Source: Cytophagales bacterium
Lineage (GTDB): Bacteria; Bacteroidota; Bacteroidia; Cytophagales; Thermoflexibacteraceae
DNA: 64,000 nt
Reading direction: 5' to 3'
NCBI GenBank assembly: GCA_013299115.1
Contig: JAAFKA010000013.1
Coordinates: 1 to 64,000 of the forward strand
Shown here one piece after another: positions 1-64,000 of the stretch (position 1 is its first letter; each line of letters begins with the position of its first letter). The notes below the pieces were generated by a model. It did not search any database. It saw only the letters and a list, made by a program, of their open reading frames with translations, and was not told the origin of the DNA. Position numbers and translations under genes: made by a program.

Positions 1-2
1 CC

Positions 3-590
3 GAACTCTATGTTACTGTCCGTTGGAATGCCAACGTAAGCAATGGGACTGTGAATATGTCGGTTACTGGCTCTTGTGCAAGTGCTTTCCAAAGTTGCTG
101 TGCTTCGCTGGCAATCAATATTCAGCAACCTATGCCACCTGTTACTATTTCAGGCAGAATACTTAACCAAAATGGGCAAGGTGCAAGTGGTGTGAGTGTA
201 AGCAATGGCAGCACTGCTACCTCTACAGATGGCAATGGCTATTACAGTTTTACAGTTCCTTCGGGCTGGTCGGGTAGTATTTCTGCAACACCTCCTGCTT
301 GCAATGGTATCAGTATTACAAGTTTAGGTTTCAATAACTTGACAAGTAGCATTACCAATCAAGATTTTAACCTAACTCCACCATTTCAAATTAGTTATTC
401 GCAAACAAATTACACCATTCTAAGAATGCACCCAGCCGTTGGCACTTGGCGGTATGTGATTACTTACACAGATGGTACGAGTCAATTTTTTGACGAATGT
501 AGAAATGATTTTTATCGAGATAACACAAGCAAGTTAATTACAAAAATTTGCGTATATGGTTGTGGAAATTCTTGTTCTCAATGCGACTAA
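3..590 (+). CDS. 3' end of a secreted protein with a carboxypeptidase-regulatory-like domain (partial)
   Basis: Only the end of the gene is present: the frame is open from base 3, so the true start lies before the window, and the GTG at 51 is not a convincing start. The visible ~195 residues are rich in Ser, Thr, Gly and Asn, as in exported Bacteroidota proteins. From about base 147 to 365 there is a carboxypeptidase-regulatory-like beta fold: an ISGRI strand, a turn of Asn/Gln/Gly, then TSTDGNGYYSF. The last ~60 residues form a separate segment ending in a Cys cluster (CVYGCGNSCSQCD) that could form disulfides. I see no type IX sorting domain at the C-terminus. The function is unknown; adhesin or surface protein is the best guess. 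The next gene starts 23 bases downstream. Confidence 0.7.
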   Translation, partial: ELYVTVRWNANVSNGTVNMSVTGSCASAFQSCCASLAINIQQPMPPVTISGRILNQNGQGASGVSVSNGSTATSTDGNGYYSFTVPSGWSGSISATPPACNGISITSLGFNNLTSSITNQDFNLTPPFQISYSQTNYTILRMHPAVGTWRYVITYTDGTSQFFDECRNDFYRDNTSKLITKICVYGCGNSCSQCD

Positions 591-613
591 CCCTTAAATC
601 TTTTTATAAAACC

Positions 614-1294
614 ATGAAAAATAACATTTTCTTACTTGCTTTACTCTGCTTTATAGTGTGGAGCTGCCAATCTACTGATATTACATCTGAAGCTTCTTTA
701 TTTGAAGATAAGGAGAGCATCAAGGGTAGTGTTTTAGAAAAAAATCTTGATATTAGCAAGGATAAAGGTTGGGACATTGTTGTTGGCTCTGCTGCAAGAA
801 GATACAGACCTAATTATTGGGATGGATATGAAAAAATAGGCTACAGTGCTGGTGCTATTAGGGCTTTTGATGCTACTAATATAATGAAAGGTTCTGAATC
901 TTTTCGCCTTGTGATGCCTACTTTGCCTTTTCAGGAACAAAGTTTTGATAAACTGAAACAAGTTTTTGCTGTGGGTAGTAAAGTTTTCAAAGACAGTCTT
1001 AATCAAGATACTGGATTTGCTTTGCAGTATGCAAGTATATTTCCGCAAGAGGAAACAAAAAACATTGGAGGTTTTTCTTTTATGGGAAATCAATCAGGTA
1101 GTATTTTCAAAATACTTGCACAAAGGGAAGTACTTGTTACAGACCCTGCATCAGTTGCACAAGGCTATGCAAAGGCTTTAGAGGTAGTAATACAGGTTAG
1201 TTGCAAACTTTACGACCATAATCGTAAATATGTAGGTAATATGCAAAATTTGCGTATTCAGTTGAAAATTAATCATAAAATTTTTACACAGTAA
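614..1294 (+). CDS. putative lipoprotein, first of two tandem paralogues
   Basis: A 226-residue protein. The ATG at 614 is chosen because it gives MKNN followed by a hydrophobic stretch and Cys (FIVWSC), a lipoprotein signal; the same frame is open further upstream from 548, but that stretch overlaps the preceding gene. The mature part is soluble and contains a DIVVG segment, RPNYWDGYEKI and a long C-terminal half ending in NLRIQLKINHKIFTQ. The next gene is a paralogue similar along its whole length. I do not recognise the family. It is probably anchored in the outer or inner membrane on the periplasmic side. The role is unknown. Confidence 0.75.
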   Translation: MKNNIFLLALLCFIVWSCQSTDITSEASLFEDKESIKGSVLEKNLDISKDKGWDIVVGSAARRYRPNYWDGYEKIGYSAGAIRAFDATNIMKGSESFRLVMPTLPFQEQSFDKLKQVFAVGSKVFKDSLNQDTGFALQYASIFPQEETKNIGGFSFMGNQSGSIFKILAQREVLVTDPASVAQGYAKALEVVIQVSCKLYDHNRKYVGNMQNLRIQLKINHKIFTQ

Positions 1295-1361
1295 AATAAA
1301 GTGTAGGTTGTTGGTACTAAGATTCAAAATCTTAGTACCAATCAATTTAACTCATAAAACC

Positions 1362-2033
1362 ATGAAAAATATCATTTTCATAACCCTATTGCTTTTTGTA
1401 GCTTGGGGTTGCAAAACTGTAGAAACACCAAAAAGTTTGTTTGAAGAAAAAGAAAGTTTTACTGGCACTATTTTGGGCAAGACTTATAACATGACAAGAG
1501 AAAACGGTTGGGATATTGTTGTTGGTGCTGGTGCTCAGAAATTCAGACCTAATTATTGGGATGGGTACGAGAAAATAAGCTACTCAGCTAGTACAATTAA
1601 GGCTTTTGATGCAACTGATATTAGGAAAGGAGCAGAGTCGTTGTATTTTAGAATGCCTAACATACCTTTTAAAGAGCAGGAATTTGAGAAATTGAAACAA
1701 ATTTTTGCCGTGGGTTCAAAAGTATTTAAAGACAGTACCAATCAAGACAGTGGCTTTAGTTTTAATTATTCTATAGGCAGTATCCTTGATGAGAAAAACC
1801 TTATTGGAGGTTCTACAACTTTGGGTAGCCAAGTAGGGAGCAAAATAGAGGTGCTTGCACAGCGGGAAGTGCCTGTTACAGATGCTGAGGCTATTTCTTT
1901 GGGCTACACCAAATCATTGGAGGTTGTAATGGTAGTAAATTGCAAACTCTACGACAAAGACCGCAAGTATATTGGCGAAATGCAAAATTTGCGTATTCAG
2001 TTGAAAATTAATCATAAAATTTTTACACAGTAA
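1362..2033 (+). CDS. putative lipoprotein, second of two tandem paralogues
   Basis: A 223-residue paralogue of the gene just upstream. The ATG at 1362 gives MKNIIFITLLLFVAWGC, a lipoprotein signal with Cys 17. Shared blocks include WDIVVG, RPNYWDGYEKI, FDAT, FAVGSKVFKDS, VLAQREV and the identical last 15 residues. The last ~55 bases of the two genes, stop codon included, are identical at the DNA level, which points to a recent duplication or gene conversion of the 3' end. A strong intrinsic terminator follows, so the two genes and perhaps the gene upstream form one transcript. The function is unknown. Confidence 0.75.
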   Translation: MKNIIFITLLLFVAWGCKTVETPKSLFEEKESFTGTILGKTYNMTRENGWDIVVGAGAQKFRPNYWDGYEKISYSASTIKAFDATDIRKGAESLYFRMPNIPFKEQEFEKLKQIFAVGSKVFKDSTNQDSGFSFNYSIGSILDEKNLIGGSTTLGSQVGSKIEVLAQREVPVTDAEAISLGYTKSLEVVMVVNCKLYDKDRKYIGEMQNLRIQLKINHKIFTQ

Positions 2034-2043
2034 AGACTTTTTC

Positions 2044-2084
2044 ATTCGTCATACGCCTGCACAGTCGTATGACGAATTTTTTTT
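2044..2084 (+). terminator. intrinsic terminator after the tandem lipoproteins
   Basis: A perfect 12-bp stem (attcgtcatacg at 2044-2055 against cgtatgacgaat at 2066-2077) with a 10-base loop is followed directly by eight T residues. It starts 10 bases after the stop codon at 2033. Confidence 0.85.
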
Positions 2085-2258
2085 GCCCTCAAAACAAACC
2101 TATTTATTTTTTCCCTATTTCTTTGCAAAATTCTCTATAAATCTATAAGTTGCAAAAAAAGTGTTTATACAAAACATTTTCGAAACAAACTAATCAAATT
2201 GTGGTATAAAATATGCAATTATCACAATGAGGTACTAACAATTCTAATTTGTATTTTT

Positions 2259-2325
2259 ATTTTGTAATTCTGAGCATAGCGAAGAATCAGACTCAGTTTC
2301 TTCGCTATGCTCAGAATGACAAAAT
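2259..2325. repeat. long palindromic intergenic repeat
   Basis: A perfect 20-bp stem (2267-2286 against 2298-2317; core gagcatagcgaagaa) has an 11-base loop and seven more paired bases outside one mismatch. Similar hairpins with an ATTCTGAGC..AGCGAAGAATC core are widespread intergenic repeats in Bacteroidota genomes. It sits 54 bases before the start of the large sensor phosphatase gene and could fold in its leader. Confidence 0.75.
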
Positions 2326-2378
2326 AAATGTTGGTATCTAACAAACAAAACAAACTTGTCCTGAACTTCAACAGTTTT

Positions 2379-5300
2379 ATGTCCTTGCGATTTTTATATT
2401 TTTTTGTCTGCTTGTGTGGGTTGCTTACACCTACCTTATTTGCCCAGCAAGAGGCAGATGAGTTGGTGTTCGAGCATTTGTCTATCAAGCAAGGATTGTC
2501 GCAAGGTATCATTACGGGCATAGCCCAAGACGGCAAGGGTTTTATGTGGTTTGGCACAGAAGACCACCTCAACAGGTACGACGGCTATGAGTTTTTTCAC
2601 CACGAAAACGACCCCAACAACAAATATTCTCTGCCCGACAACTGGATAAGAGGCTTGGCTGCCGACAAAGAGGGCAATATTTGGGTAAGCACGGACACGA
2701 AAGGCATAGCTTTTTATGACCGCAAAAAAGACCGTTTTAAATCTTACCTCGCCAAACCCGACCAACCCGATGCCTTGGTATCTAACTATACCTCTTGCAT
2801 CTTTGTCGACTCCAAAAACTTTGTCTGGGTTGGTACAAAAGATTCGGGACTTTGCCAATTAGACGTAAAAACAGGTAAATTTACTCGGTATAGCTACCAA
2901 AAAGAAAATATTGCGTCCTTAGCAGACAATTTTGTGCGTTGTATTTACGAAGACCAAACAGGCAATATTTGGGTAGGCACTAATGCGGGGCTTTGCTTGC
3001 TAAACGAAAATGGCACTTTTACCTCTTACCGCAAAAGCAGTGCAGGGCTAACCGACCAAGAAATCAGGAGTATTTGCGAAGACGAAAACGGAATGTTGTG
3101 GTTGGGTACAGGCAGCGGCGGTATCAATAAATTTGACACTAAGAAAAATATTTTTTACAACTATGCTTACTTAGACAATAAAACTCCACTCTATAATTTG
3201 CTCAACAGAGTAGGTATTAATGCCGTAATAGAAGACAAAAAAGGCAATATTTGGATTGGTACGGCACAGGGTGGCGTAAAAAGAGAACTCAAATTAGTGC
3301 TGACTAAAGACAAAACGGGCAAAGAAGTAAGGGCAATGACTGAAGTGTTTACGATTTTCAAAAACAGTCCTGCCAATTTGTTTAGTTTGAGCAACAACCA
3401 CATTCGCAATATTTACGAAGACGTTTCGGGGATTATCTGGTTTGGAACTGATGGGGGCGGTATCAACTATTATGACCCTGAAATGAAAGTCTTTAAACAC
3501 TACAAACACGACTCGGCAGACCCTAACACCTTATCTAACAACACCATAAGGTCTGTTTTTGAGGACAGTCAAGGTATTTTGTGGATAGGGGCTATTGAAA
3601 GTGGTTTGGATAGGTTTGACAGGAAAAACGGCACAGTCAAAAATTATAGATACGCACAAGGTCTGGTAGGCAGCACAGTTTCCTCTATTTTCGAAGACAG
3701 TCAGGGATTTTTGTGGTTTGGTACACATGGCGGCGGGCTGAACAAATATGACAGAAAAACCGACAAATTTACTGTTTTGCAACACGACCCCAATAATGGT
3801 TTCAGCATCAGCAGCAACAGCATAGAGGGCATTCGGGAAGATAGAAAAGGCAATTTGTGGATTGCCACTGCGGGCGGATTAAACCGTTTGGACATTAAAA
3901 CAGGCGTATTCACTCGTTATTTGCACGACCCTAACGACAATAACTCTTTGCCTAACAACAGCATACAATCCAATGCTTTTTTGATAGATAAATTTGGCGT
4001 AATATGGTTAGGCACATACGGGGGAGGTTTCAGCAAGTTTGATACTGAACTTCGGAGGTTTTATCACTACAAAAACAACCCCAAAGACCCTCAGAGTTTG
4101 TGCGACAACAGAGTCATTGCCTTGTATGAGGACAAAGATGGCAATATTTGGGTAGGTACGCATGGCGGCGGTATGAGTCGGTTAGACAGGGCAACGGACA
4201 AATTCACGACTTTTACCATAGACAATGGTATGCCTAACAACGAAGTTTATGGAATTTTGGGAGATGAAAAAGGCAATATTTGGGCAAGTACCAAAAATGG
4301 TTTGCTTAAATACAATCCTGTAAGCCAAGTATTTAAGAGTTATTACGAAACAGATGGTTTGCAAAGCAATGTGTTTTATTGGGGTGCATCTTTTAAAAGC
4401 AAAAAAGGTGAATTATTTTTTGGTGGCACCAATGGACTCAATGCTTTTTTTCCTGAAAAAGTGAAAGACAACAATTACATTCCGCCTGTTGTCATTACCA
4501 AATTTGCCGTTTTAAACAAAACAGTGCCTATCAAAGACGACAGTTTGCACCGAGATTCGCCACTGAAAGTAAACATTACAGATGCAAAAGACATAGAATT
4601 ATCTTTCCGACAAAATTCCTTGACCTTTGAGTTTTCGGCTCTCAATTTTCGGTTGCCCCAAAAAAATCAATATGCTTACAAGTTAGAAAACTTCGACGAA
4701 GAGTGGATAAATGTAGAAGCAAAGAAAAGATTTGCAGCCTATAGCAATCTGCCTTACGGAGAATATGTATTTCGGGTAAAAGCCTCTAACAACGACGGGG
4801 CGTGGAACAACGAAGGCATTGCTATCAATATCAAAATTGTACCACCTATTTGGAAAACTCTTTGGTTTCAACTCTTGGCAGTAGCCTTCGTGTTAGGTGC
4901 TTTGTTTGGTTTGTATTCTTGGCGAATCAATAGTATAAAGGAGCAACAAGAAGAATTGGAGAGAAAAATAGAGGAGGCAACTGCCGAAATTAAGGCAAAA
5001 AATGAGGAGTTGGAAGTGCAAAAGCAAGAAGTTTCGCTGCAAAAAGAGAATATTCAAAGCAGTATCAAGTACGCCCAACGGATACAAGAAGCCATGTTGC
5101 CTTTGCCCGAAGTTTTTGCGGAGGCTTTGCCTGCATCTTTTGTGCTGTTCAAACCTCGCGACATTGTAAGTGGAGATTTTTATTGGCTATACCACGACAA
5201 CCAAAAAACCATAGTAGCGGCTGCCGACTGCACAGGGCATGGCGTGCCTGGGGCTTTTATGTCTATGATTGGCAATGACTTGTTAGGACAAATCGTAGAA

Positions 5301-5798
5301 CACGATGAAATTACAGAACCAGATTTGATTTTGAAAGAACTAAATATCGGGATTCGCAAAGCCCTACGCCAAGATGCAACCAACAACAAAGATGGCATGG
5401 ACGTGGCTATTTGCGTGATAAACCGTTTGGAAAGAACCCTCGAATATGCAGGGGCTATGAATCCGCTATGCTATATTCAAGACGAAGAACTGAAAGAAAT
5501 AAAAGCAGACAAATACGGAATTGGTGGCAGACAAGACGACAAGGAAAGACTTTTTAAGAAACATACTTTGCTCTTGGACAAACCCAGCGTATTTTACATT
5601 TATTCTGATGGCTATCAAGACCAATTTGGCGGACCTAACAACAGTAAATTTATGGCAAAAAGAATGAAACAACTCTTATTGGATATTCACAAAAAACCAA
5701 TGTATGAGCAGAAAAAAGAAATGGATGCTGTGATTACAGATTGGATACGCCACACCCGCCAAATAGACGATATTTTGGTAATTGGATTTAAAATTTGA
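2379..5798 (+). CDS. propeller-Y_Y_Y sensor with C-terminal SpoIIE/PP2C phosphatase
   Basis: A 1139-residue sensor phosphatase. The ATG at 2379 starts a clear signal peptide (MSLRFLYFFVCLCGLL..LFAQ). Residues ~30-690 carry about a dozen two-component-regulator propeller repeats, each marked by G-(N/F)-(I/L/M)-W-(F/I/V/L)-G-T. A Y_Y_Y beta domain follows (~750-820), then one membrane helix (~828-848), a Glu/Lys-rich coiled coil (~850-905) and a SpoIIE-type PP2C domain (~915-1139). Metal-binding motifs are intact: VSGDFYW, ADCTGHGVPGAF, DGMDV, YSDGYQDQFGG and DDILVIGF. The propeller should lie in the periplasm and the phosphatase in the cytoplasm. This layout resembles hybrid two-component sensors with the kinase replaced by a phosphatase. 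The likely substrate is a phosphorylated STAS- or SiaC-type protein; a SiaC homologue lies at 39071-39451. Confidence 0.93.
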   Translation: MSLRFLYFFVCLCGLLTPTLFAQQEADELVFEHLSIKQGLSQGIITGIAQDGKGFMWFGTEDHLNRYDGYEFFHHENDPNNKYSLPDNWIRGLAADKEGNIWVSTDTKGIAFYDRKKDRFKSYLAKPDQPDALVSNYTSCIFVDSKNFVWVGTKDSGLCQLDVKTGKFTRYSYQKENIASLADNFVRCIYEDQTGNIWVGTNAGLCLLNENGTFTSYRKSSAGLTDQEIRSICEDENGMLWLGTGSGGINKFDTKKNIFYNYAYLDNKTPLYNLLNRVGINAVIEDKKGNIWIGTAQGGVKRELKLVLTKDKTGKEVRAMTEVFTIFKNSPANLFSLSNNHIRNIYEDVSGIIWFGTDGGGINYYDPEMKVFKHYKHDSADPNTLSNNTIRSVFEDSQGILWIGAIESGLDRFDRKNGTVKNYRYAQGLVGSTVSSIFEDSQGFLWFGTHGGGLNKYDRKTDKFTVLQHDPNNGFSISSNSIEGIREDRKGNLWIATAGGLNRLDIKTGVFTRYLHDPNDNNSLPNNSIQSNAFLIDKFGVIWLGTYGGGFSKFDTELRRFYHYKNNPKDPQSLCDNRVIALYEDKDGNIWVGTHGGGMSRLDRATDKFTTFTIDNGMPNNEVYGILGDEKGNIWASTKNGLLKYNPVSQVFKSYYETDGLQSNVFYWGASFKSKKGELFFGGTNGLNAFFPEKVKDNNYIPPVVITKFAVLNKTVPIKDDSLHRDSPLKVNITDAKDIELSFRQNSLTFEFSALNFRLPQKNQYAYKLENFDEEWINVEAKKRFAAYSNLPYGEYVFRVKASNNDGAWNNEGIAINIKIVPPIWKTLWFQLLAVAFVLGALFGLYSWRINSIKEQQEELERKIEEATAEIKAKNEELEVQKQEVSLQKENIQSSIKYAQRIQEAMLPLPEVFAEALPASFVLFKPRDIVSGDFYWLYHDNQKTIVAAADCTGHGVPGAFMSMIGNDLLGQIVEHDEITEPDLILKELNIGIRKALRQDATNNKDGMDVAICVINRLERTLEYAGAMNPLCYIQDEELKEIKADKYGIGGRQDDKERLFKKHTLLLDKPSVFYIYSDGYQDQFGGPNNSKFMAKRMKQLLLDIHKKPMYEQKKEMDAVITDWIRHTRQIDDILVIGFKI

Positions 5799-5842
5799 TT
5801 CTTTCGTTTTTTTCTGTAACTTAGTAATAGATTAAGACGCAA

Positions 5843-5871
5843 TTATCAAACACTTCAAAAGTGTCCGATAA
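5843..5871. repeat. palindromic repeat, TTATCGGACACTT family (degenerate copy)
   Basis: A ttatcaaacactt arm pairs with aagtgtccgataa with two mismatches. It is the same element as the perfect hairpins at 22986-23014 and 45312-45341. It lies between the propeller phosphatase and the Rpn-type nuclease and could act as a weak bidirectional terminator, though no T-run follows directly. Confidence 0.7.
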
Positions 5872-5890
5872 ATTTGTCTTTACTTAGATA

Positions 5891-6742
5891 ATGAAACAGA
5901 CTATGCAATTTGCTGACATAAAAAATGATATTGCTTTCCGTAAAATCTTTGGAAATGAAAACAAAACAGAAATTTTGATTTCGTTTTTGAATGCGGTTTT
6001 AAAATTAGAGGGAAACAAAAAAATTACTTGGGTTGAAATACTTAATCCTTATCAATTACCTATTGTCTTGGGTGCTAAATCTACCATTCTAGACGTGAAG
6101 GCAAAAGATAAAGTAGGTAATGAGTATATAGTCGAAATGCAGGTTACGGACAAAATTGGTTTCGCTAAAAGAGTAGTTTATTATAGTGCCAAAAGCTACT
6201 CGGCACAACTCGACGTAGGAGAAAATTATTACAAGTTGAAACCAATTATCTTTATTGGTATTTTAAATTTTGAGTTTTTAGATGGTAAAAACTATTTATC
6301 AAGACATCTGATTTTAGACGCAGAAACCAAAGAACATAAACTCAAAGACTTAGATTTCAACTTTATAGAGTTACCTAAGTTTAATAAAACAGAACAAGAG
6401 TTAGAAAATTTGGTTGAGAAATGGGTTTATTTTATCAAAAACGCAGAAAACTTAACCGTAATTCCAGCAGGTCTGGAAGATGAAGGCTTACAATCGGCTT
6501 ATACAGAAGCAAACAGGCACAATTGGAAAAAAGAGGATTTGGAGGCTTACGAATACGCACGTATGCGTGAAAGTGATGATATAGCCAGAGAGATGCTTGT
6601 AGAACAGAAAGCAGAATTACGTAAACAGACTGAAATGGCTAAAAATGCACTTGCAGAAGGTTTTGATGACAACCTAATTTCTAAACTAACAGGCTTAACT
6701 CTTGAACAAATCCAAGAATTACGAATTAAATTAAACCAATAA
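5891..6742 (+). CDS. Rpn-family recombination-promoting nuclease/putative transposase (PD-(D/E)XK)
   Basis: A 283-residue member of the PDDEXK_2/Rpn family. The N-terminus has the family hallmark NDIAFRKIFG. The nuclease core is visible as Asp68 (LDVKAKD) and Glu82-x-Gln84 (YIVEMQ), matching the D...ExQ catalytic pattern. The C-terminal part (~200-283) is helical with a highly charged stretch, and it ends in a short LTGLTLEQIQELR motif often seen in these proteins. Rpn proteins are DNA endonucleases that raise RecA-independent recombination and are often scattered mobile-like genes without terminal repeats. No inverted repeats flank this copy. A second in-frame ATG lies at 5903. Confidence 0.88.
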   Translation: MKQTMQFADIKNDIAFRKIFGNENKTEILISFLNAVLKLEGNKKITWVEILNPYQLPIVLGAKSTILDVKAKDKVGNEYIVEMQVTDKIGFAKRVVYYSAKSYSAQLDVGENYYKLKPIIFIGILNFEFLDGKNYLSRHLILDAETKEHKLKDLDFNFIELPKFNKTEQELENLVEKWVYFIKNAENLTVIPAGLEDEGLQSAYTEANRHNWKKEDLEAYEYARMRESDDIAREMLVEQKAELRKQTEMAKNALAEGFDDNLISKLTGLTLEQIQELRIKLNQ

Positions 6743-6744
6743 TT

Positions 6745-6760
6745 AGAGGTTATTACGATA
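6745..6760. repeat. solo end of the AGAGGTTATTACGAT MITE-like family
   Basis: The 16 bases agaggttattacgata match exactly one end of the ~101-bp elements elsewhere in the window, but the internal part and the other end are absent. It looks like a decayed or solo terminal repeat, 3 bases after the Rpn-type gene. Confidence 0.6.
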
Positions 6761-6782
6761 CAAGTTATGCTGTAACTACCTT

Positions 6783-6815
6783 AGAACTAACATTTCTTTA
6801 AGAAATGTTAATTCT
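6783..6815. repeat. palindromic repeat, AACATTTCTT family
   Basis: A 16-bp stem with one mismatch: agaactaacatttctt pairs with aagaaatgttaattct around a single central base. The same core recurs at 58153-58209 and 60059-60091. Confidence 0.75.
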
Positions 6816-6886
6816 GAGCATTATAGCTGTGGCACTACCAGTAAATTAATTTCATATTTCAATGTCTTTTATGTTTCATATCTGTT

Positions 6887-8908
6887 ATGCTACCTACTAA
6901 CCCAACAACCATTTATCAAAATGGTCAACATATTGAAAATCAGGCAAATAGCTTGACCACCGCCAAAGAAACCTATACATTGGCAGAAGTGCAACTCCTG
7001 CAAAGTGAACTGTTGCAAAAACAACAACAGATGGAGGAGAGAATGTGGGCAGACTCGACTTTGAGCAAGTTTGACGATATTTTGCGTATCAACTACGACA
7101 AATCTATCCACGAGTTTTCGGAAGTAGTTATCTATCACACTTCAAAATTGACCCACGCCTTGCGAGGGGCATTTTATACAGTGGGCGACACCTTGATAGA
7201 AGCCACAGGTTGCTATGCTTGCACTTTGCAATCTTTGTTTAAAAACAGTTTTGAGATAGGCGAAGGATTGATAGGGCAGGCTGCCAAGTCGAAAGAAATT
7301 TTGTATTTGGAAAACCTACCCCAACAAAACCTTTCAGTTAGCTCGTCTTCGGGCTTAATCAGTGCCAAGTCGGTGATAATAGTCCCCTTGATTTTTAACG
7401 ACAAGGTGTATGGTGTAATAGAATTGTTGTTTTTGAGTAGTTTGGAGGAAAAGTACAAAGAATTATTGAATAGGCTGAGTCGCAATGTGGCTACCATGTT
7501 GCAAAGTATCCAAAGCAATGCCAAAACCAAACAGTTGCTTACCGACTCGGTGTTTCAGGCAGAAGCCCTGCGGAGTGCAGAGGAGGAACTTCGCCAAAAT
7601 ATGGAGGAAATAAGTGCCATTCGAGAAGATGTGGAGGCTAAAAATGGAGAGCTGCAATCACAAATAGCCATAGCCCAGCAAAAAACCGAAGAACTCCGCG
7701 CCCAAGAGGAAGAACTCCGCCAAAATATGGAGGAATTAGTTTCTACCCAAGAAGAAATGGAAAGAATGAACCGCGAAATGCAGTTGCTACTTACAGCAAC
7801 TGATGCAGCTTTGTTTGTTTTGGAAATATCGACAGATAATAAAATATTGAAAGTTAATAAAAAATTTTTAGACCAAACGGGCTATGCCTTAGACGATTTG
7901 TTGTATAAAAACTACCAATCTATTATGGACAAAGACGAGTGGGCAGCCTATCAAGCCAATTTCAGCAAACTAAAAGATGGGCAGCTGGTACGCAGAGAAG
8001 TAAAACGGAGAAAGAAAAACGGAGAGTTGGTATGGTCTGATGCCACTTACTGCCCCTTGATGAACGAAAATGGCGAATTGACCAAAGTCTTAAAAATTAG
8101 TTATGACATCACCGAAAAGAAAAAACAAGCCGAAGCCATAGACAATTTGCTCAAAGAAGTACAAATAAGAGCCGCCGCCGCAGACGAGTCGCAATTCATA
8201 GTCGAACTTTCTACTGATGCCAAATTGCTCAAATGCAACCAAAAGTTTTTGAAAGAAACTGGTTATACCTTAGAAGACTTGGAGGGCAAAGACTACAAAA
8301 TGCTCATGGACAATGCTGAATTTATCAACTATCAAGATACGCTACTCCAACTCAAAGAAGGCAAATTGGTGCGAAAGGAAGTAAAACGCAAAAAGAAAAA
8401 CGGCGACCTCGTTTGGCTCGATGCCACCTACTGCCCTGTTTTTAATAATTTGGGAGAACTCACCAAAATATTTAAAATGAGTTATGATATTACAGACAAG
8501 AAAAAACAAGCCGAAGAAATTAATAACTTGCTCAAAGAAGTGCAGGTTATGTTGGCAGCAGCCGATGAATGTTTGTTTATGGTAGAGTTGTCAGTCGATG
8601 CCAAATTGCTTAAATGCAACCAAAAGTTTCTCAAAGAAACAGGTTACAGCCACCAAGATTTGTTTCAAAAAGACTATAAAATTCTGATGGACACCTTAGA
8701 ATTTGCAAACTATCAGGATACACTTCTGCAACTCAAACAAGGAAAAATCGTAAGAAAAGAAGTGAAACGGATAAAGAAAGATGGTGATATTGTGTGGCTC
8801 GATGCTATTTATTATCCTGTTGCAGATGAACAAAAAAATCTTGTGAAAATATTTAAACTTAGCTACGATATTACCCAAAAGAAAGAATTGGAAAATAGAC
8901 GTTGGTAA
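6887..8908 (+). CDS. GAF - coiled coil - triple PAS sensory protein without output domain
   Basis: A 673-residue soluble protein with no signal peptide or membrane helix. A GAF domain lies at ~60-205, then a coiled coil (~205-300) with two EELRQNMEE heptad blocks, then three PAS domains (~305-420, ~430-545, ~557-670), each ending in the PAC-type YDIT(E/D/Q)KK. The PAS units are close copies of one another with a 381-base (127-residue) period between units 1 and 2, and share LLKCNQKFL, RKEVKR and WLDA blocks, so they arose by recent internal duplication. No kinase, cyclase, phosphatase or DNA-binding domain follows. The GAF-SpoIIE gene 188 bases downstream on the same strand is a plausible partner. 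It probably senses cytoplasmic small molecules or redox state and signals by contact. Confidence 0.88.
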   Translation: MLPTNPTTIYQNGQHIENQANSLTTAKETYTLAEVQLLQSELLQKQQQMEERMWADSTLSKFDDILRINYDKSIHEFSEVVIYHTSKLTHALRGAFYTVGDTLIEATGCYACTLQSLFKNSFEIGEGLIGQAAKSKEILYLENLPQQNLSVSSSSGLISAKSVIIVPLIFNDKVYGVIELLFLSSLEEKYKELLNRLSRNVATMLQSIQSNAKTKQLLTDSVFQAEALRSAEEELRQNMEEISAIREDVEAKNGELQSQIAIAQQKTEELRAQEEELRQNMEELVSTQEEMERMNREMQLLLTATDAALFVLEISTDNKILKVNKKFLDQTGYALDDLLYKNYQSIMDKDEWAAYQANFSKLKDGQLVRREVKRRKKNGELVWSDATYCPLMNENGELTKVLKISYDITEKKKQAEAIDNLLKEVQIRAAAADESQFIVELSTDAKLLKCNQKFLKETGYTLEDLEGKDYKMLMDNAEFINYQDTLLQLKEGKLVRKEVKRKKKNGDLVWLDATYCPVFNNLGELTKIFKMSYDITDKKKQAEEINNLLKEVQVMLAAADECLFMVELSVDAKLLKCNQKFLKETGYSHQDLFQKDYKILMDTLEFANYQDTLLQLKQGKIVRKEVKRIKKDGDIVWLDAIYYPVADEQKNLVKIFKLSYDITQKKELENRRW

Positions 8909-8954
8909 AGTAGTGTAAAATTGCTCGAAAACTTCTAAGGTTTTTTAAAACTTT

Positions 8955-9056
8955 ATAGGTTATTACGATTTGTACTGTACCCTTTAGGGTGCAAGGTCAA
9001 TTAGCTGAAAATCAACAAGTTAATTTTTCTATACAAAAATTATCGTAATAACCTCT
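8955..9056. repeat. MITE-like element, copy A
   Basis: Terminal inverted repeats aggttattacgat (8957-8969) and atcgtaataacct (9042-9054) flank a ~75-base core containing accctttagggt and aaggtcaattag. About 102 bp long, with no coding capacity. It belongs to the same family as 10525-10625, 34614-34713 and 41612-41712. The outer two bases of the left end have diverged. It fills the gap between the GAF-PAS gene and the GAF-SpoIIE gene. Confidence 0.88.
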
Positions 9057-9096
9057 TTTACAGGTTTAAGTTTTGGTAAATATTTGGCAGCTAAAA

Positions 9097-10443
9097 ATGA
9101 CAACTGAACTCCTTGATATAGAACAAATTAACGCAAGTTTGCCAATCCGCACCACAGCCGAAAATGAACATTGGTTGTTGAGCAGTTTAGATACTTTTGC
9201 GGAGGTGCTGTATGTGCAAGAAGACCAAGATGTGGCAACATGGGCAGATATTTTTTCGGCACATCTGGCACCGCACATCAAAGGCGTGCAGGTAGCTTTG
9301 TATATGCAAAAAGGCAACTCTCTTTATTTGGTAGGTGGCTATGCTCTCCAACAAACAAACACCAAAGACCAGCCCCTTGCCATAGGCGAGGGCATCGTAG
9401 GCAAAGTAGCCAAATACAATGAACCTGTATTTTTGCAAGACGATAGCATCAATTACCAAGAAAATTTGGGTACAGTTTCTTTCCAATTAGCAGCCTTAGT
9501 AGCCCTGCCTTTGGCTTTCAACAAAAAAGTATGCGGCGTATTGGAAGTCTTGTTTATGGAAAAGCCCAAACAAATTTACATAGACTTACTCCAACGGCTG
9601 ACCGAAAGAATAGCTGCCAATCTCAACCTTTTTATGATGATGGACAAGTTGGCGGAGAGCAAAAAAGTTATTCAAGCAAAAAACGAAAATATTTGGGCAA
9701 GTATCAATTACGCAAAAAAAATTCAAAATACCTTTCTACCTTCAGAGGCTGAAAGATTGCAAATATTTTCTGAAAGTTTTGTTATTTACAAGCCCCTACA
9801 CATTGTTTCAGGAGATTTTTATTGGCTCTCTGTCCACGACCCCATAAGAATTGCTTGTATTTTCGACTGCACAGGACATGGTATTCCTGCTGCCTTTGTG
9901 TCTTTGTTGGGCTACAATTTGATTAATGAGGCAATTAAACAAAATTTTGTCTATGCACCCGCCGACATCGTGGCGTGGCTCAATTATGGTATCTACCAAC
10001 GAATGAGAAACGGCAACGACAAGATAGACGATGGCATGGATATTGGTATCTGTACTATACAACCACTTGAAAATGAACAGTTTAGCATCAGGTATGCAGG
10101 AGCAAAACACAACTTGTTTTTTTCGCAAGCAGGCAAAATAGAAAAATTGCAATCCGATAAATTTTCTTTGGGTACTGCACCGCAATGTGAACCCAATGAA
10201 CAAGAAATAATTTTGCAAAAAGGAGAAATGCTTTACCTCCTCACAGACGGCTACACCGACCAAGCCAATAAAGACAGAAAAAGATTTGGTACTCCCAAAT
10301 TAATGAAATTGTTAGAAAAAATTTATACCTTGCCACTCCATACACAAGAATATGAACTCCGTACTACTTTCGAAAACCACAGCCACGAGGTAGAACAAAG
10401 AGATGATGTAACTTGCATAGGGTTAAAATTAATGGTTGTCTGA
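9097..10443 (+). CDS. GAF domain SpoIIE/PP2C phosphatase
   Basis: A 448-residue soluble phosphatase; the ATG at 9097 is preferred over an upstream in-frame TTG at 9073. A GAF domain occupies ~30-175, a short coiled linker follows with SINYAKKIQNTFLP, and the SpoIIE/PP2C domain runs from ~230 to the end. Metal-site motifs are present: VSGDFYW, FDCTGHGIPAAF, DGMDIGIC, LTDGYTDQ and RDDVTCIG. It should remove phosphate from Ser/Thr of a partner protein in response to a ligand bound by GAF. The last residues (KLMVV) and the stop codon lie inside a repeat (ggttgtctgacaattttt) that recurs at 13.7 and 28.2 kb, so the C-terminus differs from the VIGFK ending of its paralogues. An intrinsic terminator follows at 10463. 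Confidence 0.92.
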   Translation: MTTELLDIEQINASLPIRTTAENEHWLLSSLDTFAEVLYVQEDQDVATWADIFSAHLAPHIKGVQVALYMQKGNSLYLVGGYALQQTNTKDQPLAIGEGIVGKVAKYNEPVFLQDDSINYQENLGTVSFQLAALVALPLAFNKKVCGVLEVLFMEKPKQIYIDLLQRLTERIAANLNLFMMMDKLAESKKVIQAKNENIWASINYAKKIQNTFLPSEAERLQIFSESFVIYKPLHIVSGDFYWLSVHDPIRIACIFDCTGHGIPAAFVSLLGYNLINEAIKQNFVYAPADIVAWLNYGIYQRMRNGNDKIDDGMDIGICTIQPLENEQFSIRYAGAKHNLFFSQAGKIEKLQSDKFSLGTAPQCEPNEQEIILQKGEMLYLLTDGYTDQANKDRKRFGTPKLMKLLEKIYTLPLHTQEYELRTTFENHSHEVEQRDDVTCIGLKLMVV

Positions 10444-10462
10444 CAATTTTTGTGTAAACGTA

Positions 10463-10490
10463 GGTCTTTGATTTATCAAAGACCCTTTTT
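10463..10490 (+). terminator. intrinsic terminator after the GAF-SpoIIE gene
   Basis: A 10-bp stem (ggtctttgat with atcaaagacc) with a very short loop is followed by c and five T residues. It lies 20 bases after the stop codon. Confidence 0.75.
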
Positions 10491-10524
10491 GGGCAAAGCC
10501 TATGATAAATCATAAGCCTATATT

Positions 10525-10625
10525 AGAGGTTATTACGATAATTTTTGTATAAAAAATTAATCTGTTGATTTTCAGCTAATTGACCTTGCACTCTGAAGGG
10601 TACAGTACAAATCGTAATAACCTCT
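10525..10625. repeat. MITE-like element, copy B
   Basis: A 101-bp element with perfect 15-bp terminal inverted repeats (agaggttattacgat at 10525-10539, atcgtaataacctct at 10611-10625). The core reads in the opposite orientation to copy A and shares ttttcagctaattgacctt and gggtac blocks. No ORF. Confidence 0.92.
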
Positions 10626-10680
10626 ATTGTTTCCATTCCACAAAAATTGTCACACAACCAAAAATGTTAGTTTTTGGGAG

Positions 10681-10878
10681 TTACTTGGAATCTCTTTTTT
10701 TGTCCACACTCCTTATTAAATCTACAAACAAATAGCTTGTAGCCCCAAACATCAAAACCATTACCCAAAATTTAGGTAAGTCGAACCATGCTGCCAAGAA
10801 CAAACCCGCCACTACGGGGGCTGCTAATCCTAACAAGACCACCAAAAATGGGGTCAATAATTTATTAAGTAGTTGCAT
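10681..10878 (-). CDS. small membrane protein with two helices
   Basis: A 65-residue protein starting at the ATG at 10878 (MQLLNKLLTPF). Two hydrophobic segments (about residues 8-29 and 34-54) are joined by a short AWFDLPKF loop, and the C-terminus is highly charged (SVDKKRDSK), suggesting a small integral inner-membrane protein with a cytoplasmic tail. No family is recognised. It is isolated between the GAF-SpoIIE gene and a TPR gene. Coding status rests on the coherent membrane topology and charged tail. Confidence 0.55.
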   Translation of the reverse strand: MQLLNKLLTPFLVVLLGLAAPVVAGLFLAAWFDLPKFWVMVLMFGATSYLFVDLIRSVDKKRDSK

Positions 10879-11103
10879 ACACAATCAAATTAAATGGTAA
10901 ACTAAACAGATAACGCTAGACAGATAACGATAGTGTGCAGCTATTGGTTGTTGAAAAGTTATTACATTTTTGTTAATAAAACAAATGTTTTGTTGTAATT
11001 ATTTTAACAAAAATAATATTTTGTTGAAAATTAAACAAAGAAAACATACAGATTTAAAATGTCCTTATCAATACCATTTAGTTTGTGCGTAATTTTCAGT
11101 TAC

Positions 11104-12063
11104 TTACGACATCCTTTTCAAAGCCTCTTGTGCTTCTTTCAGGTTTTTGTCTTGCTGAATGGCTGTTTGGTACAGCTTTTTTGCCTCAGCCTTGTTGCCT
11201 CTTTTTTCATAAATCATACCCAAACGAAAATAAGCCCCACCAATAGAAGGTTCTCCTTTTGCGGGTTTGTATTTTAGGTAACTTTGCAAACAAGTTTCGC
11301 CTTTGTCTAATTGCAAACCCGAAATAGCAGCCACCTTACCAAATTGGTAACTTATTGCCATATTCGCAGGGTTTTGTTTCAAAAAATTGTCGTACAAATC
11401 TAAGGCTTTTTGATATTTTTGTTGTGTAACATAAGCACTGCCAACAGCCAAAACTGTATTGGCATCATTAGGTTTGGCAGCCAATAATTCTACATATTCT
11501 TTTTCAGCTTCGGCGTGTTTCCCTTGTTTGGTGTAGATTTGTGCCAAAAGTACAGTCCCTTGTTCTTTGTCAAGGTTTTTAAGTGCTTTGGCATTGGCAA
11601 GGGCTTTGTCTAAGTCGCCACCCATAAACGAAGGGGCTTGGATATAATATTGTATCAAGCCCGACAAACAATCTTTGTTTTTTCCATCGAGGGCTACGCA
11701 CTTCTCAAAAGCATTTTTGATTTTGGGAGCTAAGATGCCTTGTTTAATCATACTGGCTTGCTGTGCATAGCTGCCGTAGGCTGCACCCAACCAATAATGA
11801 TAGATAGCCACCTTTTCGTTGGTATCAACAGCTTCATCAAAAAAGTCGGCTGCGTCTTCGTACTTTTGCTCATCAAAAGCCATACGACCCAAATAATACT
11901 GGGCTTGGGCGTAGTCTTGGTGGTCGTCATCGAGGATAGTAAATATTTTTTTTGCCTCTGCATATTTTTTCTGTTCAAACAAGGCAACACCTTGTTGAAG
12001 GTTTTGGGCAGCCAGCGAAGTGCATAAATACAAAGCCAACAAGAAAGAAGCTAAGGTTTTCAT
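11104..12063 (-). CDS. secreted TPR-repeat protein
   Basis: A 319-residue protein with a signal peptide (MKTLASFLLALYLCTSLAAQ) and tetratricopeptide repeats over most of the rest. Examples are the blocks GVALFEQKKYAEAKKIF, AQYYLGRMAFDEQKYEDAADF and FRLGMIYEKRGNKAEAKKLY. It should form a periplasmic or surface-associated helical scaffold binding another protein or peptide. It stands alone on the minus strand, with 450 bases of non-coding DNA upstream. The partner is unknown. Confidence 0.85.
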   Translation of the reverse strand: MKTLASFLLALYLCTSLAAQNLQQGVALFEQKKYAEAKKIFTILDDDHQDYAQAQYYLGRMAFDEQKYEDAADFFDEAVDTNEKVAIYHYWLGAAYGSYAQQASMIKQGILAPKIKNAFEKCVALDGKNKDCLSGLIQYYIQAPSFMGGDLDKALANAKALKNLDKEQGTVLLAQIYTKQGKHAEAEKEYVELLAAKPNDANTVLAVGSAYVTQQKYQKALDLYDNFLKQNPANMAISYQFGKVAAISGLQLDKGETCLQSYLKYKPAKGEPSIGGAYFRLGMIYEKRGNKAEAKKLYQTAIQQDKNLKEAQEALKRMS

Positions 12064-12514
12064 CGTTATTTTTAAGTTAGTTAAAACAAGAGATGCAAAA
12101 TAAAGTAAAAAGGTTGCACGAGGTCGAATTTTTTAGCTTTTTCTAACAACTAAATAAGCCTAAAAAATACATTTGCCCAATTTAGAAAATTTGCAACTTA
12201 CTAAAAACTATGCCAAAAGAGTTAAGTAGTTGATTTTTAGGTAATTATAAAATATTACAAAACTATTACTTTACATAACTAACTTATTTTCTAATACTAT
12301 TTTAAGCAATTTTTTGACAAAAATAGCAATTACTTACGTCTGCTATGCAAAACAGCAAGTATAAAAGTTGTTTAAAAACTTCTTTTTCTAAACCTAATTA
12401 CTATATTTGCAGCTATTCAATGCAAAAAAATAGTTACAAACAACCAAACCTACTAAAAAGTCCGACATGACTTTACTTTAACCAAGATTTTTACAGCATA
12501 TACCCATAGTTGAT
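12064..12514. other. AT-rich intergenic region between divergent genes
   Basis: About 450 bases without a gene between the divergently transcribed TPR gene and the M23 endopeptidase. A TATATTTG at 12402-12409 fits the Bacteroidota -7 element on the plus strand and could serve the M23 gene, but no TTTG or TTG lies at the proper distance upstream. No clear hairpin or RNA gene was seen. Confidence 0.5.
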
Positions 12515-13492
12515 ATGGCAAAAATAAAATATTACTACGACACCGAAACGTGCCAATATGAGCCTGTGAAGGTCAGTAGAAGTGAGTTTCTTACGAATAT
12601 TGCGGGGTTTTTGATAGTAGCCACCTTTGCGGGTTTTGGAGTTTCTACCATTTATCGCAACTATTTTCCTTCGGCAAAAGAAGCCAATTTGATGAAAGAA
12701 AATCAGGAGTTGCTACTGAAATATGAGTTTCTGAACAAAGAGTTGGCTACGACCAACCAAATGTTAGGCGTATTGCAAGAACGTGATGACAATGTCTATC
12801 GTGTGATTTTTGAGGCAGACCCCATAGCCCCTGAAATCAGACGAGGTGGTACAGGTGGTACAGAAAAATACCGCGAATTGTTAGACGAAAAACTGAAAAG
12901 AGAAGACCTCATTCTCTCTACTTTGCGGAAGATAGACAATATCAAAAAGCAAATGTATATTCAAACCAGGTCGTATGATGAACTCATGCAGCTTGCCGAA
13001 CAAAAAAACACCATGCTGGCTTCTATGCCTGCCATTATGCCACTTGCCAACAAAGATTTACAAACCTTTGCCTCTGGTTTCGGCTATCGGATTCACCCCA
13101 TTTACAAAGTTCCCAAAATGCACACAGGCTGCGACCTTACCGCCGCACAAGGTTCTCCTGTTTATGCTTCGGGAGATGGCGTGGTCATTTCGTCTGAATG
13201 GTCTGGCGGTTATGGCAACCAAGTAGAAATAGACCATGGATTTGGTTACGTTACCAAATATGCCCACCTTTCTGCTTTCCAGTGCAAAAAAGGACAAAAA
13301 ATAAAACGTGGCGAATTGATTGGTTTGGTAGGCACTACGGGTACTTCGGTAGCACCGCACTTGCACTACGAGGTCATCAGAAATGGAGAAAAAGTCGACC
13401 CAGTGCATTACTTTTTCAACGACCTAAGCCCAGAGCAGTACGAGAAAATGCTCGAAATTGCTGCCCAAAATAAACAATCTTTGGGAGGATAG
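12515..13492 (+). CDS. M23-family peptidoglycan endopeptidase
   Basis: A 325-residue membrane-anchored LytM/M23 metallopeptidase. There is a short cytoplasmic N-terminus, one membrane helix (~28-46: IAGFLIVATFAGFG), a coiled-coil region (~55-180) and the catalytic domain (~188-310). Zinc ligands are visible: His203 and Asp207 in MHTGCD, and His284 in HLHYEV, with His282 as the catalytic base. Other family blocks are FGYRIHPIYK and GNQVEIDHGFGYVTKYAHL. It should cleave peptide cross-links of peptidoglycan in the periplasm, or regulate cell-wall enzymes as such coiled-coil M23 proteins do. Size and layout are usual for Bacteroidota. Confidence 0.93.
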   Translation: MAKIKYYYDTETCQYEPVKVSRSEFLTNIAGFLIVATFAGFGVSTIYRNYFPSAKEANLMKENQELLLKYEFLNKELATTNQMLGVLQERDDNVYRVIFEADPIAPEIRRGGTGGTEKYRELLDEKLKREDLILSTLRKIDNIKKQMYIQTRSYDELMQLAEQKNTMLASMPAIMPLANKDLQTFASGFGYRIHPIYKVPKMHTGCDLTAAQGSPVYASGDGVVISSEWSGGYGNQVEIDHGFGYVTKYAHLSAFQCKKGQKIKRGELIGLVGTTGTSVAPHLHYEVIRNGEKVDPVHYFFNDLSPEQYEKMLEIAAQNKQSLGG

Positions 13493-13538
13493 TGGAAATA
13501 TTGAATAGTGTCACAAAAGTAATGCTGTGCCTGGATTA

Positions 13539-13811
13539 GAGGCTGTCCGAAAAGACAGTCTCTTTTGTCATTAAATTTTTCAGGTTTATCCTTCTGTAGT
13601 TATTGTTTAGCAACAATTTCCAGTTTATAGCCTTCGCTAAGTCGTTTTTGAAGTACAACAAATAAAAAACAAGGTTTTTTGCTCCTTTAGCCCTAAAATA
13701 CAAAAAAGGCAGAAAGGCTTTTCGGACGGTCTCCTACGTTTCTACAAAAATTGTCTGACAAGTCTTTGATAAATCAACGACCTACGTTTCTACAAAAGTT
13801 GTTGGACAACC
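13539..13811. repeat. composite repeat: GAGGCTGTCCGAAAAG element plus GTTGTC repeat
   Basis: A 195-bp segment (13539-13733) is bounded by gaggctgtccgaaaag and cttttcggacggtctc, imperfect terminal inverted repeats. It runs straight into two direct copies (about 13733-13761 and 13781-13811) of cctacgtttctacaaaa..ttgt. The same two parts, joined at the same CTCCTACG/CGTAGGAG border, occur in the opposite orientation at 28159-28305. It may be the remnant of an insertion sequence or a MITE. It occupies most of the ~450-base gap before the TPR-SpoIIE gene. Confidence 0.7.
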
Positions 13812-13946
13812 AAAATGTTCTAAATTTTCTGCCTCGATAAAATTCACAGAAAAAATTATTAAAAGTCATACAAATCTTATAAATTAGTGCATAGCATTTA
13901 ACCACGCCTTTAGGGTGTAGGTTTTTTCCATTATTTACATCAGCCA

Positions 13947-16388
13947 ATGTCTATTTTACGCTACTTTTCGGTTTGTTTGCTTCTTTGGTTGGTTGCTTTT
14001 GCTGTCCAAGCCCAAAGTCTTGACGAGTTATTAGGCAAATTGCAAAATGAAAAAGATAATGCCCAACGCAGTCAATTAGCTTATCAAATTGCCCAACAAT
14101 ACCAAAAGCAAAAGGGCAACAAAAAAGCTGTTGAGTATTTTCGGTTGGCTATGCAGGGGGCTGCTGCCCCGCAGCAAGTCCGTTGTTTGCAACAAATGAT
14201 GGCTGCACAGGCTGCACAACCCGACTACGGGGCTGCTATTCAAACTGCTGATGAACTATTGCCTTTGTTAAACTCTGCAAAAAATACGGAGGTCTGGACT
14301 CAAACACAAAAAAGATTGATAGACTATGCCCAACTACAAAAAAATTATGCTCGTGCAGTACAGGCAAATAATGATTTGTTGCAATTTTATACTCAACAAA
14401 ATAATTTGGTAGAAGTGGCTCGGCTCTATAATAATTTGGGAGTTTTACACCGCAGACTAAATAAAAATTCAGAGGCAGTCGAGTATTTTAACAAGGCGTT
14501 GGCTACCAACAAAACCTTGCTCAACAGCAACAACAAAACAGCCCAACAAGAAATTTTTACCAATATCAACACAGGCGTAACCTTGTTGCAACTTGGCAGA
14601 ACAAAAGAAGCTGATGAATACCTGAAAAAAGCTACAAATTTAGCCGAAAAAAACCAAAATGATTACACCAAAGCCTCTGCCTATAATTATTTGGCTATGG
14701 CAGATTATTTGGCAGATAGAAATGCCGATGCCTTAAATTATGCAAAACAAGCCCAAACTATTGCCGAAACCAATAATGATACAGAAAATAAATTGGCTGC
14801 TTACAAAGTATTGGCTTTGCTAAACGAAAGTGAGGACAACTATAAAGAAGCACAAACTTATAATAAACTCTATCAAGAATTGGCAAGCAGTGCTGAAAAA
14901 CAGCAACAACAAGCAATTCAGCAGAATTTGGAAACCGAAATTGCGGTAGAGAAAAAGGAAAGTGAACTAAAATCTTTGTTGGCAGAAAAGCAACAGCAAG
15001 CCGCAGCCCTCAAACAATCGGAGTTGGAAAGGCAGAAACAAGAACAGGCTTTGCAACTCAAAGACCAAGAATTGGCTTTATTGAAACGCAACGAGGAGTT
15101 AAAAAACTCAGAATTAAAGTCGCAACAGTTGGAAAAGCAAAAAGTGCAGCAATTATTGGCAATGACAACACAAGCCGTAGAGATTGAAAAACAGAAGGCT
15201 GAAACCGAAAAACAAAAGGCATTGGTGGAGAAACAACAGCAGGAGTCACAACGACTAACTTTGCTGGCAGACAAAGAAAGAACCGAAAAAGAAAGTAGCC
15301 AAAAAGCCTTAGAATTAGCCGAAACACAAAAGCAATTAGAAACCGAAAAAGTAGCCAGAGGTAAACAGATAACCTATTTGCTTATGGGGCTTGGCTTAAT
15401 TATCTTAATTTCTTTGTTTTTTGTATGGCGTAGCTTGAAAGAAACTCGTAAATTGAATGTTAAATTAGAGGATAAAAACCAGAAAATAGAGCAACAAAAC
15501 GAAGCCTTGCACCAAAAACAAGAGGAAATTAATACCCAGAACGAAGAACTGCAACAACAACAAGAGGAAATCATGGCTCAACGTGATTTGATGCAGGAAA
15601 TTAACGAAGAATTGTCGGACAAGAACACCAATCTCACCAAATCTATTACCTACGCAAGCCGTATTCAGCGTGGTATGTTGCCTTCTTTTGCCCAAGTTGA
15701 AACAGCCTTAGCCAATTATTTTATTCTCTACCGACCTCGCGATATTGTTTCGGGAGATTTTTATTGGTTTGCCGAAACACCAACAGGTTCACTCTTGGCT
15801 GCTGCCGACTGCACAGGTCATGGCGTGCCTGGGGCTTTTATGTCTATGATTTGTTCGGCTTTGTTGGATAGTATTGTGTATGAAAAGCAAATCACTTCAC
15901 CTGAAAAAGTTTTGCAGCAATTAAGTACAGATGTCATGGCAAGTTTAGACCAAAAAAATAACGATACCCACGACGGCATGGACGTGGTGCTGATGGGCAT
16001 CAGCCACGACCAACGCACCTTGCAATATGCGGGTGGACAAAATTCTCTCTACTACATCACAGGTGGCGAATTTTTGGAACTCAAAGCCGACAAGCACCCC
16101 ATTGGCGACCCTTATTATCCTGATGACCGTAGTTTTACGCTGCACACCCTCGAAATCACGCAACCCACTTATGTTTACGGTTTATCTGATGGATATTGCG
16201 ACCAATTTGGAGGTACAAATAAAAAGAAATTTGGCAAAAAACAACTGCGTGAGTTGCTCCTCAATATTTATGAATTGCCAATGAAAGAGCAACACACTGT
16301 TTTAGACCAAACACTCCAAAATTGGATGGACTCTGGACATGAGGAACAGGTTGATGATGTGTTGGTGATTGGTTTTAGGTTGGGGTAA
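13947..16388 (+). CDS. TPR - coiled coil - transmembrane SpoIIE/PP2C phosphatase
   Basis: An 813-residue sensor phosphatase. A signal peptide (MSILRYFSVCLLLWLVAFAVQA) precedes TPR repeats (~25-310), then a long Gln/Lys/Glu-rich coiled coil (~310-470), one membrane helix (~475-494, ITYLLMGLGLIILISLFFVW), a second coiled coil (~500-565) and the SpoIIE/PP2C domain (~585-813). Catalytic motifs are intact: VSGDFYW, ADCTGHGVPGAFMSM, DGMDVVLMG, LSDGYCDQFGG and VDDVLVIGF. The linker SITYASRIQRGMLP matches those of the other three phosphatases in this window. The periplasmic TPR part probably senses a protein or peptide ligand. Its substrate is unknown; SiaC-like or STAS-type proteins are the family precedent. 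Confidence 0.92.
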   Translation: MSILRYFSVCLLLWLVAFAVQAQSLDELLGKLQNEKDNAQRSQLAYQIAQQYQKQKGNKKAVEYFRLAMQGAAAPQQVRCLQQMMAAQAAQPDYGAAIQTADELLPLLNSAKNTEVWTQTQKRLIDYAQLQKNYARAVQANNDLLQFYTQQNNLVEVARLYNNLGVLHRRLNKNSEAVEYFNKALATNKTLLNSNNKTAQQEIFTNINTGVTLLQLGRTKEADEYLKKATNLAEKNQNDYTKASAYNYLAMADYLADRNADALNYAKQAQTIAETNNDTENKLAAYKVLALLNESEDNYKEAQTYNKLYQELASSAEKQQQQAIQQNLETEIAVEKKESELKSLLAEKQQQAAALKQSELERQKQEQALQLKDQELALLKRNEELKNSELKSQQLEKQKVQQLLAMTTQAVEIEKQKAETEKQKALVEKQQQESQRLTLLADKERTEKESSQKALELAETQKQLETEKVARGKQITYLLMGLGLIILISLFFVWRSLKETRKLNVKLEDKNQKIEQQNEALHQKQEEINTQNEELQQQQEEIMAQRDLMQEINEELSDKNTNLTKSITYASRIQRGMLPSFAQVETALANYFILYRPRDIVSGDFYWFAETPTGSLLAAADCTGHGVPGAFMSMICSALLDSIVYEKQITSPEKVLQQLSTDVMASLDQKNNDTHDGMDVVLMGISHDQRTLQYAGGQNSLYYITGGEFLELKADKHPIGDPYYPDDRSFTLHTLEITQPTYVYGLSDGYCDQFGGTNKKKFGKKQLRELLLNIYELPMKEQHTVLDQTLQNWMDSGHEEQVDDVLVIGFRLG

Positions 16389-16414
16389 TTTTTTTTAACA
16401 AGGTATAAGTTGTA

Positions 16415-16495
16415 TGGAATGTAACATACATTTTAATGTGTGGTCTTCGTTTTTATACAAAATTTCACACGCTAAACTTATGCTACATTCAACTA
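16415..16495. repeat. degenerate inverted pair of GTAG/GTAA-footed hairpins
   Basis: gaatgtaacatacattttaa followed by tgtgtgg is matched inversely by cacacgctaaacttatgcta plus cattc about 30 bases on, with surrounding arms agttgtatgg and aactac. It is related to the 28-bp tandem units at 26304-26391. It lies between two convergent genes and could act in termination. Confidence 0.5.
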
Positions 16496-16518
16496 CATAA
16501 CTTATAATATGCTTTGCA

Positions 16519-17772
16519 CTACACAAAAGCCTGAATACCTGTAATTTCTTTGCCCAAAATAAGCAAATGAATGTCGTGAGTACCTTCGTAGGTTACAACA
16601 GATTCGAGGTTCATCGCATGACGCATCATAGGAAATTCACCTGTAATGCCCATTCCGCCCAAAATTTGGCGTGATTCTCTTGCTATTTCCAATGCTATCT
16701 GCACACTATTTCGTTTTGCCAAAGAAATTTGGGCAGTCGTAGCTTTTCCTTCGTTCATGAGTTTGCCCAAACGCCAGCAAACTAATTGGGCTTTGGTAAT
16801 TTCTGTTAAAAATTCAGCCAATTTTTTCTGTATTAATTGGAAAGAGGCAATAGGTTTGCCAAATTGGATTCTTTCGGCTGCATATCTTTTAGCAGAATCA
16901 TAGCAGTCCATAGCAGCACCCAAAGCACCCCAAGCGATGCCATATCTTGCCGAGTCTAAGCACATCATTGGCGCACCCAAACCACTTTTGAGGGGCAATA
17001 GATTTTCTTTTGGCACTTTCACATTGTCAAACACCAATTCGCCTGTGCAGCTTGCCCGCAACGACCATTTGTTGTGTGTAGTAGGCGTGCTAAAACCTTC
17101 CATACCTCTCTCCACTATCAAACCGTGAATACGACCTTCCTCGTTTTTTGCCCACACCACCGCTATATCAGCTTCGGGTGAGTTAGAAATCCACATTTTT
17201 GCACCATTGAGCAAATAATGGTCACCCATGTCTTTAAAGTTGGTTTCCATACCGCTGGGGTTAGAGCCATGATTAGGCTCTGTTAAGCCAAAACAGCCCA
17301 ACATTTCGCCACTTGCCAATTTGGGAAGGTATTTTTTCTTTTGTGCCTCCGACCCAAATTTATAGATAGGATACATCACCAAAGAGCCTTGTACAGAAGC
17401 AGTCGACCTCATGCCAGAGTCGCCACGTTCTATTTCCTGCATGATGATGCCATAGGCTATGTAATCCAAACCGCCGCCGCCATATTCGGTAGGAACAGTA
17501 GGACCAAAAGCACCAATTTCGCCAAATTTTTTGACAATGTGCGAAGGAAAAATATTGTGTTCGGCACAATGCTCGATGATAGGCGAAATTTCTTTTTTCA
17601 CAAAATCACGCACCGCCGACCTAATCATAAGGTGTTCTTCGGTAAGCAAGTCGTCTATTTTATAAAAATCTGGAGCCTCGTAGTTGTCTTGTGCCTGACG
17701 GCGAGGTATTTCTTGTGTTTTGCCGTTTAGGTTGCCATTGAGATGCACCTTTTCATTTGCTATTGTTGCCAT
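16519..17772 (-). CDS. acyl-CoA dehydrogenase, glutaryl-CoA dehydrogenase-like
   Basis: A 417-residue FAD-dependent acyl-CoA dehydrogenase. Family blocks include LGCFGLTEPNHGSNP, MWISNSP, SLRAS.TGELVFDNVKVP, RYGIAWGALGAA, ERIQFGKPI and, near the end, YEGTHDIHLLILG with the catalytic Glu (~396). The set of motifs, especially the Glu position in TYEGTHD and the RYGIAWG block, resembles glutaryl-CoA dehydrogenases, which convert glutaryl-CoA to crotonyl-CoA in lysine and tryptophan breakdown. A short-chain acyl-CoA dehydrogenase is the alternative. The N-terminal ~30 residues are an unconserved polar extension. It stands alone, convergent with the TPR-SpoIIE gene. Confidence 0.9.
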   Translation of the reverse strand: MATIANEKVHLNGNLNGKTQEIPRRQAQDNYEAPDFYKIDDLLTEEHLMIRSAVRDFVKKEISPIIEHCAEHNIFPSHIVKKFGEIGAFGPTVPTEYGGGGLDYIAYGIIMQEIERGDSGMRSTASVQGSLVMYPIYKFGSEAQKKKYLPKLASGEMLGCFGLTEPNHGSNPSGMETNFKDMGDHYLLNGAKMWISNSPEADIAVVWAKNEEGRIHGLIVERGMEGFSTPTTHNKWSLRASCTGELVFDNVKVPKENLLPLKSGLGAPMMCLDSARYGIAWGALGAAMDCYDSAKRYAAERIQFGKPIASFQLIQKKLAEFLTEITKAQLVCWRLGKLMNEGKATTAQISLAKRNSVQIALEIARESRQILGGMGITGEFPMMRHAMNLESVVTYEGTHDIHLLILGKEITGIQAFV

Positions 17773-18380
17773 AAATGCTTTTCGTTATTGGTTATTTTTT
17801 GCAAATTTAACTATCAATAATCAATTTTCCCAACCTATTTGGTTTATTCTTATTGGACTTATTTACTTGAAGAAACAATGATATTTTTAGCACACAGATA
17901 ACACTGATTTTACTGATAAAGTACGGATTTTAAAATTTTTATCCATAATATCTGCTTAATCTGTGTTATCTGCGTGCTTAATTTATTGCACCAACTTTTC
18001 AATTTAGTTTAACAACACAACATTGGAGTTAATTTTATTTACAAATGTAAGATTTGTGTATGAAATACAAAAATAATTAAAAACTCTATGTTTTAGAGCA
18101 AAAATTGTAACTGTTTACAAAAATAATAACCTCAAAATCAGGTAGTTGCAAAAAAAACAGGCAAATGATTGAAAGAAAAATTGGCAATAAGTTTTTTTTT
18201 TCAAAAATATTTTTGCTACTTGCTTTCATTAAACAGCAAAGCCAAAATTGTTTGGCACAAAAGAGTTTTATTTTGTTGAGTGTAATCATTTGGTAATCAA
18301 TTACTTGTAAAATTTACAACTTACAATGAAAGACACTCCATTATTTACAGCAATCAACTACACACTTTACTATTAGGATT
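17773..18380. other. 608-base intergenic region with one degenerate inverted repeat
   Basis: Between the acyl-CoA dehydrogenase and the NlpC/P60 gene, transcribed divergently. Bases 17887-17981 are an imperfect palindrome (ttagcacacagataacac against gtgttatctgcgtgcttaa), a repeat type that recurs in weaker form at 23079-23158. The rest is AT-rich with no recognisable gene. A 67-codon minus-strand frame (18086-18289) has no family features and is probably fortuitous. Confidence 0.6.
17887..17981. repeat. imperfect inverted repeat, CAGATAACAC type
   Basis: A ~23-base arm at each end with three mismatches (ttagcacacagataacac... and ...gtgttatctgcgtgcttaa) encloses ~50 AT-rich bases. A related arm arrangement is at 23079-23158. 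Confidence 0.65.
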
Positions 18381-19106
18381 ATGCAAAAATTACTATTACA
18401 ATTCCTGTTGCTTTTATCAGTAACCATTTTGTTTTCATCTTGTACCACCCTCAACCCCATGATGAGTTATGTGCAAGCAAGTGTAAAAACCACTACCCAC
18501 AAAGTAAAATCAAAGCACAAGTACAGTCGCAAAGACCCACAACTTAAACATTTTCATACCCAAACGCAATTTGCAATAGATTTTTTGAAAGTTACCCCCA
18601 AAGTTTCCCTGCCTTCTTCGGCATTAATTACCCAAAGCACTGCCACCTTCCCCACGCTGAATCTGCCAGCTACTACCCCCGCAGACGAACAAAACTTTTT
18701 ACGAGATGAAATGGTTTGTTATGCAAAAAACTACTTAGGTATTCCTTACCGCAGCGGAGGCAAATCTGCCAAAGGTTTTGATTGTTCAGGATTTACCTCT
18801 TATGTCATGGCAAATTTTGGCTACAATGTGCCTTCTGCCTCTGTTCGCCAAGCTGAAATAGGCGAAACCATACCTTTTGAAAAAGCAAAAAAAGGAGATT
18901 TAATTTTCTTTGGCAACAAAGGCAAAAATGGAAAATACAGAGTTACTCACGCAGCCTTAGTGGTATCAGAAGAAGGCGAAGACTTGGCAATGATTCACTC
19001 TGCACGTAGAGGCATTGTGATAGACGATATTAATTCATCGAGTTGGAAAAAATACTACGCCAAAAGATTTTTGCACGTCAAACGAGTGTTGCCTTATAAG
19101 TTTTGA
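18381..19106 (+). CDS. NlpC/P60-family cell-wall hydrolase, lipoprotein
   Basis: A 241-residue C40-type peptidase. The N-terminus is a lipoprotein signal (LLLLSVTILFSSC, Cys at ~21), followed by a ~90-residue low-complexity linker and the NlpC/P60 domain (~112-241). The catalytic Cys135 is in FDCSGF and the His in VTHAALV, with IHSA as the third-site region. YRSGGKSAKGFDCSGF and KKGDLIFFG are family hallmarks. It should cleave D-gamma-Glu-to-diaminopimelate bonds in peptidoglycan stem peptides, anchored on the periplasmic side. It appears monocistronic. Confidence 0.92.
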   Translation: MQKLLLQFLLLLSVTILFSSCTTLNPMMSYVQASVKTTTHKVKSKHKYSRKDPQLKHFHTQTQFAIDFLKVTPKVSLPSSALITQSTATFPTLNLPATTPADEQNFLRDEMVCYAKNYLGIPYRSGGKSAKGFDCSGFTSYVMANFGYNVPSASVRQAEIGETIPFEKAKKGDLIFFGNKGKNGKYRVTHAALVVSEEGEDLAMIHSARRGIVIDDINSSSWKKYYAKRFLHVKRVLPYKF

Positions 19107-19233
19107 AATCTGCTAATTTAAAATGCTTGCGAGTGGTTGCACCATTTGTTTCTCTGTTTTTTCTTTTCTAAATGTCACGCATATTGAATTAAAATTTATG
19201 CTTTAATTGATTTATCTTGCAATCTGAATACAG

Positions 19234-21207
19234 ATGGAAATCACAGCACAATTACCAATTTATTTTGCATACTTGACATTATCTATTGTCCTGTTTTACA
19301 CAATAGGTCATATTGTATTACATTTTATTTTTCAGACGGAGATAAAAACGAAATATGCAACCCTATTAAGCAAAACACTGGTCGGAATGTTACTGTTTGT
19401 ACTATTGTTTTCTTTTTTCCAATCATCTTTTTTGACAATAAATTTAGCATTTATTCCTATTTTATTCGTTTTAGGTTATTTTTTGAAAAATAGCTTCATT
19501 AAGTTGCCTCCACGCAAAAAGTCATTGATTGGTAGTTTTTTACCTCATTATCAAACCATTATTTTTACATTACTTGTTTTAATTATCTTATTTGGATTAA
19601 AATCGACAGAAGTAGTAAGTACATCACATGAATATTTAACCACCGAATCTGATGGTACGATGCTGCATTACGTGCAAATTGTGGATTTATTGGCTACACT
19701 TGGCATAGAAAATCGTAATATGATGCTCAATGCTATTGACCCTAACTATCAAGGCATTGTACCCTATCATTTCTTTGAATTCTGGTTATGTGCAAGTTAT
19801 GTAAAGTTTTTGGGACTTAATTCATTAATCACTTTTCTTATTATTTTTCAGCCACTGCTACTCTATTTATTAGCACTTTCATACATGGCTTTATGTGAGA
19901 CAATAGCCGAAAAAATAATTTCAGTTCACTTTTTACTAAGTTTTTTATTCGTATTCTCCTGCTTTGCTTATTTTAATTTTTTTTTCAAAATAGGCGAATT
20001 TTTATATGCCTTTCATACTATTCATGGCAATCATGCTGTTCCTTATTTTCGATTCAAAGTTGCACTAATAGAAATCTTTTTGGTCTGTATCACAACACTG
20101 TTCTTAAAAAAGCAAGAATATTTGGCATTTCTCCTCCTCTTAGTTTTACCCATTCTATTTGTTACCACAGCTCCTGCCATTTTTAGTGCTATTTGCCTCT
20201 TTGCTTGCTGGAAGATTATTTATAACCAAGATAGAAAACAATATGTGTTGCTATTTACTTTATGTTTCATTCAGGCAATAACGATGGGATTAATTTGGTA
20301 TTTGTTTCAACCAAAGATAAATACCACGATTGATATGGGATGGAGTGTGCAGAACATAATCGTAGCATTTAAAGAAAAGTTTTTACACTATCTCTTGGCT
20401 ATGCCTATCCTTTATGCTCCATATTCTATTTTATTCCTACTCTTGCTTTATGTTTTAAATAAGACGAAACTATTTAGTTTACCTCAGCCTTTTTTCATCT
20501 TCCCTATTATGCTTTTTGTTGCAGTTTGCTTTGCCTCATTGCATACCATTTTTGATTGGCACCAATTTTATATTAATTTAGCTTATCCACTATATAAAAT
20601 CTTATTTACTGCCTTGCTTTCTTTATTGGCTATTCGTTATTTTAAATCTTTTAAAATTTTGGGGGTAGTGGTGGCAATTTCTATGCTTGTGCTCTCATTC
20701 AGAACAGTAAGAAATATGCAACTAAATATTAAGCTAAAAGATAATATACAATACTATGCTGTTAATTTTTTGGAGGAAGTGCAAATAGAGTTACAAAAAC
20801 ATAACCAAGACTATTTATTAGGTTTAGCTCTATTTGATAGCACCTACCTTATAGAAAAAAGAGAACATACACACCTACAAATGGAAAAATTGGGTGTTTA
20901 TACAGCTTATATGAAAAATAACTGTATGTTTATGAACATAAGCTGGTACAAAGCCTACGATAAATTAGACGCACTAAACCAAAATGCAGTACGAGATAAC
21001 CCGTTTTATGTATTCATTGAGCAACAGAAGAAAAAGGGCAATTTTGTTTCGTATGAAATTTCATTAAGAGATTTTATTCTTACTTACAACATAAAATTTA
21101 TTGCAACCACCCAGACAAATATATTAGAGAAAAGTATTTCAGACTTAGTAAAGAAAAAAATAATTGACTCAAAAACAGGGGAGCATTTTTACGTGCTCAA
21201 AAACTAA
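19234..21207 (+). CDS. polytopic membrane protein of unknown function
   Basis: A 657-residue protein with about 12-13 hydrophobic helices over residues 1-500 and a soluble ~155-residue C-terminal domain. Between helices 4 and 5 is a loop with polar conserved-looking segments (TTESDGTMLHYVQIVD, YQGIVPYHFFEFW). The overall plan of many helices plus a C-terminal extracytoplasmic domain resembles lipid-linked-sugar glycosyltransferases of the GT-C fold, but no clear catalytic DxD or DE motif was found, so this is a guess. It ends 39 bases before the LolD-like ATPase on the same strand, though no functional link is evident. Codon use is AT-richer than in the neighbours. Confidence 0.75.
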   Translation: MEITAQLPIYFAYLTLSIVLFYTIGHIVLHFIFQTEIKTKYATLLSKTLVGMLLFVLLFSFFQSSFLTINLAFIPILFVLGYFLKNSFIKLPPRKKSLIGSFLPHYQTIIFTLLVLIILFGLKSTEVVSTSHEYLTTESDGTMLHYVQIVDLLATLGIENRNMMLNAIDPNYQGIVPYHFFEFWLCASYVKFLGLNSLITFLIIFQPLLLYLLALSYMALCETIAEKIISVHFLLSFLFVFSCFAYFNFFFKIGEFLYAFHTIHGNHAVPYFRFKVALIEIFLVCITTLFLKKQEYLAFLLLLVLPILFVTTAPAIFSAICLFACWKIIYNQDRKQYVLLFTLCFIQAITMGLIWYLFQPKINTTIDMGWSVQNIIVAFKEKFLHYLLAMPILYAPYSILFLLLLYVLNKTKLFSLPQPFFIFPIMLFVAVCFASLHTIFDWHQFYINLAYPLYKILFTALLSLLAIRYFKSFKILGVVVAISMLVLSFRTVRNMQLNIKLKDNIQYYAVNFLEEVQIELQKHNQDYLLGLALFDSTYLIEKREHTHLQMEKLGVYTAYMKNNCMFMNISWYKAYDKLDALNQNAVRDNPFYVFIEQQKKKGNFVSYEISLRDFILTYNIKFIATTQTNILEKSISDLVKKKIIDSKTGEHFYVLKN

Positions 21208-21241
21208 TATACAAAAAACTGGTGATTTGCAGCAATTTGTT

Positions 21242-21249
21242 TACCTTTG
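21242..21249 (+). promoter_or_regulatory. TAnnTTTG -7 element overlapping the start of the LolD-like gene
   Basis: TACCTTTG matches the Bacteroidota -7 consensus. The expected transcript start would be about 7 bases downstream, inside or just before the possible TTG start codons at 21247 and 21265. No good -33 TTG lies at the usual distance, so support is moderate. Confidence 0.4.
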
Positions 21250-21954
21250 CAAAAAATCAAAACATTGGAAATTCCAATTATTAAAGCCCAAGAGCTGAAC
21301 AAATATTACTACGACCCTGTAACTTTTCAGGTGCTAAAAGACATAGATTTAGCCATTTACGAAGGTGAATTTATCTCTATTGTAGGTTCTTCGGGCAGTG
21401 GCAAGTCCACCTTGCTTTATACCTTATCTACCTTAGACTCAGACTATCAGGGCAATATTTGGTTTGATAATACCAACATTAAACAGCTGACTAACAAGCA
21501 ATTAGCCGACTTGCGAAATACCAAAATTGGTTTTGTTTTCCAATTTCATTACCTCTTGCCTGAGTTTACAGTCTTAGAAAATGTGATGATGCCCGCCATG
21601 AAACTCAAAAATATTTCGTTAGAAGAAACCGAAGCCAAAGCTTATAAAAAGTTACAACTATTTGGTATGGAAGCACAAGCAGGTAAACGAGCAAGCAAAC
21701 TATCTGGTGGTCAACAACAGAGAGTAGCTATAGCACGTGCCTTAATGAATGACCCAAAAATTTTGTTTGGAGACGAACCAACAGGCAATTTGGACTCCAA
21801 AAATGCAGAAATGGTGTTTGAACTATTTGAAACCCTGCAAAAAGAATTTAAGCAAACTATTTTGCTTGTAACCCATGACGATAAGTTTGCCCACCGCACC
21901 CAACGAAGCATTACCTTACTGGACGGAAAGGTAATTAAGGATATAAAAAAGTAA
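21247..21954 (+). CDS. lolD: ABC transporter ATPase, LolD/MacB type
   Basis: A 235-residue ATPase with Walker A GSSGSGKST, Q-loop region FQFHYLLPEF, signature LSGGQQQRVAIARAL, Walker B ILFGDEPTGNLD and switch His in VTHDDKF. The LLPEFT.LENVMMPA block fits the LolD subgroup, which powers release of lipoproteins from the inner membrane with LolC/E; MacB-type ATPases are the alternative. No permease gene is nearby. There is no ATG before the conserved ATPase start: the possible starts are TTG at 21247 or, more likely, TTG at 21265 (giving MEIPIIKAQELNKYYYD), because a -7 promoter element overlaps 21242-21249. Confidence 0.85.
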   Translation: MQKIKTLEIPIIKAQELNKYYYDPVTFQVLKDIDLAIYEGEFISIVGSSGSGKSTLLYTLSTLDSDYQGNIWFDNTNIKQLTNKQLADLRNTKIGFVFQFHYLLPEFTVLENVMMPAMKLKNISLEETEAKAYKKLQLFGMEAQAGKRASKLSGGQQQRVAIARALMNDPKILFGDEPTGNLDSKNAEMVFELFETLQKEFKQTILLVTHDDKFAHRTQRSITLLDGKVIKDIKK

Positions 21955-22006
21955 GTATATTTTTGCAGACCTTATCATTATCACCAAACAACCTCATAAC
22001 AAAGCA

Positions 22007-22822
22007 TTAATTTTCCTCAAATTTGGGCTTTCTTTTGGCAAATAAGGCTTGCATCGTTTCCTGCATATCATTGGAGAGCATCATGGCGGAGTTCCAAGTG
22101 GCTACATAGTTCAACCCATCGGCTATGCTATGGTCTACAGAATAAGCAAGCACTTGCTTGATACCTCTTATGGTTAGTGGCGACTTTTCGGCTATGGTGG
22201 CTGCTTCTTGCAGGGTAGCTTGCAACATTTCTTCGGCTGTGGCAAAGGCTGCATTGACTAATCCGCAGTTTACAAGGGATTTGCCTGTGTAAGTAGCACC
22301 TGAAAAAGCCATTTCCTTAGCTACGCCCATCGAAACCAATCGAGGAAGACGTTGCAAAGTGCCTAAATCTGCTACAATACCAAAATCTATTTCTTTGACA
22401 CAAAAAATGGCGTTGTCCGTAGCATAACGCATATCGCAAGCAGTAGCTATGTCTAAGCCGCCGCCTATGCAAGAGCCATGAATGGCTGCCAAAACAGGTT
22501 TTGAGCAGTTTTCTATGGCTGTAACACAGCTCTGCAAATCCAAGATAAAACGGCGTAACTTTTCGTTAGTTCTTGCTTGGCAATTACTTTTTGTCAATTC
22601 AACCAATTTTGTAAATACGCTAATGTCTATGCCGCTGCAAAAATGTTTGCCTTCGCCACTCAATACCACCACCCTTACCTCTGTATCTTGGTCTAAAGCC
22701 TCAAACAGATGACGGAGTTCGTGCCACGCAGCCAAAGGCAAGGCATTTGCCTTGTCTGCATTGTTAAAACGGACATGGGCAACAAAATTATTGATGTCTA
22801 AAAAAAAATATTGATAGGTCAT
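22007..22822 (-). CDS. enoyl-CoA hydratase/isomerase family, dienoyl-CoA isomerase-like
   Basis: A 271-residue crotonase-fold protein. The oxyanion-hole segments are HFCSGIDIS and AAIHGSCIGGGLDIA. The segment KEIDFGIVADLGTLQRLP carries a Glu and an Asp spaced as in delta(3,5)-delta(2,4)-dienoyl-CoA isomerase (ECH1), whose hallmark is KEVD.G.AADVGTLQRLP. That enzyme shifts double bonds during beta-oxidation of unsaturated fatty acids. Ordinary enoyl-CoA hydratases keep Glu in both positions, so the isomerase reading is preferred. It stands alone on the minus strand, convergent with the LolD-like gene. Confidence 0.9.
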   Translation of the reverse strand: MTYQYFFLDINNFVAHVRFNNADKANALPLAAWHELRHLFEALDQDTEVRVVVLSGEGKHFCSGIDISVFTKLVELTKSNCQARTNEKLRRFILDLQSCVTAIENCSKPVLAAIHGSCIGGGLDIATACDMRYATDNAIFCVKEIDFGIVADLGTLQRLPRLVSMGVAKEMAFSGATYTGKSLVNCGLVNAAFATAEEMLQATLQEAATIAEKSPLTIRGIKQVLAYSVDHSIADGLNYVATWNSAMMLSNDMQETMQALFAKRKPKFEEN

Positions 22823-22985
22823 TAGGTTGATTGGGTTTGGTGCTCTTAACTTTTCGGCAAGTTAAGAATTTTTAAGAAATCCTAACAAACTTTAACCTTT
22901 TCTTACAAACAGAAATTTGTAGCTTGATTTATGAATAGACTTGTTTGGTTGCCTTCAAGCAAACGACTTAAGTAATTGAACCTAA

Positions 22986-23014
22986 TTATCCGACACCTCA
23001 AAGGTGTCGGATAA
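22986..23014. repeat. palindromic repeat, TTATCGGACACTT family
   Basis: A perfect 13-bp stem, ttatccgacacct against aggtgtcggataa, with a 3-base loop. Same family as 5843-5871 and 45312-45341, with the C/G pairs at two positions changed on both arms (compensatory changes). Confidence 0.85.
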
Positions 23015-23078
23015 GTCTGATAATCAGATATATAGAGTTTAAAACATTGTCGATTATTTAAGTCTAACTACTTAGTAC

Positions 23079-23158
23079 GCAGCTAACAATGATTAAACTG
23101 ATTTTTTGCGGATAAAAAAATCAGTGTTTTATCCGTAAAACCAGTGTTATCTGTCTGC
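23079..23158. repeat. degenerate inverted repeat, CAGATAACAC type
   Basis: gcagctaacaatgatt at the left is weakly paired with the rightmost accagtgttatctgtctgc. Two inner arms, tgcggataaaa and ttttatccgta, pair well, so the structure may be two nested hairpins. It resembles 17887-17981. Confidence 0.5.
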
Positions 23159-23369
23159 AAAAGATGTTATAGTTTTCCCAACTAAACAAGTCCAATTACT
23201 ATGCAACTTACATTAAGTATTGCGTAATATCTTGTTCAAAATCAGAGAATAAACGATTGTTATTTTCTTTTGCTTGTTCTTTTGGTGTTTGTATAAAATT
23301 CAATAAATAATTATTTTGCAAAGATAATTATTTTTACCTATCATTGCAAGGAAATAGCTATTTTAAAAA

Positions 23370-24449
23370 ATGCCTGAAAAACCACACTTTGTCATAGCAC
23401 AAGGGTCTTGTTACGATAAAATATTGAATTTGGCTGCCCACAGCATAGATGCCTTAGTAACAGACCCTCCGTATGGTATTTCTTTCCAAAACCAAGAATG
23501 GGACAAGCCCACAGTGCAAGAGGATTTAGTGGGAAATACCAAAAAAAATTGCCCTAATCCTAAAATATGGGCAGAGTGTTTTCGTGTACTCAAACCTGGG
23601 GCTTTTGGCTTTGTTTTTTCGTTTCCAAGAGTGATGCACAGAGTCATGGCAGATTTGGAAGACCATGGGTTTATTATCAAAGATGTGTTGATGTGGGTTT
23701 ATTTGAATGGCATGCCCAAGTCGAGAAATATTGGTTTAGATATAGACAAATCGGAAGGCGTAGCCAGCGAAATTGTTGGTGAATATAATTATTTGCAAGG
23801 CTATGTACCTAATGGGGCTAACACCTATAAAACTAAACAACAAAAACACAAACTAAAACCTGCCTCCGAAAAAGGCAAACAATATGATGGGGCAGGTTTG
23901 GGTATCAAACCAAGTTATGAACCTATTATTTTGGTGCAAAAACCTATTGAAAAAGGCTTAACGGTGGCTGAAAACTTACTAAAATATGGTACAGGTGCAT
24001 TAAATTTGGAGGCAACTCGTATGCCCTACCAAAAGGGAGAGTCCAAAGTTGGACACAACCCCCACCCCAAAGGCAGAGTGGCTGCCAATATCTTGCGAAC
24101 CAACCAGTTGCATGACGACCACGACAAATACTTTTTTTATGGAGAAGCAAACGAATGGTTAGAAAATGAAGATGCCAATCTAAATAAGGAATTGTTTTTT
24201 CCAAAAGTACGCCAACACAAAGAAAAGTTTAACATACACCCTACTTTAAAACCTGTTCCGTTGATGGAGCATTTGGTGCAGCTTATCAGTTTCGATGCCC
24301 ATACGATTATAGACCCTTTCATGGGTAGCGGCAGTACAGGCGTTGCGTGTGTGCATAAACAACGAAACTTTGTAGGCTATGAATTAGAAACAGAATACTT
24401 TGCCATAGCCAAACAACGGATTGACTATCATAGTGCAAAACTGTTTTAA
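23370..24449 (+). CDS. orphan DNA methyltransferase, beta class (N4-cytosine or N6-adenine)
   Basis: A 359-residue AdoMet-dependent DNA amino-methyltransferase. Motif IV is TDPPYG (residues 31-36), and the FxGxG motif I (DPFMGSGSTG) lies near the C-terminus (~313-322). The order motif IV, target-recognition region, motif I is that of the beta class. The C-terminal block RNFVGYELETEYFAIAKQRI is the usual motif II/III region. There is no restriction endonuclease, specificity subunit or control protein beside it, so it looks like a solitary or phage-derived methyltransferase. The target site cannot be read from sequence. The next gene begins 26 bases downstream but is unrelated in function. Confidence 0.92.
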   Translation: MPEKPHFVIAQGSCYDKILNLAAHSIDALVTDPPYGISFQNQEWDKPTVQEDLVGNTKKNCPNPKIWAECFRVLKPGAFGFVFSFPRVMHRVMADLEDHGFIIKDVLMWVYLNGMPKSRNIGLDIDKSEGVASEIVGEYNYLQGYVPNGANTYKTKQQKHKLKPASEKGKQYDGAGLGIKPSYEPIILVQKPIEKGLTVAENLLKYGTGALNLEATRMPYQKGESKVGHNPHPKGRVAANILRTNQLHDDHDKYFFYGEANEWLENEDANLNKELFFPKVRQHKEKFNIHPTLKPVPLMEHLVQLISFDAHTIIDPFMGSGSTGVACVHKQRNFVGYELETEYFAIAKQRIDYHSAKLF

Positions 24450-24475
24450 GTGTTATTTTAAAAAACAACTACTTT

Positions 24476-25786
24476 ATGAACTTTTTGCAATCATTTTTCC
24501 ATTTTGCCCTTTTCTCCTATCGGGTGCAAAGCCTTTTATTTGCCTTTTTTGTCTTTTTGGCTGCTTGCCAACCTCCTGCGGACACACACGAACACAAGGC
24601 AGATGACGGACATACGCATGACGCACCTACACCTGCTACGCACACCCACGAGGGCGAGGAAAATAGCAACACACTATCTATCACAGCCGAACAATTTAAA
24701 ACTTCGGGCATTGTGTTGGGGACTTTGCAAGCACGCAATTTGAGTGGAACTATCAAAGTGAATGGGGTGCTTGACGTGCCACCGCAAAATTTAGTCAATA
24801 TTTCGGCAGTCATGGGTGGCTTTGTCCGCAAGACAGATTTGTTGCAAGGTATGAAGGTAAAAAAGGGGCAATTGTTGGTAGTGATTGAAAATCAGGAGTT
24901 TATCCAAATTCAACAAGACTATTTGGAAACCAAAGCCCGTTTAGAATATGCAGAATTGGAATACAAACGCCAAGAATTGTTGGCAAAAGAAAATGCCAAT
25001 GCTGCCAAAATTTTTCAACAGGTGCGGGCAGACTACCAAAGTTTGCAAGCAAAACACAAAGCCCTTGCAAAAAAACTACAAACCATTGGTATCAGCACCC
25101 AACAAGTGGAAACAGGGGAAATAACCAACTCGGTGAGCATTTTTTCACCTGCGGCGGGCTATGTAACAGAGGTAAACGTAAACTTAGGTAAATATGTAAC
25201 GCCGACTGATGTGCTGTTTGAGTTGGTGGATACAGAGCATTTGCACGTAGAATTGTCTGTTTTTGAGCAAGATGTGGCTTTGCTGAAAATAGGGCAAAAG
25301 CTACATTTTTTCCTTGCCCATGAGCCGCAAAAAGAAAGACAAGCAACTGTTTATCTTATCAATCCTAAAATTAATGCAGACCGTACTGTGCGGGTGCATT
25401 GCCACTTCGACAGCCCTGAAACAGATTTATTGCCCAATACTTACGTGAAGGCTATTATAGATTTGGGCGAAACGGCAAAACCTGCCCTGCCCGACGAGGC
25501 TATTGTGCATTTTGAAAACCAAGATTATGTGTTTGCTCAACAAGCTATTGCAACCAATCCTACCAACTCAACAAACTCAAAAAATACGACCAACACGACT
25601 AACTCAACGGCAAGTTACCAATTTTTGTTAGTGCCTATCCGCAAAGGCGTGGCAGAACACGGTTTTACAGAGGTCTTGCTACCTCAAAACATAGACCCCG
25701 CCAAAACGCAATTTGTGCTAAAAGGTGCTTTGGCTTTACTGACTACCTTAAAAGATTCGGGAGAAGAAGAAGGGCATGGGCATTGA
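24476..25786 (+). CDS. RND efflux periplasmic adaptor, CusB/CzcB-type, His-rich
   Basis: A 436-residue adaptor lipoprotein. The signal peptide ends in a lipobox (FLAAC, Cys31) and is followed by a His-rich segment at ~36-60 (THEHKADDGHTHD, THTHEG) that probably binds metal. Barrel-sandwich, coiled-coil hairpin (~150-210), lipoyl and beta-barrel segments follow in the usual order of CusB-like adaptors of heavy-metal RND pumps. A low-complexity Asn/Thr/Ser insert lies at ~360-380. A second short His tail (GHGH) ends the protein. The expected pump (CusA/CzcA) and outer-membrane channel are not adjacent, so it must work with pump parts encoded elsewhere or be a left-over. Confidence 0.88.
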   Translation: MNFLQSFFHFALFSYRVQSLLFAFFVFLAACQPPADTHEHKADDGHTHDAPTPATHTHEGEENSNTLSITAEQFKTSGIVLGTLQARNLSGTIKVNGVLDVPPQNLVNISAVMGGFVRKTDLLQGMKVKKGQLLVVIENQEFIQIQQDYLETKARLEYAELEYKRQELLAKENANAAKIFQQVRADYQSLQAKHKALAKKLQTIGISTQQVETGEITNSVSIFSPAAGYVTEVNVNLGKYVTPTDVLFELVDTEHLHVELSVFEQDVALLKIGQKLHFFLAHEPQKERQATVYLINPKINADRTVRVHCHFDSPETDLLPNTYVKAIIDLGETAKPALPDEAIVHFENQDYVFAQQAIATNPTNSTNSKNTTNTTNSTASYQFLLVPIRKGVAEHGFTEVLLPQNIDPAKTQFVLKGALALLTTLKDSGEEEGHGH

Positions 25787-26077
25787 GAATTAAAAATAAA
25801 AAATTGTGTCGCAAAAGACACCACTGTTTAGCATAGGTAATAAGACAAAATAAATTCCTGTTCTTTCTTTGTGGACTTTGTACGTTAGTGGGTCATAATC
25901 AAGTAATTACAGCAATCGAAATTTATACCTTTATTTTGTCTTATTATTTAAAACCTTAAAATTAGGAGCAACTCTCGAATTGTATGACAAATTTTGCATT
26001 TTTTATTTAATTTTTTGCGTTACTTTGCAAAACGATTTAACTTATAAAGTAGTAAAGTTACAATTCAAAAATTCTCG

Positions 26078-26290
26078 ATGCGTCTATACGAAATTATCTT
26101 TCTTGTCATTGCTATTTTAATGGCAATAGCCTATTGTGGCTTAGGTGTGGCAATGGCGTTGGGCAAATTGCCAATTTTCCCCGCCGATTCGCCGTTTAAT
26201 CTCCTTGTTGGTGTGCTATTCTTTGCTTACGGACTGTTTCGAGGCTGGCGAGTGTACCAAAAAGTAAATGATTTCAGAAATTTTGAATAA
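26078..26290 (+). CDS. small membrane protein
   Basis: A 70-residue protein with two membrane segments (~5-29 and ~42-57) joined by a short loop (GKLPIFPADSPF), and a charged C-terminal tail (YQKVNDFRNFE). The coherent topology and good ATG support it as a real gene. No family is recognised. It is 155 bases upstream of the PstS-like gene, on the same strand, but the two are separated by a tandem hairpin repeat. Confidence 0.6.
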   Translation: MRLYEIIFLVIAILMAIAYCGLGVAMALGKLPIFPADSPFNLLVGVLFFAYGLFRGWRVYQKVNDFRNFE

Positions 26291-26303
26291 ATTTAAGTTG
26301 TTT

Positions 26304-26391
26304 GTGAAGAATGTAGCACACACTTTAGCGTGTGAAGAATGTAGCATACGCTTTAGCGTGTGAAGAATGTAACATACGCTTTAGCGTGTGG
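26304..26391. repeat. three 28-bp tandem hairpin units (GTAG-footed)
   Basis: Three direct copies of a 28-base unit start at 26304, 26332 and 26360, each holding an acacgctttagcgtgt-type hairpin preceded by aatGTAG or aatGTAA. The units differ at a few positions. They lie between the small membrane protein and the PstS-like gene, 54 bases before its ATG, and so may fall in its leader. Confidence 0.85.
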
Positions 26392-26444
26392 TAAAACCTC
26401 ACAAAAACCAACAACTAAAAATTAACAATCTAATCAATACAATA

Positions 26445-27464
26445 ATGACAAAACTTTGTTTTTATCCATATCTACTAAAAAATTTAGCAATGTTAGCAGT
26501 TTTTTGTGGCAGTTTAGTCGGCTTATCGGCTTGCGAAGACTACGACAAAAACGGCAAAATCTTAGACACACCCACCACAGGCGAAATTACGATTGGCGTA
26601 GACGAGTCTTTTCAGCCTTTGCTTATGGCAGAAATAGACGGTTTTGCTATTCTCTACAAAAGAGCCAAAATCAATGCCCGTTACCAATCGGAGGGCGAAG
26701 TGCTGCAAAACTTTTTGAAAGACAGTTTTCGCCTTGCCGTAGTTTCGCGTGAGTTGAACGAAGCAGAAAAAGCAGAGTTCAAACGCCAAACCATTACGCC
26801 GCGCAGCCACAAAGCAGCCGTAGATGCCATCTGTTTGGTAGTAAACAGCCAAAACATAGACTCCGCTTTGACAGTGCAGCAATTTACAGACATCTTAACA
26901 GGCAAAATTAGTCGTTGGAGTGAATTGAATCCCAAAGGCAAAAAAGATTCTATTCGGGTGGTGTTTGACAACAACAATTCGAGTAATTTGAGTTGGTTGC
27001 AAAACAAGTTGAAATTGCCAGAGCCAATGGGCAAACATATTTTTGCAGTCAATTCCAACCAAGAAGTGGTGAAATATGTAAACGAACACCCCAACAGTTT
27101 GGGCGTAATTGGCATCAGTTGGATAACCGACTCCTCTGCCAATGAAAAAGAAATTAGGCGGTTTATGCAAGAAAACAAAGTGCTTTCCGTCGTACCCGAC
27201 TCGGTAGCTGCACAGGTCAAAAACATACACACCGACTTAGACCTCAACCTTTATTTTCCTGCCCAAGCCAATATAGCCCGCAAATATTATCCGTTTTGCC
27301 GAACAGTCTATATTTTGAGTCGAGAAGGAAGGTCAGGCTTAGGCACAGGTTTTACCTCCTACGTTTTGGGAGATAAAGGGCAGCGAATTGTGTTAAAAGC
27401 TGGTTTGCTGCCGTTTACCATGCCCTTGCGGTTAGTGCAACTCAAAAAAATGGAGATTGAGTAG
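26445..27464 (+). CDS. PstS-like phosphate-binding lipoprotein
   Basis: A 339-residue periplasmic substrate-binding protein. The ATG at 26445 gives a lipoprotein signal with Cys30 (GLSAC). The body has features of PBP-like (PstS) domains: GEITIGVDESFQPL near the start, SRELNEAEK, TVQQFTDILTGKISRWSEL and GLGTGFTSYVLGDKGQ near the end. PstS binds inorganic phosphate for the PstABC transporter, but no pst genes are nearby, so a regulatory or scavenging role is possible. A hairpin array (26304-26391) lies just upstream. Confidence 0.85.
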   Translation: MTKLCFYPYLLKNLAMLAVFCGSLVGLSACEDYDKNGKILDTPTTGEITIGVDESFQPLLMAEIDGFAILYKRAKINARYQSEGEVLQNFLKDSFRLAVVSRELNEAEKAEFKRQTITPRSHKAAVDAICLVVNSQNIDSALTVQQFTDILTGKISRWSELNPKGKKDSIRVVFDNNNSSNLSWLQNKLKLPEPMGKHIFAVNSNQEVVKYVNEHPNSLGVIGISWITDSSANEKEIRRFMQENKVLSVVPDSVAAQVKNIHTDLDLNLYFPAQANIARKYYPFCRTVYILSREGRSGLGTGFTSYVLGDKGQRIVLKAGLLPFTMPLRLVQLKKMEIE

Positions 27465-27566
27465 GCAAGAATTACTTACAAAACAATTCTTACATTTTAG
27501 GTATAGCAGAGAAATAATGGGAAATAATAGCTATATTTAAGATAAAAGCTTTATTTCTTGTCTATT

Positions 27567-28046
27567 TTAGCAACGATGTTTCCAAACTACTTTTGCTGTT
27601 TTGTTTTGAATATCTGCCCAACTGTTGGTTTCAAATTGCAACCAAACAACTCCACAAGGCAACAAAGTGAAAGGCAATTTGGTTAGACTTTCGGCAAAAA
27701 AACTTATACCCATATTATGATTAACTAACAAAACAGTTTCAATTTCCGTAGGCAAGTGGCAAAGCACATCAAACAACACACGAGGTGAAGCATTGTATAA
27801 TTCTTGGTAACTATCTATGTTGTCAAACCCAAAACCTATTTTTTCTCCCACCACTTGGGCTGTTGTGTAAGCTCTTATAGCCGAACTTGTTAGGATTTTT
27901 TCAGTCTTAAAGCCTCTTTCTGATAGTTCTTGTCCTAAAATAGCAGCTATTTGAATACCACTTGGCGTGAGTTCACGGTCGTGGTCTTTGAAAAAAGGAC
28001 TTTCAGTTTCTGCCTCCGAGTGACGGAGCAAAAGCAAGGTTTTCAT
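27567..28046 (-). CDS. histidine phosphatase, SixA-like
   Basis: A 159-residue member of the histidine phosphatase superfamily. The catalytic core is RHSEA (Arg8, His9 phospho-accepting), with Arg58 (SSAIRA) and His110 (LLVNHN). The short length and lack of lid inserts match SixA, which removes phosphate from His-containing phosphotransfer proteins, rather than the larger phosphoglycerate mutases. No phosphorelay gene lies next to it. A possible TAnnTTTG promoter lies upstream at 28072-28106. Confidence 0.88.
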   Translation of the reverse strand: MKTLLLLRHSEAETESPFFKDHDRELTPSGIQIAAILGQELSERGFKTEKILTSSAIRAYTTAQVVGEKIGFGFDNIDSYQELYNASPRVLFDVLCHLPTEIETVLLVNHNMGISFFAESLTKLPFTLLPCGVVWLQFETNSWADIQNKTAKVVWKHRC

Positions 28047-28071
28047 AAAATAATGGATTTAATGTAGTTTG

Positions 28072-28106
28072 CAAAGTTATTGCATTTGATTGTATAAGCC
28101 TGCAAA
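28072..28106 (-). promoter_or_regulatory. Bacteroidota-type promoter for the SixA-like gene
   Basis: On the minus strand, TAACTTTG (28079-28072) with TTTG (28106-28103) 23 bases upstream. The spacing is slightly longer than the usual 19-21. It lies 26 bases before the ATG. Confidence 0.5.
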
Positions 28107-28158
28107 AAGATTGTAAAAATTTAAATATTCTTTTATGCTAAACAAAACAAAACAAATT

Positions 28159-28305
28159 GGTTGTCCGACAATTTTTGTGGAAACGTAGAAACGTAGGAGG
28201 CTGTCCGAAAAGGCAAAAAAATGAAAAAAATTAAAATATAACTACTTGATTATCAATTATTTATATTTTGTAATATTCCAAAATTTTGCCTTTTCGGACA
28301 GCCTC
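28159..28305. repeat. composite repeat: GTTGTC repeat plus 109-bp GAGGCTGTCCGAAAAG palindromic element
   Basis: ggttgtccgacaatttttgt and gaaacgtag (28159-28197) run into a 109-bp element with perfect 22-bp terminal inverted repeats (28197-28218 and 28284-28305, core ctgtccgaaaaggcaaaa). The same two-part structure is at 13539-13811 in the opposite orientation. No ORF. It lies in the ~430-base gap between the SixA-like gene and the coiled-coil protein gene. Confidence 0.8.
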
Positions 28306-28379
28306 TCTTTTGGACTGCCAAAATTTTTGAGGTTATTTTAGGCAAGAAAACACGCCTAAAAAATTTTTTTCATATATTA

Positions 28380-28412
28380 TTTGTTTCTTTTTATTTTTTT
28401 TTTATACCTTTG
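28380..28412 (+). promoter_or_regulatory. Bacteroidota-type promoter
   Basis: TTTG at 28380-28383, a 21-base spacer, then TACCTTTG at 28405-28412, matching the TTTG / TAnnTTTG consensus. It lies 62 bases upstream of the ATG of the membrane coiled-coil gene, implying a leader of about 55 bases. Confidence 0.75.
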
Positions 28413-28473
28413 AGTTAAAGTAATACTTTAACCTTGTTTATTTACTTATCACATTTTAAAACAGTTAAGCTAT

Positions 28474-29541
28474 ATGAAATCAAAAGAAGGAATTGTTTTC
28501 ATTGCCATTGTTGCAGTGTTATCTATTGCGTTGCTTGCGGGAGGTTTTTGGGTGGTAAATACCAAAAAAGACCGTGACAAAAGAGATTTGCAAACAATGC
28601 TCGATGAATTAAGCCGTTTAGAGGCACGTGCAGCCACCGAATCAGGCTATGCCAAAGACGGTATTGCGGGTATGCCCAATGCAGACTCGGTAGTATCAGA
28701 GTTGGAAAGAGTTGGCGAGAACATTCGCAAAGACAAAACTCAGATAACCAATGCTCCTGATGCAGTGATGGCAAAGTACAAAGATTTTCAAGACCGCAAA
28801 GCTGTTTACGGCAATGCCATTGAATCTGCCGAAGCAGTACGCAACCAGTATGCTTCTACTTACATTACCAACATCAAAGACCAAGTAGCAAAATACAAAG
28901 GCGAATTAGATGCTGCTATCAAACGCAACAAATCTTTGTCTGCCCAGTTGGGTGGCTCTATGAAAAACCTCAAATTGGCTAAGGCTGACTTAGACAAAAT
29001 GAAGGCAAAATTAGCTGCCTTAGACAAAGCTGGTGCAGATTTGGCTGCTTTGCGTGGACAACTCGAACAGTCTAATGCCGAAAAAGCAAATCTAACTAAT
29101 TTGTTGGAGCAAAGCAAAAAAATGTTGCAAGAACAAGAGGCTCGTATTCAAGAATTATTGCCTTTGAACCAAAAAATCTTAAACTTCAAAGCACAGTATC
29201 AGTTGAGAAGTTCAGGCAAATTCATTGAGTTGGGTTCTTCGCCAGAAAACTTGCCTCGCCAAGTAGATGATATCAACATCAGCTTTGAGTGCGGTGCTGC
29301 CATGTTTGACAATGACGACAAAGACAAAATAGTCTATATGACTATCTTTGACCAAAGCAACAAGCCTTATCGTACTTACAACAGAGTGGCTTTGCGTATG
29401 CAATTAGACGGTAAATCTAACTTGTATAAAGCTAAACAACGCTATGAAATCAACAAAAAATTAGAGGAAGGTACTTACACTATTCGTTTGTTCTACAAAG
29501 AAAAACAAGTATTGGAAGACTATAAATTTACGTTGAACTAA
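28474..29541 (+). CDS. membrane-anchored coiled-coil protein of unknown function
   Basis: A 355-residue protein. A single N-terminal helix (~8-28, IVFIAIVAVLSIALLAGGFW) anchors it, followed by a long Ala/Lys/Asp/Glu-rich coiled coil (~30-230, e.g. LAKADLDKMKAKLAALDKAG and LEQSNAEKANLTNLLEQSKK), then a compact ~110-residue C-terminal domain (RQVDDINISFECGA, TYTIRLFYKEKQVLEDYKF) that looks like an immunoglobulin-type beta sandwich. The function is not recognised; a periplasmic structural or motility-related role is possible. A good promoter precedes it, and an inverted repeat follows. Confidence 0.8.
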   Translation: MKSKEGIVFIAIVAVLSIALLAGGFWVVNTKKDRDKRDLQTMLDELSRLEARAATESGYAKDGIAGMPNADSVVSELERVGENIRKDKTQITNAPDAVMAKYKDFQDRKAVYGNAIESAEAVRNQYASTYITNIKDQVAKYKGELDAAIKRNKSLSAQLGGSMKNLKLAKADLDKMKAKLAALDKAGADLAALRGQLEQSNAEKANLTNLLEQSKKMLQEQEARIQELLPLNQKILNFKAQYQLRSSGKFIELGSSPENLPRQVDDINISFECGAAMFDNDDKDKIVYMTIFDQSNKPYRTYNRVALRMQLDGKSNLYKAKQRYEINKKLEEGTYTIRLFYKEKQVLEDYKFTLN

Positions 29542-29551
29542 GTAGTTTAAT

Positions 29552-29667
29552 TTTGATAATGACATAATTAATTTGTACGTATTTAATTTATCAAATACAT
29601 TTCTGGATAAAGCATTTAATAAATCAAATGAATGATTTATGTACAAATTTATTATGTTGTTATCAAA
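29552..29667. repeat. 116-bp imperfect inverted repeat element
   Basis: Outer arms tttgataatgacataatta... and ...attatgttgttatcaaa pair over ~27 bases with three mismatches, with further internal pairing of atttgtac with gtacaaat. It is MITE-like in size but unrelated in sequence to the 101-bp family. It separates the coiled-coil gene from hemW. Confidence 0.65.
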
Positions 29668-29728
29668 GTTAGCTTTGCTGCGAATCTTTTTAATCATTAC
29701 CCAAGTTTAATCATTACCCAAGCAAAAT

Positions 29729-30844
29729 ATGCTCTACCTTCACATTCCTTTTTGCAAAAAAGCCTGCCACTACTGCGACTTCCATTTTAGTACCTCTTTG
29801 CAACAACAAAAACCAATGGTTGAGGCTCTTTGCACAGAAATAGCCTTACAAAAAGATTATTTAGACACCAAAATTTTGCACAGCATTTATTTTGGCGGGG
29901 GTACGCCGTCCTTGCTTACAGGCGATGAATTGCAACAAATTTTTGATACCATTCGCCAATATTTTACCATAGCCGATGATGCCGAAATTACCTTAGAGGC
30001 AAATCCTGATGACCTCCAACTTGCCAAATTGCAGACTCTCAAAGCCATAGGAATCAATAGATTGAGTATTGGTGTTCAAACTTTTAACGACCATTATCTC
30101 CAAACGATGAACCGTACCCATACGGCTGCGGAAGCCATAGCTTGTGTAGAAAATACCAAATTGATAGGCTTTAACAACTTTTCTATTGATTTAATGTATG
30201 GTTTTCCTGCTGCCAATCACCTGAATTGGCAAGCCGACATAGCTCAAGTGTTGGCGTTTCGTCCTACTCACATTTCTACCTATTGTCTTACCATAGAACC
30301 CAAAACTGCCCTGTACCACCAAGTAAAAACCAAACAATTTGTGCCAGCCTCTGATAATTTTGCTGCCGAACAATACGAAATTTTGATAGAACAATTAACC
30401 ACACAAGATTACCAACACTATGAAATTTCTAATTTTGCTTTGCCCACTTTTTATGCTCGCCACAACAGCAATTATTGGAAAAAAGGCAAATATTTGGGCA
30501 TAGGAGCTTCGGCTCACTCTTACAATGGCACAACAAGGCAAGCAAATATAGCTAACAACAACCTTTATATCAAGGCTATTCGACAAGGGCAAATTCCTGC
30601 CGAAATAGAGGTTTTGACCCCTGCCGAGCATATCAACGAATATATTTTGGTCAATTTACGCACCACTTGGGGCTGCAATCGAGAATGGCTGGCTACAAAC
30701 TACAACTACAAGTTTTCTGAAAAACTATTGGCTGCTTACGCCCAACAAGGTCTTATGGTTTATGATTCTCAAACTGTTTATTTGACTTCAAAAGGTAGGC
30801 TCTTGGCAGATAAAATTTGCAGTGATTTTTTTGTAGTTTTGTAA
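29729..30844 (+). CDS. hemW: radical SAM protein HemW
   Basis: A 371-residue radical SAM enzyme with the iron-sulfur motif C9-x3-C13-x2-C16 (FCKKACHYC). Following blocks are GGGTPSLL, EANPDD, RLSIGVQTFND, LMYGFP and the C-terminal HNSNYWKKGKYLGIGASAHS, all typical of HemW, formerly annotated as oxygen-independent coproporphyrinogen III oxidase. HemW is a heme-binding chaperone that delivers heme to respiratory proteins. Its Cys pattern CxxxCxxC lacks the extra Cys (CxxxCxxCxC) of true HemN, which agrees. It is followed by a TrmH-type methylase on the same strand. Confidence 0.95.
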   Translation: MLYLHIPFCKKACHYCDFHFSTSLQQQKPMVEALCTEIALQKDYLDTKILHSIYFGGGTPSLLTGDELQQIFDTIRQYFTIADDAEITLEANPDDLQLAKLQTLKAIGINRLSIGVQTFNDHYLQTMNRTHTAAEAIACVENTKLIGFNNFSIDLMYGFPAANHLNWQADIAQVLAFRPTHISTYCLTIEPKTALYHQVKTKQFVPASDNFAAEQYEILIEQLTTQDYQHYEISNFALPTFYARHNSNYWKKGKYLGIGASAHSYNGTTRQANIANNNLYIKAIRQGQIPAEIEVLTPAEHINEYILVNLRTTWGCNREWLATNYNYKFSEKLLAAYAQQGLMVYDSQTVYLTSKGRLLADKICSDFFVVL

Positions 30845-30901
30845 TCAAATCAAAGGCACCTAAAAATAATTAGTTTAAATCATTTATAAAAAAACAAAAA
30901 A

Positions 30902-31444
30902 ATGCGAAAACTTACTATGGAGGAACTTAATAGAGTTTCTCCCAAAACTTACAAACAACAACAAAACGAAAAAATAGTAGTTGTTTTAGATAATATACGA
31001 AGTATGCACAATGTAGGGGCAGCTTTCCGCACTGCTGATGCCTTCGGCGCAGGACATCTCTACCTCTGTGGCTTAACAGGTAAGCCCCCCCACCGCGAAA
31101 TAGAAAAAACAGCTTTGGGAGCTACCGACTCCGTTTCTTGGACTTACTATGAACAAACAACAGACCTTTTGCCTATTCTCCAACAAGCTGGTTATCAACT
31201 CATTGCTATCGAACAGACTACACAAAGCATAGCTTTACAAGACTTTCCTTTTGCACCTACACAAAACTATGCCTTGATTTTTGGCAATGAAGTTTTTGGT
31301 GTAGCAGATGAGGTAATGCCACATTGCAACTTTGCCATAGAAATTCCCCAAGAAGGCACTAAACATTCTCTAAATGTTTCGGTTTGTGTGGGCGTAGTCT
31401 TATGGCAATATATAGCCCGCGTAAAATTAGCTAATCACTTTTAA
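30902..31444 (+). CDS. SpoU/TrmH-family RNA 2'-O-methyltransferase
   Basis: A 180-residue SPOUT-fold methylase. Motif 1 is NIRSMHNVGAAFRTADAFG, motif 2 is FGNEVFGV, and motif 3 is IPQEGTKHSLNVSVCVGVVL, forming the knotted AdoMet site. It methylates the 2'-O of ribose in tRNA or rRNA; the exact target (G18 of tRNA or a 23S position) cannot be inferred. The length is that of the minimal family. It lies 57 bases after hemW. Confidence 0.93.
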   Translation: MRKLTMEELNRVSPKTYKQQQNEKIVVVLDNIRSMHNVGAAFRTADAFGAGHLYLCGLTGKPPHREIEKTALGATDSVSWTYYEQTTDLLPILQQAGYQLIAIEQTTQSIALQDFPFAPTQNYALIFGNEVFGVADEVMPHCNFAIEIPQEGTKHSLNVSVCVGVVLWQYIARVKLANHF

Positions 31445-31540
31445 GGAAACTGCTAATTTTTTTTGCATAAAATTATTTTTGTAACATTTTTTTTTGTTTA
31501 TTGTTTATCTTTTATTTACCAAAACATCTTAAACAAAAAT

Positions 31541-32395
31541 ATGGGTGCAAATACTATTCGTGTGGCTGTAATAGACCTCTACAATGGGGCTGCCAACCAA
31601 GGAATGAGAGGAGTCAAAGAAATTTTGACTGAAAGAAGTGGAAAAGTTAATGGGCAAACCATAGTCTATGACATCTTTGAGGCTCGCAACAAAGACGAGA
31701 TGCCTTCAACCAATTACGATTTGTATGTTTCAAGCGGAGGCCCTGGTAGCCCGTTTGATGGCGAAGGGTTGCGTTGGGAAAAAGAATATTTTGACCTCAT
31801 AGACAAACTTTGGAATCACAACCAAAAAAATACTGTAGAAAGTCGCAAGCATGTCTTCTTTATTTGCCACTCTTTCCAAATGGCTTGCCGTTTTTTTGAC
31901 GTGGCACAAGTTACCAAACGCCGTTCTACTTCTTTCGGCGTGTTGCCTGTTCATAAAACCAGTGATTCGCAACATGACAGCGTATTCAGTCATTTGCCTG
32001 AGCCTTTTTATGCAGTGGACTCCAGAGATTGGCAGGCAGTGCAGCCCAATAATAAGAAACTCAAAAGTTTAGGGGCAAAAATTTTGGCTTTGGAAAAAAT
32101 ACGTCCTCATGTAGAATTAGAAAGGGCAATTATGGCTATCCGTTTTTCTGAGGAGTTTTTGGCTACACAGTTTCACCCTGAAGCCGACCCTACGGGTATG
32201 AATATCCACTTCCAAAAGGAAGATAAACGCAAGGCAGTCATAGAAACTTATGGCGAAAGCAAGTACAAAGACATGATTAAGCACCTCAATGACCCCGACA
32301 AAATCAACTTGACGCATACCTTGTGTATTCCAGAGTTTATTTCACAGGCAATAAAAAAAATAAGACCTGTGGAACAAGTAGCAACAAATTGCTAA
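31541..32395 (+). CDS. class I glutamine amidotransferase-like protein, GMP-synthase-like
   Basis: A 284-residue protein starting at the ATG at 31541; an upstream in-frame ATG (31463) would add an AT-rich stretch that looks like leader. The triad of class I amidotransferases is complete: Cys109 (FFICHSFQM), His212 and Glu214 (FHPEADP), with the oxyanion segment SSGGPGSP. The C-terminal ~70 residues are extra relative to simple GATase domains. There is no synthase partner, so it may be a stand-alone glutaminase/hydrolase of the GMP-synthase-like family. The substrate is unknown. Confidence 0.85.
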   Translation: MGANTIRVAVIDLYNGAANQGMRGVKEILTERSGKVNGQTIVYDIFEARNKDEMPSTNYDLYVSSGGPGSPFDGEGLRWEKEYFDLIDKLWNHNQKNTVESRKHVFFICHSFQMACRFFDVAQVTKRRSTSFGVLPVHKTSDSQHDSVFSHLPEPFYAVDSRDWQAVQPNNKKLKSLGAKILALEKIRPHVELERAIMAIRFSEEFLATQFHPEADPTGMNIHFQKEDKRKAVIETYGESKYKDMIKHLNDPDKINLTHTLCIPEFISQAIKKIRPVEQVATNC

Positions 32396-32440
32396 ATATT
32401 TTGCCGTTTTAGGCAGCACATATAAAAGCAATTTATTTGC

Positions 32441-32941
32441 TCATTTTGTCCGTACAAAAGCCATTGCTTTGCCATAAAAGAAACTCAAATCCTGATATTT
32501 GGCTATAAAAGCTTGCAAATCCTTTGAGTTTTCGAACTTTTCTTTGATATGCTCCGACAAGGGCAACAGTGCTACCTGCTGTTTGTCTTTTGAAAACTCT
32601 ACTTTGTAGAGCAAATAGCCTTTGTTGCCTTTGTCGGTTTTTAAGTTCCAAAATAGAGTACCAGCCACTAAAGACAAATGTCCTGTGTATTCTTCTTTTC
32701 TGTAAACCTCTAAAGCCTCGTCCAGCGTGTTTTCTATAATAAGATAATGATAAGTATCCAACTTTTTGAATTCATAAAAATCTTTGTTGGTACTTTCTGC
32801 ATCTTTCCATTTGCCTAAGACTGTTTCGTCTATTGGAATTTGTGGACTGTCAATCGGAATTACTGACTCGTAAGGGCAGCCTGTGCAGCAGAATAAGACC
32901 AACAACAAAACAAAGTAATGATAAATTTTTTGGTGTTTCAT
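32441..32941 (-). CDS. putative lipoprotein of unknown function
   Basis: A 166-residue protein. The ATG at 32941 is preferred because it gives MKHQKIYHYFVLLLVLFCCTGC, a lipoprotein signal; the frame is open further upstream but that part lacks a signal. The mature domain (~40-166) looks like a small beta-rich fold (VLGKWKDAESTNKDFYEF, HYLIIE, YLLYKVEF) reminiscent of lipocalin-like lipoproteins starting with GKW. No family is assigned. Convergent with the amidotransferase gene. Confidence 0.75.
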   Translation of the reverse strand: MKHQKIYHYFVLLLVLFCCTGCPYESVIPIDSPQIPIDETVLGKWKDAESTNKDFYEFKKLDTYHYLIIENTLDEALEVYRKEEYTGHLSLVAGTLFWNLKTDKGNKGYLLYKVEFSKDKQQVALLPLSEHIKEKFENSKDLQAFIAKYQDLSFFYGKAMAFVRTK

Positions 32942-33133
32942 TTTGTTAGAAATAGATATGAAAATTGTATATAAAATTAAATAAACTGCTCTGGTACAGA
33001 TTAATGAGTGTATTGAGCATAAAATTGCAACCTTTTTATACAAGAATAGACCTGTATAGGCACGACTTGCAATTTATACAAGATTTAGCTTGAATACTAC
33101 TTTTAATTTTACAAAACATTAACAGTGTAGGAT

Positions 33134-33165
33134 TTTGCAATACAAGTCTTTTTTTCATACTTTTG
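33134..33165 (+). promoter_or_regulatory. Bacteroidota-type promoter for lptE-coaX
   Basis: TTTG at 33134-33137, a 20-base spacer, then TACTTTTG at 33158-33165, a full match to TTTG / TAnnTTTG. The expected transcript start is ~10 bases before the ATG at 33183, so the leader is very short. Confidence 0.75.
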
Positions 33166-33182
33166 GTAAATTTTGCTTTGCA

Positions 33183-33713
33183 ATGAAAGTAGTCCGTTTG
33201 TTTATCGCCAGCCTTTGGTTGGCATTGGTTTTGGGTAGCTGTGCCAGACCTCCCAGCATTTCGTTTAATGGGGCTTCGTTGTCGCCAGAGATGAAATCTA
33301 TTACCATTCGCAACTTTTATAGTGATGTGGCAGCAGGTCCTGCCAATATCAATATTCAATTTACAGAAAAACTGAAAGAGTTTTACCAACGCAATACCCG
33401 TTTAGCCGTAGTAAACGACAACGGCGATTTGAGTTTGGAAGGCACAATTACAGATTATAGCATAGCTCCTATTGCTCCTGTGGCAGGTACTGGCGATTTT
33501 CAACAGATAGCAGGGCAGCAACGCCTAAGTATTACTGTAAAAGTGCAATATACCAATGCCAAAGACAGTGGCAAAGATTTTGACCAATCTTTTACGCAGT
33601 TTTCAGATTTTCCGCCCAATACAAACCTCAACCAAATAGATGCCTCGTTGATTGACGACATTTTTAAACGCATAGTATTAGATATTTTTAACAAATCAGT
33701 AGGAGATTGGTAA
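33183..33713 (+). CDS. lptE: LptE-like LPS-assembly lipoprotein
   Basis: A 176-residue lipoprotein. The ATG at 33183 gives MKVVRLFIASLWLALVLGSC with Cys 20. The mature protein has the Bacteroidota LptE pattern: a SISFNGASLSPEMKSITIRNF strand pair, FTEKLKEFYQRNTRLAVV, then GDLSLEGTITDYSIAP. LptE plugs the LptD barrel that inserts lipopolysaccharide into the outer membrane. It lies 3 bases before coaX, so both share the promoter at 33134-33165. Confidence 0.85.
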   Translation: MKVVRLFIASLWLALVLGSCARPPSISFNGASLSPEMKSITIRNFYSDVAAGPANINIQFTEKLKEFYQRNTRLAVVNDNGDLSLEGTITDYSIAPIAPVAGTGDFQQIAGQQRLSITVKVQYTNAKDSGKDFDQSFTQFSDFPPNTNLNQIDASLIDDIFKRIVLDIFNKSVGDW

Positions 33714-33716
33714 AAG

Positions 33717-34505
33717 ATGACAAATCTATTGTTAGCCATAGACACAGGCAATTCGGACACTGTTTTTGGAATTTTTGAAGGAGAAACCATTTTGTTTCAA
33801 TGGCGGACTCCCTCGTCTTTGCAGTGGACTACTGCCGATTATGCCATGTTTATTCGGAGTTACCTCTTAGAATTGGACATCAAACCTTCGGCTGTGCAAC
33901 GCGTGGTGTATAGCAGCGTGGTGCCTGCCTTGACTGCTACGATTTTACAAGCTACAGAAACTATGTTTGCCTGCAAACCCTTGTTAGTAGAGGCTTCTCT
34001 TTACCATGCCTTGCCCATTAAGCCTATCAACACCAAAGAAATAGGTACAGACCTTGTGGCAAATGCCACTGCAGCCTACTCCCGATACAAACAAGCCTGC
34101 ATTGTGGTCGACTTTGGTACTGCCCTCACTTTTACCACCATTGCCGCCGATGGCACCTTGATTGGCGTTGCCATTGCCCCTGGAATAAAAACGGCTTTGC
34201 GTGCCTTAGTGCAAAATACGGCTCAGCTGCCCGAAGTTCCTCTCGAAATTCCTACTTCGGCTTTGGGGAAAAACACAACCCAAGCCCTGCAAGCTGGCAT
34301 TTTGTTGGGTTATGTAGGTTTAGTCAAAGAATTGTTGGCAAGTATCAAAGCAGAACTCAAAGTAAAACATTGTCCTGTCATAGCCACAGGGGGCTTGGCT
34401 TTTGTGATGAAACCCTTAGACGAGTTTTTTGTGGAAATGGACGTAAACCTGACCTTAGACGGCTTGCGGTTAATTGGAAAATATGTGCAAAAAAATCCTC
34501 TGTAG
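33717..34505 (+). CDS. coaX: type III pantothenate kinase
   Basis: A 262-residue ASKHA-fold kinase. Hallmarks are AIDTGNSDTVFGIF (phosphate loop), EIGTDLVANATAAY, VVDFGTALTFTTI and VIATGGLA. It phosphorylates pantothenate in the first step of coenzyme A synthesis, ATP-dependent and insensitive to CoA feedback. The start is 3 bases after the lptE stop, indicating translational coupling. panB, also in pantothenate synthesis, is found at 59189-60004 in this window. Confidence 0.95.
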   Translation: MTNLLLAIDTGNSDTVFGIFEGETILFQWRTPSSLQWTTADYAMFIRSYLLELDIKPSAVQRVVYSSVVPALTATILQATETMFACKPLLVEASLYHALPIKPINTKEIGTDLVANATAAYSRYKQACIVVDFGTALTFTTIAADGTLIGVAIAPGIKTALRALVQNTAQLPEVPLEIPTSALGKNTTQALQAGILLGYVGLVKELLASIKAELKVKHCPVIATGGLAFVMKPLDEFFVEMDVNLTLDGLRLIGKYVQKNPL

Positions 34506-34613
34506 GCAATTAATTGCCTATTTCTGATAAAAAACAAGACAAAATAAAGCAAATGAAAGATTTGTTTTTATCTGCTACTTTTTTGGGGCATCTATTTTTT
34601 AACTTTTACCAAT

Positions 34614-34713
34614 AGAGGTTATTACGATAATTTTTGCATAGAAAATTACCTATTGATTTTCAGCTAATTGACCTTGCACCCTGAAGGGTACGGTACAAAT
34701 CGTAATAACCTCT
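34614..34713. repeat. MITE-like element, copy C
   Basis: A 100-bp element with perfect 15-bp terminal inverted repeats (agaggttattacgat and atcgtaataacctct), flanked by TA on both sides when extended one base (tagagg..cctcta), compatible with a TA target duplication. Same orientation as copy B. No ORF. It lies downstream of coaX. Confidence 0.92.
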
Positions 34714-34804
34714 AATAGTTCAATGTAAGTTTTTTGCAAAAAATTTTAACAAATTCAACTTTTTTTATATTTTGCACAATTATTGAATTAAAGTTTTTGC
34801 AAAA

Positions 34805-34931
34805 GTAGTGTAGTATGGGTTTCAGCCCGCACATTTTTAATTATGCAAAGCTATATTTTCAAAAATTCATACAAAAATTGATGTTTAAAAAACTTAATTG
34901 AGTTAGGTGTGGACTGAAGTCCACACTACAA
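34805..34931. repeat. inverted pair of GTAG-footed REP-like hairpins
   Basis: gtagtatgggtttcagcccg (hairpin, 34810-34829) and, inverted, gtgtggactgaagtccacac followed by tac (34908-34930). Read from the other strand the second is GTAGTGTGGACTTCAGTCC. The two face each other about 75 bases apart, like the paired REPs (REPINs) of other bacteria. They lie upstream of the rhodanese gene. Confidence 0.75.
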
Positions 34932-34963
34932 AATTATGCAACTTACACCAACTACCAATTTTT

Positions 34964-35275
34964 ATGCACAATTTGACACCAACACAAGCACAAGAGCAGA
35001 TAAAAACCAACAGTGGCGAACTCCTCGATGTGCGAACTGCATCTGAATACGAAGCAGGTTATATACAAAATGCTCAAAATATAGATTTTCTAAGCGGAGA
35101 ATTTGAACGTACAATTCCAACCTTAGACAAGAATAAAACGTATTATCTCTATTGCAAGTCAGGAGGACGAAGTGGCAAAGCTACCGACCTTTTGTTGGCT
35201 GCTGGTTTCGAAAAAGTTTACAACATTGGCGGTTTCGAGATGCTGGCAGCAGCAGGGTTTCCTGTGGAATATTAA
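34964..35275 (+). CDS. rhodanese-like sulfurtransferase
   Basis: A 103-residue single-domain rhodanese. The ATG at 34964 is preferred; an upstream frame from 34907 runs into a REP-like hairpin. Blocks are LLDVRTASEYEAGYIQNAQNID and the active-site loop YCKSGGRSGKA with the catalytic Cys, then GFEKVYNIGGFEML. It carries sulfur as Cys persulfide between donor and acceptor in the cytoplasm. Stand-alone PspE/GlpE-type proteins of this length are common. A long hairpin follows at 35291-35347. Confidence 0.92.
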   Translation: MHNLTPTQAQEQIKTNSGELLDVRTASEYEAGYIQNAQNIDFLSGEFERTIPTLDKNKTYYLYCKSGGRSGKATDLLLAAGFEKVYNIGGFEMLAAAGFPVEY

Positions 35276-35290
35276 AAGTAATGAATGATT

Positions 35291-35347
35291 TAAAATTTGT
35301 TTAAAGATGTCATCTTTTGAAAAGATGACATCTTCAAACAAATTTTA
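35291..35347. repeat. long palindrome, AAGATGTCATCTTTT family
   Basis: aaaatttgtttaaagatgtc and its matching arm gacatcttcaaacaaatttt enclose an atctttt/aaaagat core; the stem is ~26 bp with one mismatch. The same GATGTCATCTTTT core is in the 71-bp palindrome at 40287-40357. It lies after the rhodanese gene and 35 bases before the four-GAF phosphatase. Confidence 0.8.
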
Positions 35348-35381
35348 AAACGCATTTTAAGTAAAACTAAAACTAACAAAG

Positions 35382-38300
35382 GTGCTACACACGCCAGCTA
35401 TCATACAACAAATTATAGGGCAGAATCAAACCAAAGATTTGATTGGTTTTGCTTTGCAGACTTTGCTCAACCATACCATAGCTGACAAGATTTATTTTGT
35501 GCGGGCAGGTGGCAATGCTTGGCGTATAGCAGCAGAGCAACACAAAGGTATGGCTATTTATTTCAGGTATTCGGACAAGGACAACAACGATGGCATTATA
35601 CTCCAACACGAAAAGTCTTTGCTTGCCCAAACTGCCACCATAGCCAAAAGCAAATTGCTTTGGAATTGGAAAAAAACGACCAAAAATCCTGAACTACAAG
35701 CCGAAAACATAGTAGGCTTGCCTTTGTTGCGTGCCAATTCGGTGGTTGGGGTTGTGTTTTTAGAAAATTATAGCAAAACAGATACTTTTGCACCTGAAAT
35801 TATAGAGGAAATTACGCAGTTTTTAAGTTATGTTTCTCTTGCCTTGTATCATACGGACACGCAAGACGAATTGCGGGCTTATATTACCGAAACAACCACA
35901 ACTTTATTAGACTTTCAACAAGAAGCAGAAATAAAAGATGCAGCCTTAGCCCAAAAGAAAGACGAAGTATTGCAAGCCTATGAAGACCTAAAATTATTGA
36001 GCCAAATAGGGCAGGAAATTGCTACACACCTCACAGTAGAAAAAATTATAGAAACAGCTTACGAAAATATCAACAAACTAATGGACGCAACCATTTTTGA
36101 TATAGGGTTGTATAATAAATCGCAAAATAGATTAGATTTTTTGGGTACAATAGAAAATGGGAAAAAATCAGCTATTCATTATTTCCATCTCGAACACGAC
36201 AAAAACAGATTGGCGGTTTGGTGTTTTAACAACAGAGAAAAAGTAGTGGTTGGCAATATAGAAAAAGACTATTATCATTATTTGCCTAACGATAAACTGC
36301 CTCCACCTTCTACGGGCAAAAGGTGTAAGTCCTTGATTTACTTGCCTATTTTGCTCGAAGGCAATGCTTTGGGTGTCATCACCGTACAAACTTATACGGA
36401 AAATGCTTACTCCAAATACCACATCAATATCTTGCGAAACTTGGCGGTGTATGTGGGCATAGCCTTAGAAAATGCAGATGCTTACCGCAGCATTTCTATC
36501 AACAATTTTGAAATAGCCCAACAAAAACAGGTCATCGAGCAGAATAATGCAGAACTTGCCCAGCAAAAAGAACAGATAGAACAAGCCTATACCAATGTGC
36601 GTAAATTGGGCGAAATTGGCAAAGCCATTACCTCCAGCCTTTCTATTTTTACGATTATAGAAATGGTCTATGGCAATATCAACCAACTGATGGATGCCTC
36701 TGTATTTTGCATAGGATTGTATGACGAAAGCAAACAAAGATTAGTTTTTCAAGGTGGCAAAGAAGAAGGTAAAACTCTCAAGGAATTTTCTATTAAAGTA
36801 GCAGAGGAAAGGCTGGCGGGTTGGTGTTTTCGGCACAACAAAGAAATTGTGATTAACAATGCACAGCAAGAATACAACCAATACGTTGTGGGTACTTTTC
36901 AACCCATGGCGGGGATTAACTCCGAGTCTATCATTTACTTGCCACTAAACGACAAAGTTGGCAAGACCATAGGCGTTATCACAGTGCAGAGTTTCAGGCA
37001 AAATGCTTATCACGACTACCACGTGAATATGCTCCGCAATTTGGCAATTTATACTGCCATTGCCTTAGAAAATGCCTTGTTGTACCAAAACTTGGAGGAA
37101 AAAGTATTAGAAAGAACCAAAGAAGTGGTGTTGCAAAAAGAGCAAATAGAAACTTCTTACCAAAATATCAAGTTGTTGAGTGAAATTGGTTTTTCGGTTA
37201 CGTCTTCTCTTTCTACTGAAAGAATCATAGAAACTGTCTATGAAAATGTAAACAAAATTATGGACGCAGCAGCCTTTGCTGTGGGTGTGATTAACGAAAA
37301 AACAGGCAAAATAGAATTTAAAGGTGGCATGGAAAAAGGCGAAAAATTGCCTGTTTTCTATCACCCCATAGATGACGACCTCCGTTTTTCGGTTTGGACT
37401 ATTCGCAACCGCCAAGCCGTTTTTATCAATGACTATGCTAACGACTACAAAAAATATATTCCTCAACTCAAACCACCCGAACAAGGCGAAGACCCTGAGT
37501 CTTTAATCTACTTGCCGTTGATGGTCAAAGAAAAAATAATAGGGGTGCTGACTGTCCAAAGTTTTGCCTCCAATGCCTATACCGAATATGATTTAGATTT
37601 GTTGCGAAATTTGAGTTTATACATTGCCATTGCCTTAGAAAATTCGGAGGCATACACGCAAATAGACCAACAAAAGCAAGAAATTGAGAAAACGAACAAC
37701 AAAATTACGTCGAGTATCAACTACGCCCAAAGGATTCAGCAGTCTATTCTGCCTGAACCCAAAACGGTTGCAGCCTTGTTGCCCGATTCTTTTGTGTTTT
37801 TCAAACCCAAAGACATTGTTTCGGGAGATTTTTATTGGATAGAGGAAAAAGATGACAAAATTTTTGTGGCAGCCATAGATTGCACAGGGCATGGCATACC
37901 TGGTGCTTTTATGAGTTTGATAGGCAATGAAATGTTAAACGAAATTGTGATGTTGCAAGACATTTTTTCGCCTGACCTCATTCTCAAAACCTTGCACGAA
38001 AAAATTCGCAAATCTTTACGCCAAGCCGAAAACGACAATCGTGATGGCATGGACATTGCCATCTGCGTGCTGCACCGCCAAGACCGCAGCATCAGCTATG
38101 CAGGGGCTATGAATCCTTTGCTTTATATTCAAAATGGCGAAGTGCAGCTTATCAAGGCAGACAAAAATTCGGCAGGTGGTATTCAACGTGAGCCTGAAAG
38201 ATTTTTTACCAAACATACCATTCAAGCCCATGATACGCCTACGTATTGCTACATTTTTTCAGACGGCTACCAAGACCAATTTGGCGGCGGCAGAAAATAC

Positions 38301-38447
38301 GGCTTGCCCCGCATGAAAGAATTGTTTGCAACTTTACACCAATTACCTATGCCCGAACAACAAGAAAACATAATCAACGAATGGGAAAATTGGCGTGGAA
38401 CAGAAAATCAAATAGACGATATATTGGTAATTGGGTTTAAATGGTAA
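35382..38447 (+). CDS. four-GAF SpoIIE/PP2C phosphatase
   Basis: A 1021-residue soluble protein. The start is GTG at 35382; no ATG occurs before the first GAF domain. Four GAF domains lie at ~15-155, ~205-365, ~410-570 and ~610-770, the last three being internal repeats that each begin with a (LLSQIGQEI / LGEIGKAIT / LLSEIGFSVT) helix and share the pattern YENINKLMDA. The SpoIIE/PP2C domain is at ~800-1021 with all metal motifs (VSGDFYW, IDCTGHGIPGAF, DGMDIAICV, FSDGYQDQFGG, DDILVIGFK). The linker SINYAQRIQQSILP is shared with its paralogues. Separate GAF ligands may jointly gate the phosphatase. The start of the YdeI-like gene is 9 bases downstream. Confidence 0.93.
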   Translation: MLHTPAIIQQIIGQNQTKDLIGFALQTLLNHTIADKIYFVRAGGNAWRIAAEQHKGMAIYFRYSDKDNNDGIILQHEKSLLAQTATIAKSKLLWNWKKTTKNPELQAENIVGLPLLRANSVVGVVFLENYSKTDTFAPEIIEEITQFLSYVSLALYHTDTQDELRAYITETTTTLLDFQQEAEIKDAALAQKKDEVLQAYEDLKLLSQIGQEIATHLTVEKIIETAYENINKLMDATIFDIGLYNKSQNRLDFLGTIENGKKSAIHYFHLEHDKNRLAVWCFNNREKVVVGNIEKDYYHYLPNDKLPPPSTGKRCKSLIYLPILLEGNALGVITVQTYTENAYSKYHINILRNLAVYVGIALENADAYRSISINNFEIAQQKQVIEQNNAELAQQKEQIEQAYTNVRKLGEIGKAITSSLSIFTIIEMVYGNINQLMDASVFCIGLYDESKQRLVFQGGKEEGKTLKEFSIKVAEERLAGWCFRHNKEIVINNAQQEYNQYVVGTFQPMAGINSESIIYLPLNDKVGKTIGVITVQSFRQNAYHDYHVNMLRNLAIYTAIALENALLYQNLEEKVLERTKEVVLQKEQIETSYQNIKLLSEIGFSVTSSLSTERIIETVYENVNKIMDAAAFAVGVINEKTGKIEFKGGMEKGEKLPVFYHPIDDDLRFSVWTIRNRQAVFINDYANDYKKYIPQLKPPEQGEDPESLIYLPLMVKEKIIGVLTVQSFASNAYTEYDLDLLRNLSLYIAIALENSEAYTQIDQQKQEIEKTNNKITSSINYAQRIQQSILPEPKTVAALLPDSFVFFKPKDIVSGDFYWIEEKDDKIFVAAIDCTGHGIPGAFMSLIGNEMLNEIVMLQDIFSPDLILKTLHEKIRKSLRQAENDNRDGMDIAICVLHRQDRSISYAGAMNPLLYIQNGEVQLIKADKNSAGGIQREPERFFTKHTIQAHDTPTYCYIFSDGYQDQFGGGRKYGLPRMKELFATLHQLPMPEQQENIINEWENWRGTENQIDDILVIGFKW

Positions 38448-38456
38448 TTCAAATTT

Positions 38457-39053
38457 ATGCAAATAGTCGAAAACCAAAACACTTTTTATGCAGCCAGCCA
38501 AGCCCTTTGGCGGGAGTGGTTGGCAGTCAATCACGAAACAAGCAGTTCTGTTTGGCTGATAATCTACAAAAAAGACAGTGGAGTACCATCGGTTTATTAC
38601 AACGAGGCGGTGGACGAAGCACTATGTTTTGGCTGGATTGACAGCAGCATAAGAAAAAGAGATGACAAAAGTTTTTACCAATTTTTTTCTCAACGCAAGC
38701 CCACCAGTAATTGGAGTGCGGTAAACAAGAAAAAAGTAGCAAACCTCATCGCAGCCAATCAAATGACCGAAGCAGGGTTGCGTGTCATCATACAAGCAAA
38801 AGCATCGGGCAAGTGGGGTGCATTAAACGAGGTTTCTGCATTGAAAACTCCCAAAGATATGGCAGCGTTGTTGGAGGCAAACCCCCAAGCAAAACAAAAC
38901 TTTGATAATTTTCCGTCTTCTGTCAAAAGAGGAATTTTAGAGTGGATTTTTAATGCCAAGAAACCTGAAACTCGACTGAAAAGAATACAAGAAACCATAG
39001 CCTTAGCTGCCGAAAATAAAAGAGCAAACCAATATCAGAAAAAAGGTAAGTAG
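38457..39053 (+). CDS. YdeI/OmdA-family protein
   Basis: A 198-residue protein with the family pattern of YdeI/OmpD-associated proteins: VDEALCFGWIDSSIR, FFSQRKPTSNWSAVNKKKV and a helical C-terminal part with PKDMAALLEANPQA and ending KRIQETIALAAENKRANQ. Members are widespread, often called bacteriocin-protection proteins, and their biochemical function is unknown. The ATG is 9 bases after the four-GAF phosphatase stop, so it is probably cotranscribed. Convergent with the SiaC-like gene 18 bases downstream. Confidence 0.88.
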   Translation: MQIVENQNTFYAASQALWREWLAVNHETSSSVWLIIYKKDSGVPSVYYNEAVDEALCFGWIDSSIRKRDDKSFYQFFSQRKPTSNWSAVNKKKVANLIAANQMTEAGLRVIIQAKASGKWGALNEVSALKTPKDMAALLEANPQAKQNFDNFPSSVKRGILEWIFNAKKPETRLKRIQETIALAAENKRANQYQKKGK

Positions 39054-39070
39054 TGATAAGTGGCTAATGA

Positions 39071-39451
39071 TTACACAAAAATCATACGGATTGGGAATTC
39101 GGCTTCTTCTCTTAAGTCTTCCACTTCTTCTTTCATCACGTCATCATCATTTTTGATATACCAATTTACCTGTGCCTCGCCACCTACGTCAGTATAGTCT
39201 TTGAGCATTTTAAACATTATCAAAATACATTTTGAACTGCTGGTGTTCATGTATTTCAGCCGCATATTGAGGGTCAGTGGTTTGCGAATGGTATCCATAT
39301 ACTCTTTGAGCCAAACATACAAAGGGTCGTAAAAAGCATAAGTCTTTTCGAGGTATGACTCTCCTGAAATTTCGCAAACACCTGTTTGAGATATAAATTT
39401 AATCTCTGGTGTAGCCACATCTTCACCAGCTTCTAAAACAATATTTTCCAT
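39071..39451 (-). CDS. SiaC-type regulatory phosphoprotein (DUF1987)
   Basis: A 126-residue protein; the ATG at 39451 gives the usual family length, while an upstream in-frame ATG at 39532 adds a non-conserved hydrophobic tail. It has the DUF1987 pattern: EIKFISQTGVCEISGESY, YDPLYVWLKEY, and LKYMNTSSSKCILIMFKML, with Thr70 in the NTSS motif corresponding to the phosphorylated Thr of Pseudomonas SiaC. There, SiaB kinase phosphorylates SiaC, the SpoIIE-type phosphatase SiaA removes the phosphate, and unphosphorylated SiaC activates the cyclase SiaD. No SiaB or SiaD is nearby, but four SpoIIE phosphatases are, one of them 600 bases away. Confidence 0.85.
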   Translation of the reverse strand: MENIVLEAGEDVATPEIKFISQTGVCEISGESYLEKTYAFYDPLYVWLKEYMDTIRKPLTLNMRLKYMNTSSSKCILIMFKMLKDYTDVGGEAQVNWYIKNDDDVMKEEVEDLREEAEFPIRMIFV

Positions 39452-39562
39452 GATTGACAATAAGTTATACTTTATATTCTTTTTAGTTATAAACAATGAT
39501 TGCAAAGGCACAAAGTAAAAATAGTATAGCAAATATACAAAAAATATTGTGCATTTTTTATT

Positions 39563-40249
39563 TTATTGTAACAATCCTTTTTTGAACCTCCGCCAAGAAA
39601 GGTAAAGTTCTCTGAAAAATAAAGCTATTTTTTCATTAGCAGCAATCGGAAACAGCCCTTTTTTGATATAAACTGTATCACTTTGGTCTTTATACCATAC
39701 TTCATATTGGTTTACTTCTATCCACTCCTCTATCTCTGCCAAAAATGGATTGAGGTACAAACTACCATGAGTTTCTATAGACAACACCTTTGGTCGGCTG
39801 GTCATATTTTTCAGCACATACCACTCTGCCCCTTCTATGTCTATGCTCAACAGGTCTATATCTCCTGTATCTATTGCCGAAAATAACCGACAAGGCACTT
39901 CATAGCTTTGGTCGTCTGTTACTTTATAAGCATCGTTTACTAAGGCAGGACTTGCTTTGAGTTCACTGATGAAAGTAGAGGCTGCTGCTTTTGCCAATTT
40001 CACTGTGCCGTTGTAGTCATACACCGCATAAGGCACAAGGGTTACATTGGTTTGTTTGGCAAAAAGTTGGTTGATAGCCTTTATGCTTTGGGCATCAGGC
40101 TCCACTAAGGTTGTTTTGACACCTGCCCAAATAAAATCTATGACATTGGAAGTTTCAGGCAAATAAACCCCTACCTCGCAGACGTGCTGAAAGTGTTGTC
40201 CTTTGGCTTGCAGCCGTTTATAAATTTGTTTGTTAGCTTTCCAATTCAT
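39563..40249 (-). CDS. FkbM-family methyltransferase
   Basis: A 228-residue AdoMet-dependent methyltransferase. Early blocks are CEVGVYLPETSNV and TTLVEPDAQSI (AdoMet-binding), and the FkbM hallmark DLLSIDIEGAEWYVLKNM is at ~131-148. These enzymes O-methylate sugars or natural products, and often act in surface polysaccharide synthesis. No glycosyltransferase or biosynthesis gene is adjacent, so the substrate is unknown. Confidence 0.9.
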   Translation of the reverse strand: MNWKANKQIYKRLQAKGQHFQHVCEVGVYLPETSNVIDFIWAGVKTTLVEPDAQSIKAINQLFAKQTNVTLVPYAVYDYNGTVKLAKAAASTFISELKASPALVNDAYKVTDDQSYEVPCRLFSAIDTGDIDLLSIDIEGAEWYVLKNMTSRPKVLSIETHGSLYLNPFLAEIEEWIEVNQYEVWYKDQSDTVYIKKGLFPIAANEKIALFFRELYLSWRRFKKGLLQ

Positions 40250-40286
40250 TACTTTTGGTTGTTTACAGTATAAATAAAAAATTTAA

Positions 40287-40357
40287 TTGTTTTGAAAGGT
40301 GTTGCAAAGATGACATCTTTTTAAAAGATGTCATCTTTGCAACACCTTTCAAAACAA
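40287..40357. repeat. 71-bp perfect palindrome, AAGATGTCATCTTTT family
   Basis: The arms 40287-40321 and 40323-40357 are exact reverse complements over 35 bases around a single central base (arm core ggtgttgcaaagatgac). It lies between two minus-strand genes, the fRMsr and the FkbM methyltransferase. No T-run flanks it. It would make a very stable hairpin or cruciform. Confidence 0.92.
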
Positions 40358-40379
40358 CTCCAAATCATAAATATTTTTG

Positions 40380-40862
40380 TCAAAACCACTGACTTACCCA
40401 CTCTGCCAATTCCTCCAAATACTGCTGGTCTGTGAGGTCAAAGTCGTTAAGTTCGGTGCTGTCCACGTCTAAAACGGCTACTACTTGTCCGTTTTTGATA
40501 ACAGGGACTACTATTTCTGACCTCGAAGCACTGCTGCACGCAATATGTCCCTCAAACTGCTCTACATCGGGTACTATCAAGGTTTTGGCGGTGCGGTAAC
40601 TTGTCCCACAAACTCCGCGTGAGAAAGGTATGCGTACACAAGCCACTGTTCCCTGAAAAGGTGCTAAAACCAATTCATTGCCCTTGACTACATAAAAACC
40701 CACCCAAAAAAAGTTCAAGCCTTGCTTCAAGGCTGCTACCGTATTGGCAAGGTTGGCTATTAAATCTGTTTCGCCTGTGGTCAATGCCTGAATTTGAGGC
40801 AATAAAGCCTTGTATTTGTCTGCTTTGCTGCTTTGCAAATCTATGTTAATGGTTTCTGTCAT
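40380..40862 (-). CDS. msrC: GAF-domain free methionine-(R)-sulfoxide reductase
   Basis: A 160-residue GAF-fold enzyme. The three Cys of fRMsr enzymes are present at 75 (VACVRIPF), 85 (RGVCGTSYRT) and 109 (HIACSSASRSEIVVPV), matching the catalytic and resolving pattern. FWVGFYVVKG, ILVPDVEQFEGHIAC-like and VLDVDSTELNDFDLTDQQYLE blocks are typical. It reduces free methionine-R-sulfoxide, protecting against oxidative damage. It is unlike the signalling GAF domains in the window. It follows the ccmC-like gene by 47 bases, a likely pair. Confidence 0.92.
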   Translation of the reverse strand: MTETINIDLQSSKADKYKALLPQIQALTTGETDLIANLANTVAALKQGLNFFWVGFYVVKGNELVLAPFQGTVACVRIPFSRGVCGTSYRTAKTLIVPDVEQFEGHIACSSASRSEIVVPVIKNGQVVAVLDVDSTELNDFDLTDQQYLEELAEWVSQWF

Positions 40863-40909
40863 AAACTTAATGAAATATGAAATACGTACTATAAATTACG
40901 CAACTTGCA

Positions 40910-41584
40910 TTAATTATTCTCTACTAATACTTCATTTTCTATGACTTTATATCGCACACGTAAAGAAGTAATCCAGATACCTAATAAAATCCAGCCAATC
41001 ACAGCAGGGTAAAATACACCACGTAGTCTTGCGTCTAAATCGTAAGCATTAAATCCTGGGTTCCCACCATTGCCAGGGTGCAATGAATCTGTTAGGCGAG
41101 GCAAAACATAAATCAACGGTATATAAGTAGCAAAGGCAAAAATATTGTAAACAGCACTTACCTTACCTCGTTGTTGAGTATCTGTAAAAGATCCCCTTAA
41201 AAGCAGGTAAGCAAAATAAATGAGCAAAGCTATAGCAGAAGCATTTTGTTTAGGGTCGCCACTCCAATAACTACCCCAAGTGAATTTTGCCCAAACCATG
41301 CCTGTTACAATACCTAAAACACCGAATAAAATACCTGTATTGGCACTTTCTACTGCCCAAGTGTCATAGTTTTCATGAGGGTTGCGGAGATAACGAACTG
41401 AATAAAACACCGAAATTGTAAGCAATAACATCATACCAAACCACATGGGCACGTGAAAGTGGAGGTTTCTAATGGTTTCATTTAAGATATTAAGACGTGG
41501 GGCAGGTAGAAGTAAACCTGCAACGACTGTGTAGAAAATTAGCAAAACAGCAAGAATTTTCCACCAATTTTTTTTGGGTTGCAT
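40910..41584 (-). CDS. CcmC/CcsA-like heme handling protein for cytochrome c assembly
   Basis: A 224-residue membrane protein with six hydrophobic segments. The Trp-rich heme-binding WWD motif is WGSYWSGDPKQNAS (~125-138), and conserved His residues are in NLHFHVP (~41-47) and DSLHPG (~166). This is the CcmC/CcsA fold, which presents heme to apocytochrome c on the periplasmic side. In Bacteroidota such genes usually stand with ccmB/ccmA-type genes; here it is alone with fRMsr. MITE copy D begins 27 bases upstream of its start. Confidence 0.88.
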   Translation of the reverse strand: MQPKKNWWKILAVLLIFYTVVAGLLLPAPRLNILNETIRNLHFHVPMWFGMMLLLTISVFYSVRYLRNPHENYDTWAVESANTGILFGVLGIVTGMVWAKFTWGSYWSGDPKQNASAIALLIYFAYLLLRGSFTDTQQRGKVSAVYNIFAFATYIPLIYVLPRLTDSLHPGNGGNPGFNAYDLDARLRGVFYPAVIGWILLGIWITSLRVRYKVIENEVLVENN

Positions 41585-41611
41585 AAATTTAACAAGTAAA
41601 TGTACAAATTT

Positions 41612-41712
41612 AGAGGTTATTACGATTTGTACCGTACCCTTTAGGGTGCAAGGTCAATTAATTGAAAATGAACAAGTTAATTTTCTCTACAAAAATTATC
41701 GTAGTAACCTAT
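41612..41712. repeat. MITE-like element, copy D
   Basis: A 101-bp element oriented like copy A (agaggttattacgatttgta..aaattatcgtagtaacct). The right end has diverged (gtagtaacctat instead of gtaataacctct). It lies immediately upstream of the minus-strand ccmC-like gene, so that gene's promoter is in or overlaps the element. No ORF. Confidence 0.88.
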
Positions 41713-42021
41713 AGTATTTATTTTTTATTTGCCTCAAAAATACGATTTTTAAAATTATTAATTGTTCTTTTTTGCAAATAATGTCAATAGCCAAAGAAAT
41801 ACAAAAATACTTGATTTGATAAAGTTTTCATTATAATTTTGGATTTAATTAATTTTTTGCGAAATCACAATTTATATAAAGGGTGCTTGCTACTTTGAGC
41901 AGCACAGTAATTTATCGAGATATTTCACAAATTACCAAAGTATTTGAAGAAAGTTTATAGAAAAACTATACTTGCGGTTAGATAATTTGGAGGATAAGTA
42001 AGTTAAATCTGGTTTAAATTT
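41713..42021. other. intergenic region without recognised features
   Basis: About 310 AT-rich bases between MITE copy D and the plus-strand nuclease gene. No hairpin, full promoter consensus or RNA gene was found. Confidence 0.5.
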
Positions 42022-43074
42022 ATGACACAAAAACTAAGCTCCTTTTTATTCCTTGTATTTTTTTGTTGTCTGCCGTTTCAGGTAGTTAGTTGGGGCTTTT
42101 TTGCCCACCAATATATCAACAGGTTGGCTATTTTTACCTTGCCACCCGAATTATTGGGATTTTACAAGCACCATATTCGTTTTATTACCGAAAATGCAGT
42201 CAATCCCGACAAACGCCGTTATGCCGTAGAGGGCGAAGCACCGCGCCACTACATAGACGTAGATGTGTATGGCGACAGTGCCATTTACAAATTGCCCCGC
42301 ACTTGGAAAAAAGCCGTTGAAAAATATACAGAAGATACTTTGCAAGCCTACGGCATTGTGCCTTGGCACATTTACCAAATGAAATTTCGATTGACAAAAG
42401 CCTTTCAGGAGAAAGATGTCAAGAAAATATTGCTCTTGTCGGCAGATATTGGGCATTATATTGGCGATGCCAACGTGCCTTTGCACACTACCCAAAACTA
42501 CAACGGACAACTAACAGGACAATATGGTATTCATGGCTTTTGGGAGTCCAGATTGCCCGAATTGTTTAGCAATGATTATGATTTTTTCTTTGACCGCAAA
42601 GCTCAATACCTCGACAATCCTTTGCAAACGGCTTGGGAGGCTGTTAGTAATGCTCATTTTGCCTTAGACTCGGTGCTTCGTTTTGAGAAAGAACTTACGC
42701 AAACGATGGGCGAAGAACGAAAATACAGTTTCGAGACTCGCAACAACCTCAATACCAGAGTCTATTCCAAAGATTTTTCGACTGCTTATCACCAACGCCT
42801 CAACGGACAAGTAGAACGGAGAATGAGGGCTGCTATTCAAATGGTGGGAGATTTTTGGTACACTTGTTGGGTAGATGCAGGACAACCCAACCTCGACGAC
42901 TTGCTCAAAACTACCCTTACACCTGATGATTTGAAAGAATTGGAAGAAACACCACCAACAGACCCAAAACTCAAAGCCAGACCTCACGAAACCACAACGG
43001 CTATGCAGTTTTTTAGAAACTTGCACCAACAAAAAGGTTGTTGCTGTGAGGTGGCTGGAGGGAAAGGGAATTAG
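42022..43074 (+). CDS. S1/P1-type nuclease / zinc-dependent phospholipase C-fold protein
   Basis: A 350-residue secreted protein. A signal peptide (~1-23, FFCCLPFQVVS) precedes Trp-Gly (WGFFAHQYINR): in this superfamily the mature N-terminal Trp and His help bind the three-zinc cluster. Further ligands are visible in LSADIGHYIGDANVPLHT and HGFWES. It should hydrolyse single-stranded nucleic acid 3'-ester bonds, or phospholipid, in the periplasm or outside the cell. The C-terminal ~70 residues are extra. The Cys run at the end (KGCCCEV) is unusual. It is alone on its strand. Confidence 0.88.
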   Translation: MTQKLSSFLFLVFFCCLPFQVVSWGFFAHQYINRLAIFTLPPELLGFYKHHIRFITENAVNPDKRRYAVEGEAPRHYIDVDVYGDSAIYKLPRTWKKAVEKYTEDTLQAYGIVPWHIYQMKFRLTKAFQEKDVKKILLLSADIGHYIGDANVPLHTTQNYNGQLTGQYGIHGFWESRLPELFSNDYDFFFDRKAQYLDNPLQTAWEAVSNAHFALDSVLRFEKELTQTMGEERKYSFETRNNLNTRVYSKDFSTAYHQRLNGQVERRMRAAIQMVGDFWYTCWVDAGQPNLDDLLKTTLTPDDLKELEETPPTDPKLKARPHETTTAMQFFRNLHQQKGCCCEVAGGKGN

Positions 43075-43113
43075 GTCAGTGCAAATGAAAAGTGATTGGT
43101 TCTTAGCTTTGGT

Positions 43114-44298
43114 CTACATTTGCCCATTCAACGCCAGCCACGCCATCAGCCCTGCACCCAAGGACAAAGCCTGTTCGTCTATGTCGAAAGTGGGCGTATG
43201 CACGCCTGAAACAATGCCTTTTGCCTCATTGCGAGTGCCTAACCTGTAAAAACAAGCTGGGGCTTCGTGTGTATAATAGGCAAAATCTTCGGCTGCCATC
43301 CAAATATCCAAATCTATCACATTTTCTGCACCCACAAAAGCCTGCGCAGCCGTTTGGAGTTGCTGCGTGAGGGCGGGGTGATTGGCAAGGTAAGGGTAGC
43401 CCCGCAAAATAGTAAATTCGCAAGTTCCGCCCATGCCTTCCACCAAAGACTCGGCTAATTTTTTCATTTTTTGGTGGGCTTCTCCTCGCCATTTTTCGTC
43501 TAAGGTGCGAAAAGTGCCTTCTATTTTCACCTCGTTTGGTATCACATTCGTCACGCCATTGGCTATAACCTTGCCAAAAGACAAGACCGAAGGAATTTTT
43601 GGGCTGGCGTTTCGGCTAACTATCTGCTGCAAAGCCACTATTAAATGTGCCGAAATCAATACAGGGTCTATCAAAGTTTCGGGCATGGCTGCGTGTCCGC
43701 CTTTGCCTTTTACAGTTACATAGATTTCATCGGCACTTGCCATATACATTCCTTGCCTGAAACCAATTTTGCCGACAGGAATCTGCGGGGCGACGTGCTG
43801 CCCAATGACCGAAGAAGGTTTAGGATTTTCTAATACGCCCTCTTTGATGAGAAGACTTGCCCCACCGGGTATTTTCTCCTCCGCAGGTTGAAAAATCAAC
43901 TTCACTGTTCCCTCAAACTCCGCCCGCAATTCTTGCAAAATTTTGGCAGTGCCTAACAGCGAAGCCGTATGCACATCATGTCCGCATGCGTGCATGACCC
44001 CCACGTTTTGCGACTTGTAACTCACTTCATTTGCCTCTGTAATGGGCAGGGCATCTATATCTGCTCGCAAAGCCGTAACTCTGCTTGCAGGATTTTTGCC
44101 CTCTATCAACGCCACAACGCCTGTATTTGCCATGCGTTGGGTCGTCAGTCCCATAGCAGTCAATTTTTGCTCGATAAACAAGGCTGTTTGGTGTTCTTGA
44201 AACGACAATTCGGGGTGGCTGTGCAGATGATGACGATTTGCCACCATATCTTGGGCATAAACAGCAGCTAAATGTTTTATTTTTTCTATGAGTTGCAT
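43114..44298 (-). CDS. M20-family amidohydrolase (N-acyl-amino-acid type)
   Basis: A 394-residue dinuclear metallopeptidase-fold enzyme. Ligand blocks are HACGHDVHTA (Cys105, His107), FQPAEEKIPGGASLL (Glu) and the C-terminal EDFAYYTHEAPACFYRLG. The Cys in place of the first His/Asp ligand is standard for the hippurate hydrolase/IAA-amino acid hydrolase branch. It removes acyl groups from N-acyl amino acids or related amides in the cytoplasm. Convergent with the nuclease gene. Confidence 0.93.
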   Translation of the reverse strand: MQLIEKIKHLAAVYAQDMVANRHHLHSHPELSFQEHQTALFIEQKLTAMGLTTQRMANTGVVALIEGKNPASRVTALRADIDALPITEANEVSYKSQNVGVMHACGHDVHTASLLGTAKILQELRAEFEGTVKLIFQPAEEKIPGGASLLIKEGVLENPKPSSVIGQHVAPQIPVGKIGFRQGMYMASADEIYVTVKGKGGHAAMPETLIDPVLISAHLIVALQQIVSRNASPKIPSVLSFGKVIANGVTNVIPNEVKIEGTFRTLDEKWRGEAHQKMKKLAESLVEGMGGTCEFTILRGYPYLANHPALTQQLQTAAQAFVGAENVIDLDIWMAAEDFAYYTHEAPACFYRLGTRNEAKGIVSGVHTPTFDIDEQALSLGAGLMAWLALNGQM

Positions 44299-44709
44299 AA
44301 AAAATAAGTATGAAATAGGAAATATGATGTATGAAAGCTATTCAACCTCGTTAGAGGTGTTCCGTTGGTAGCTAATTAGCTAATTTAGATAAAGTTAAGT
44401 ACCATAGGTGCGTACCTATAATCATATAAAAGTACAAAAAAGAATGAAATATCTTTTACTTTATTGATATTTTTTGTTAAACCATTGATTATCAATAATA
44501 TTTGTTTAAACAATTAAGCAAATATTAATAAATTATAAAGTGTACGTATCCGCAACAAAAAATGTCCGTTTATGAACAGTTTTTGCTATCAAAATAAAAT
44601 ATAAAAATTACAATAGCTTGATTATCAAAGATATGCAACTTTTGGCATTAGATTGGCAATCTACTTAACAGCTTTGCAAGTAAAACCATAGACCGCAAGG
44701 CTAATCCAA
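44299..44709. other. 411-base intergenic region
   Basis: Between the M20 amidohydrolase and the small secreted protein, divergent. It is very AT-rich with no hairpin family member or RNA gene that I can identify. Confidence 0.5.
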
Positions 44710-45291
44710 ATGAAAGTGATATTAGTTTCAATTTTCTCCATGTTAATGTTTTTGCAGACTTCGGTAAGCAAAGCAAGTGATTATACCCCAATTCAGTACA
44801 GTATTTACAGTGTGCAAAACAGCTTAGTATTCCGTTTGGCACTTCAAAATGACAAAGCAAAAGCCGTACAGTTGAGTATTTACAATGGTGTAGGCGACTT
44901 ATTATATACAGAAACCAACAACCAAAGTGGTGCTACACTGCGGGCTTACGATATGCACTTGTTCGGTGCTGGTGTTTACAAAGTGGTGATAGAAGCAGAA
45001 GGTTTTAAGACCGTAGAAACTGTAAAAGTGGGTGTGGTAAATGCCAAAGTTACAGTACAAACTATCAAATTGAAAGCTGATTTTCAGGATTTGATAGACC
45101 AAAATGCAGAGCAAGGCAAAAACGAACAGTTGGCTTTGACTTGGTTGTCGGCAGATTATCTTACTGTTTTGATAGAAAAAAATGCTCAACAAATTCAAAC
45201 AGCAGACATTAATTTGTCTTGGTTATCAGCAGATTACCTCAATGATTTGATAGAAAAAAATGCCGAAACAGCCCAAAATTATACATACTAA
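44710..45291 (+). CDS. small secreted protein with tandem LSWLSADYL repeats
   Basis: A 193-residue protein with a signal peptide (~1-22, VILVSIFSMLMFLQTSVSKA). Residues ~25-105 form a beta domain (LSIYNGVGDLLYTETN, FGAGVYKVVIEAEGF) resembling the Por-secretion tail type of fold but placed in the middle rather than at the C-terminus. The C-terminal third has a ~24-residue tandem repeat: LTWLSADYLTVLIEKNA and LSWLSADYLNDLIEKNA, preceded by a degenerate FQDLIDQNAE. No family is recognised. It may be a surface or structural protein. A GTCCGATAA-type hairpin follows. Confidence 0.7.
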   Translation: MKVILVSIFSMLMFLQTSVSKASDYTPIQYSIYSVQNSLVFRLALQNDKAKAVQLSIYNGVGDLLYTETNNQSGATLRAYDMHLFGAGVYKVVIEAEGFKTVETVKVGVVNAKVTVQTIKLKADFQDLIDQNAEQGKNEQLALTWLSADYLTVLIEKNAQQIQTADINLSWLSADYLNDLIEKNAETAQNYTY

Positions 45292-45311
45292 GTGCGGATA
45301 AAGGCAACCAC

Positions 45312-45341
45312 TTATCGGACACTTTCAAAAGTGTCCGATAA
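45312..45341. repeat. palindromic repeat, TTATCGGACACTT family
   Basis: A perfect 14-bp stem, ttatcggacacttt against aaagtgtccgataa, with a 2-base loop, 20 bases after the secreted-protein gene. No T-run follows, so termination is uncertain. Confidence 0.85.
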
Positions 45342-45494
45342 ATCAATCCACTAAGGTTGCAAGGCTCAAAAATATTTGATTTGTAAAATTTGATTAAGGT
45401 GAAACATAGATAGGTTGATAAGCAGTTGCTTCGCTTTGCGGGGCAACTGCTTTGTTTCTTAAGTTTTTGATTGAAGAATTGCTTCTGTTTGTTT

Positions 45495-46106
45495 TTACGG
45501 AATATCCATAAATTTGTGTACTTGCAAAGACACCCGCCATTTTGGGTTTTGTTTGGCATAGTCTATCATTTGGGGCAATAGTTGCTTTGCCTTGCTCCAT
45601 TCGGGTTGCAAATACAACTTGCAAGCAGGAGAAACAAGGGCAGCATATTGCTCTGCCCAAGCAAAATCAGATTGGTTATAGATAATCACTTTCAACTCAT
45701 GGGCAGCAGTAGCCACTTCTTGCAGGGGAGTTTTGAATTTTTTTGGAGAAAAACAAATCCAATTCCAGCTACCAGAAAGAGGAAAAGCCCCCGAAGTTTC
45801 TATATTGGTCTGAAAACCTTGTGTTTGCAGGGCTGTAGTTAGGTTGGTAAGGTCATATTGCAAAGGCTCGCCACCTGTGATAACCGCCAAACGTGCAGGG
45901 TATTGGCAGGCTGCGGTTACTATCTCTGCAATGTTGCGTTGGGGGTGTTTGGCGGCGTCCCACGACTCTTTCACATCACACCAATGACAACCTACTTCGC
46001 AGCCACCCAAACGGATAAAATAAGCTGCATGACCTTGATAGTAGCCCTCACCTTGTAAGGTGTAAAATGCCTCCATGATGGGCAAAGTTTGTGTAGATTC
46101 TTGCAT
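45495..46106 (-). CDS. queE: 7-carboxy-7-deazaguanine synthase QueE
   Basis: A 203-residue radical SAM enzyme. The cluster motif is C36-x3-C40-x2-C43 (GGCEVGCHWCD), preceded by FYTLQGEGYYQG, a QueE hallmark, and followed by VITGGEPL, IETSG and a short C-terminal half. It converts carboxy-tetrahydropterin to 7-carboxy-7-deazaguanine in queuosine synthesis. The other queuosine genes are not in the window. Confidence 0.94.
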   Translation of the reverse strand: MQESTQTLPIMEAFYTLQGEGYYQGHAAYFIRLGGCEVGCHWCDVKESWDAAKHPQRNIAEIVTAACQYPARLAVITGGEPLQYDLTNLTTALQTQGFQTNIETSGAFPLSGSWNWICFSPKKFKTPLQEVATAAHELKVIIYNQSDFAWAEQYAALVSPACKLYLQPEWSKAKQLLPQMIDYAKQNPKWRVSLQVHKFMDIP

Positions 46107-46127
46107 AGTTTGTCAATGTCTTGGGTG

Positions 46128-46167
46128 TACGATTGTCAAGGTGCGAAAAAGCACCATTGCCAACGTA
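46128..46167. repeat. TACGATTGTCAAGG / CCATTGCCAACGTA repeat
   Basis: An imperfect palindrome with a ggtgc..gcacc inner stem. Other members are at 50294-50345, 50365-50400 and 58354-58391. It lies between queE and the caspase-like gene, both on the minus strand. Confidence 0.75.
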
Positions 46168-46185
46168 AAATAATTGCTACATTTT

Positions 46186-47706
46186 TTATTCTGTTATGGG
46201 TTCTGTTGTGCCTTCAACTACCTGAATATCATTGATTTGTATTTTCCAATTTGTTGCCTCTTGAGCATTTTCGGCAGGAGCAACTAAGGTCAAATAGACT
46301 TTTTTGGTAACTCTGTCGCCATAAACCAATTTGCCCGCCTTGTTAGTTTTTCTAAATTCTTGATACATTGTAGCTACAGTATTGTAGTTGCCATTGGTTT
46401 GCACTTGCAAAGGCTCAATTTCAGTCGGTTGGTAAAAAGTAATTGCAATTTTGTAAGCATTGCCAATGCCGTACAACCTCTTGAAATATCGTTTGACTTT
46501 GCTGCGAACTACGCCTCGTTTGATACTCGAAATGCCAATTTCTCTTGTATTGTCTGAAAACAAAAGCATAGCCGACTCTATCAATTCGGTTTCGTTTTGC
46601 TGTTTGCCGTCTGTGGTGCTACTTCCTGCTGCTATTTGCACAATTTTGTCCTGAAAATTTTGCACCGTAGCTAAGGAGTTTTCGGTCAAAGCCTGTTGCG
46701 ACTCTTTGCTTAGATTGGCTGCAAAAGTATCTGATTTTTTTTCAAAATTTCCTCCTTTGGTTTGTTTGGCGTTGTTCACCTTGCTTGCGTTATTGCTATT
46801 GCTTGGTTGTTCGGTTTTTGCCGTTGTGTTTGCAGGGCTTTTAAAATTGCCGTTGTAGTCATTAGTTTTCATTCGAGGAGTTCTGTCGGCTTGATTAATG
46901 GTTTCTGGTTCTCCTTTTTCTGTGGTTGCTGCTGCTCCATTTCCTGAACCCAAATTTTGAGGTTCTCCTACCACTTTGTTTCGCAAATTTACTTGAATTT
47001 GAGGGTTTTGTTTTCCTGCCGATTCGCTGACTGTCAAGTATTTAGCCCTCGATAACGTAGCTTCCCACCGCAAGTCGGGTCTGTTTTCGTGTAAGGCGTG
47101 CAAAAAACCATTGGTAAAAATAGTGCCATCTACTGTGTAAATCAATTCGTGTTGCTCACGCGGAAAATGGTTGATAGCCGTAATTTCGCCCGAAGTTTCT
47201 GTAAACAGTGCGACATATTTCTCTTTTTTGGCAGGTTGCGTTTTTAGACTCACAATACGGTCGGGACTGGGCGTATTGCACAAATCAACCAAAAGTAAAG
47301 ATAATTTTGCGTTTTTTGCTTTCAACATTTTTTGCAATTTGTCCACCTCCAAATAGTCGTCTTTGAGTTTGATAATGTGTTTGTCTTCACTTTTAAGCAA
47401 ATATTCTGTGCCTGAAAGGTAGAAAAAAATCAAATCTTGTTTGGTTGCGTTGATTTGACCCAATATGCTGTCTATGCCTCGCCGCGTAAGCAAAGTTTCG
47501 TCTATCAAAAACTCTTGTTTGGTAAATCCCGCCAAGTCGGCAATGGTGTCGGTTTCGACCATCATTCGTTTTTGGTTGAAAAAATGCCCATTTTGCCTTT
47601 GCTCACTGCCCTCCGCAGCCAAAATGACGTAGAGATTTTGCCCTTGACTTGCAAAATAATTCAAGAACAAGAAAAAAGTAAGTAGTATAGTTGCTTGGTA
47701 TCTCAT
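46186..47706 (-). CDS. caspase-fold (C14) protein lacking the catalytic His
   Basis: A 506-residue protein; the ATG at 47706 gives a signal peptide (MRYQATILLTFFLFLNYFASQG). Residues ~20-250 resemble a metacaspase p20-like domain: YVILAAEG, DLIFFYLSGTEY where active relatives have SGHG, and LSLLLVDLCNTP with the Asp-x-Cys of the catalytic Cys. The His is replaced by Thr, so peptidase activity is doubtful. A low-complexity Asn/Thr/Lys region (~255-330) separates it from a C-terminal domain of ~170 residues. The role is unknown; pseudo-enzyme scaffold is a reasonable guess. Confidence 0.75.
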   Translation of the reverse strand: MRYQATILLTFFLFLNYFASQGQNLYVILAAEGSEQRQNGHFFNQKRMMVETDTIADLAGFTKQEFLIDETLLTRRGIDSILGQINATKQDLIFFYLSGTEYLLKSEDKHIIKLKDDYLEVDKLQKMLKAKNAKLSLLLVDLCNTPSPDRIVSLKTQPAKKEKYVALFTETSGEITAINHFPREQHELIYTVDGTIFTNGFLHALHENRPDLRWEATLSRAKYLTVSESAGKQNPQIQVNLRNKVVGEPQNLGSGNGAAATTEKGEPETINQADRTPRMKTNDYNGNFKSPANTTAKTEQPSNSNNASKVNNAKQTKGGNFEKKSDTFAANLSKESQQALTENSLATVQNFQDKIVQIAAGSSTTDGKQQNETELIESAMLLFSDNTREIGISSIKRGVVRSKVKRYFKRLYGIGNAYKIAITFYQPTEIEPLQVQTNGNYNTVATMYQEFRKTNKAGKLVYGDRVTKKVYLTLVAPAENAQEATNWKIQINDIQVVEGTTEPITE

Positions 47707-48004
47707 TTGGCAATTCGTTATAAAAATTATCAAAGGTACAAATTGCAAATTAGAAACCAAAATAGGTTAGTTGCTAAAAAAATATTCAAACGAAGACTTA
47801 AACAAAATATTTTCTTTTCATAACTTTGTTGCAATAAAACTAAAAAGATGTTGCTACAATTTTATTTTGGGCATTTGCTTATTCCTTTGTAAACTATACT
47901 AATTTTTTGTAGTTTTGCTCTACTTGCAATAGCTAATAGCACAATAACAAAAGCAGCTAATAGAGGAAAGTAAAAGATAGTTTCTTAATTCTTATAAAAT
48001 TCCA

Positions 48005-50071
48005 ATGCAAAGCCACCAAACCCCCGCAGCCACGCCCAAAAATCATGTGCATCACACCCACGCACATACACGAATAGACAACTATTATTGGCTGAACGAC
48101 AGAGAAAATCCAGAAGTAATAGCCTACTTGGAAGCCGAAAATGCTTATACCGAAACGGTTTTGGCAGCTACCAAAGACCTTAGGCAGCAGCTTTTTGAGG
48201 AGATGAAAGCCCGAATCAAGGAAGACGACAATGCAGTGCCTTATCTCTTGGGTAGTTATTGGTATTATAGCCGTTACGAGAAAGGAATGGAATATCCTTT
48301 GTATTGTCGCACCCGAATAAAACCTACCAATTTTGCAGACTTGTCGGCAGTGCAAGGTGAAGAAATTTTGCTCAACGGCAACGAAATGGCAGAGGGACAC
48401 GAATATTTTTCTATTGGCGACCTTGCTATCAGCCCCGATGAAAACCTATTGGCATACAGTGTTGATGTGGTGAGCCGAAGGATTTATACTATTCAGGTCA
48501 AAAATTTGCAAACGCAAAGCCTTTTTGCCGATACGCTGGCGGAAACTTCGGGTGAGGTGGTTTGGGCAGACAACAGCACGTTGTTGTATGTCAAAAAAAA
48601 TGTGGAAACCTTGCGAGATGAGCAGGTGTATAGGCACAATTTAGGCAAGGAGCAAACAGCAGACGAATTGCTTTTTGAGGAAACAGACGAAACTTTTTAC
48701 CTCACCATAGACAAATCTAAGAGCAAAGCCTATATTTTTGTCAATTCGCACAGTACAGAAACAGACGAAGTGCTGTTTTTGCCCACAGCCACGCCCACAG
48801 CCAGCTTGACTGTTTTGCAACCTCGCCAACGCAACTTAAAATATTCGGCAGACCACTGGGGCAATAGTTTTTATATCAGAACCAACTACCAAGCCGAAAA
48901 TTATCGACTGATGCAAACAGCTACAACTGCACACAGCATAGAAAATTGGCAGGAATTGGTGGCTCACGACTCCAATATTTTTATAGAAAGTTTCGAGTTA
49001 TTTGAGCAGTTTTTGGTTTGGGAACAACGCCAACAAGGTTTGATTGAATTGTGTGTGCGAAATTGGCAGACCAACCAAATCTATTCGGTGGCTTTTGACG
49101 AGCCTACCTATTTGGCTTATTTGGAAACCAACACCGAAGCCCAAACTACCCAACTGCGTTTTGGCTACACTTCTTTGACTACGCCGACCACTGTTTTTGA
49201 ATATGATTTGGTAAGCAAACAAAAAACAGTGCTAAAAACGCAAGAAGTCATTGGTACTTTTGACAAAAATAACTACCAAGCCGAAAGAATTTGGGCTACT
49301 GCCAAAGACGGCACGAAAATTCCTGTTTCATTGGTTTATCACAAAAATACACCTCGCAACGGCACTGCACCCCTGTTGCAGTACGGCTATGGTTCGTATG
49401 GAATTTCGATAGATGCCACTTTTAGCAGCACCCGACTCAGTTTGTTGGACAGAGGTTTTATTTTTGCCATTGCCCACATTAGAGGAGGGCAAGAAATGGG
49501 CAGAAATTGGTATGAAAACGGCAAATTGCTCAACAAAATGAACACTTTTACGGATTTCATTGCGGTTTCAGAGCATTTGATAGCCCAAAAATACACCAAC
49601 AAAGACAAGTTATTTGCCTACGGAGGGAGTGCAGGCGGCTTGCTTATGGGTGCAGTTGCCAACCTCCGCCCCGACCTCTACAAAGGTATGATAGCTGCCG
49701 TACCTTTTGTGGATTGCGTAACGACTATGCTCGACGATACCATTCCGCTAACCACTTTTGAGTATGACGAATGGGGAAATCCAAACGAAAAAGTTTTTTA
49801 TGACTATATGCTCACCTATTCGCCTTATGACAATGTGAAAGTCCAAAACTACCCTAATTTGCTCATTACCACAGGTTTACACGACTCGCAGGTGCAGTAT
49901 TGGGAGCCAGCCAAGTGGGTGGCAAAGTTGCGAACTCTGAAAACCGACTCTAATTTGCTCTTGCTCTACACAGACCTTTCGGCAGGACATGGCGGGGCTT
50001 CAGGCAGATTCAAAAGGCTGCACGACATAGCCTTAGATTATTCGTTTTTGTTGGAGGTGCTGAAAAATTAA
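48005..50071 (+). CDS. ptrB: oligopeptidase B (S9A prolyl oligopeptidase family)
   Basis: A 688-residue serine peptidase. An N-terminal beta-propeller (~70-400) is followed by an alpha/beta-hydrolase domain with the catalytic Ser542 (YGGSAGGLL), Asp627 (GLHDSQVQY) and His662 (AGHGGASGR). DNYYWLNDRENPEV at the start and PLLQYGYGSYG, DRGFIFAIAHIRGG are S9A hallmarks. It cleaves after basic residues in short peptides, in the cytoplasm or periplasm. No signal peptide is seen, so cytoplasm is likelier. Confidence 0.95.
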   Translation: MQSHQTPAATPKNHVHHTHAHTRIDNYYWLNDRENPEVIAYLEAENAYTETVLAATKDLRQQLFEEMKARIKEDDNAVPYLLGSYWYYSRYEKGMEYPLYCRTRIKPTNFADLSAVQGEEILLNGNEMAEGHEYFSIGDLAISPDENLLAYSVDVVSRRIYTIQVKNLQTQSLFADTLAETSGEVVWADNSTLLYVKKNVETLRDEQVYRHNLGKEQTADELLFEETDETFYLTIDKSKSKAYIFVNSHSTETDEVLFLPTATPTASLTVLQPRQRNLKYSADHWGNSFYIRTNYQAENYRLMQTATTAHSIENWQELVAHDSNIFIESFELFEQFLVWEQRQQGLIELCVRNWQTNQIYSVAFDEPTYLAYLETNTEAQTTQLRFGYTSLTTPTTVFEYDLVSKQKTVLKTQEVIGTFDKNNYQAERIWATAKDGTKIPVSLVYHKNTPRNGTAPLLQYGYGSYGISIDATFSSTRLSLLDRGFIFAIAHIRGGQEMGRNWYENGKLLNKMNTFTDFIAVSEHLIAQKYTNKDKLFAYGGSAGGLLMGAVANLRPDLYKGMIAAVPFVDCVTTMLDDTIPLTTFEYDEWGNPNEKVFYDYMLTYSPYDNVKVQNYPNLLITTGLHDSQVQYWEPAKWVAKLRTLKTDSNLLLLYTDLSAGHGGASGRFKRLHDIALDYSFLLEVLKN

Positions 50072-50103
50072 TACAAGTGCTTTTGGTAGGGTGTTTTCGG
50101 TAA

Positions 50104-50178
50104 GGTGCTTTCGGTTTCTCAAAACCGAAAGTATGTTGCGTGTGTAGGTGCTTTTGGTTTTGAGAAACCGAAAGCACC
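50104..50178. repeat. GGTGCTTTCGGTTT palindromic repeat
   Basis: Perfect 23-base arms (50104-50126 and 50156-50178, core ggtgctttcggtttctcaaa) enclose 29 bases; an inner alternative hairpin ctttcggttt/aaaccgaaag is at 50109-50131. A related cggttgtagcaaccgaaag hairpin is at 54747-54769. It lies 33 bases after ptrB. Confidence 0.85.
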
Positions 50179-50293
50179 CAGCTTTACAATGAGATTTAAT
50201 AGGGTGATAGTATTTAGTTAAATTTTACAAGCCTTGCGAAATAAAACCTAAAATTTTGGTATAATTGGCGTTTTTTATACGTTGGCATTTTTA

Positions 50294-50400
50294 TACGTTG
50301 GCAATGGTGCTTTTGCACGGGGCTGCCTAAGCCTTGACAATCGTATAAAAAATGCCAACGTAGGTACGATTGTCAAGGTCTATCGACCGTTGCCAACGTA
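50294..50400. repeat. two opposed copies of the TACGTTGGCAATGG repeat
   Basis: Copy one (50294-50345) reads tacgttggcaatggtgc..ccttgacaatcgta; copy two (50365-50400) reads tacgattgtcaaggtc..gaccgttgccaacgta, the opposite orientation. A further tatacgttgg half-copy precedes them at ~50278. They lie between ptrB and the small protein gene. Confidence 0.75.
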
Positions 50401-50431
50401 CCTAAAAAATTATAATTTTTAACTTTAAACA

Positions 50432-50656
50432 ATGAATACAATGCTTACAATGAAACAAGAATATGATGAACTCATAGCTATATTAACAACTATTTTGCGT
50501 TTTGAGGCATATCCAACACGTGATTTAGTGGTGCAACTGCGACAAAAATTCAAAATTACCTTAAAAACGAAGCTAAGAATTTCTCACCTTCACAATATGA
50601 TGGAGCAAGATGGTGTTTTGTTGTGGAATAGAGAATTTAGAAAACCTCGAGGGTAA
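50432..50656 (+). CDS. small hypothetical protein, possibly a frameshifted remnant
   Basis: A 74-residue frame (MNTMLTMKQEYDELIAIL.. ending FRKPRG). It looks helical with a basic middle (RDLVVQLRQKFKITLKTKLR). After its stop, the next frame stays open from ~50601 to a stop at 50774 and encodes a plausible peptide (PNDNPFYTEISKYQTKRIKW), so an older gene may have been split by a frameshift. No family is recognised. Starts at 50441 and 50450 are equally possible. Its neighbours are repeats and a toxin-antitoxin pair on the other strand. Confidence 0.45.
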   Translation: MNTMLTMKQEYDELIAILTTILRFEAYPTRDLVVQLRQKFKITLKTKLRISHLHNMMEQDGVLLWNREFRKPRG

Positions 50657-50833
50657 ACAAACAGAAGTCGTTATTTGTGGTTTGACACATTTGATAATCC
50701 CTAACGACAACCCTTTTTATACAGAAATTAGCAAATACCAAACAAAAAGGATTAAATGGCTTGCAAAGCAGTAGGTAATTTAATTTGCCAACGCACTTAT
50801 ACACTGAAAATTGCAGCAACACATTTTGTTATT

Positions 50834-51190
50834 TTATGCATCAAGGTCAAAAACAATTCTCAAAGCCTCGTCAATTTGCAGCATAATAACTTCCGATAAA
50901 ATACCACGAATAGATAAAATTCTTTGATTTTTGTCAATAGGTCTGGTTTGCAAACAGTCGGCAACTGATATTTTACTCAATCCATTATTTGTATCAGGTT
51001 CTATGACAACATTTGTCTTAATCAGTGCCTTTTTTTCATTCCAAGCTGTTATAGGAACAGCTTGAATAACAGGCACTTTTTCATTATACACATCATTTGT
51101 TACAACTACACAAGGGCGTATTTTACCTGTTTCAGAACCTTTTGTTGGGTCTAAATCCACATCAACCACCATTCCTCGTTTCAATTTCAT
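50834..51190 (-). CDS. MazF/PemK-type endoribonuclease toxin
   Basis: A 118-residue protein with the PemK/MazF fold signature: KLKRGMVVDVDLDPTKGSE, then GKIRPCVVVTND (the R of RPC-V-V is part of the active site) and VQAVPITAW. The family cuts mRNA at specific short sequences and is held inactive by an antitoxin. The ATG overlaps the antitoxin stop codon by 4 bases, the usual order with antitoxin first. The target sequence cannot be predicted. Confidence 0.92.
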   Translation of the reverse strand: MKLKRGMVVDVDLDPTKGSETGKIRPCVVVTNDVYNEKVPVIQAVPITAWNEKKALIKTNVVIEPDTNNGLSKISVADCLQTRPIDKNQRILSIRGILSEVIMLQIDEALRIVFDLDA

Positions 51191-51417
51191 TCTACAAAAT
51201 CGTTTAAAGCACTATGCGTAAGTTCTTGCAGTTCCTCATCTTCTGCATACAACGCAGCATATAACTCGGCAGATTGTAATAAATTTTGTTGTTTGAGTAG
51301 TGATTTTTTTAGCAATAACAAGGCTTGATTGAGCAGTTCCATTTCAGAGTTAAAACCCCAAGTTTGGTAACTCAACACAAATTGAGTATGTTCGTTAGGA
51401 ATAGAAAACTGTTGCAT
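51187..51417 (-). CDS. antitoxin partner of the MazF-type toxin
   Basis: A 76-residue acidic, helical protein (LLQSAELYAALYAEDEELQEL), upstream of and overlapping the toxin gene by 4 bases. It has no strong family signature; position, size and overlap support an antitoxin. The start could also be two codons earlier at 51423. A good promoter, TTTG-N20-TATATTTG, precedes it. Confidence 0.75.
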   Translation of the reverse strand: MQQFSIPNEHTQFVLSYQTWGFNSEMELLNQALLLLKKSLLKQQNLLQSAELYAALYAEDEELQELTHSALNDFVE

Positions 51418-51439
51418 ACACATTCTAATATTTTATTGA

Positions 51440-51471
51440 CAAATATAACGAATTTGTATTTGTAAAGCAAA
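51440..51471 (-). promoter_or_regulatory. Bacteroidota-type promoter for the toxin-antitoxin pair
   Basis: On the minus strand, TTTG (51471-51468) and TATATTTG (51447-51440) are separated by 20 bases, a full consensus match. It lies ~20 bases before the antitoxin start, where an autoregulating antitoxin would bind. Confidence 0.75.
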
Positions 51472-51483
51472 AAAATATTTAGC

Positions 51484-51524
51484 CTTTACCTATCGGGTGG
51501 CTTAAAGCCACCCGATAGGTAAAG
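51484..51524 (-). terminator. 20-bp perfect hairpin, probable terminator of the efflux operon
   Basis: ctttacctatcgggtggctt pairs exactly with aagccacccgataggtaaag around one base. On the minus strand it follows the RND pump gene stop by 13 bases and is followed 7 bases later by an AT-rich run with seven T. Its TGGCTTTAAGCCA core resembles the REP-like hairpins of the same operon. Confidence 0.65.
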
Positions 51525-51537
51525 TTGCAAAAAAAAA

Positions 51538-54500
51538 TTACACCTCCGCCACCAACTCCTCCTTTCCTTTCCCTCCCCACCCTTGCACTTTATCTTTCAC
51601 CCAATCCACCGAACTATACATCAGCGGCACAAGCACAATCGTCAAAAACATAGACGAACTCAAACCACCCACCAACACCCACGCCAAGCCATTTTTCCAC
51701 TCTGCCCCTGCCCCCGTAGCTGTCGCAATCGGCAACATACCAATCACCATCGCAAGCGTAGTCATCAAAATTGGTCGCATTCTTTCCTGCACAGCTTTTA
51801 CCAATGCCTCGTCTGTTTTCATTCCTTCTGCCTTTGCTTGATTGGTAAAATCTACTAATAAAATTGCATTTTTTGCTACCAAACCTAACAACATAATCAT
51901 ACCTAACATAGTGAAAATTCCCATATTATTCAATGTAAGATTTAAGGCTAATAATGCACCAATTAAAGCAACAGGAATAGAAAATAAAACCACAAAAGGG
52001 TAAATAAAATTATCGTACAAGGCAACCATAATCAAATAAACCGAAATAATAGAGATAAGCAAGGCAATTCCCAAAGCCCCAAAACTTTCATTTTGGTTTT
52101 TAATATCTCCTCCCCAAGCCATAGAAATATCGGCAGGCAGAGGATTTTCGTCTATTGCTTTCTGAATACCCGCAGCCACAGTTCCCGAACCTGCACCCAA
52201 CACACCGCAACTCAACGTAACCGAAGTTTTGCGATTTCTACGTTCCAATACCGAAAAACCTTTGCTTTCTGTAATATTGGCAAACTCCGACAATTTCACT
52301 TGTTGCCCAATATTATTCGTAAAACTAATATTTCTTACATCATCAATATTTTTGCGGTCAAAGGCATCGAGCATTACACGAATATCATATTCTGTTCCGT
52401 TTTCTCTGAACTTCGAATCGTTGTTGCCTGTAAAACCATTTTGCAAAGTGCCACCTACAAGGTCTAAACTTAGCCCCAAATCTGCCATTTTTTTGCGGTC
52501 AATATCAATTTTGATTTCTGGATTTCCGCCTTCCGATGAAAGTTTTACATTGTTTGTTCCATTTACATTTTCTACCAAAGTTTTCAACACTTGTGCCGTT
52601 GCCATCACTTTATTGTAGTCATTACCACCCAAAATTATTTCTATTGGATTGGTGCTTGCAGCCATTCCCAGTACCAAAACAGAGGTTTTTACACCTGCAA
52701 ATTTTTGTTCAATTTCTTTCTTCACCCCCATCATATATATGTAGGTAGGCATTGCAAAAGTTTTTTCTGTCCCCACAATAATTTCAGATTTATAAGCACT
52801 GCCAGCACCCAAACTGCCTGTAAAACTTGCCCCACCAATGTTGGTAGAAATAAAATTTATTTCATCTTTTTGGACAAGTATGTCTTCTATTTGTTTGGTT
52901 ATCAAGTTATTAGCTTGCAAATTTGTTTTGTTGTCATATTCCAATTTGAGCAAAAACTTGTGGTCGTCTCCTTCCTTAAAAAATTCTTCGCCCATAATTC
53001 CCAAGCCCATCATCCAGCCTGTTGCCACAAAAAAACTTGCTATCCACACAAAACCAATGATTTTATGCCCCAAAAACCACGCCACCAAATTGGCATACAA
53101 ATTGGTAAAACCTGTAATAAATTTCTCAAATTGTATCAAAATCCACTGCAAAGGATTTTTCGGATTTAAGTGTGTAAGTTTAGCAAAACGTGAAGCCAAC
53201 AAAGGTGTTATCGTAAAACAAACAAACAAACTTAGCAAAGTTGATACCACCACCACGACTGCATACTGCCTTAAAACATCAGAAATTACACTTTCTACAA
53301 ACGTAATTGGCAAGAAAACTACCACATCCACCATCGTAATAGACAATGCTGTAAAACCAATTTCATTACGTCCATCGAGGGCAGCTTGTCGGGCATTTTT
53401 GCCCATTTCCAAATGTCGATAAATATTTTCTAAGACCACAATACTGTCATCAACCAAAATTCCAATCACCAAACTCATTCCCAATAAGGTCATTAAATTC
53501 AACGTATAGCCTAAAAAGTACATGGCAATAAAAGTAGAAATTAAGGAAGCTGGAATTGCGACTAAGACAATCAAAGCATTTCTTAAACTATGCAAAAATA
53601 ACAACATCACAACAGCTACTAAGGCTATCGCAATTTCCAAATCGTGAGTTACAGCATCAACTGCATTCAAAGTAAAAATACTACTGTCATCAGAAATAAT
53701 AAATTTTACGTTTTGTGTAGTGTAGTTTTTTTCTACTTCTGACAACTTTTCACGTACTAATTGGCTAATTTCTACGGTGTTTGCATCTGATTGTTTTTTC
53801 AAAAAGATACCCAAACCATTTTTGCCATTATACCTACAAATGCTGGCTGTTTCAGCTATTCCGTCTGTAATATTTGCCACATTTTTTAAATAAATTGGGC
53901 TGTTATTTTCTGTTTTAATCACCAAATTTTGCAAATCTTCTATGCTTTGAAATTTACCCGCCAACCGTACAGTCATTTGCTCATTTGCCTGTTTTACTTT
54001 GCCTGTCGGAAATTCCAAATTTGCCTGCCCAATAGCTTGCGAGATTTGTAACAAAGACAAACCATAATATTTTAGCTGATTTTGGTTTACGTCAATTCGA
54101 ATTTCACGAGTTTCGCCACCTACCAAATCAATGGTAGCCACCCCTTTAATTTGCTGCATTTGGGGTAAAATTTCGTCTTTCATACGTTGCCTAAATTCTC
54201 TATCGGGCAAATCGGAAGTCGCCAACAAAGTCAAAATGGGCATATCACTCATCGCAACCTTAGAAATATTTGAAGTTTTTACTTCCTTCGGCATATCAGC
54301 CCTCACGTTGTTGATGCTGCGTTGTGCTTGTTGAATAGTCAAATCGAGGTCTGTGCCGTATTTGAAATTAACAACCACCAAAGAATAACTTTCCATCGAT
54401 GTCGATGTAATATCTTTGACGTTTTCTAAATTTGTTGCAGCCTCCTCAATTTTCTTTGTAACCTGTTGTTCCACCTCCGAAGGCGAAGCCCCAGGGTAAG

Positions 54501-54648
54501 CCGTAGCAATGGTAATGATAGGCTCTGAAAATTTTGGCAGCAATTCATAACTCAATTTTGAGTAAGCCAACATTCCGCCTCCTATCAAAATCGTAAAAAT
54601 TACGATAATCAAGGAAGGTCTTTTTATGGATAATTCTGTGAGTGTCAT
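51538..54648 (-). CDS. RND efflux pump, multidrug (HAE1) type
   Basis: A 1036-residue inner-membrane RND transporter. The start MTLTELSIKRPSLIIVIFTIL is a standard first helix. The proton-relay segment GILVDDSIVVLENIYRHLEMG carries the Asp-Asp pair of TM4 in the hydrophobe/amphiphile branch, unlike heavy-metal (CzcA) pumps. Duplicated halves, two large periplasmic loops and a second-half GLVAKNAILLVDFTNQAKAEG complete it. It exports drugs, lipids or dyes through the adaptor and TolC genes of the same operon. It is the last gene transcribed. Confidence 0.95.
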   Translation of the reverse strand: MTLTELSIKRPSLIIVIFTILIGGGMLAYSKLSYELLPKFSEPIITIATAYPGASPSEVEQQVTKKIEEAATNLENVKDITSTSMESYSLVVVNFKYGTDLDLTIQQAQRSINNVRADMPKEVKTSNISKVAMSDMPILTLLATSDLPDREFRQRMKDEILPQMQQIKGVATIDLVGGETREIRIDVNQNQLKYYGLSLLQISQAIGQANLEFPTGKVKQANEQMTVRLAGKFQSIEDLQNLVIKTENNSPIYLKNVANITDGIAETASICRYNGKNGLGIFLKKQSDANTVEISQLVREKLSEVEKNYTTQNVKFIISDDSSIFTLNAVDAVTHDLEIAIALVAVVMLLFLHSLRNALIVLVAIPASLISTFIAMYFLGYTLNLMTLLGMSLVIGILVDDSIVVLENIYRHLEMGKNARQAALDGRNEIGFTALSITMVDVVVFLPITFVESVISDVLRQYAVVVVVSTLLSLFVCFTITPLLASRFAKLTHLNPKNPLQWILIQFEKFITGFTNLYANLVAWFLGHKIIGFVWIASFFVATGWMMGLGIMGEEFFKEGDDHKFLLKLEYDNKTNLQANNLITKQIEDILVQKDEINFISTNIGGASFTGSLGAGSAYKSEIIVGTEKTFAMPTYIYMMGVKKEIEQKFAGVKTSVLVLGMAASTNPIEIILGGNDYNKVMATAQVLKTLVENVNGTNNVKLSSEGGNPEIKIDIDRKKMADLGLSLDLVGGTLQNGFTGNNDSKFRENGTEYDIRVMLDAFDRKNIDDVRNISFTNNIGQQVKLSEFANITESKGFSVLERRNRKTSVTLSCGVLGAGSGTVAAGIQKAIDENPLPADISMAWGGDIKNQNESFGALGIALLISIISVYLIMVALYDNFIYPFVVLFSIPVALIGALLALNLTLNNMGIFTMLGMIMLLGLVAKNAILLVDFTNQAKAEGMKTDEALVKAVQERMRPILMTTLAMVIGMLPIATATGAGAEWKNGLAWVLVGGLSSSMFLTIVLVPLMYSSVDWVKDKVQGWGGKGKEELVAEV

Positions 54649-54666
54649 CGTTTTGTGTTTCTGTAG

Positions 54667-54804
54667 CTACGGACTTTAGTCCGTAGTATTTTGTAATAAT
54701 TTATGTGCAAATCAAATGTGTTGAGGGTTGCTACAACCCCAACCTACTTTCGGTTGTAGCAACCGAAAGCACTTTTCTGTGTTATATGCGGACTAAAGTC
54801 CGCA
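54667..54804. repeat. cluster of three hairpins, GTAG-footed REP-like family
   Basis: ctacggactttagtccgtag (54667-54686) is preceded by ctGTAG; ctttcggttgtagcaaccgaaag-type hairpin at 54747-54769; and tgcggactaaagtccgca (54787-54804) followed by CTACAG, the inverted foot. They lie in the gap between the adaptor and pump genes. Confidence 0.8.
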
Positions 54805-54810
54805 CTACAG

Positions 54811-55869
54811 TTATTTTGTTACTGCTGTTCCGTTTTGCAAATTGATTTGTCCTGTTGTGATAACTTCCTCATTTTCAACAAGTCCTGATACAATTTCATA
54901 GCTATCATTGGTGGCAATACCTAAAACAACCTCTTTCAAAACTGCCTTTTCGTTCTCAAAAACATAGACTTGGGGCTGCTTGATAGTGCCGACTAAAGCT
55001 GTTTTTGGTATGGTCAAAGCATTGGTTTGCAAACTTTTTTCTTGTTTCACGTACCCATACATACCTACACGAAGTAAATTTGAAGCATTATTTAAGTTAT
55101 TCTGCACCAAAATTTGTACTGTATAATTATGGTTTGCATCATCTTTAACCGAAATTAAAGACACAGTTCCCTTAAATTCTACCTCTTGAAAAACATCTGT
55201 TTTTACAGTTAGCACTTGCCCAACCTTAAAATTTGCAATTTCTTTTTCAGGAATTTTAATGAGTAACTTCAAAGTTGCAATGTCCGTTAGTTGAATTAAA
55301 GGATTTCCTGCATTGATTACCGAGCCTAATTCAAATAATTTTGCTGTTACAATGCCCGAAAAAGGTGAAATTATTGATGTACTTTTTAGTTGTTTTTGCA
55401 ATATTTTTACTTGACTTTCTGCTGTTTTTTCTGCCAAAATAGCCTTATTCAGTTGCATTTGAGTTACCGCATCACCTTTTGCAAGGGTTTCGTAATTTTT
55501 GCGGTCATTCGTTGCATCTGTGTAGCTTGCTTCGGCTGCCAACAACTGATAACGCAATAATTCATCATCAATTTTGGCAATTTGATTGCCTTCTCCAATC
55601 ATTTCGCCTTCTTTTACGCCTGAGGAAACCACTTTTCCGTTTGCCTCACTCAACACTTGTACCTCCTTGTTGGCTGCAAAAACACCCAAAAATTGTTGAG
55701 CATTGCCCAAATCTTGTTTGCTAACAATGGCTGTTTTTACCAAAACCTTCGTGGTTTTGTCTTTTTTGCTTACCTGTGCTTCGGCAATTTCTTTGTTTGC
55801 CAATAATTTCCAAGCTGTGGCTGCGGAAATGGCAGCTATAACCAAAATGGCTAAAATTATTTTTTTCAT
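54811..55869 (-). CDS. RND efflux periplasmic adaptor (HlyD/AcrA family)
   Basis: A 352-residue adaptor. A short N-terminal anchor (MKKIILAILVIAAISAATAW) is followed by barrel-sandwich (GKVVSSGVKEGEMIGEGNQIAK), coiled-coil hairpin (~110-165), and beta-barrel (IPEKEIANFKVGQVLTVKT) segments in family order. It bridges the pump (downstream) and the TolC channel (upstream) of the operon. There is no lipobox, so it is anchored by the helix. Confidence 0.93.
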   Translation of the reverse strand: MKKIILAILVIAAISAATAWKLLANKEIAEAQVSKKDKTTKVLVKTAIVSKQDLGNAQQFLGVFAANKEVQVLSEANGKVVSSGVKEGEMIGEGNQIAKIDDELLRYQLLAAEASYTDATNDRKNYETLAKGDAVTQMQLNKAILAEKTAESQVKILQKQLKSTSIISPFSGIVTAKLFELGSVINAGNPLIQLTDIATLKLLIKIPEKEIANFKVGQVLTVKTDVFQEVEFKGTVSLISVKDDANHNYTVQILVQNNLNNASNLLRVGMYGYVKQEKSLQTNALTIPKTALVGTIKQPQVYVFENEKAVLKEVVLGIATNDSYEIVSGLVENEEVITTGQINLQNGTAVTK

Positions 55870-55902
55870 ACGTTTTGTGTTTTAGATTTTTAAATCTGTA
55901 GC

Positions 55903-55950
55903 GGCGGACTTTAGTCCGCCTGTTTATTTTCTGCGAGCTAAAGCTCGCAG
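55903..55950. repeat. two REP-like hairpins in the adaptor-ACP gap
   Basis: ggcggactttagtccgcc (55903-55920), preceded by ctGTAGc, and ctgcgagctaaagctcgcag (55931-55950), followed by CTACAG (inverted foot). The two face each other as an inverted pair. Confidence 0.85.
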
Positions 55951-55959
55951 CTACAGAAA

Positions 55960-56193
55960 TTATACTATTTTATACTGCAAATACTGTTTTAGATTTTGGA
56001 TAGTTACCAATCTTTCCCATTCCAAATCCTCTATCTGCACCTCAAATTGCTGTTCTAATTCGTTGAGCAACAAGGCAGTTTCCAAACTATCCAGCCCCAA
56101 ATCTTTTTTGAGATTCCTGTTCGGCTGAATTTGTGATTTTGGTACGCCAACTTTTACCAAAGTTTTTTTGAGTTTTTGCGTGATGTTTTTCAT
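55960..56193 (-). CDS. acyl carrier protein within the RND operon
   Basis: A 77-residue acyl carrier protein. The phosphopantetheine site is Ser36 in DLGLDSLETA, with the usual helical halves either side (KDLGLDSLE.. and FEVQIEDLEWERLVTIQNL). It carries acyl groups for fatty-acid, polyketide or lipid-modifying enzymes. It is not the primary FabF-linked ACP, as no fab genes are near. It sits between the TolC and adaptor genes on one strand, so it is likely cotranscribed with them. A link to lipid or aryl-polyene-type product export is possible. Confidence 0.88.
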   Translation of the reverse strand: MKNITQKLKKTLVKVGVPKSQIQPNRNLKKDLGLDSLETALLLNELEQQFEVQIEDLEWERLVTIQNLKQYLQYKIV

Positions 56194-56213
56194 AGGTTTT
56201 GTGTTTGTTTTAT

Positions 56214-56545
56214 CTGTAGCTGCGGGCTTTAGCCCGCAGAAATTACCACCTGCGGATTTCAGTCCGCAGAAATTACCACCTGCGGATTTCAGTCCGCAGA
56301 AATTACCACCTGCGGATTTCAGTCCGCAGAAATTACCACCTGCGGATTTCAGTCCGCAGAAATTACCACCTGCGGATTTCAGTCCGCAGAAATTACCACC
56401 TGCGGATTTCAGTCCGCAGAAATTACCACCTGCGGATTTCAGTCCGCAGAAATTACCACCTGCGGATTTCAGTCCGCAGAAATTACCACCTGCGGATTTC
56501 AGCCCGCAGAAATTACTACCTGCGGGCTAAAGCCCGCAGCTACAG
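56214..56545. repeat. array of 11 tandem REP-like hairpins, 30-bp period
   Basis: Eleven hairpins start at 56220, 56250 and so on to 56520, each about 20 bases (ctgcggatttcagtccgcag in the middle units). The spacing aaattaccac is constant. The outer units carry perfect stems (gggctttagccc and gggctaaagccc), while the middle ones have a small internal mismatch (gga..tcc with tttca). The array is bounded by ctGTAG at the left and CTACAG at the right, so it is one symmetric structure. It fills the whole 353-base gap between the TolC and ACP genes. A repeated FSPQKLPPAD frame through it is a by-product. Confidence 0.95.
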
Positions 56546-56546
56546 T

Positions 56547-57929
56547 TTAATTCGTCAATAAATTTCCTGTAACTTTTTTGAGTTCCAATTCTGCCATTCG
56601 CAATTTTACCAACTCTGTCAAAAAATTTGTTTGTGCCTCTTTCAAAGAATTTTCGGCACTAATAATTTCTGAAATCGGCAATATTCCTGCTTTATATTGC
56701 AACTGTAAGTTTTCATAGTTTTTTTGTGCCAATGCTAAATTTTCACGTTGGGCTGCAAGGGAAACCTTGCTCTGGGCATATTGGTTTTGTGCATTTGAGG
56801 TTTGCATTTCTATATTTTGGGTGAGTAATTGCCTTTGTTTTTGCAATTTTTCTAACTCAAAATTCTTTGTTTTTACCTCATTATATTTCCTTAGTCCGTC
56901 AAAAATGGGTATGTTCAACTGCAAACCTACATAAGTGGTCGGATACCAGCTGGTGCCTGCATTTTTCTCGAAGGGATTGAAAGTATTGTTGAAAGCTGAA
57001 TGTCCCCACGAGGCGAAGGCTGCTAAGGTGGGCAAATAACCAACCTTGATACTTTCCTTTTGGAGAGTGAGCAACGTAAAATTTTGCTCCAACAGTTGCA
57101 AATCTGTTCGCAAACCTGTTTGATTATTCTGACTTTCATTACTTGTTTCTGTTTCTGCAATGGTTTTGTCTATGCTAATTTCTTCGGTTTGTGGCAAATT
57201 AAGTTGCAATTTTAAAGCATTAAGTAACTGTTTTTCAACAACTTGCAAATTTTGATAACTTGTTTGCAAATTTTGTTTATTCACTTTCAGCCTGTCAATG
57301 TCTAATTGTTTTGCCATTCCGCCTTTTTGCAACAGTTCTGTAACAGCCAATAATTTGTCTATGCTTGCCATATTTGCTTGCAAAAATTCGGCTTGTTTGG
57401 CAACGGTTTGCAAATTGTAATAGGTTGCCGAAACCGAATAAATCACATTTTCTTTTGCTTCTTTTACTTGCAAAGTTGTAAGATTTGCACCTGCTTTAGC
57501 TGCCTTCGTTGCCAAAAAAACGGAAGGATTGTAGATAATTTGCGAAGCCGAAAAAGTTGCACTTGTCGTTTGTGGCACACCAAACTGCACAGGAATTTTT
57601 TCGCCCGGTCTGCCCAAAATTTCCCCAGGTAAAATTTGTACTGGAATTTGCAACATATATTGGTACTGCCCCACAAAGTCAATTTTAGGCAATAAATTTG
57701 AATAAACTTCACGAACCTTACTTGCTGCTATTTCTCTATCTAATTCTGCATTTGCAATATTGATATTGTTTTGCAAGGCTTTTTCGAGAATTTGTGGCAA
57801 AGTTAAGTTAGCATTTTGGGCTTTGCCTGAAAAAGTCAATAATGCAAAAAAGAATAACAAATAAATTTTGTATGGTCTTTGTTTGACCTTACAGCCTAAA
57901 GGCTGTGGTACAGAAAAATATGATTTCAT
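56547..57929 (-). CDS. TolC-family outer membrane efflux protein
   Basis: A 460-residue channel protein with the alpha-barrel/coiled-coil repeat structure of TolC: LTLPQILEKALQNNINI at the start, then long helical halves with AATYYNLQTVAKQ-type and LAQKNYENLQLQYKAGILPISEIISAENSLKEAQ blocks. The first ~22 residues (MKSYFSVPQPLGCKVKQ..) precede a hydrophobic signal peptide and are encoded by DNA resembling the MITE core and a cagcctttaggctg hairpin. No alternative ATG exists before the signal peptide. It is the first gene of the efflux operon (TolC, ACP, adaptor, pump). Confidence 0.9.
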   Translation of the reverse strand: MKSYFSVPQPLGCKVKQRPYKIYLLFFFALLTFSGKAQNANLTLPQILEKALQNNINIANAELDREIAASKVREVYSNLLPKIDFVGQYQYMLQIPVQILPGEILGRPGEKIPVQFGVPQTTSATFSASQIIYNPSVFLATKAAKAGANLTTLQVKEAKENVIYSVSATYYNLQTVAKQAEFLQANMASIDKLLAVTELLQKGGMAKQLDIDRLKVNKQNLQTSYQNLQVVEKQLLNALKLQLNLPQTEEISIDKTIAETETSNESQNNQTGLRTDLQLLEQNFTLLTLQKESIKVGYLPTLAAFASWGHSAFNNTFNPFEKNAGTSWYPTTYVGLQLNIPIFDGLRKYNEVKTKNFELEKLQKQRQLLTQNIEMQTSNAQNQYAQSKVSLAAQRENLALAQKNYENLQLQYKAGILPISEIISAENSLKEAQTNFLTELVKLRMAELELKKVTGNLLTN

Positions 57930-58152
57930 CTTACAATTTCGTTTTAATGTATTGATTTAATTTTTTGATTTAAAAATTTGTTTAAATTTTGTCTTTCAAA
58001 AAACCTTACAAGGTTTTAGAAACCTTGTAAGGTTTGTATGTTCGTTATGCTGTTGCAAATATAATAGATTAAACGTGAGATTTAAAAATTTGTTTAAAAC
58101 TATTTTATAAAAATATTTTTATTTTTATAAATCATTGATAAACAGCATATTG

Positions 58153-58209
58153 AAGACTAATTTTAGAAATAACATTTCTCAAAGAAATGTTATTTCTAAA
58201 ATTAGTCTT
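58153..58209. repeat. 27-bp perfect palindrome, AACATTTCTT family
   Basis: aagactaattttagaaataa... (58153-58179) pairs exactly with 58183-58209 around a 3-base loop. The core ataacatttct/agaaatgttat is shared with 6783-6815 and 60059-60091, but the outer arms are extended. Confidence 0.9.
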
Positions 58210-58353
58210 TATGGTATTATCTCGATTCGAGTCCATTTCCACGCATAACGAATAATTAAGCAAAGAATTACAACACAAATAGAAAATTACTAAAAAATTG
58301 TAGAATACTTGGAGTTTAAGTGGCGGCGTGATGGGCATGGTTACAGGAGGGTT

Positions 58354-58391
58354 TACGATTGTCAAGGTCTAAAAAGACCATTGCCAACGTA
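58354..58391. repeat. TACGATTGTCAAGG / CCATTGCCAACGTA repeat
   Basis: tacgattgtcaaggtct and agaccattgccaacgta, imperfectly palindromic, as at 46128-46167 and 50365-50400. Confidence 0.75.
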
Positions 58392-58399
58392 AATGTAGT

Positions 58400-58496
58400 G
58401 AAACCTCGGCAGTGGTGCTTTTTTGCACCCTGCCGATGGTTGAACGAAAACAACGAAACCATTGGCAGGGTCTGAAAAGATCACTGCCGAGGTTTC
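58400..58496. repeat. nested inverted repeat, GAAACCTCGGCAGTG type
   Basis: Perfect 15-bp outer arms (gaaacctcggcagtg and cactgccgaggtttc) with inner hairpins (cggcagtggtgc/gcaccctgccg and aaccattggcagggtc). It sits upstream of cvpA. Confidence 0.75.
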
Positions 58497-58642
58497 TTGA
58501 CCACTGCCAAAATTTCTCGTACCTTAAACCAAAAATTAAATATTTTTTTGGAGTATTGCAAACCCCAAACAAAAAAGCTGTTTTTGTTGCTATTTTTGCA
58601 AGGTTTTCTGTTATTTGTGCCACACACAAAACTTTGTAAACC

Positions 58643-59179
58643 ATGATTAATTTAATAGACGTTTTTATCTTGCTTTTATTGGCTTGGGGGGCTTACAAAG
58701 GCTTTCACAAGGGATTTTTTACCGAGTTTCTTTCTTTATTGCTCTTTGTAGTCCTGACCTTGATTGGTTTTAAACTTATCCACGCAGCCTTCGATTTCGA
58801 CAAAGTGCGTGAATATACTTCCAAAGTACCCAAAGCTGTTCCATTTTTCATTTTGTTAGCATTTTTTATAGGCTCTGCCTTGGGGTTGAATATTTGGGGA
58901 CGCAAAAGATTAGAAAAGGACACTCTCAATGTCTTTGATACTTTCGACAATTTTATGGGGTTGCTCTTAGGGCTTTTAAAATATACGTTGGCGTTGAGCA
59001 TCTTGTTTTGGCTCTGCACCAATGTCGGGTTGATTCGCCAAGACTACCAAATTCACAATACCATGTTTTACCCCGCCATGATGAAGTTTTTTAGAAACAT
59101 ACTCGACGTGTCGGGCAATCTGATGCCTTTCTTGCACGATTTGGAAGAGGGAACAAAACAAATTTTAAGGCAAAAATAA
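58643..59179 (+). CDS. CvpA-family membrane protein
   Basis: A 178-residue protein with four hydrophobic segments and the CvpA start MINLIDVFILLLLAWGAYKGFHKGFF (typical D-x8-GxxxGxxxG pattern). Its homologues are named for colicin V production, but the general role is unclear; some are linked to membrane homeostasis. The panB ATG follows 9 bases after its stop, so they probably form an operon. Confidence 0.9.
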   Translation: MINLIDVFILLLLAWGAYKGFHKGFFTEFLSLLLFVVLTLIGFKLIHAAFDFDKVREYTSKVPKAVPFFILLAFFIGSALGLNIWGRKRLEKDTLNVFDTFDNFMGLLLGLLKYTLALSILFWLCTNVGLIRQDYQIHNTMFYPAMMKFFRNILDVSGNLMPFLHDLEEGTKQILRQK

Positions 59180-59188
59180 ACTTACGCT

Positions 59189-60004
59189 ATGTCTGTCCAC
59201 ACAGAAGTAAAAAAAATAACCACGCATCAGCTCCAAATGATGAAAAGTCGGGGCGAAAAAATATCGATGCTTACGGCTTACGACTATTCTATGGCAAAAA
59301 TCATAGACGCAGCAGGTATCGATATTATCCTCGTTGGCGATTCTGCCTCCAACGTCATGGCGGGCAACGAAACGACTTTGCCTATTACCCTCGACCAAAT
59401 GATTTACCACACCAATTCGGTTACAAAGGCAGTGAAAAGGGCTTTTGTTGTGGCAGATATGCCTTTTGGTACGTATCAAGGCGACTCTCACGAAGCCCTG
59501 CGGTCTGCGGTGCGACTGATGAAAGAAGCTGCTGCTCATGCCGTAAAAATGGAGGGAGGCAGCGAAATTAAGGAGTCGGTGGACAGGGTATTGAGTGCTG
59601 GCGTGCCTGTCATGGGGCATTTGGGACTTACCCCTCAATCTATTTACAAATTTGGTACGTACTCTGTTCGGGCAAGAGAGGAGGAGGAAGCTCAAAAACT
59701 GCTGGAAGATGCTTACGTTTTACAGGCTTGTGGCTGTTTTGCCATTGTATTAGAAAAAATACCCTCTGAATTAGCTAAAAAAGTGGCGGAGGAAATCAAA
59801 ATTCCAATCATTGGCATTGGGGCAGGACAAGACGTAGATGGGCAAGTATTGGTAGTTCACGATATGTTGGGGATTAACAAAGAGTTTAAACCTCGTTTTC
59901 TCCGCCGTTATGCCGACTTGCATACCATCATGACCGAAGCCGTGCAACAGTATATCACTGATGTAAGAAATAAAGATTTTCCAAACGAAAAAGAATGTTA
60001 TTAA
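59189..60004 (+). CDS. panB: 3-methyl-2-oxobutanoate hydroxymethyltransferase
   Basis: A 271-residue TIM-barrel enzyme. Hallmarks are [77 protein letters not shown] and [21 protein letters not shown]. It makes ketopantoate from 2-ketoisovalerate and methylene-tetrahydrofolate, the first step to pantothenate. It is cotranscribed with cvpA. Confidence 0.97.
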
Positions 60005-60044
60005 TTTGGCTTAACACTTGCAATAATGACAAGCAGGTAGCAGC

Positions 60045-60116
60045 ACAGATGTAATGCAAGAACTAACATTTCTTTAAGAAATGTTAGTTCTAATGAATTT
60101 GCAGCATTGCATCTGT
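60045..60116. repeat. palindromic repeat, AACATTTCTT family, with outer arms
   Basis: A perfect inner stem agaactaacatttctt/aagaaatgttagttct (60059-60091) with outer arms acagatgtaatgc and gcattgcatctgt (one mismatch). It follows panB. The inner core is the same as at 6783-6815. Confidence 0.85.
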
Positions 60117-60144
60117 AGTACTACTACAAGTAAAAATAAGCTGC

Positions 60145-61194
60145 ATGAAAAGACTTTTACTTTGCCTCTGTTTATGGGTTGGTTGTTTTGGTGTGTTTGC
60201 TCAACCTCGTTTTGAGTGGGCAGTCATACCACAGTACGACCATGCAGGAGATTTTTCGAGTGGTTTGGCGGGAGTAGCCAAAGGACATAAGTACGGCTTT
60301 ATAGACAAAACGGGCAAAATTTTTCTTAAACCCGAATACGAAGGGTTGCGTACTTTTTCCGAAGGATTGGCTGCGGTGGAGAAAGATATAAAGTGGGGAT
60401 TCATAGACAAAACAGGCAAGGTACTCATCGAGTTTAAGTTTGAGTTTTCTCTCTTGGGCAACCACCGATTTATAGAAGGTATGATGCCCTTTAAGGCTGG
60501 CACAGGTTTGTTTGGTTTTATAGACAAAACAGGCAAATTGACAATACCTGCGGTCTATGAAAATGCCCATGAATTTTCGGAAGGATTGGCAGCCGTACAA
60601 AAAAATCACAAGTGGGGTTTTATAGACAAAACGGGCAAATTGGTAGTGAAATGTATTTACAATGAAGTAGGTAGGTTTTCAGGAGGGTTGGCAAGGGTAA
60701 AACAAAACGCCAAATGGGGCTACATAGACCACACAGGTAAGGTAGTGATACCCTTAGACTATCAAGATGCTGAAGATTTTGGCGAAGGATTTGCCCAAGT
60801 TCGCAAAGAAGGCAAAGGATTTTTTATAGATAAAAACAACGCCATGTTGTTCAAAATGCCCCTACCTGCTACGCCTTTCCACAATGGCTTTGCCATTATC
60901 AAATACAAAGACGAATACGGCTATATCAACAAAATAGGCAAATTGGTAATAGTCCCCCAATTTTCTGATGCCCAACCTTTCGAAGAAGGGCTGGCTCGGG
61001 TCTGCGAAGGTGGCAAATATGGTTTTATAGACCGAAACGGCGAATATGTAATTCCTGCTTTGTTCGAAGATGCGGGGTCGTTTTACGAAAATATGTGTGC
61101 CGTTAAGCAAGGTGGCAAATGGGGTTATATCAAAAATCCCCTATCTCCTGAAAACCAAAAAATGCAAGCTGCCAATGCGGTAAGTGGCAATTGA
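60145..61194 (+). CDS. secreted WG-repeat protein
   Basis: A 349-residue protein. A signal peptide (MKRLLLCLCLWVGCFGVFA) precedes nine WG-type repeats of ~33-35 residues, each with a W/Y-G-(F/Y)-I-(D/N)-x-x-G-(K/E) hallmark such as KWGFIDKTGKLV and KYGFIDRNGEYV. WG-repeat proteins form beta-propeller-like or beta-solenoid folds of unknown ligand, often in Bacteroidota cell envelopes. No catalytic motif. It is alone on the plus strand and convergent with the L,D-transpeptidase gene. Confidence 0.92.
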   Translation: MKRLLLCLCLWVGCFGVFAQPRFEWAVIPQYDHAGDFSSGLAGVAKGHKYGFIDKTGKIFLKPEYEGLRTFSEGLAAVEKDIKWGFIDKTGKVLIEFKFEFSLLGNHRFIEGMMPFKAGTGLFGFIDKTGKLTIPAVYENAHEFSEGLAAVQKNHKWGFIDKTGKLVVKCIYNEVGRFSGGLARVKQNAKWGYIDHTGKVVIPLDYQDAEDFGEGFAQVRKEGKGFFIDKNNAMLFKMPLPATPFHNGFAIIKYKDEYGYINKIGKLVIVPQFSDAQPFEEGLARVCEGGKYGFIDRNGEYVIPALFEDAGSFYENMCAVKQGGKWGYIKNPLSPENQKMQAANAVSGN

Positions 61195-61251
61195 ACTTAT
61201 ACCTAAGAAAAAGTATGCGAAACTAATCTTGTGGGTAGACAAGACAATTGC

Positions 61252-63009
61252 CTACTCTATTTGTTGGTCTTTGTCATGCCCATACACATCTTGGCGGAGG
61301 TGCAGGTGCTGGGCAGCATCTACCCATGCGGTTTGGTAGCTGATAACAACCAATATTTGCTTTTCTTTTGGCAACACGACATAATTGATACTTTTTTGGC
61401 TCAATTCCTTTGCTATTTTTTCTTTGTTCCAATCTTTTATGCCTGTCAGCACATAATTTGCCACCTCCGCAGGACACTCCACGCGTATGCAGCCATGACT
61501 GTATGCCCGTTTGTTGCGTGAAAAAAACTTTTTTTCTGGTGTATCGTGCAAATAAACTTGTGCTTTGTTTGGGAAAATAAATTTGATTTTGCCTAAGGCA
61601 TTGCCTTCACTGGGTTTTTGGGTAATGCTATATGGAAAATTATTTTCTGAGAGTCCATACCAATTAATTTGGGTAGGATTTAGTGGAGTTGTGCCACCTT
61701 TTGCACGCAAAACATAGCCATTTCGAGCCAAATAAGCAGGGTTTCGCCTGATTTTGGGCAAAAATTCTTTGCTGGCTATGCTGCTGGGTACAGACCACGT
61801 GGGGTTGAAAATAACATATTGCATGGTATCCGTAAAAATGGGCGTGGGCGTAGTTTTTTTGCCCACCACCACCCGCATAGAACTCACCATACGTTGGTTT
61901 TCATAGAAATACACTCGAAAATCTGGAATATTGACCACCAATAACTTATTTGCTGTATAATAAGGTTTCCATTTTAGCCTTTCCATATTGATTTTTATTT
62001 TGTTGATAGCCTCCGCAGGATTTTCGTTGAGTAACTCTATCATTTCTTTGTTTGCCAATTTTTGAGGAGGTGCATCGGGCAGGGCGTGGCGAAACCGAAA
62101 CCGCAAAACAGCCCTATACAACGTACTATCGAATACAGCAGTCAAAGGAGTTTGCGAGGGCAAATCTCCCAATAATTGCAGGCGTTGTTTCATTGCCACA
62201 AGCGCCGCACTACTATCTGCCATTGCGTAAGCACTGTCGGCATCGAAAGTTACAACAGGAGGTTGTTTTTTGGCAAATTGGAGGTAACGCCACAAAGCCT
62301 TTTGCAAAGGTTTCCATTGCGGGTGTGTGGGCTGAAAAGCTGCCAAAGTTTGTTGCAAATTTTGCCTATACAAACCCTGAAATACTTGCAAAGCTACACT
62401 ATCTTGCAACTGTTGCGGCGTTTGCCACTGTTCAAACTTATATTTTTCTTTGGCAAAAGTAATTCGCCCACAACGGCTGTGCAAGGCAAAACTCAACAGC
62501 GAAGCCGACAACAAAACGTCTAATTTGGCTATTTTTTGCAGCGTGGCTGGTTCTTGCGGTGTTTGGGCTTGCAAAGTCAAACGAAAATAGGCTTTTCTCA
62601 GGCTGTCTGTCCAATAATCTTGTGTACGCAGCCCTTCGGTGTCGGCTGTCCGCAAAGTATTGAGCAAGGAGTCTGTTTTGGGTAGCACCCAACCCGCAGG
62701 CAACCAAACAGGTCGAAAATTGTGGTATTGATAAAACTTTAACAACTGTTTTGCTAAGGCATTTCGGCGGGTGGTGTCGGTAAAATATCGAGGCGAAATT
62801 AAAGAATCGGTATAGGTAATGAGCAAAGCAGTCATCTTAGGCACTTGCGAAGTGTGATACAAAGGCGTAAAAACCTGCAAAGTAAACCGTTGGCGGGGCT
62901 GAAAAGAGAGTTGAGTAAAAAGAAAAAAGCAAGCAAACAGCCCAACAAAGGCTGTCAATAGTTTGTTTTGGTCTATAAATTGTTGCAACAGAATGACTAT
63001 TTTTTGCAT
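61252..63009 (-). CDS. L,D-transpeptidase (YcbB/LdtD-like)
   Basis: A 585-residue protein. An N-terminal membrane anchor (~18-36, LLTAFVGLFACFFLFTQL) is followed by a long stalk and peptidoglycan-binding-like region (~90-350), and the YkuD domain (~375-540) with the catalytic Cys507 in YSHGCIRVECP. Other blocks are MRVVVGKKTTPTPIF, FNPTWSVPSSI and PNKAQVYLHDTP. It forms 3-3 or other non-canonical peptidoglycan cross-links in the periplasm. It starts 40 bases after nadD. Confidence 0.92.
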   Translation of the reverse strand: MQKIVILLQQFIDQNKLLTAFVGLFACFFLFTQLSFQPRQRFTLQVFTPLYHTSQVPKMTALLITYTDSLISPRYFTDTTRRNALAKQLLKFYQYHNFRPVWLPAGWVLPKTDSLLNTLRTADTEGLRTQDYWTDSLRKAYFRLTLQAQTPQEPATLQKIAKLDVLLSASLLSFALHSRCGRITFAKEKYKFEQWQTPQQLQDSVALQVFQGLYRQNLQQTLAAFQPTHPQWKPLQKALWRYLQFAKKQPPVVTFDADSAYAMADSSAALVAMKQRLQLLGDLPSQTPLTAVFDSTLYRAVLRFRFRHALPDAPPQKLANKEMIELLNENPAEAINKIKINMERLKWKPYYTANKLLVVNIPDFRVYFYENQRMVSSMRVVVGKKTTPTPIFTDTMQYVIFNPTWSVPSSIASKEFLPKIRRNPAYLARNGYVLRAKGGTTPLNPTQINWYGLSENNFPYSITQKPSEGNALGKIKFIFPNKAQVYLHDTPEKKFFSRNKRAYSHGCIRVECPAEVANYVLTGIKDWNKEKIAKELSQKSINYVVLPKEKQILVVISYQTAWVDAAQHLHLRQDVYGHDKDQQIE

Positions 63010-63049
63010 TTGCTTTGGTGTAACTTCATATACAAGGATAGTTATCCTT

Positions 63050-63625
63050 TTAGATTAAATAAAACTTTTTCAATTTAATAAAATTTTCAACATCTCTATG
63101 TACCAAATAACGAATAGATTTGCCTTGTTGAATAGACTCGCGAATATAAGTAGCCGAAATTTCTACCATTGGCGACTCTATAAACTTCACTTGGGGGTGC
63201 TGGTGAAACGGCGACACTTCGGCAGCAGGTCTGCGATAAACCAAAAATTCGGCAGTTGCCAACAACTGTTCATAATCTTTCCATTTGTGCAGACTCCCCA
63301 AGTTGTCTTCGCCAATGATGAGCTTAAATTGGTGTTGAGGATATTTTTGTTGCAAATGTTTTAACGTATCAATGGTATAGCTCGGCTTGGGCAAATGAAA
63401 CTCCACATCAGAGGCTACAAACTTCGGGTGGTCGGCAATGGCAAGCCTCACCATATCTATTCTATCGAACTCGTGAAGCAAGGTACTTTTCTTTTTTAGC
63501 GGATTGTGTGGCGACACGACAAACCAAACCTGATTTAAGTCGCCAAATTCCGCCATTGCATTGCCTATAATCAAATGCCCAATGTGAATGGGATTGAAAG
63601 AGCCAAAAAATAAACCTATACGCAT
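63050..63625 (-). CDS. nadD: nicotinate-nucleotide adenylyltransferase
   Basis: A 191-residue nucleotidyltransferase. The phosphate loop GLFFGSFNPIHIGHL (T/HxGH) and the ISATYIRESI motif near the C-terminus fit NadD, which joins ATP to nicotinate mononucleotide in NAD synthesis. KLIIGEDNLGSLHKWKDYE is typical. It is first in a two-gene unit with the L,D-transpeptidase. Confidence 0.95.
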   Translation of the reverse strand: MRIGLFFGSFNPIHIGHLIIGNAMAEFGDLNQVWFVVSPHNPLKKKSTLLHEFDRIDMVRLAIADHPKFVASDVEFHLPKPSYTIDTLKHLQQKYPQHQFKLIIGEDNLGSLHKWKDYEQLLATAEFLVYRRPAAEVSPFHQHPQVKFIESPMVEISATYIRESIQQGKSIRYLVHRDVENFIKLKKFYLI

Positions 63626-63652
63626 GGTGGTAGATAGTAGTTAGTTATATAT

Positions 63653-64000
63653 GTAGTGTGGGCTTCAGCCCACACATAACTCAATACAGGCTTTTAAACG
63701 CCAACTTTTGTATGAATTTGTGCAAAATATAGTCTGTATTATTAAACTGTATCATTAAAAAGGCGTGGGCTGAAGCCCACACATAACTCAATACAGGCTT
63801 TTAAACGCCAACTTTTGTATGAATTTGTGCAAAATATAGTCCGTATTATTAAACTGTATCATTAAAAAGGTGTGGGCTTCAGCCCACACATAACTCAATA
63901 CAGGCTTTTAAACGCCAACTTTTGTATGAATTTGTGCAAAATATAGTCTGTATTATTAAACTGTATCATTAAAAAGGTGTGGGCTTCAGCCCACACATAA
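63653..64000. repeat. 107-bp tandem repeat with REP-like hairpin, running off the window
   Basis: Three units of 107 bases and the start of a fourth, each beginning with a gtgggcttcagcccacac hairpin and followed by acataactcaatacaggc and an AT-rich part. In the second unit the hairpin loop is reversed (gggctgaagccc instead of gggcttcagccc). The first unit carries the GTAG foot (atGTAGtgtggg). It lies upstream of nadD and continues past base 64000. Confidence 0.92.

Follow-up and report, generated by a model that had tools for sequence, protein, structure and literature searches.

Sensor phosphatases and a SiaC protein of a Cytophagales genome as probable parts of a many-to-few partner switch with stalk-bearing outputs

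The DNA analysed here (the window, a stretch of 64,000 nucleotides from a 5.5 Mb Cytophagales genome) encodes four SpoIIE-type phosphatases and one SiaC-family phosphoprotein. We consider it probable that they belong to a many-to-few partner switch with stalk-bearing outputs, which has 87 input modules and nine switch proteins in all. Genome-wide, the 87 similar phosphatases appear to share the nine SiaC switches, and stalk motifs in sequence suggest likely targets of these switches. The reading draws on protein families, motifs, gene counts, co-occurrence across the order, gene order and gene fusions, all taken from sequence.

Table 1 Features of the window discussed in the text
Feature	Coordinates	Strand	Remarks
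Reg_prop propeller + Y_Y_Y + SiaA-type SpoIIE phosphatase	2328..5798	+	1156 aa open frame
GAF + SiaA-type SpoIIE phosphatase	9073..10443	+	456 aa open frame
TPR + SiaA-type SpoIIE phosphatase	13947..16388	+	813 aa open frame
Repeated GAF + SiaA-type SpoIIE phosphatase	35382..38447	+	1021 aa open frame
OmdA-domain gene	38457..39053	+	PF13376, 73.6 bits; between last phosphatase and siaC
SiaC-family phosphoprotein, 126 aa, NTSS phosphosite	39071..39451	-	PF09345

In all four phosphatases the sensor domains precede the SpoIIE domain, which scores 51.1, 80.8, 51.7 and 54.6 bits in Pfam (cut-off 25; order as in Table 1), and the catalytic motifs SGD, DCTGHG, DG and DD were read by eye in each of the sequences. 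Pfam further detects Reg_prop (232 bits) in the first protein, TPR_12 (45.6 bits) in the third and GAF_2 (176 bits) in the fourth. Open frames, scores and motifs thus bear out a sequence-only reading that had described four intact SpoIIE/PP2C phosphatases with differing sensors, namely a propeller, a GAF, TPRs and four GAFs; the domains stand as described, except that three GAF stretches rather than four were counted in the last protein. The full-length SiaA equivalog NF038263 (cut-off 700 bits) missed these proteins, matching at 151–190 bits over the C-terminal 260–300 residues only; the sensors differ. For two of the four, the GAF and the repeated-GAF protein, the catalytic part was compared with the PDB, and the sole match at E ≤ 1e-3 was SiaA (6k4e; 1.3e-24 and 8.6e-34, respectively).

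Judged by sequence, the catalytic modules of the window are closer to SiaA than to RsbU-like PP2C domains. The C-terminal part of the NCBIfam SiaA model gives 189, 151, 190 and 174 bits for the four window copies, 128–199 bits for four other SiaA-type proteins and 20–43 bits for the three RsbU-like proteins of the same genome. A D-C-[TS]-G-H signature, read as D-C-T-G-H in all four window phosphatases, is present in 84/87 SiaA-type proteins of the genome and in 21/21 comparison proteins from genomes holding SiaB and SiaC (SiaBC-positive; the set contains L272 as well as L170, whose SpoIIE gene lies in the same stretch as siaC and does not adjoin it). It is found in 0/3 of the genome's RsbU-like proteins and in 0/13 from other genomes, with L221 counted as RsbU-like. 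P. aeruginosa SiaA itself reads D-C-A-G-H at this position; its C475 is described, in a passage of PMC7647112, as the one metal contact not common to Rv1364c. A SpoIIE tree also sets the RsbU-like proteins apart, with one difference (L221), but support for this split is low (0.271), and the argument is therefore borne by the scores and the signature.

The siaC open frame spans 39071–39532 on the minus strand, with the likely start at the ATG at 39451. In its longer frame the protein reaches 128.1 bits against PF09345 (cut-off 24.5), and its NTSS aligns with that of the solved P. aeruginosa SiaC (chains of 6k4f and 6kko/7e6g; E about 1e-13), as expected from the SiaC homologue with NTSS phospho-site proposed earlier. 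The SiaC equivalog NF038265 (cut-off 150 bits) misses it at 86.8 bits. It shares 61% identity with C10:41022 and 70% with its orthologue in the sibling genome G101; judged by identity and tree, it arose by a lineage-specific duplication and is a paralogue of the second SiaC of a SpoIIE-SiaB-SiaC-SiaC run on C10. The neighbouring OmdA-domain gene, which starts 10 bases past the last phosphatase and converges with siaC, is judged to lie outside the SiaC system.

The genome contains about 90 SpoIIE genes, divided into 87 SiaA-type and three RsbU-like proteins of 90 by our own SpoIIE profile, for which training set and scored proteins were identical. Nine SiaC proteins were found, with the N-T of the phosphosite kept in 9/9. 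Six SiaB/DUF6272 genes exceed the cut-off, five adjoining one siaC and one adjoining a siaC pair; SiaB is absent from the window contig, and each of the six adjoins a siaC other than that of the window. This agrees with the earlier suggestion that the kinase is encoded elsewhere. The accompanying idea, that many inputs converge on one switch protein, is supported as to the excess of phosphatases and not supported as to the single switch, as there are nine SiaC proteins and the window copy is a duplicate.

Within the order, SiaC occurs in 93/146 genomes and SiaB in the same 93, with no genome carrying only one of them. The 53 SiaBC-negative genomes have 0–3 scored SpoIIE matches each, while SiaBC-positive genomes have up to 176 unscored first-look candidates; scoring covered 20 matches in each genome, and any higher count refers to first-look candidates. 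Candidate numbers follow SiaC numbers closely (Spearman 0.84 for all genomes, 0.80 for positives and 0.85 over 21 family means), and both SpoIIE-SiaB-SiaC gene runs and SiaB-SiaC fusions were found. An absence of co-occurrence in related genomes, which the sequence-only reading had named as evidence against itself, is thus not what the order displays; co-occurrence is strong. Co-occurrence alone does not, however, tie any given phosphatase to SiaC.

It could be asked whether each SiaA-type phosphatase has a single substrate of its own, mostly not SiaC (RsbV-type STAS proteins or others), the counts rising together as signalling genes expand. The genome does encode three stand-alone STAS proteins, one further STAS domain in a longer frame and two clear RsbW-type kinases, and at C12:111903-113975 a SiaA-type SpoIIE gene adjoins not SiaB but an slr1658-type kinase (a weak SiaB match), an arrangement reminiscent of the slr1658/slr1659 regulators (NCBIfam superfamilies), although at a separate locus outside the window. 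A 129 aa neighbour at this locus looks STAS-like by eye and was not counted, since Pfam finds nothing in it. Known substrate candidates are nevertheless few: nine SiaC and this handful of STAS proteins face 87 phosphatases, so that one-to-one pairing with known kinds of substrate is impossible. Moreover, SiaBC-negative genomes of 6–8 Mb have 0–3 SpoIIE matches, which also speaks against this reading. We regard such insulated pairing as unlikely.

Candidate outputs of the switch are proteins bearing a stalk like that of the effector in the known system. P. aeruginosa SiaC docks on an S-D-R-x-Q stalk motif of the cyclase SiaD, and in the SiaC-SiaD structure T68 contacts S82 and Q86 of that motif, according to passages of PMC8457831. 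In a profile search a similar stalk was found in 41/146 genomes, comprising 41/93 SiaBC-positive and 0/53 SiaBC-negative ones. Its bearers in the order are a short membrane protein, usually adjoining siaC, and also histidine kinases, which make up 7/8 of the long stalk proteins read. The contact residues are nearly invariant in short stalk proteins (n = 30; S 29, D 30, Q 30) and looser in long ones (n = 8; S 6, D 8, Q 5). For 22/30 short stalk genes the distance to siaC is at most 191 bp on the same strand, and in one genome (G008) SiaC and stalk are fused. No stalk match was obtained in 52/93 SiaBC-positive genomes, including all those of 4/16 SiaBC-positive families, and therefore either there are other outputs or some stalks escape the profile. 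At four of the loci read, the gene downstream of siaC encodes a TerB/ABC-2 transporter protein in place of a stalk protein; at one of the four, a further gene lies between the two.

Two proteins of the present genome match the stalk profile, and both retain the contact residues S, D and Q. The first (C30) is short, has two hydrophobic stretches and no named family in Pfam or NCBIfam, and is one of the 8/30 short stalk genes that do not adjoin siaC; the second (C2) is a histidine kinase, so that neither match is a cyclase. A third profile match (11.6 bits, internal stops) was dropped. Scanning 1047 cleaned ORFs from the first stretches of the genome for the motif gave no hit; both stalk genes lie outside these stretches.

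The likeness of the stalk to SiaD depends on the profile used. With two rows from Azospirillum, the profile matches SiaD in the PDB at E 2.1e-7. With Cytophagales-only profiles SiaD is not significant (E 2.4, and E 0.5 at sixth place in the list), although its 14.3 bits exceed those of 6000/6000 shuffled-SiaD controls by a thin margin (best heptad-preserving shuffle 13.4). A phmmer search of the PDB with one stalk protein gave no useful match, and the NCBIfam SiaD model gave weak hits in three stalk proteins (E 0.0044, 0.056 and 0.037), alongside other hits of the helical-protein kind. Judged by these comparisons, the likeness to SiaD is weak without the Azospirillum bridge. This leaves some room for SiaC being a phosphatase substrate that acts, as in Pseudomonas, only on a diguanylate cyclase or else through stalk-free partners, the stalk being a general helical feature; SiaD is the proven SiaC effector in the passages of PMC8457831 cited above. 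Against this stand the lack of stalk matches in the 53 SiaBC-negative genomes, the adjacency of stalk genes to siaC and the SiaC-stalk fusion, and neither stalk protein of the present genome is a cyclase. Furthermore, the siaABC plasmid locus of Azospirillum ramasamyi (NZ_CP029831.1; 8.4 kb examined), which differs in being one compact gene run, carries SpoIIE, SiaB and SiaC in a row. Directly behind them lies the gene of a histidine kinase with the SiaD-like stalk, and a cyclase that also bears the stalk comes next. We regard this alternative as quite improbable.

In the many-to-few switch that we favour, each phosphatase would link a sensor of its own with a PP2C module of SiaA type. The NTSS threonine of SiaC would receive its phosphate from SiaB kinases encoded elsewhere and lose it to an active phosphatase. 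Unphosphorylated SiaC could then dock on the helical S-D-[RK]-x-Q stalk and set the state of the stalk-bearing protein, here predicted to be the C30 short protein and the C2 histidine kinase. We infer the specificity of the phosphatases for SiaC, the docking, the direction of its effect and the assignment of the nine SiaC proteins to stalks.

This scheme has the parts of P. aeruginosa SiaABCD, i.e., a SiaA-type PP2C, a DUF6272 kinase, an NTSS SiaC and the S-D-[RK]-x-Q stalk on predicted effectors. It differs in the 87 phosphatases and nine SiaC proteins, in window genes that share no operon with SiaB, and in having a short membrane protein and a histidine kinase, instead of a cyclase, as predicted effectors. 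In the RsbU/RsbV/RsbW system, a PP2C phosphatase and a kinase likewise act in opposition on a STAS-like switch. STAS partner switches of the HsbA/HsbD and Bgr types (PMC8457831) are alike in this respect; the substrate here is of the DUF1987/SiaC type, unlike in all three, and the RsbU-like SpoIIE proteins of the genome stand apart as a group.

More tentatively, in many Cytophagales the SiaC switch may be the trunk of a sensory network spanning the whole cell, in which a handful of SiaC proteins are fed by tens to more than 100 sensor phosphatases, with the stalk as a portable adaptor bringing different outputs (among them His-Asp phosphorelays via a histidine kinase, and a short membrane protein) under Thr-phosphorylation switching. 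If so, what is known as the biofilm switch of a single operon would become a major way of signalling throughout a bacterial order, the stalk motif would offer a handle for finding SiaC outputs in other genomes, and Thr-phosphorylation switching would be predicted to feed directly into two-component signalling. How signals from nearly ninety phosphatases are separated or merged on nine substrates would become testable. Titles, abstracts and term counts in open-licence PMC yielded no description of SiaC/SpoIIE networks in Bacteroidota or of the stalk on histidine kinases.

That the four SpoIIE genes and the siaC, which lie within 37 kb, make up a dedicated local cluster serving a function of its own is rejected as highly improbable: random placement gives a mean of 1.55 runs of four SpoIIE genes in 33 kb (one observed in the genome) and at least one such run in 73% of trials (contig ends ignored), siaC lies on the strand opposite to the last phosphatase, with the OmdA-domain gene between them, and in G101, the one sibling genome compared, the siaC orthologue has no SpoIIE gene for about 20 kb on either side (two 20-kb stretches meeting inside the gene). 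With about 90 SpoIIE genes in the genome, the grouping itself is nothing special. As a separate observation, Rpn-type nuclease genes adjoin several SpoIIE genes in mixed orientation, in stretches picked around SpoIIE.

The four SpoIIE phosphatase genes and the siaC gene first read in this window from sequence alone are present and intact (reading frames, Pfam, motifs). Pfam assigns each phosphatase a different sensor (propeller, GAF, TPR, repeated GAF), and the phosphosite motif of the window SiaC is matched residue for residue in the solved Pseudomonas aeruginosa SiaC. An OmdA-domain gene lies between the last phosphatase and siaC, and the latter is convergent with it. The proposal that these genes form a special phosphatase-siaC cluster did not survive. 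The source genome (74 contigs, estimated completeness 99.99%) yielded 95 SpoIIE profile matches; recounting with our own profile, trained on the proteins it scores, gave 91 ORFs in the surrounding stretches, one a 74-residue fragment, leaving 90 SpoIIE. A 33-kb span with four of them occurs once, vs 1.55 such runs on average under random placement, and the SiaC orthologue of a sibling genome (G101) is free of SpoIIE neighbours for about 20 kb in both directions; proximity therefore carries no functional weight. Rpn-type PD-(D/E)XK nuclease genes immediately follow SpoIIE genes in the window and on another contig, and 15 such ORFs, in mixed orientation, occur in the fetched stretches of this genome. 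The GAF-SpoIIE frame is preceded, after a gap of 164 bases, by a co-directional gene for a protein with GAF and three PAS domains but no output domain according to Pfam.

Across the order Cytophagales, SiaC and SiaB are present in the same 93 of 146 genomes. First-look, unscored SpoIIE candidates exceed 20 in 43 of these 93; the 53 SiaBC-negative genomes, which include small reduced genomes (family f20), hold 0–3 scored matches and up to 15 unscored candidates. SpoIIE candidates correlated with SiaC count over genomes (Spearman 0.84) and, with relatedness handled by family means alone, over 21 family means (0.85). By inspection, genome size is not the cause of this covariation, because a small positive genome (G106, 3.3 Mb) is rich in SpoIIE (59 candidates) and a large negative one (G010, 7.2 Mb) is poor (2 matches).

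Three of the 90 SpoIIE are RsbU-like, scoring 152–165 bits vs 220–410 for the remainder with our self-trained profile; SiaA-model scores were 20–43 for these three, 128–199 for four other SpoIIE and 151–190 for the window four. SpoIIE from SiaBC-negative genomes (12 proteins sampled, eight genomes) scored 93–120 with our profile. When two of the four window modules were compared with the PDB, SiaA (6k4e) was the sole match at E<=1e-3; the one RsbU-like control protein matched Rv1364c first and 6k4e second. The signature D-C-[TS]-G-H separates the two classes, occurring in 84 of 87 SiaA-type proteins of this genome and 21/21 comparison proteins from SiaBC-positive genomes vs 0/3 own and 0/13 other RsbU-like proteins; the equivalent site in P. 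aeruginosa SiaA itself is D-C-A-G-H. N-terminal domains among the 87 include TPR_12 (32), GAF_2 (20), Reg_prop (16), Y_Y_Y (15) and 7TMR-DISM (13; Pfam, E<=1e-4). Close to one SiaA-type SpoIIE, beyond a small protein, lies an slr1658-type kinase; this locus may represent a third type of partner switch in the genome.

The sequence-only reading had placed the kinase elsewhere, and the genome indeed encodes six SiaB above the cut-off, each adjoining a siaC, and one below. Nine SiaC, three stand-alone STAS proteins and two clear RsbW-type stand-alone kinases were also found. The SiaC tree has four groups; the window SiaC sits in a variable, expanding one, nearest to its G101 orthologue and then to the second SiaC of a SpoIIE-SiaB-SiaC-SiaC run (contig C10). 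SiaB and SiaC are naturally fused in five genomes, and a further genome encodes a tandem SiaB-SiaB protein.

On the favoured reading, the system is predicted to work like SiaABC. SiaB would set a default state of phosphorylated SiaC, and an active phosphatase would free SiaC to dock on stalks, helical segments with an S-D-[RK]-x-Q motif, so that phosphatase inputs would converge in an OR-gate-like manner. The nine SiaC proteins may split these inputs into a few channels. The window SiaC belongs to the SiaC family but scores 86.8 bits vs the equivalog cut-off of 150 for P. aeruginosa SiaC, and a stalk search of this genome found no stalk cyclase; for these reasons we do not class the system as SiaABCD. 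Searches of open-licence papers, judged by title, abstract and term counts, listed no earlier report of such a system.

According to PMC8457831, SiaC T68 inserts between the stalk helices of the cyclase SiaD, bonding S82 and Q86, and SiaC phosphorylation blocks binding. In three small SiaBC systems, SpoIIE-SiaB-SiaC is followed by a gene whose 160–170 aa product combines a long, charged helical region with a hydrophobic C-terminal region and contains the sequence I-T-K-V-S-D-[RK]-L-Q. Downstream of Azospirillum siaABC lie genes for a histidine kinase and for a cyclase; each protein carries a K-I-S-D-R-x-Q stalk, and by their sequence these stalks appear to bridge SiaD and the Cytophagales stalks. 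Profile searches matched stalks in 41 of 146 genomes, all 41 SiaBC-positive (Fisher 2e-10, kinship uncorrected; by family, both 12, SiaBC only 4, stalk only 0, neither 5). Of 30 short stalk genes examined, some from near-identical genomes, 22 are co-directional with siaC and no more than 191 bp away from it. In the source genome a profile found two stalk proteins: a short-type one (C30; two hydrophobic stretches by crude count), among the 8/30 not beside siaC, and a histidine kinase (C2), whose 340 residues include HisKA and HATPase_c domains. Thirteen order-wide matches fall in frames >300 residues; of eight examined, seven carry HisKA and HATPase_c (the stalk match marginal in G046) and the remaining one is a SiaC-stalk fusion. 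In G001, the stalk kinase gene is preceded at a distance of 163 bp by a co-directional gene for a SiaA-type receiver-SpoIIE protein. In one locus, two genes are found upstream of the HAMP-SpoIIE, SiaB, SiaC and stalk genes, one of them YfiR/HmsC-like (Pfam DUF4154).

Several results speak against stalk outputs. A profile of Cytophagales stalks alone did not find SiaD significantly in the PDB, SiaD exceeded shuffled SiaD by a thin margin, contact residues vary among the long stalk proteins, and the 146-genome profile search returned no stalk for the majority of SiaBC-positive genomes. In a recurrent second arrangement (four loci, Pfam), SpoIIE-SiaB-SiaC is followed by a TerB/ABC-2 transporter protein; the TerB match is slightly below cut-off in two loci, and L164 has one extra gene after siaC. 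No such transporter gene was found among the neighbours examined of the NTASS-type siaC on contig C15, whose product groups in the tree with SiaC of this arrangement. The transporter protein, which has no stalk match, is a candidate second SiaC output.

Coordinates of features in the window, on other contigs (C) and in fetched loci (L)
Feature	Location	Details
SpoIIE, propeller	window 2328..5798	+
Rpn-type nuclease	window 5891-6742	
GAF and three-PAS protein	window 6887-8908	
SpoIIE, GAF	window 9073..10443	+
SpoIIE, TPR	window 13947..16388	+
SpoIIE, repeated GAF	window 35382..38447	+
siaC	window 39071..39451	-
Rpn-type nuclease	C12:85078-85947	
SpoIIE near slr1658-type kinase	C12:111903-113975 (L121)	
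SiaB-SiaC fusions	L154:1774-2739, L155:1058-2101, L156:1021-2010, L212, L213	
SiaB-SiaB tandem	L157:1815-2978	
YfiR/HmsC-like and second gene	L158:599-2367	
TerB/ABC-2 protein	L162, L163, L164, L172	1020-1050 aa; ABC ATPase, ABC-2 membrane part, TerB match
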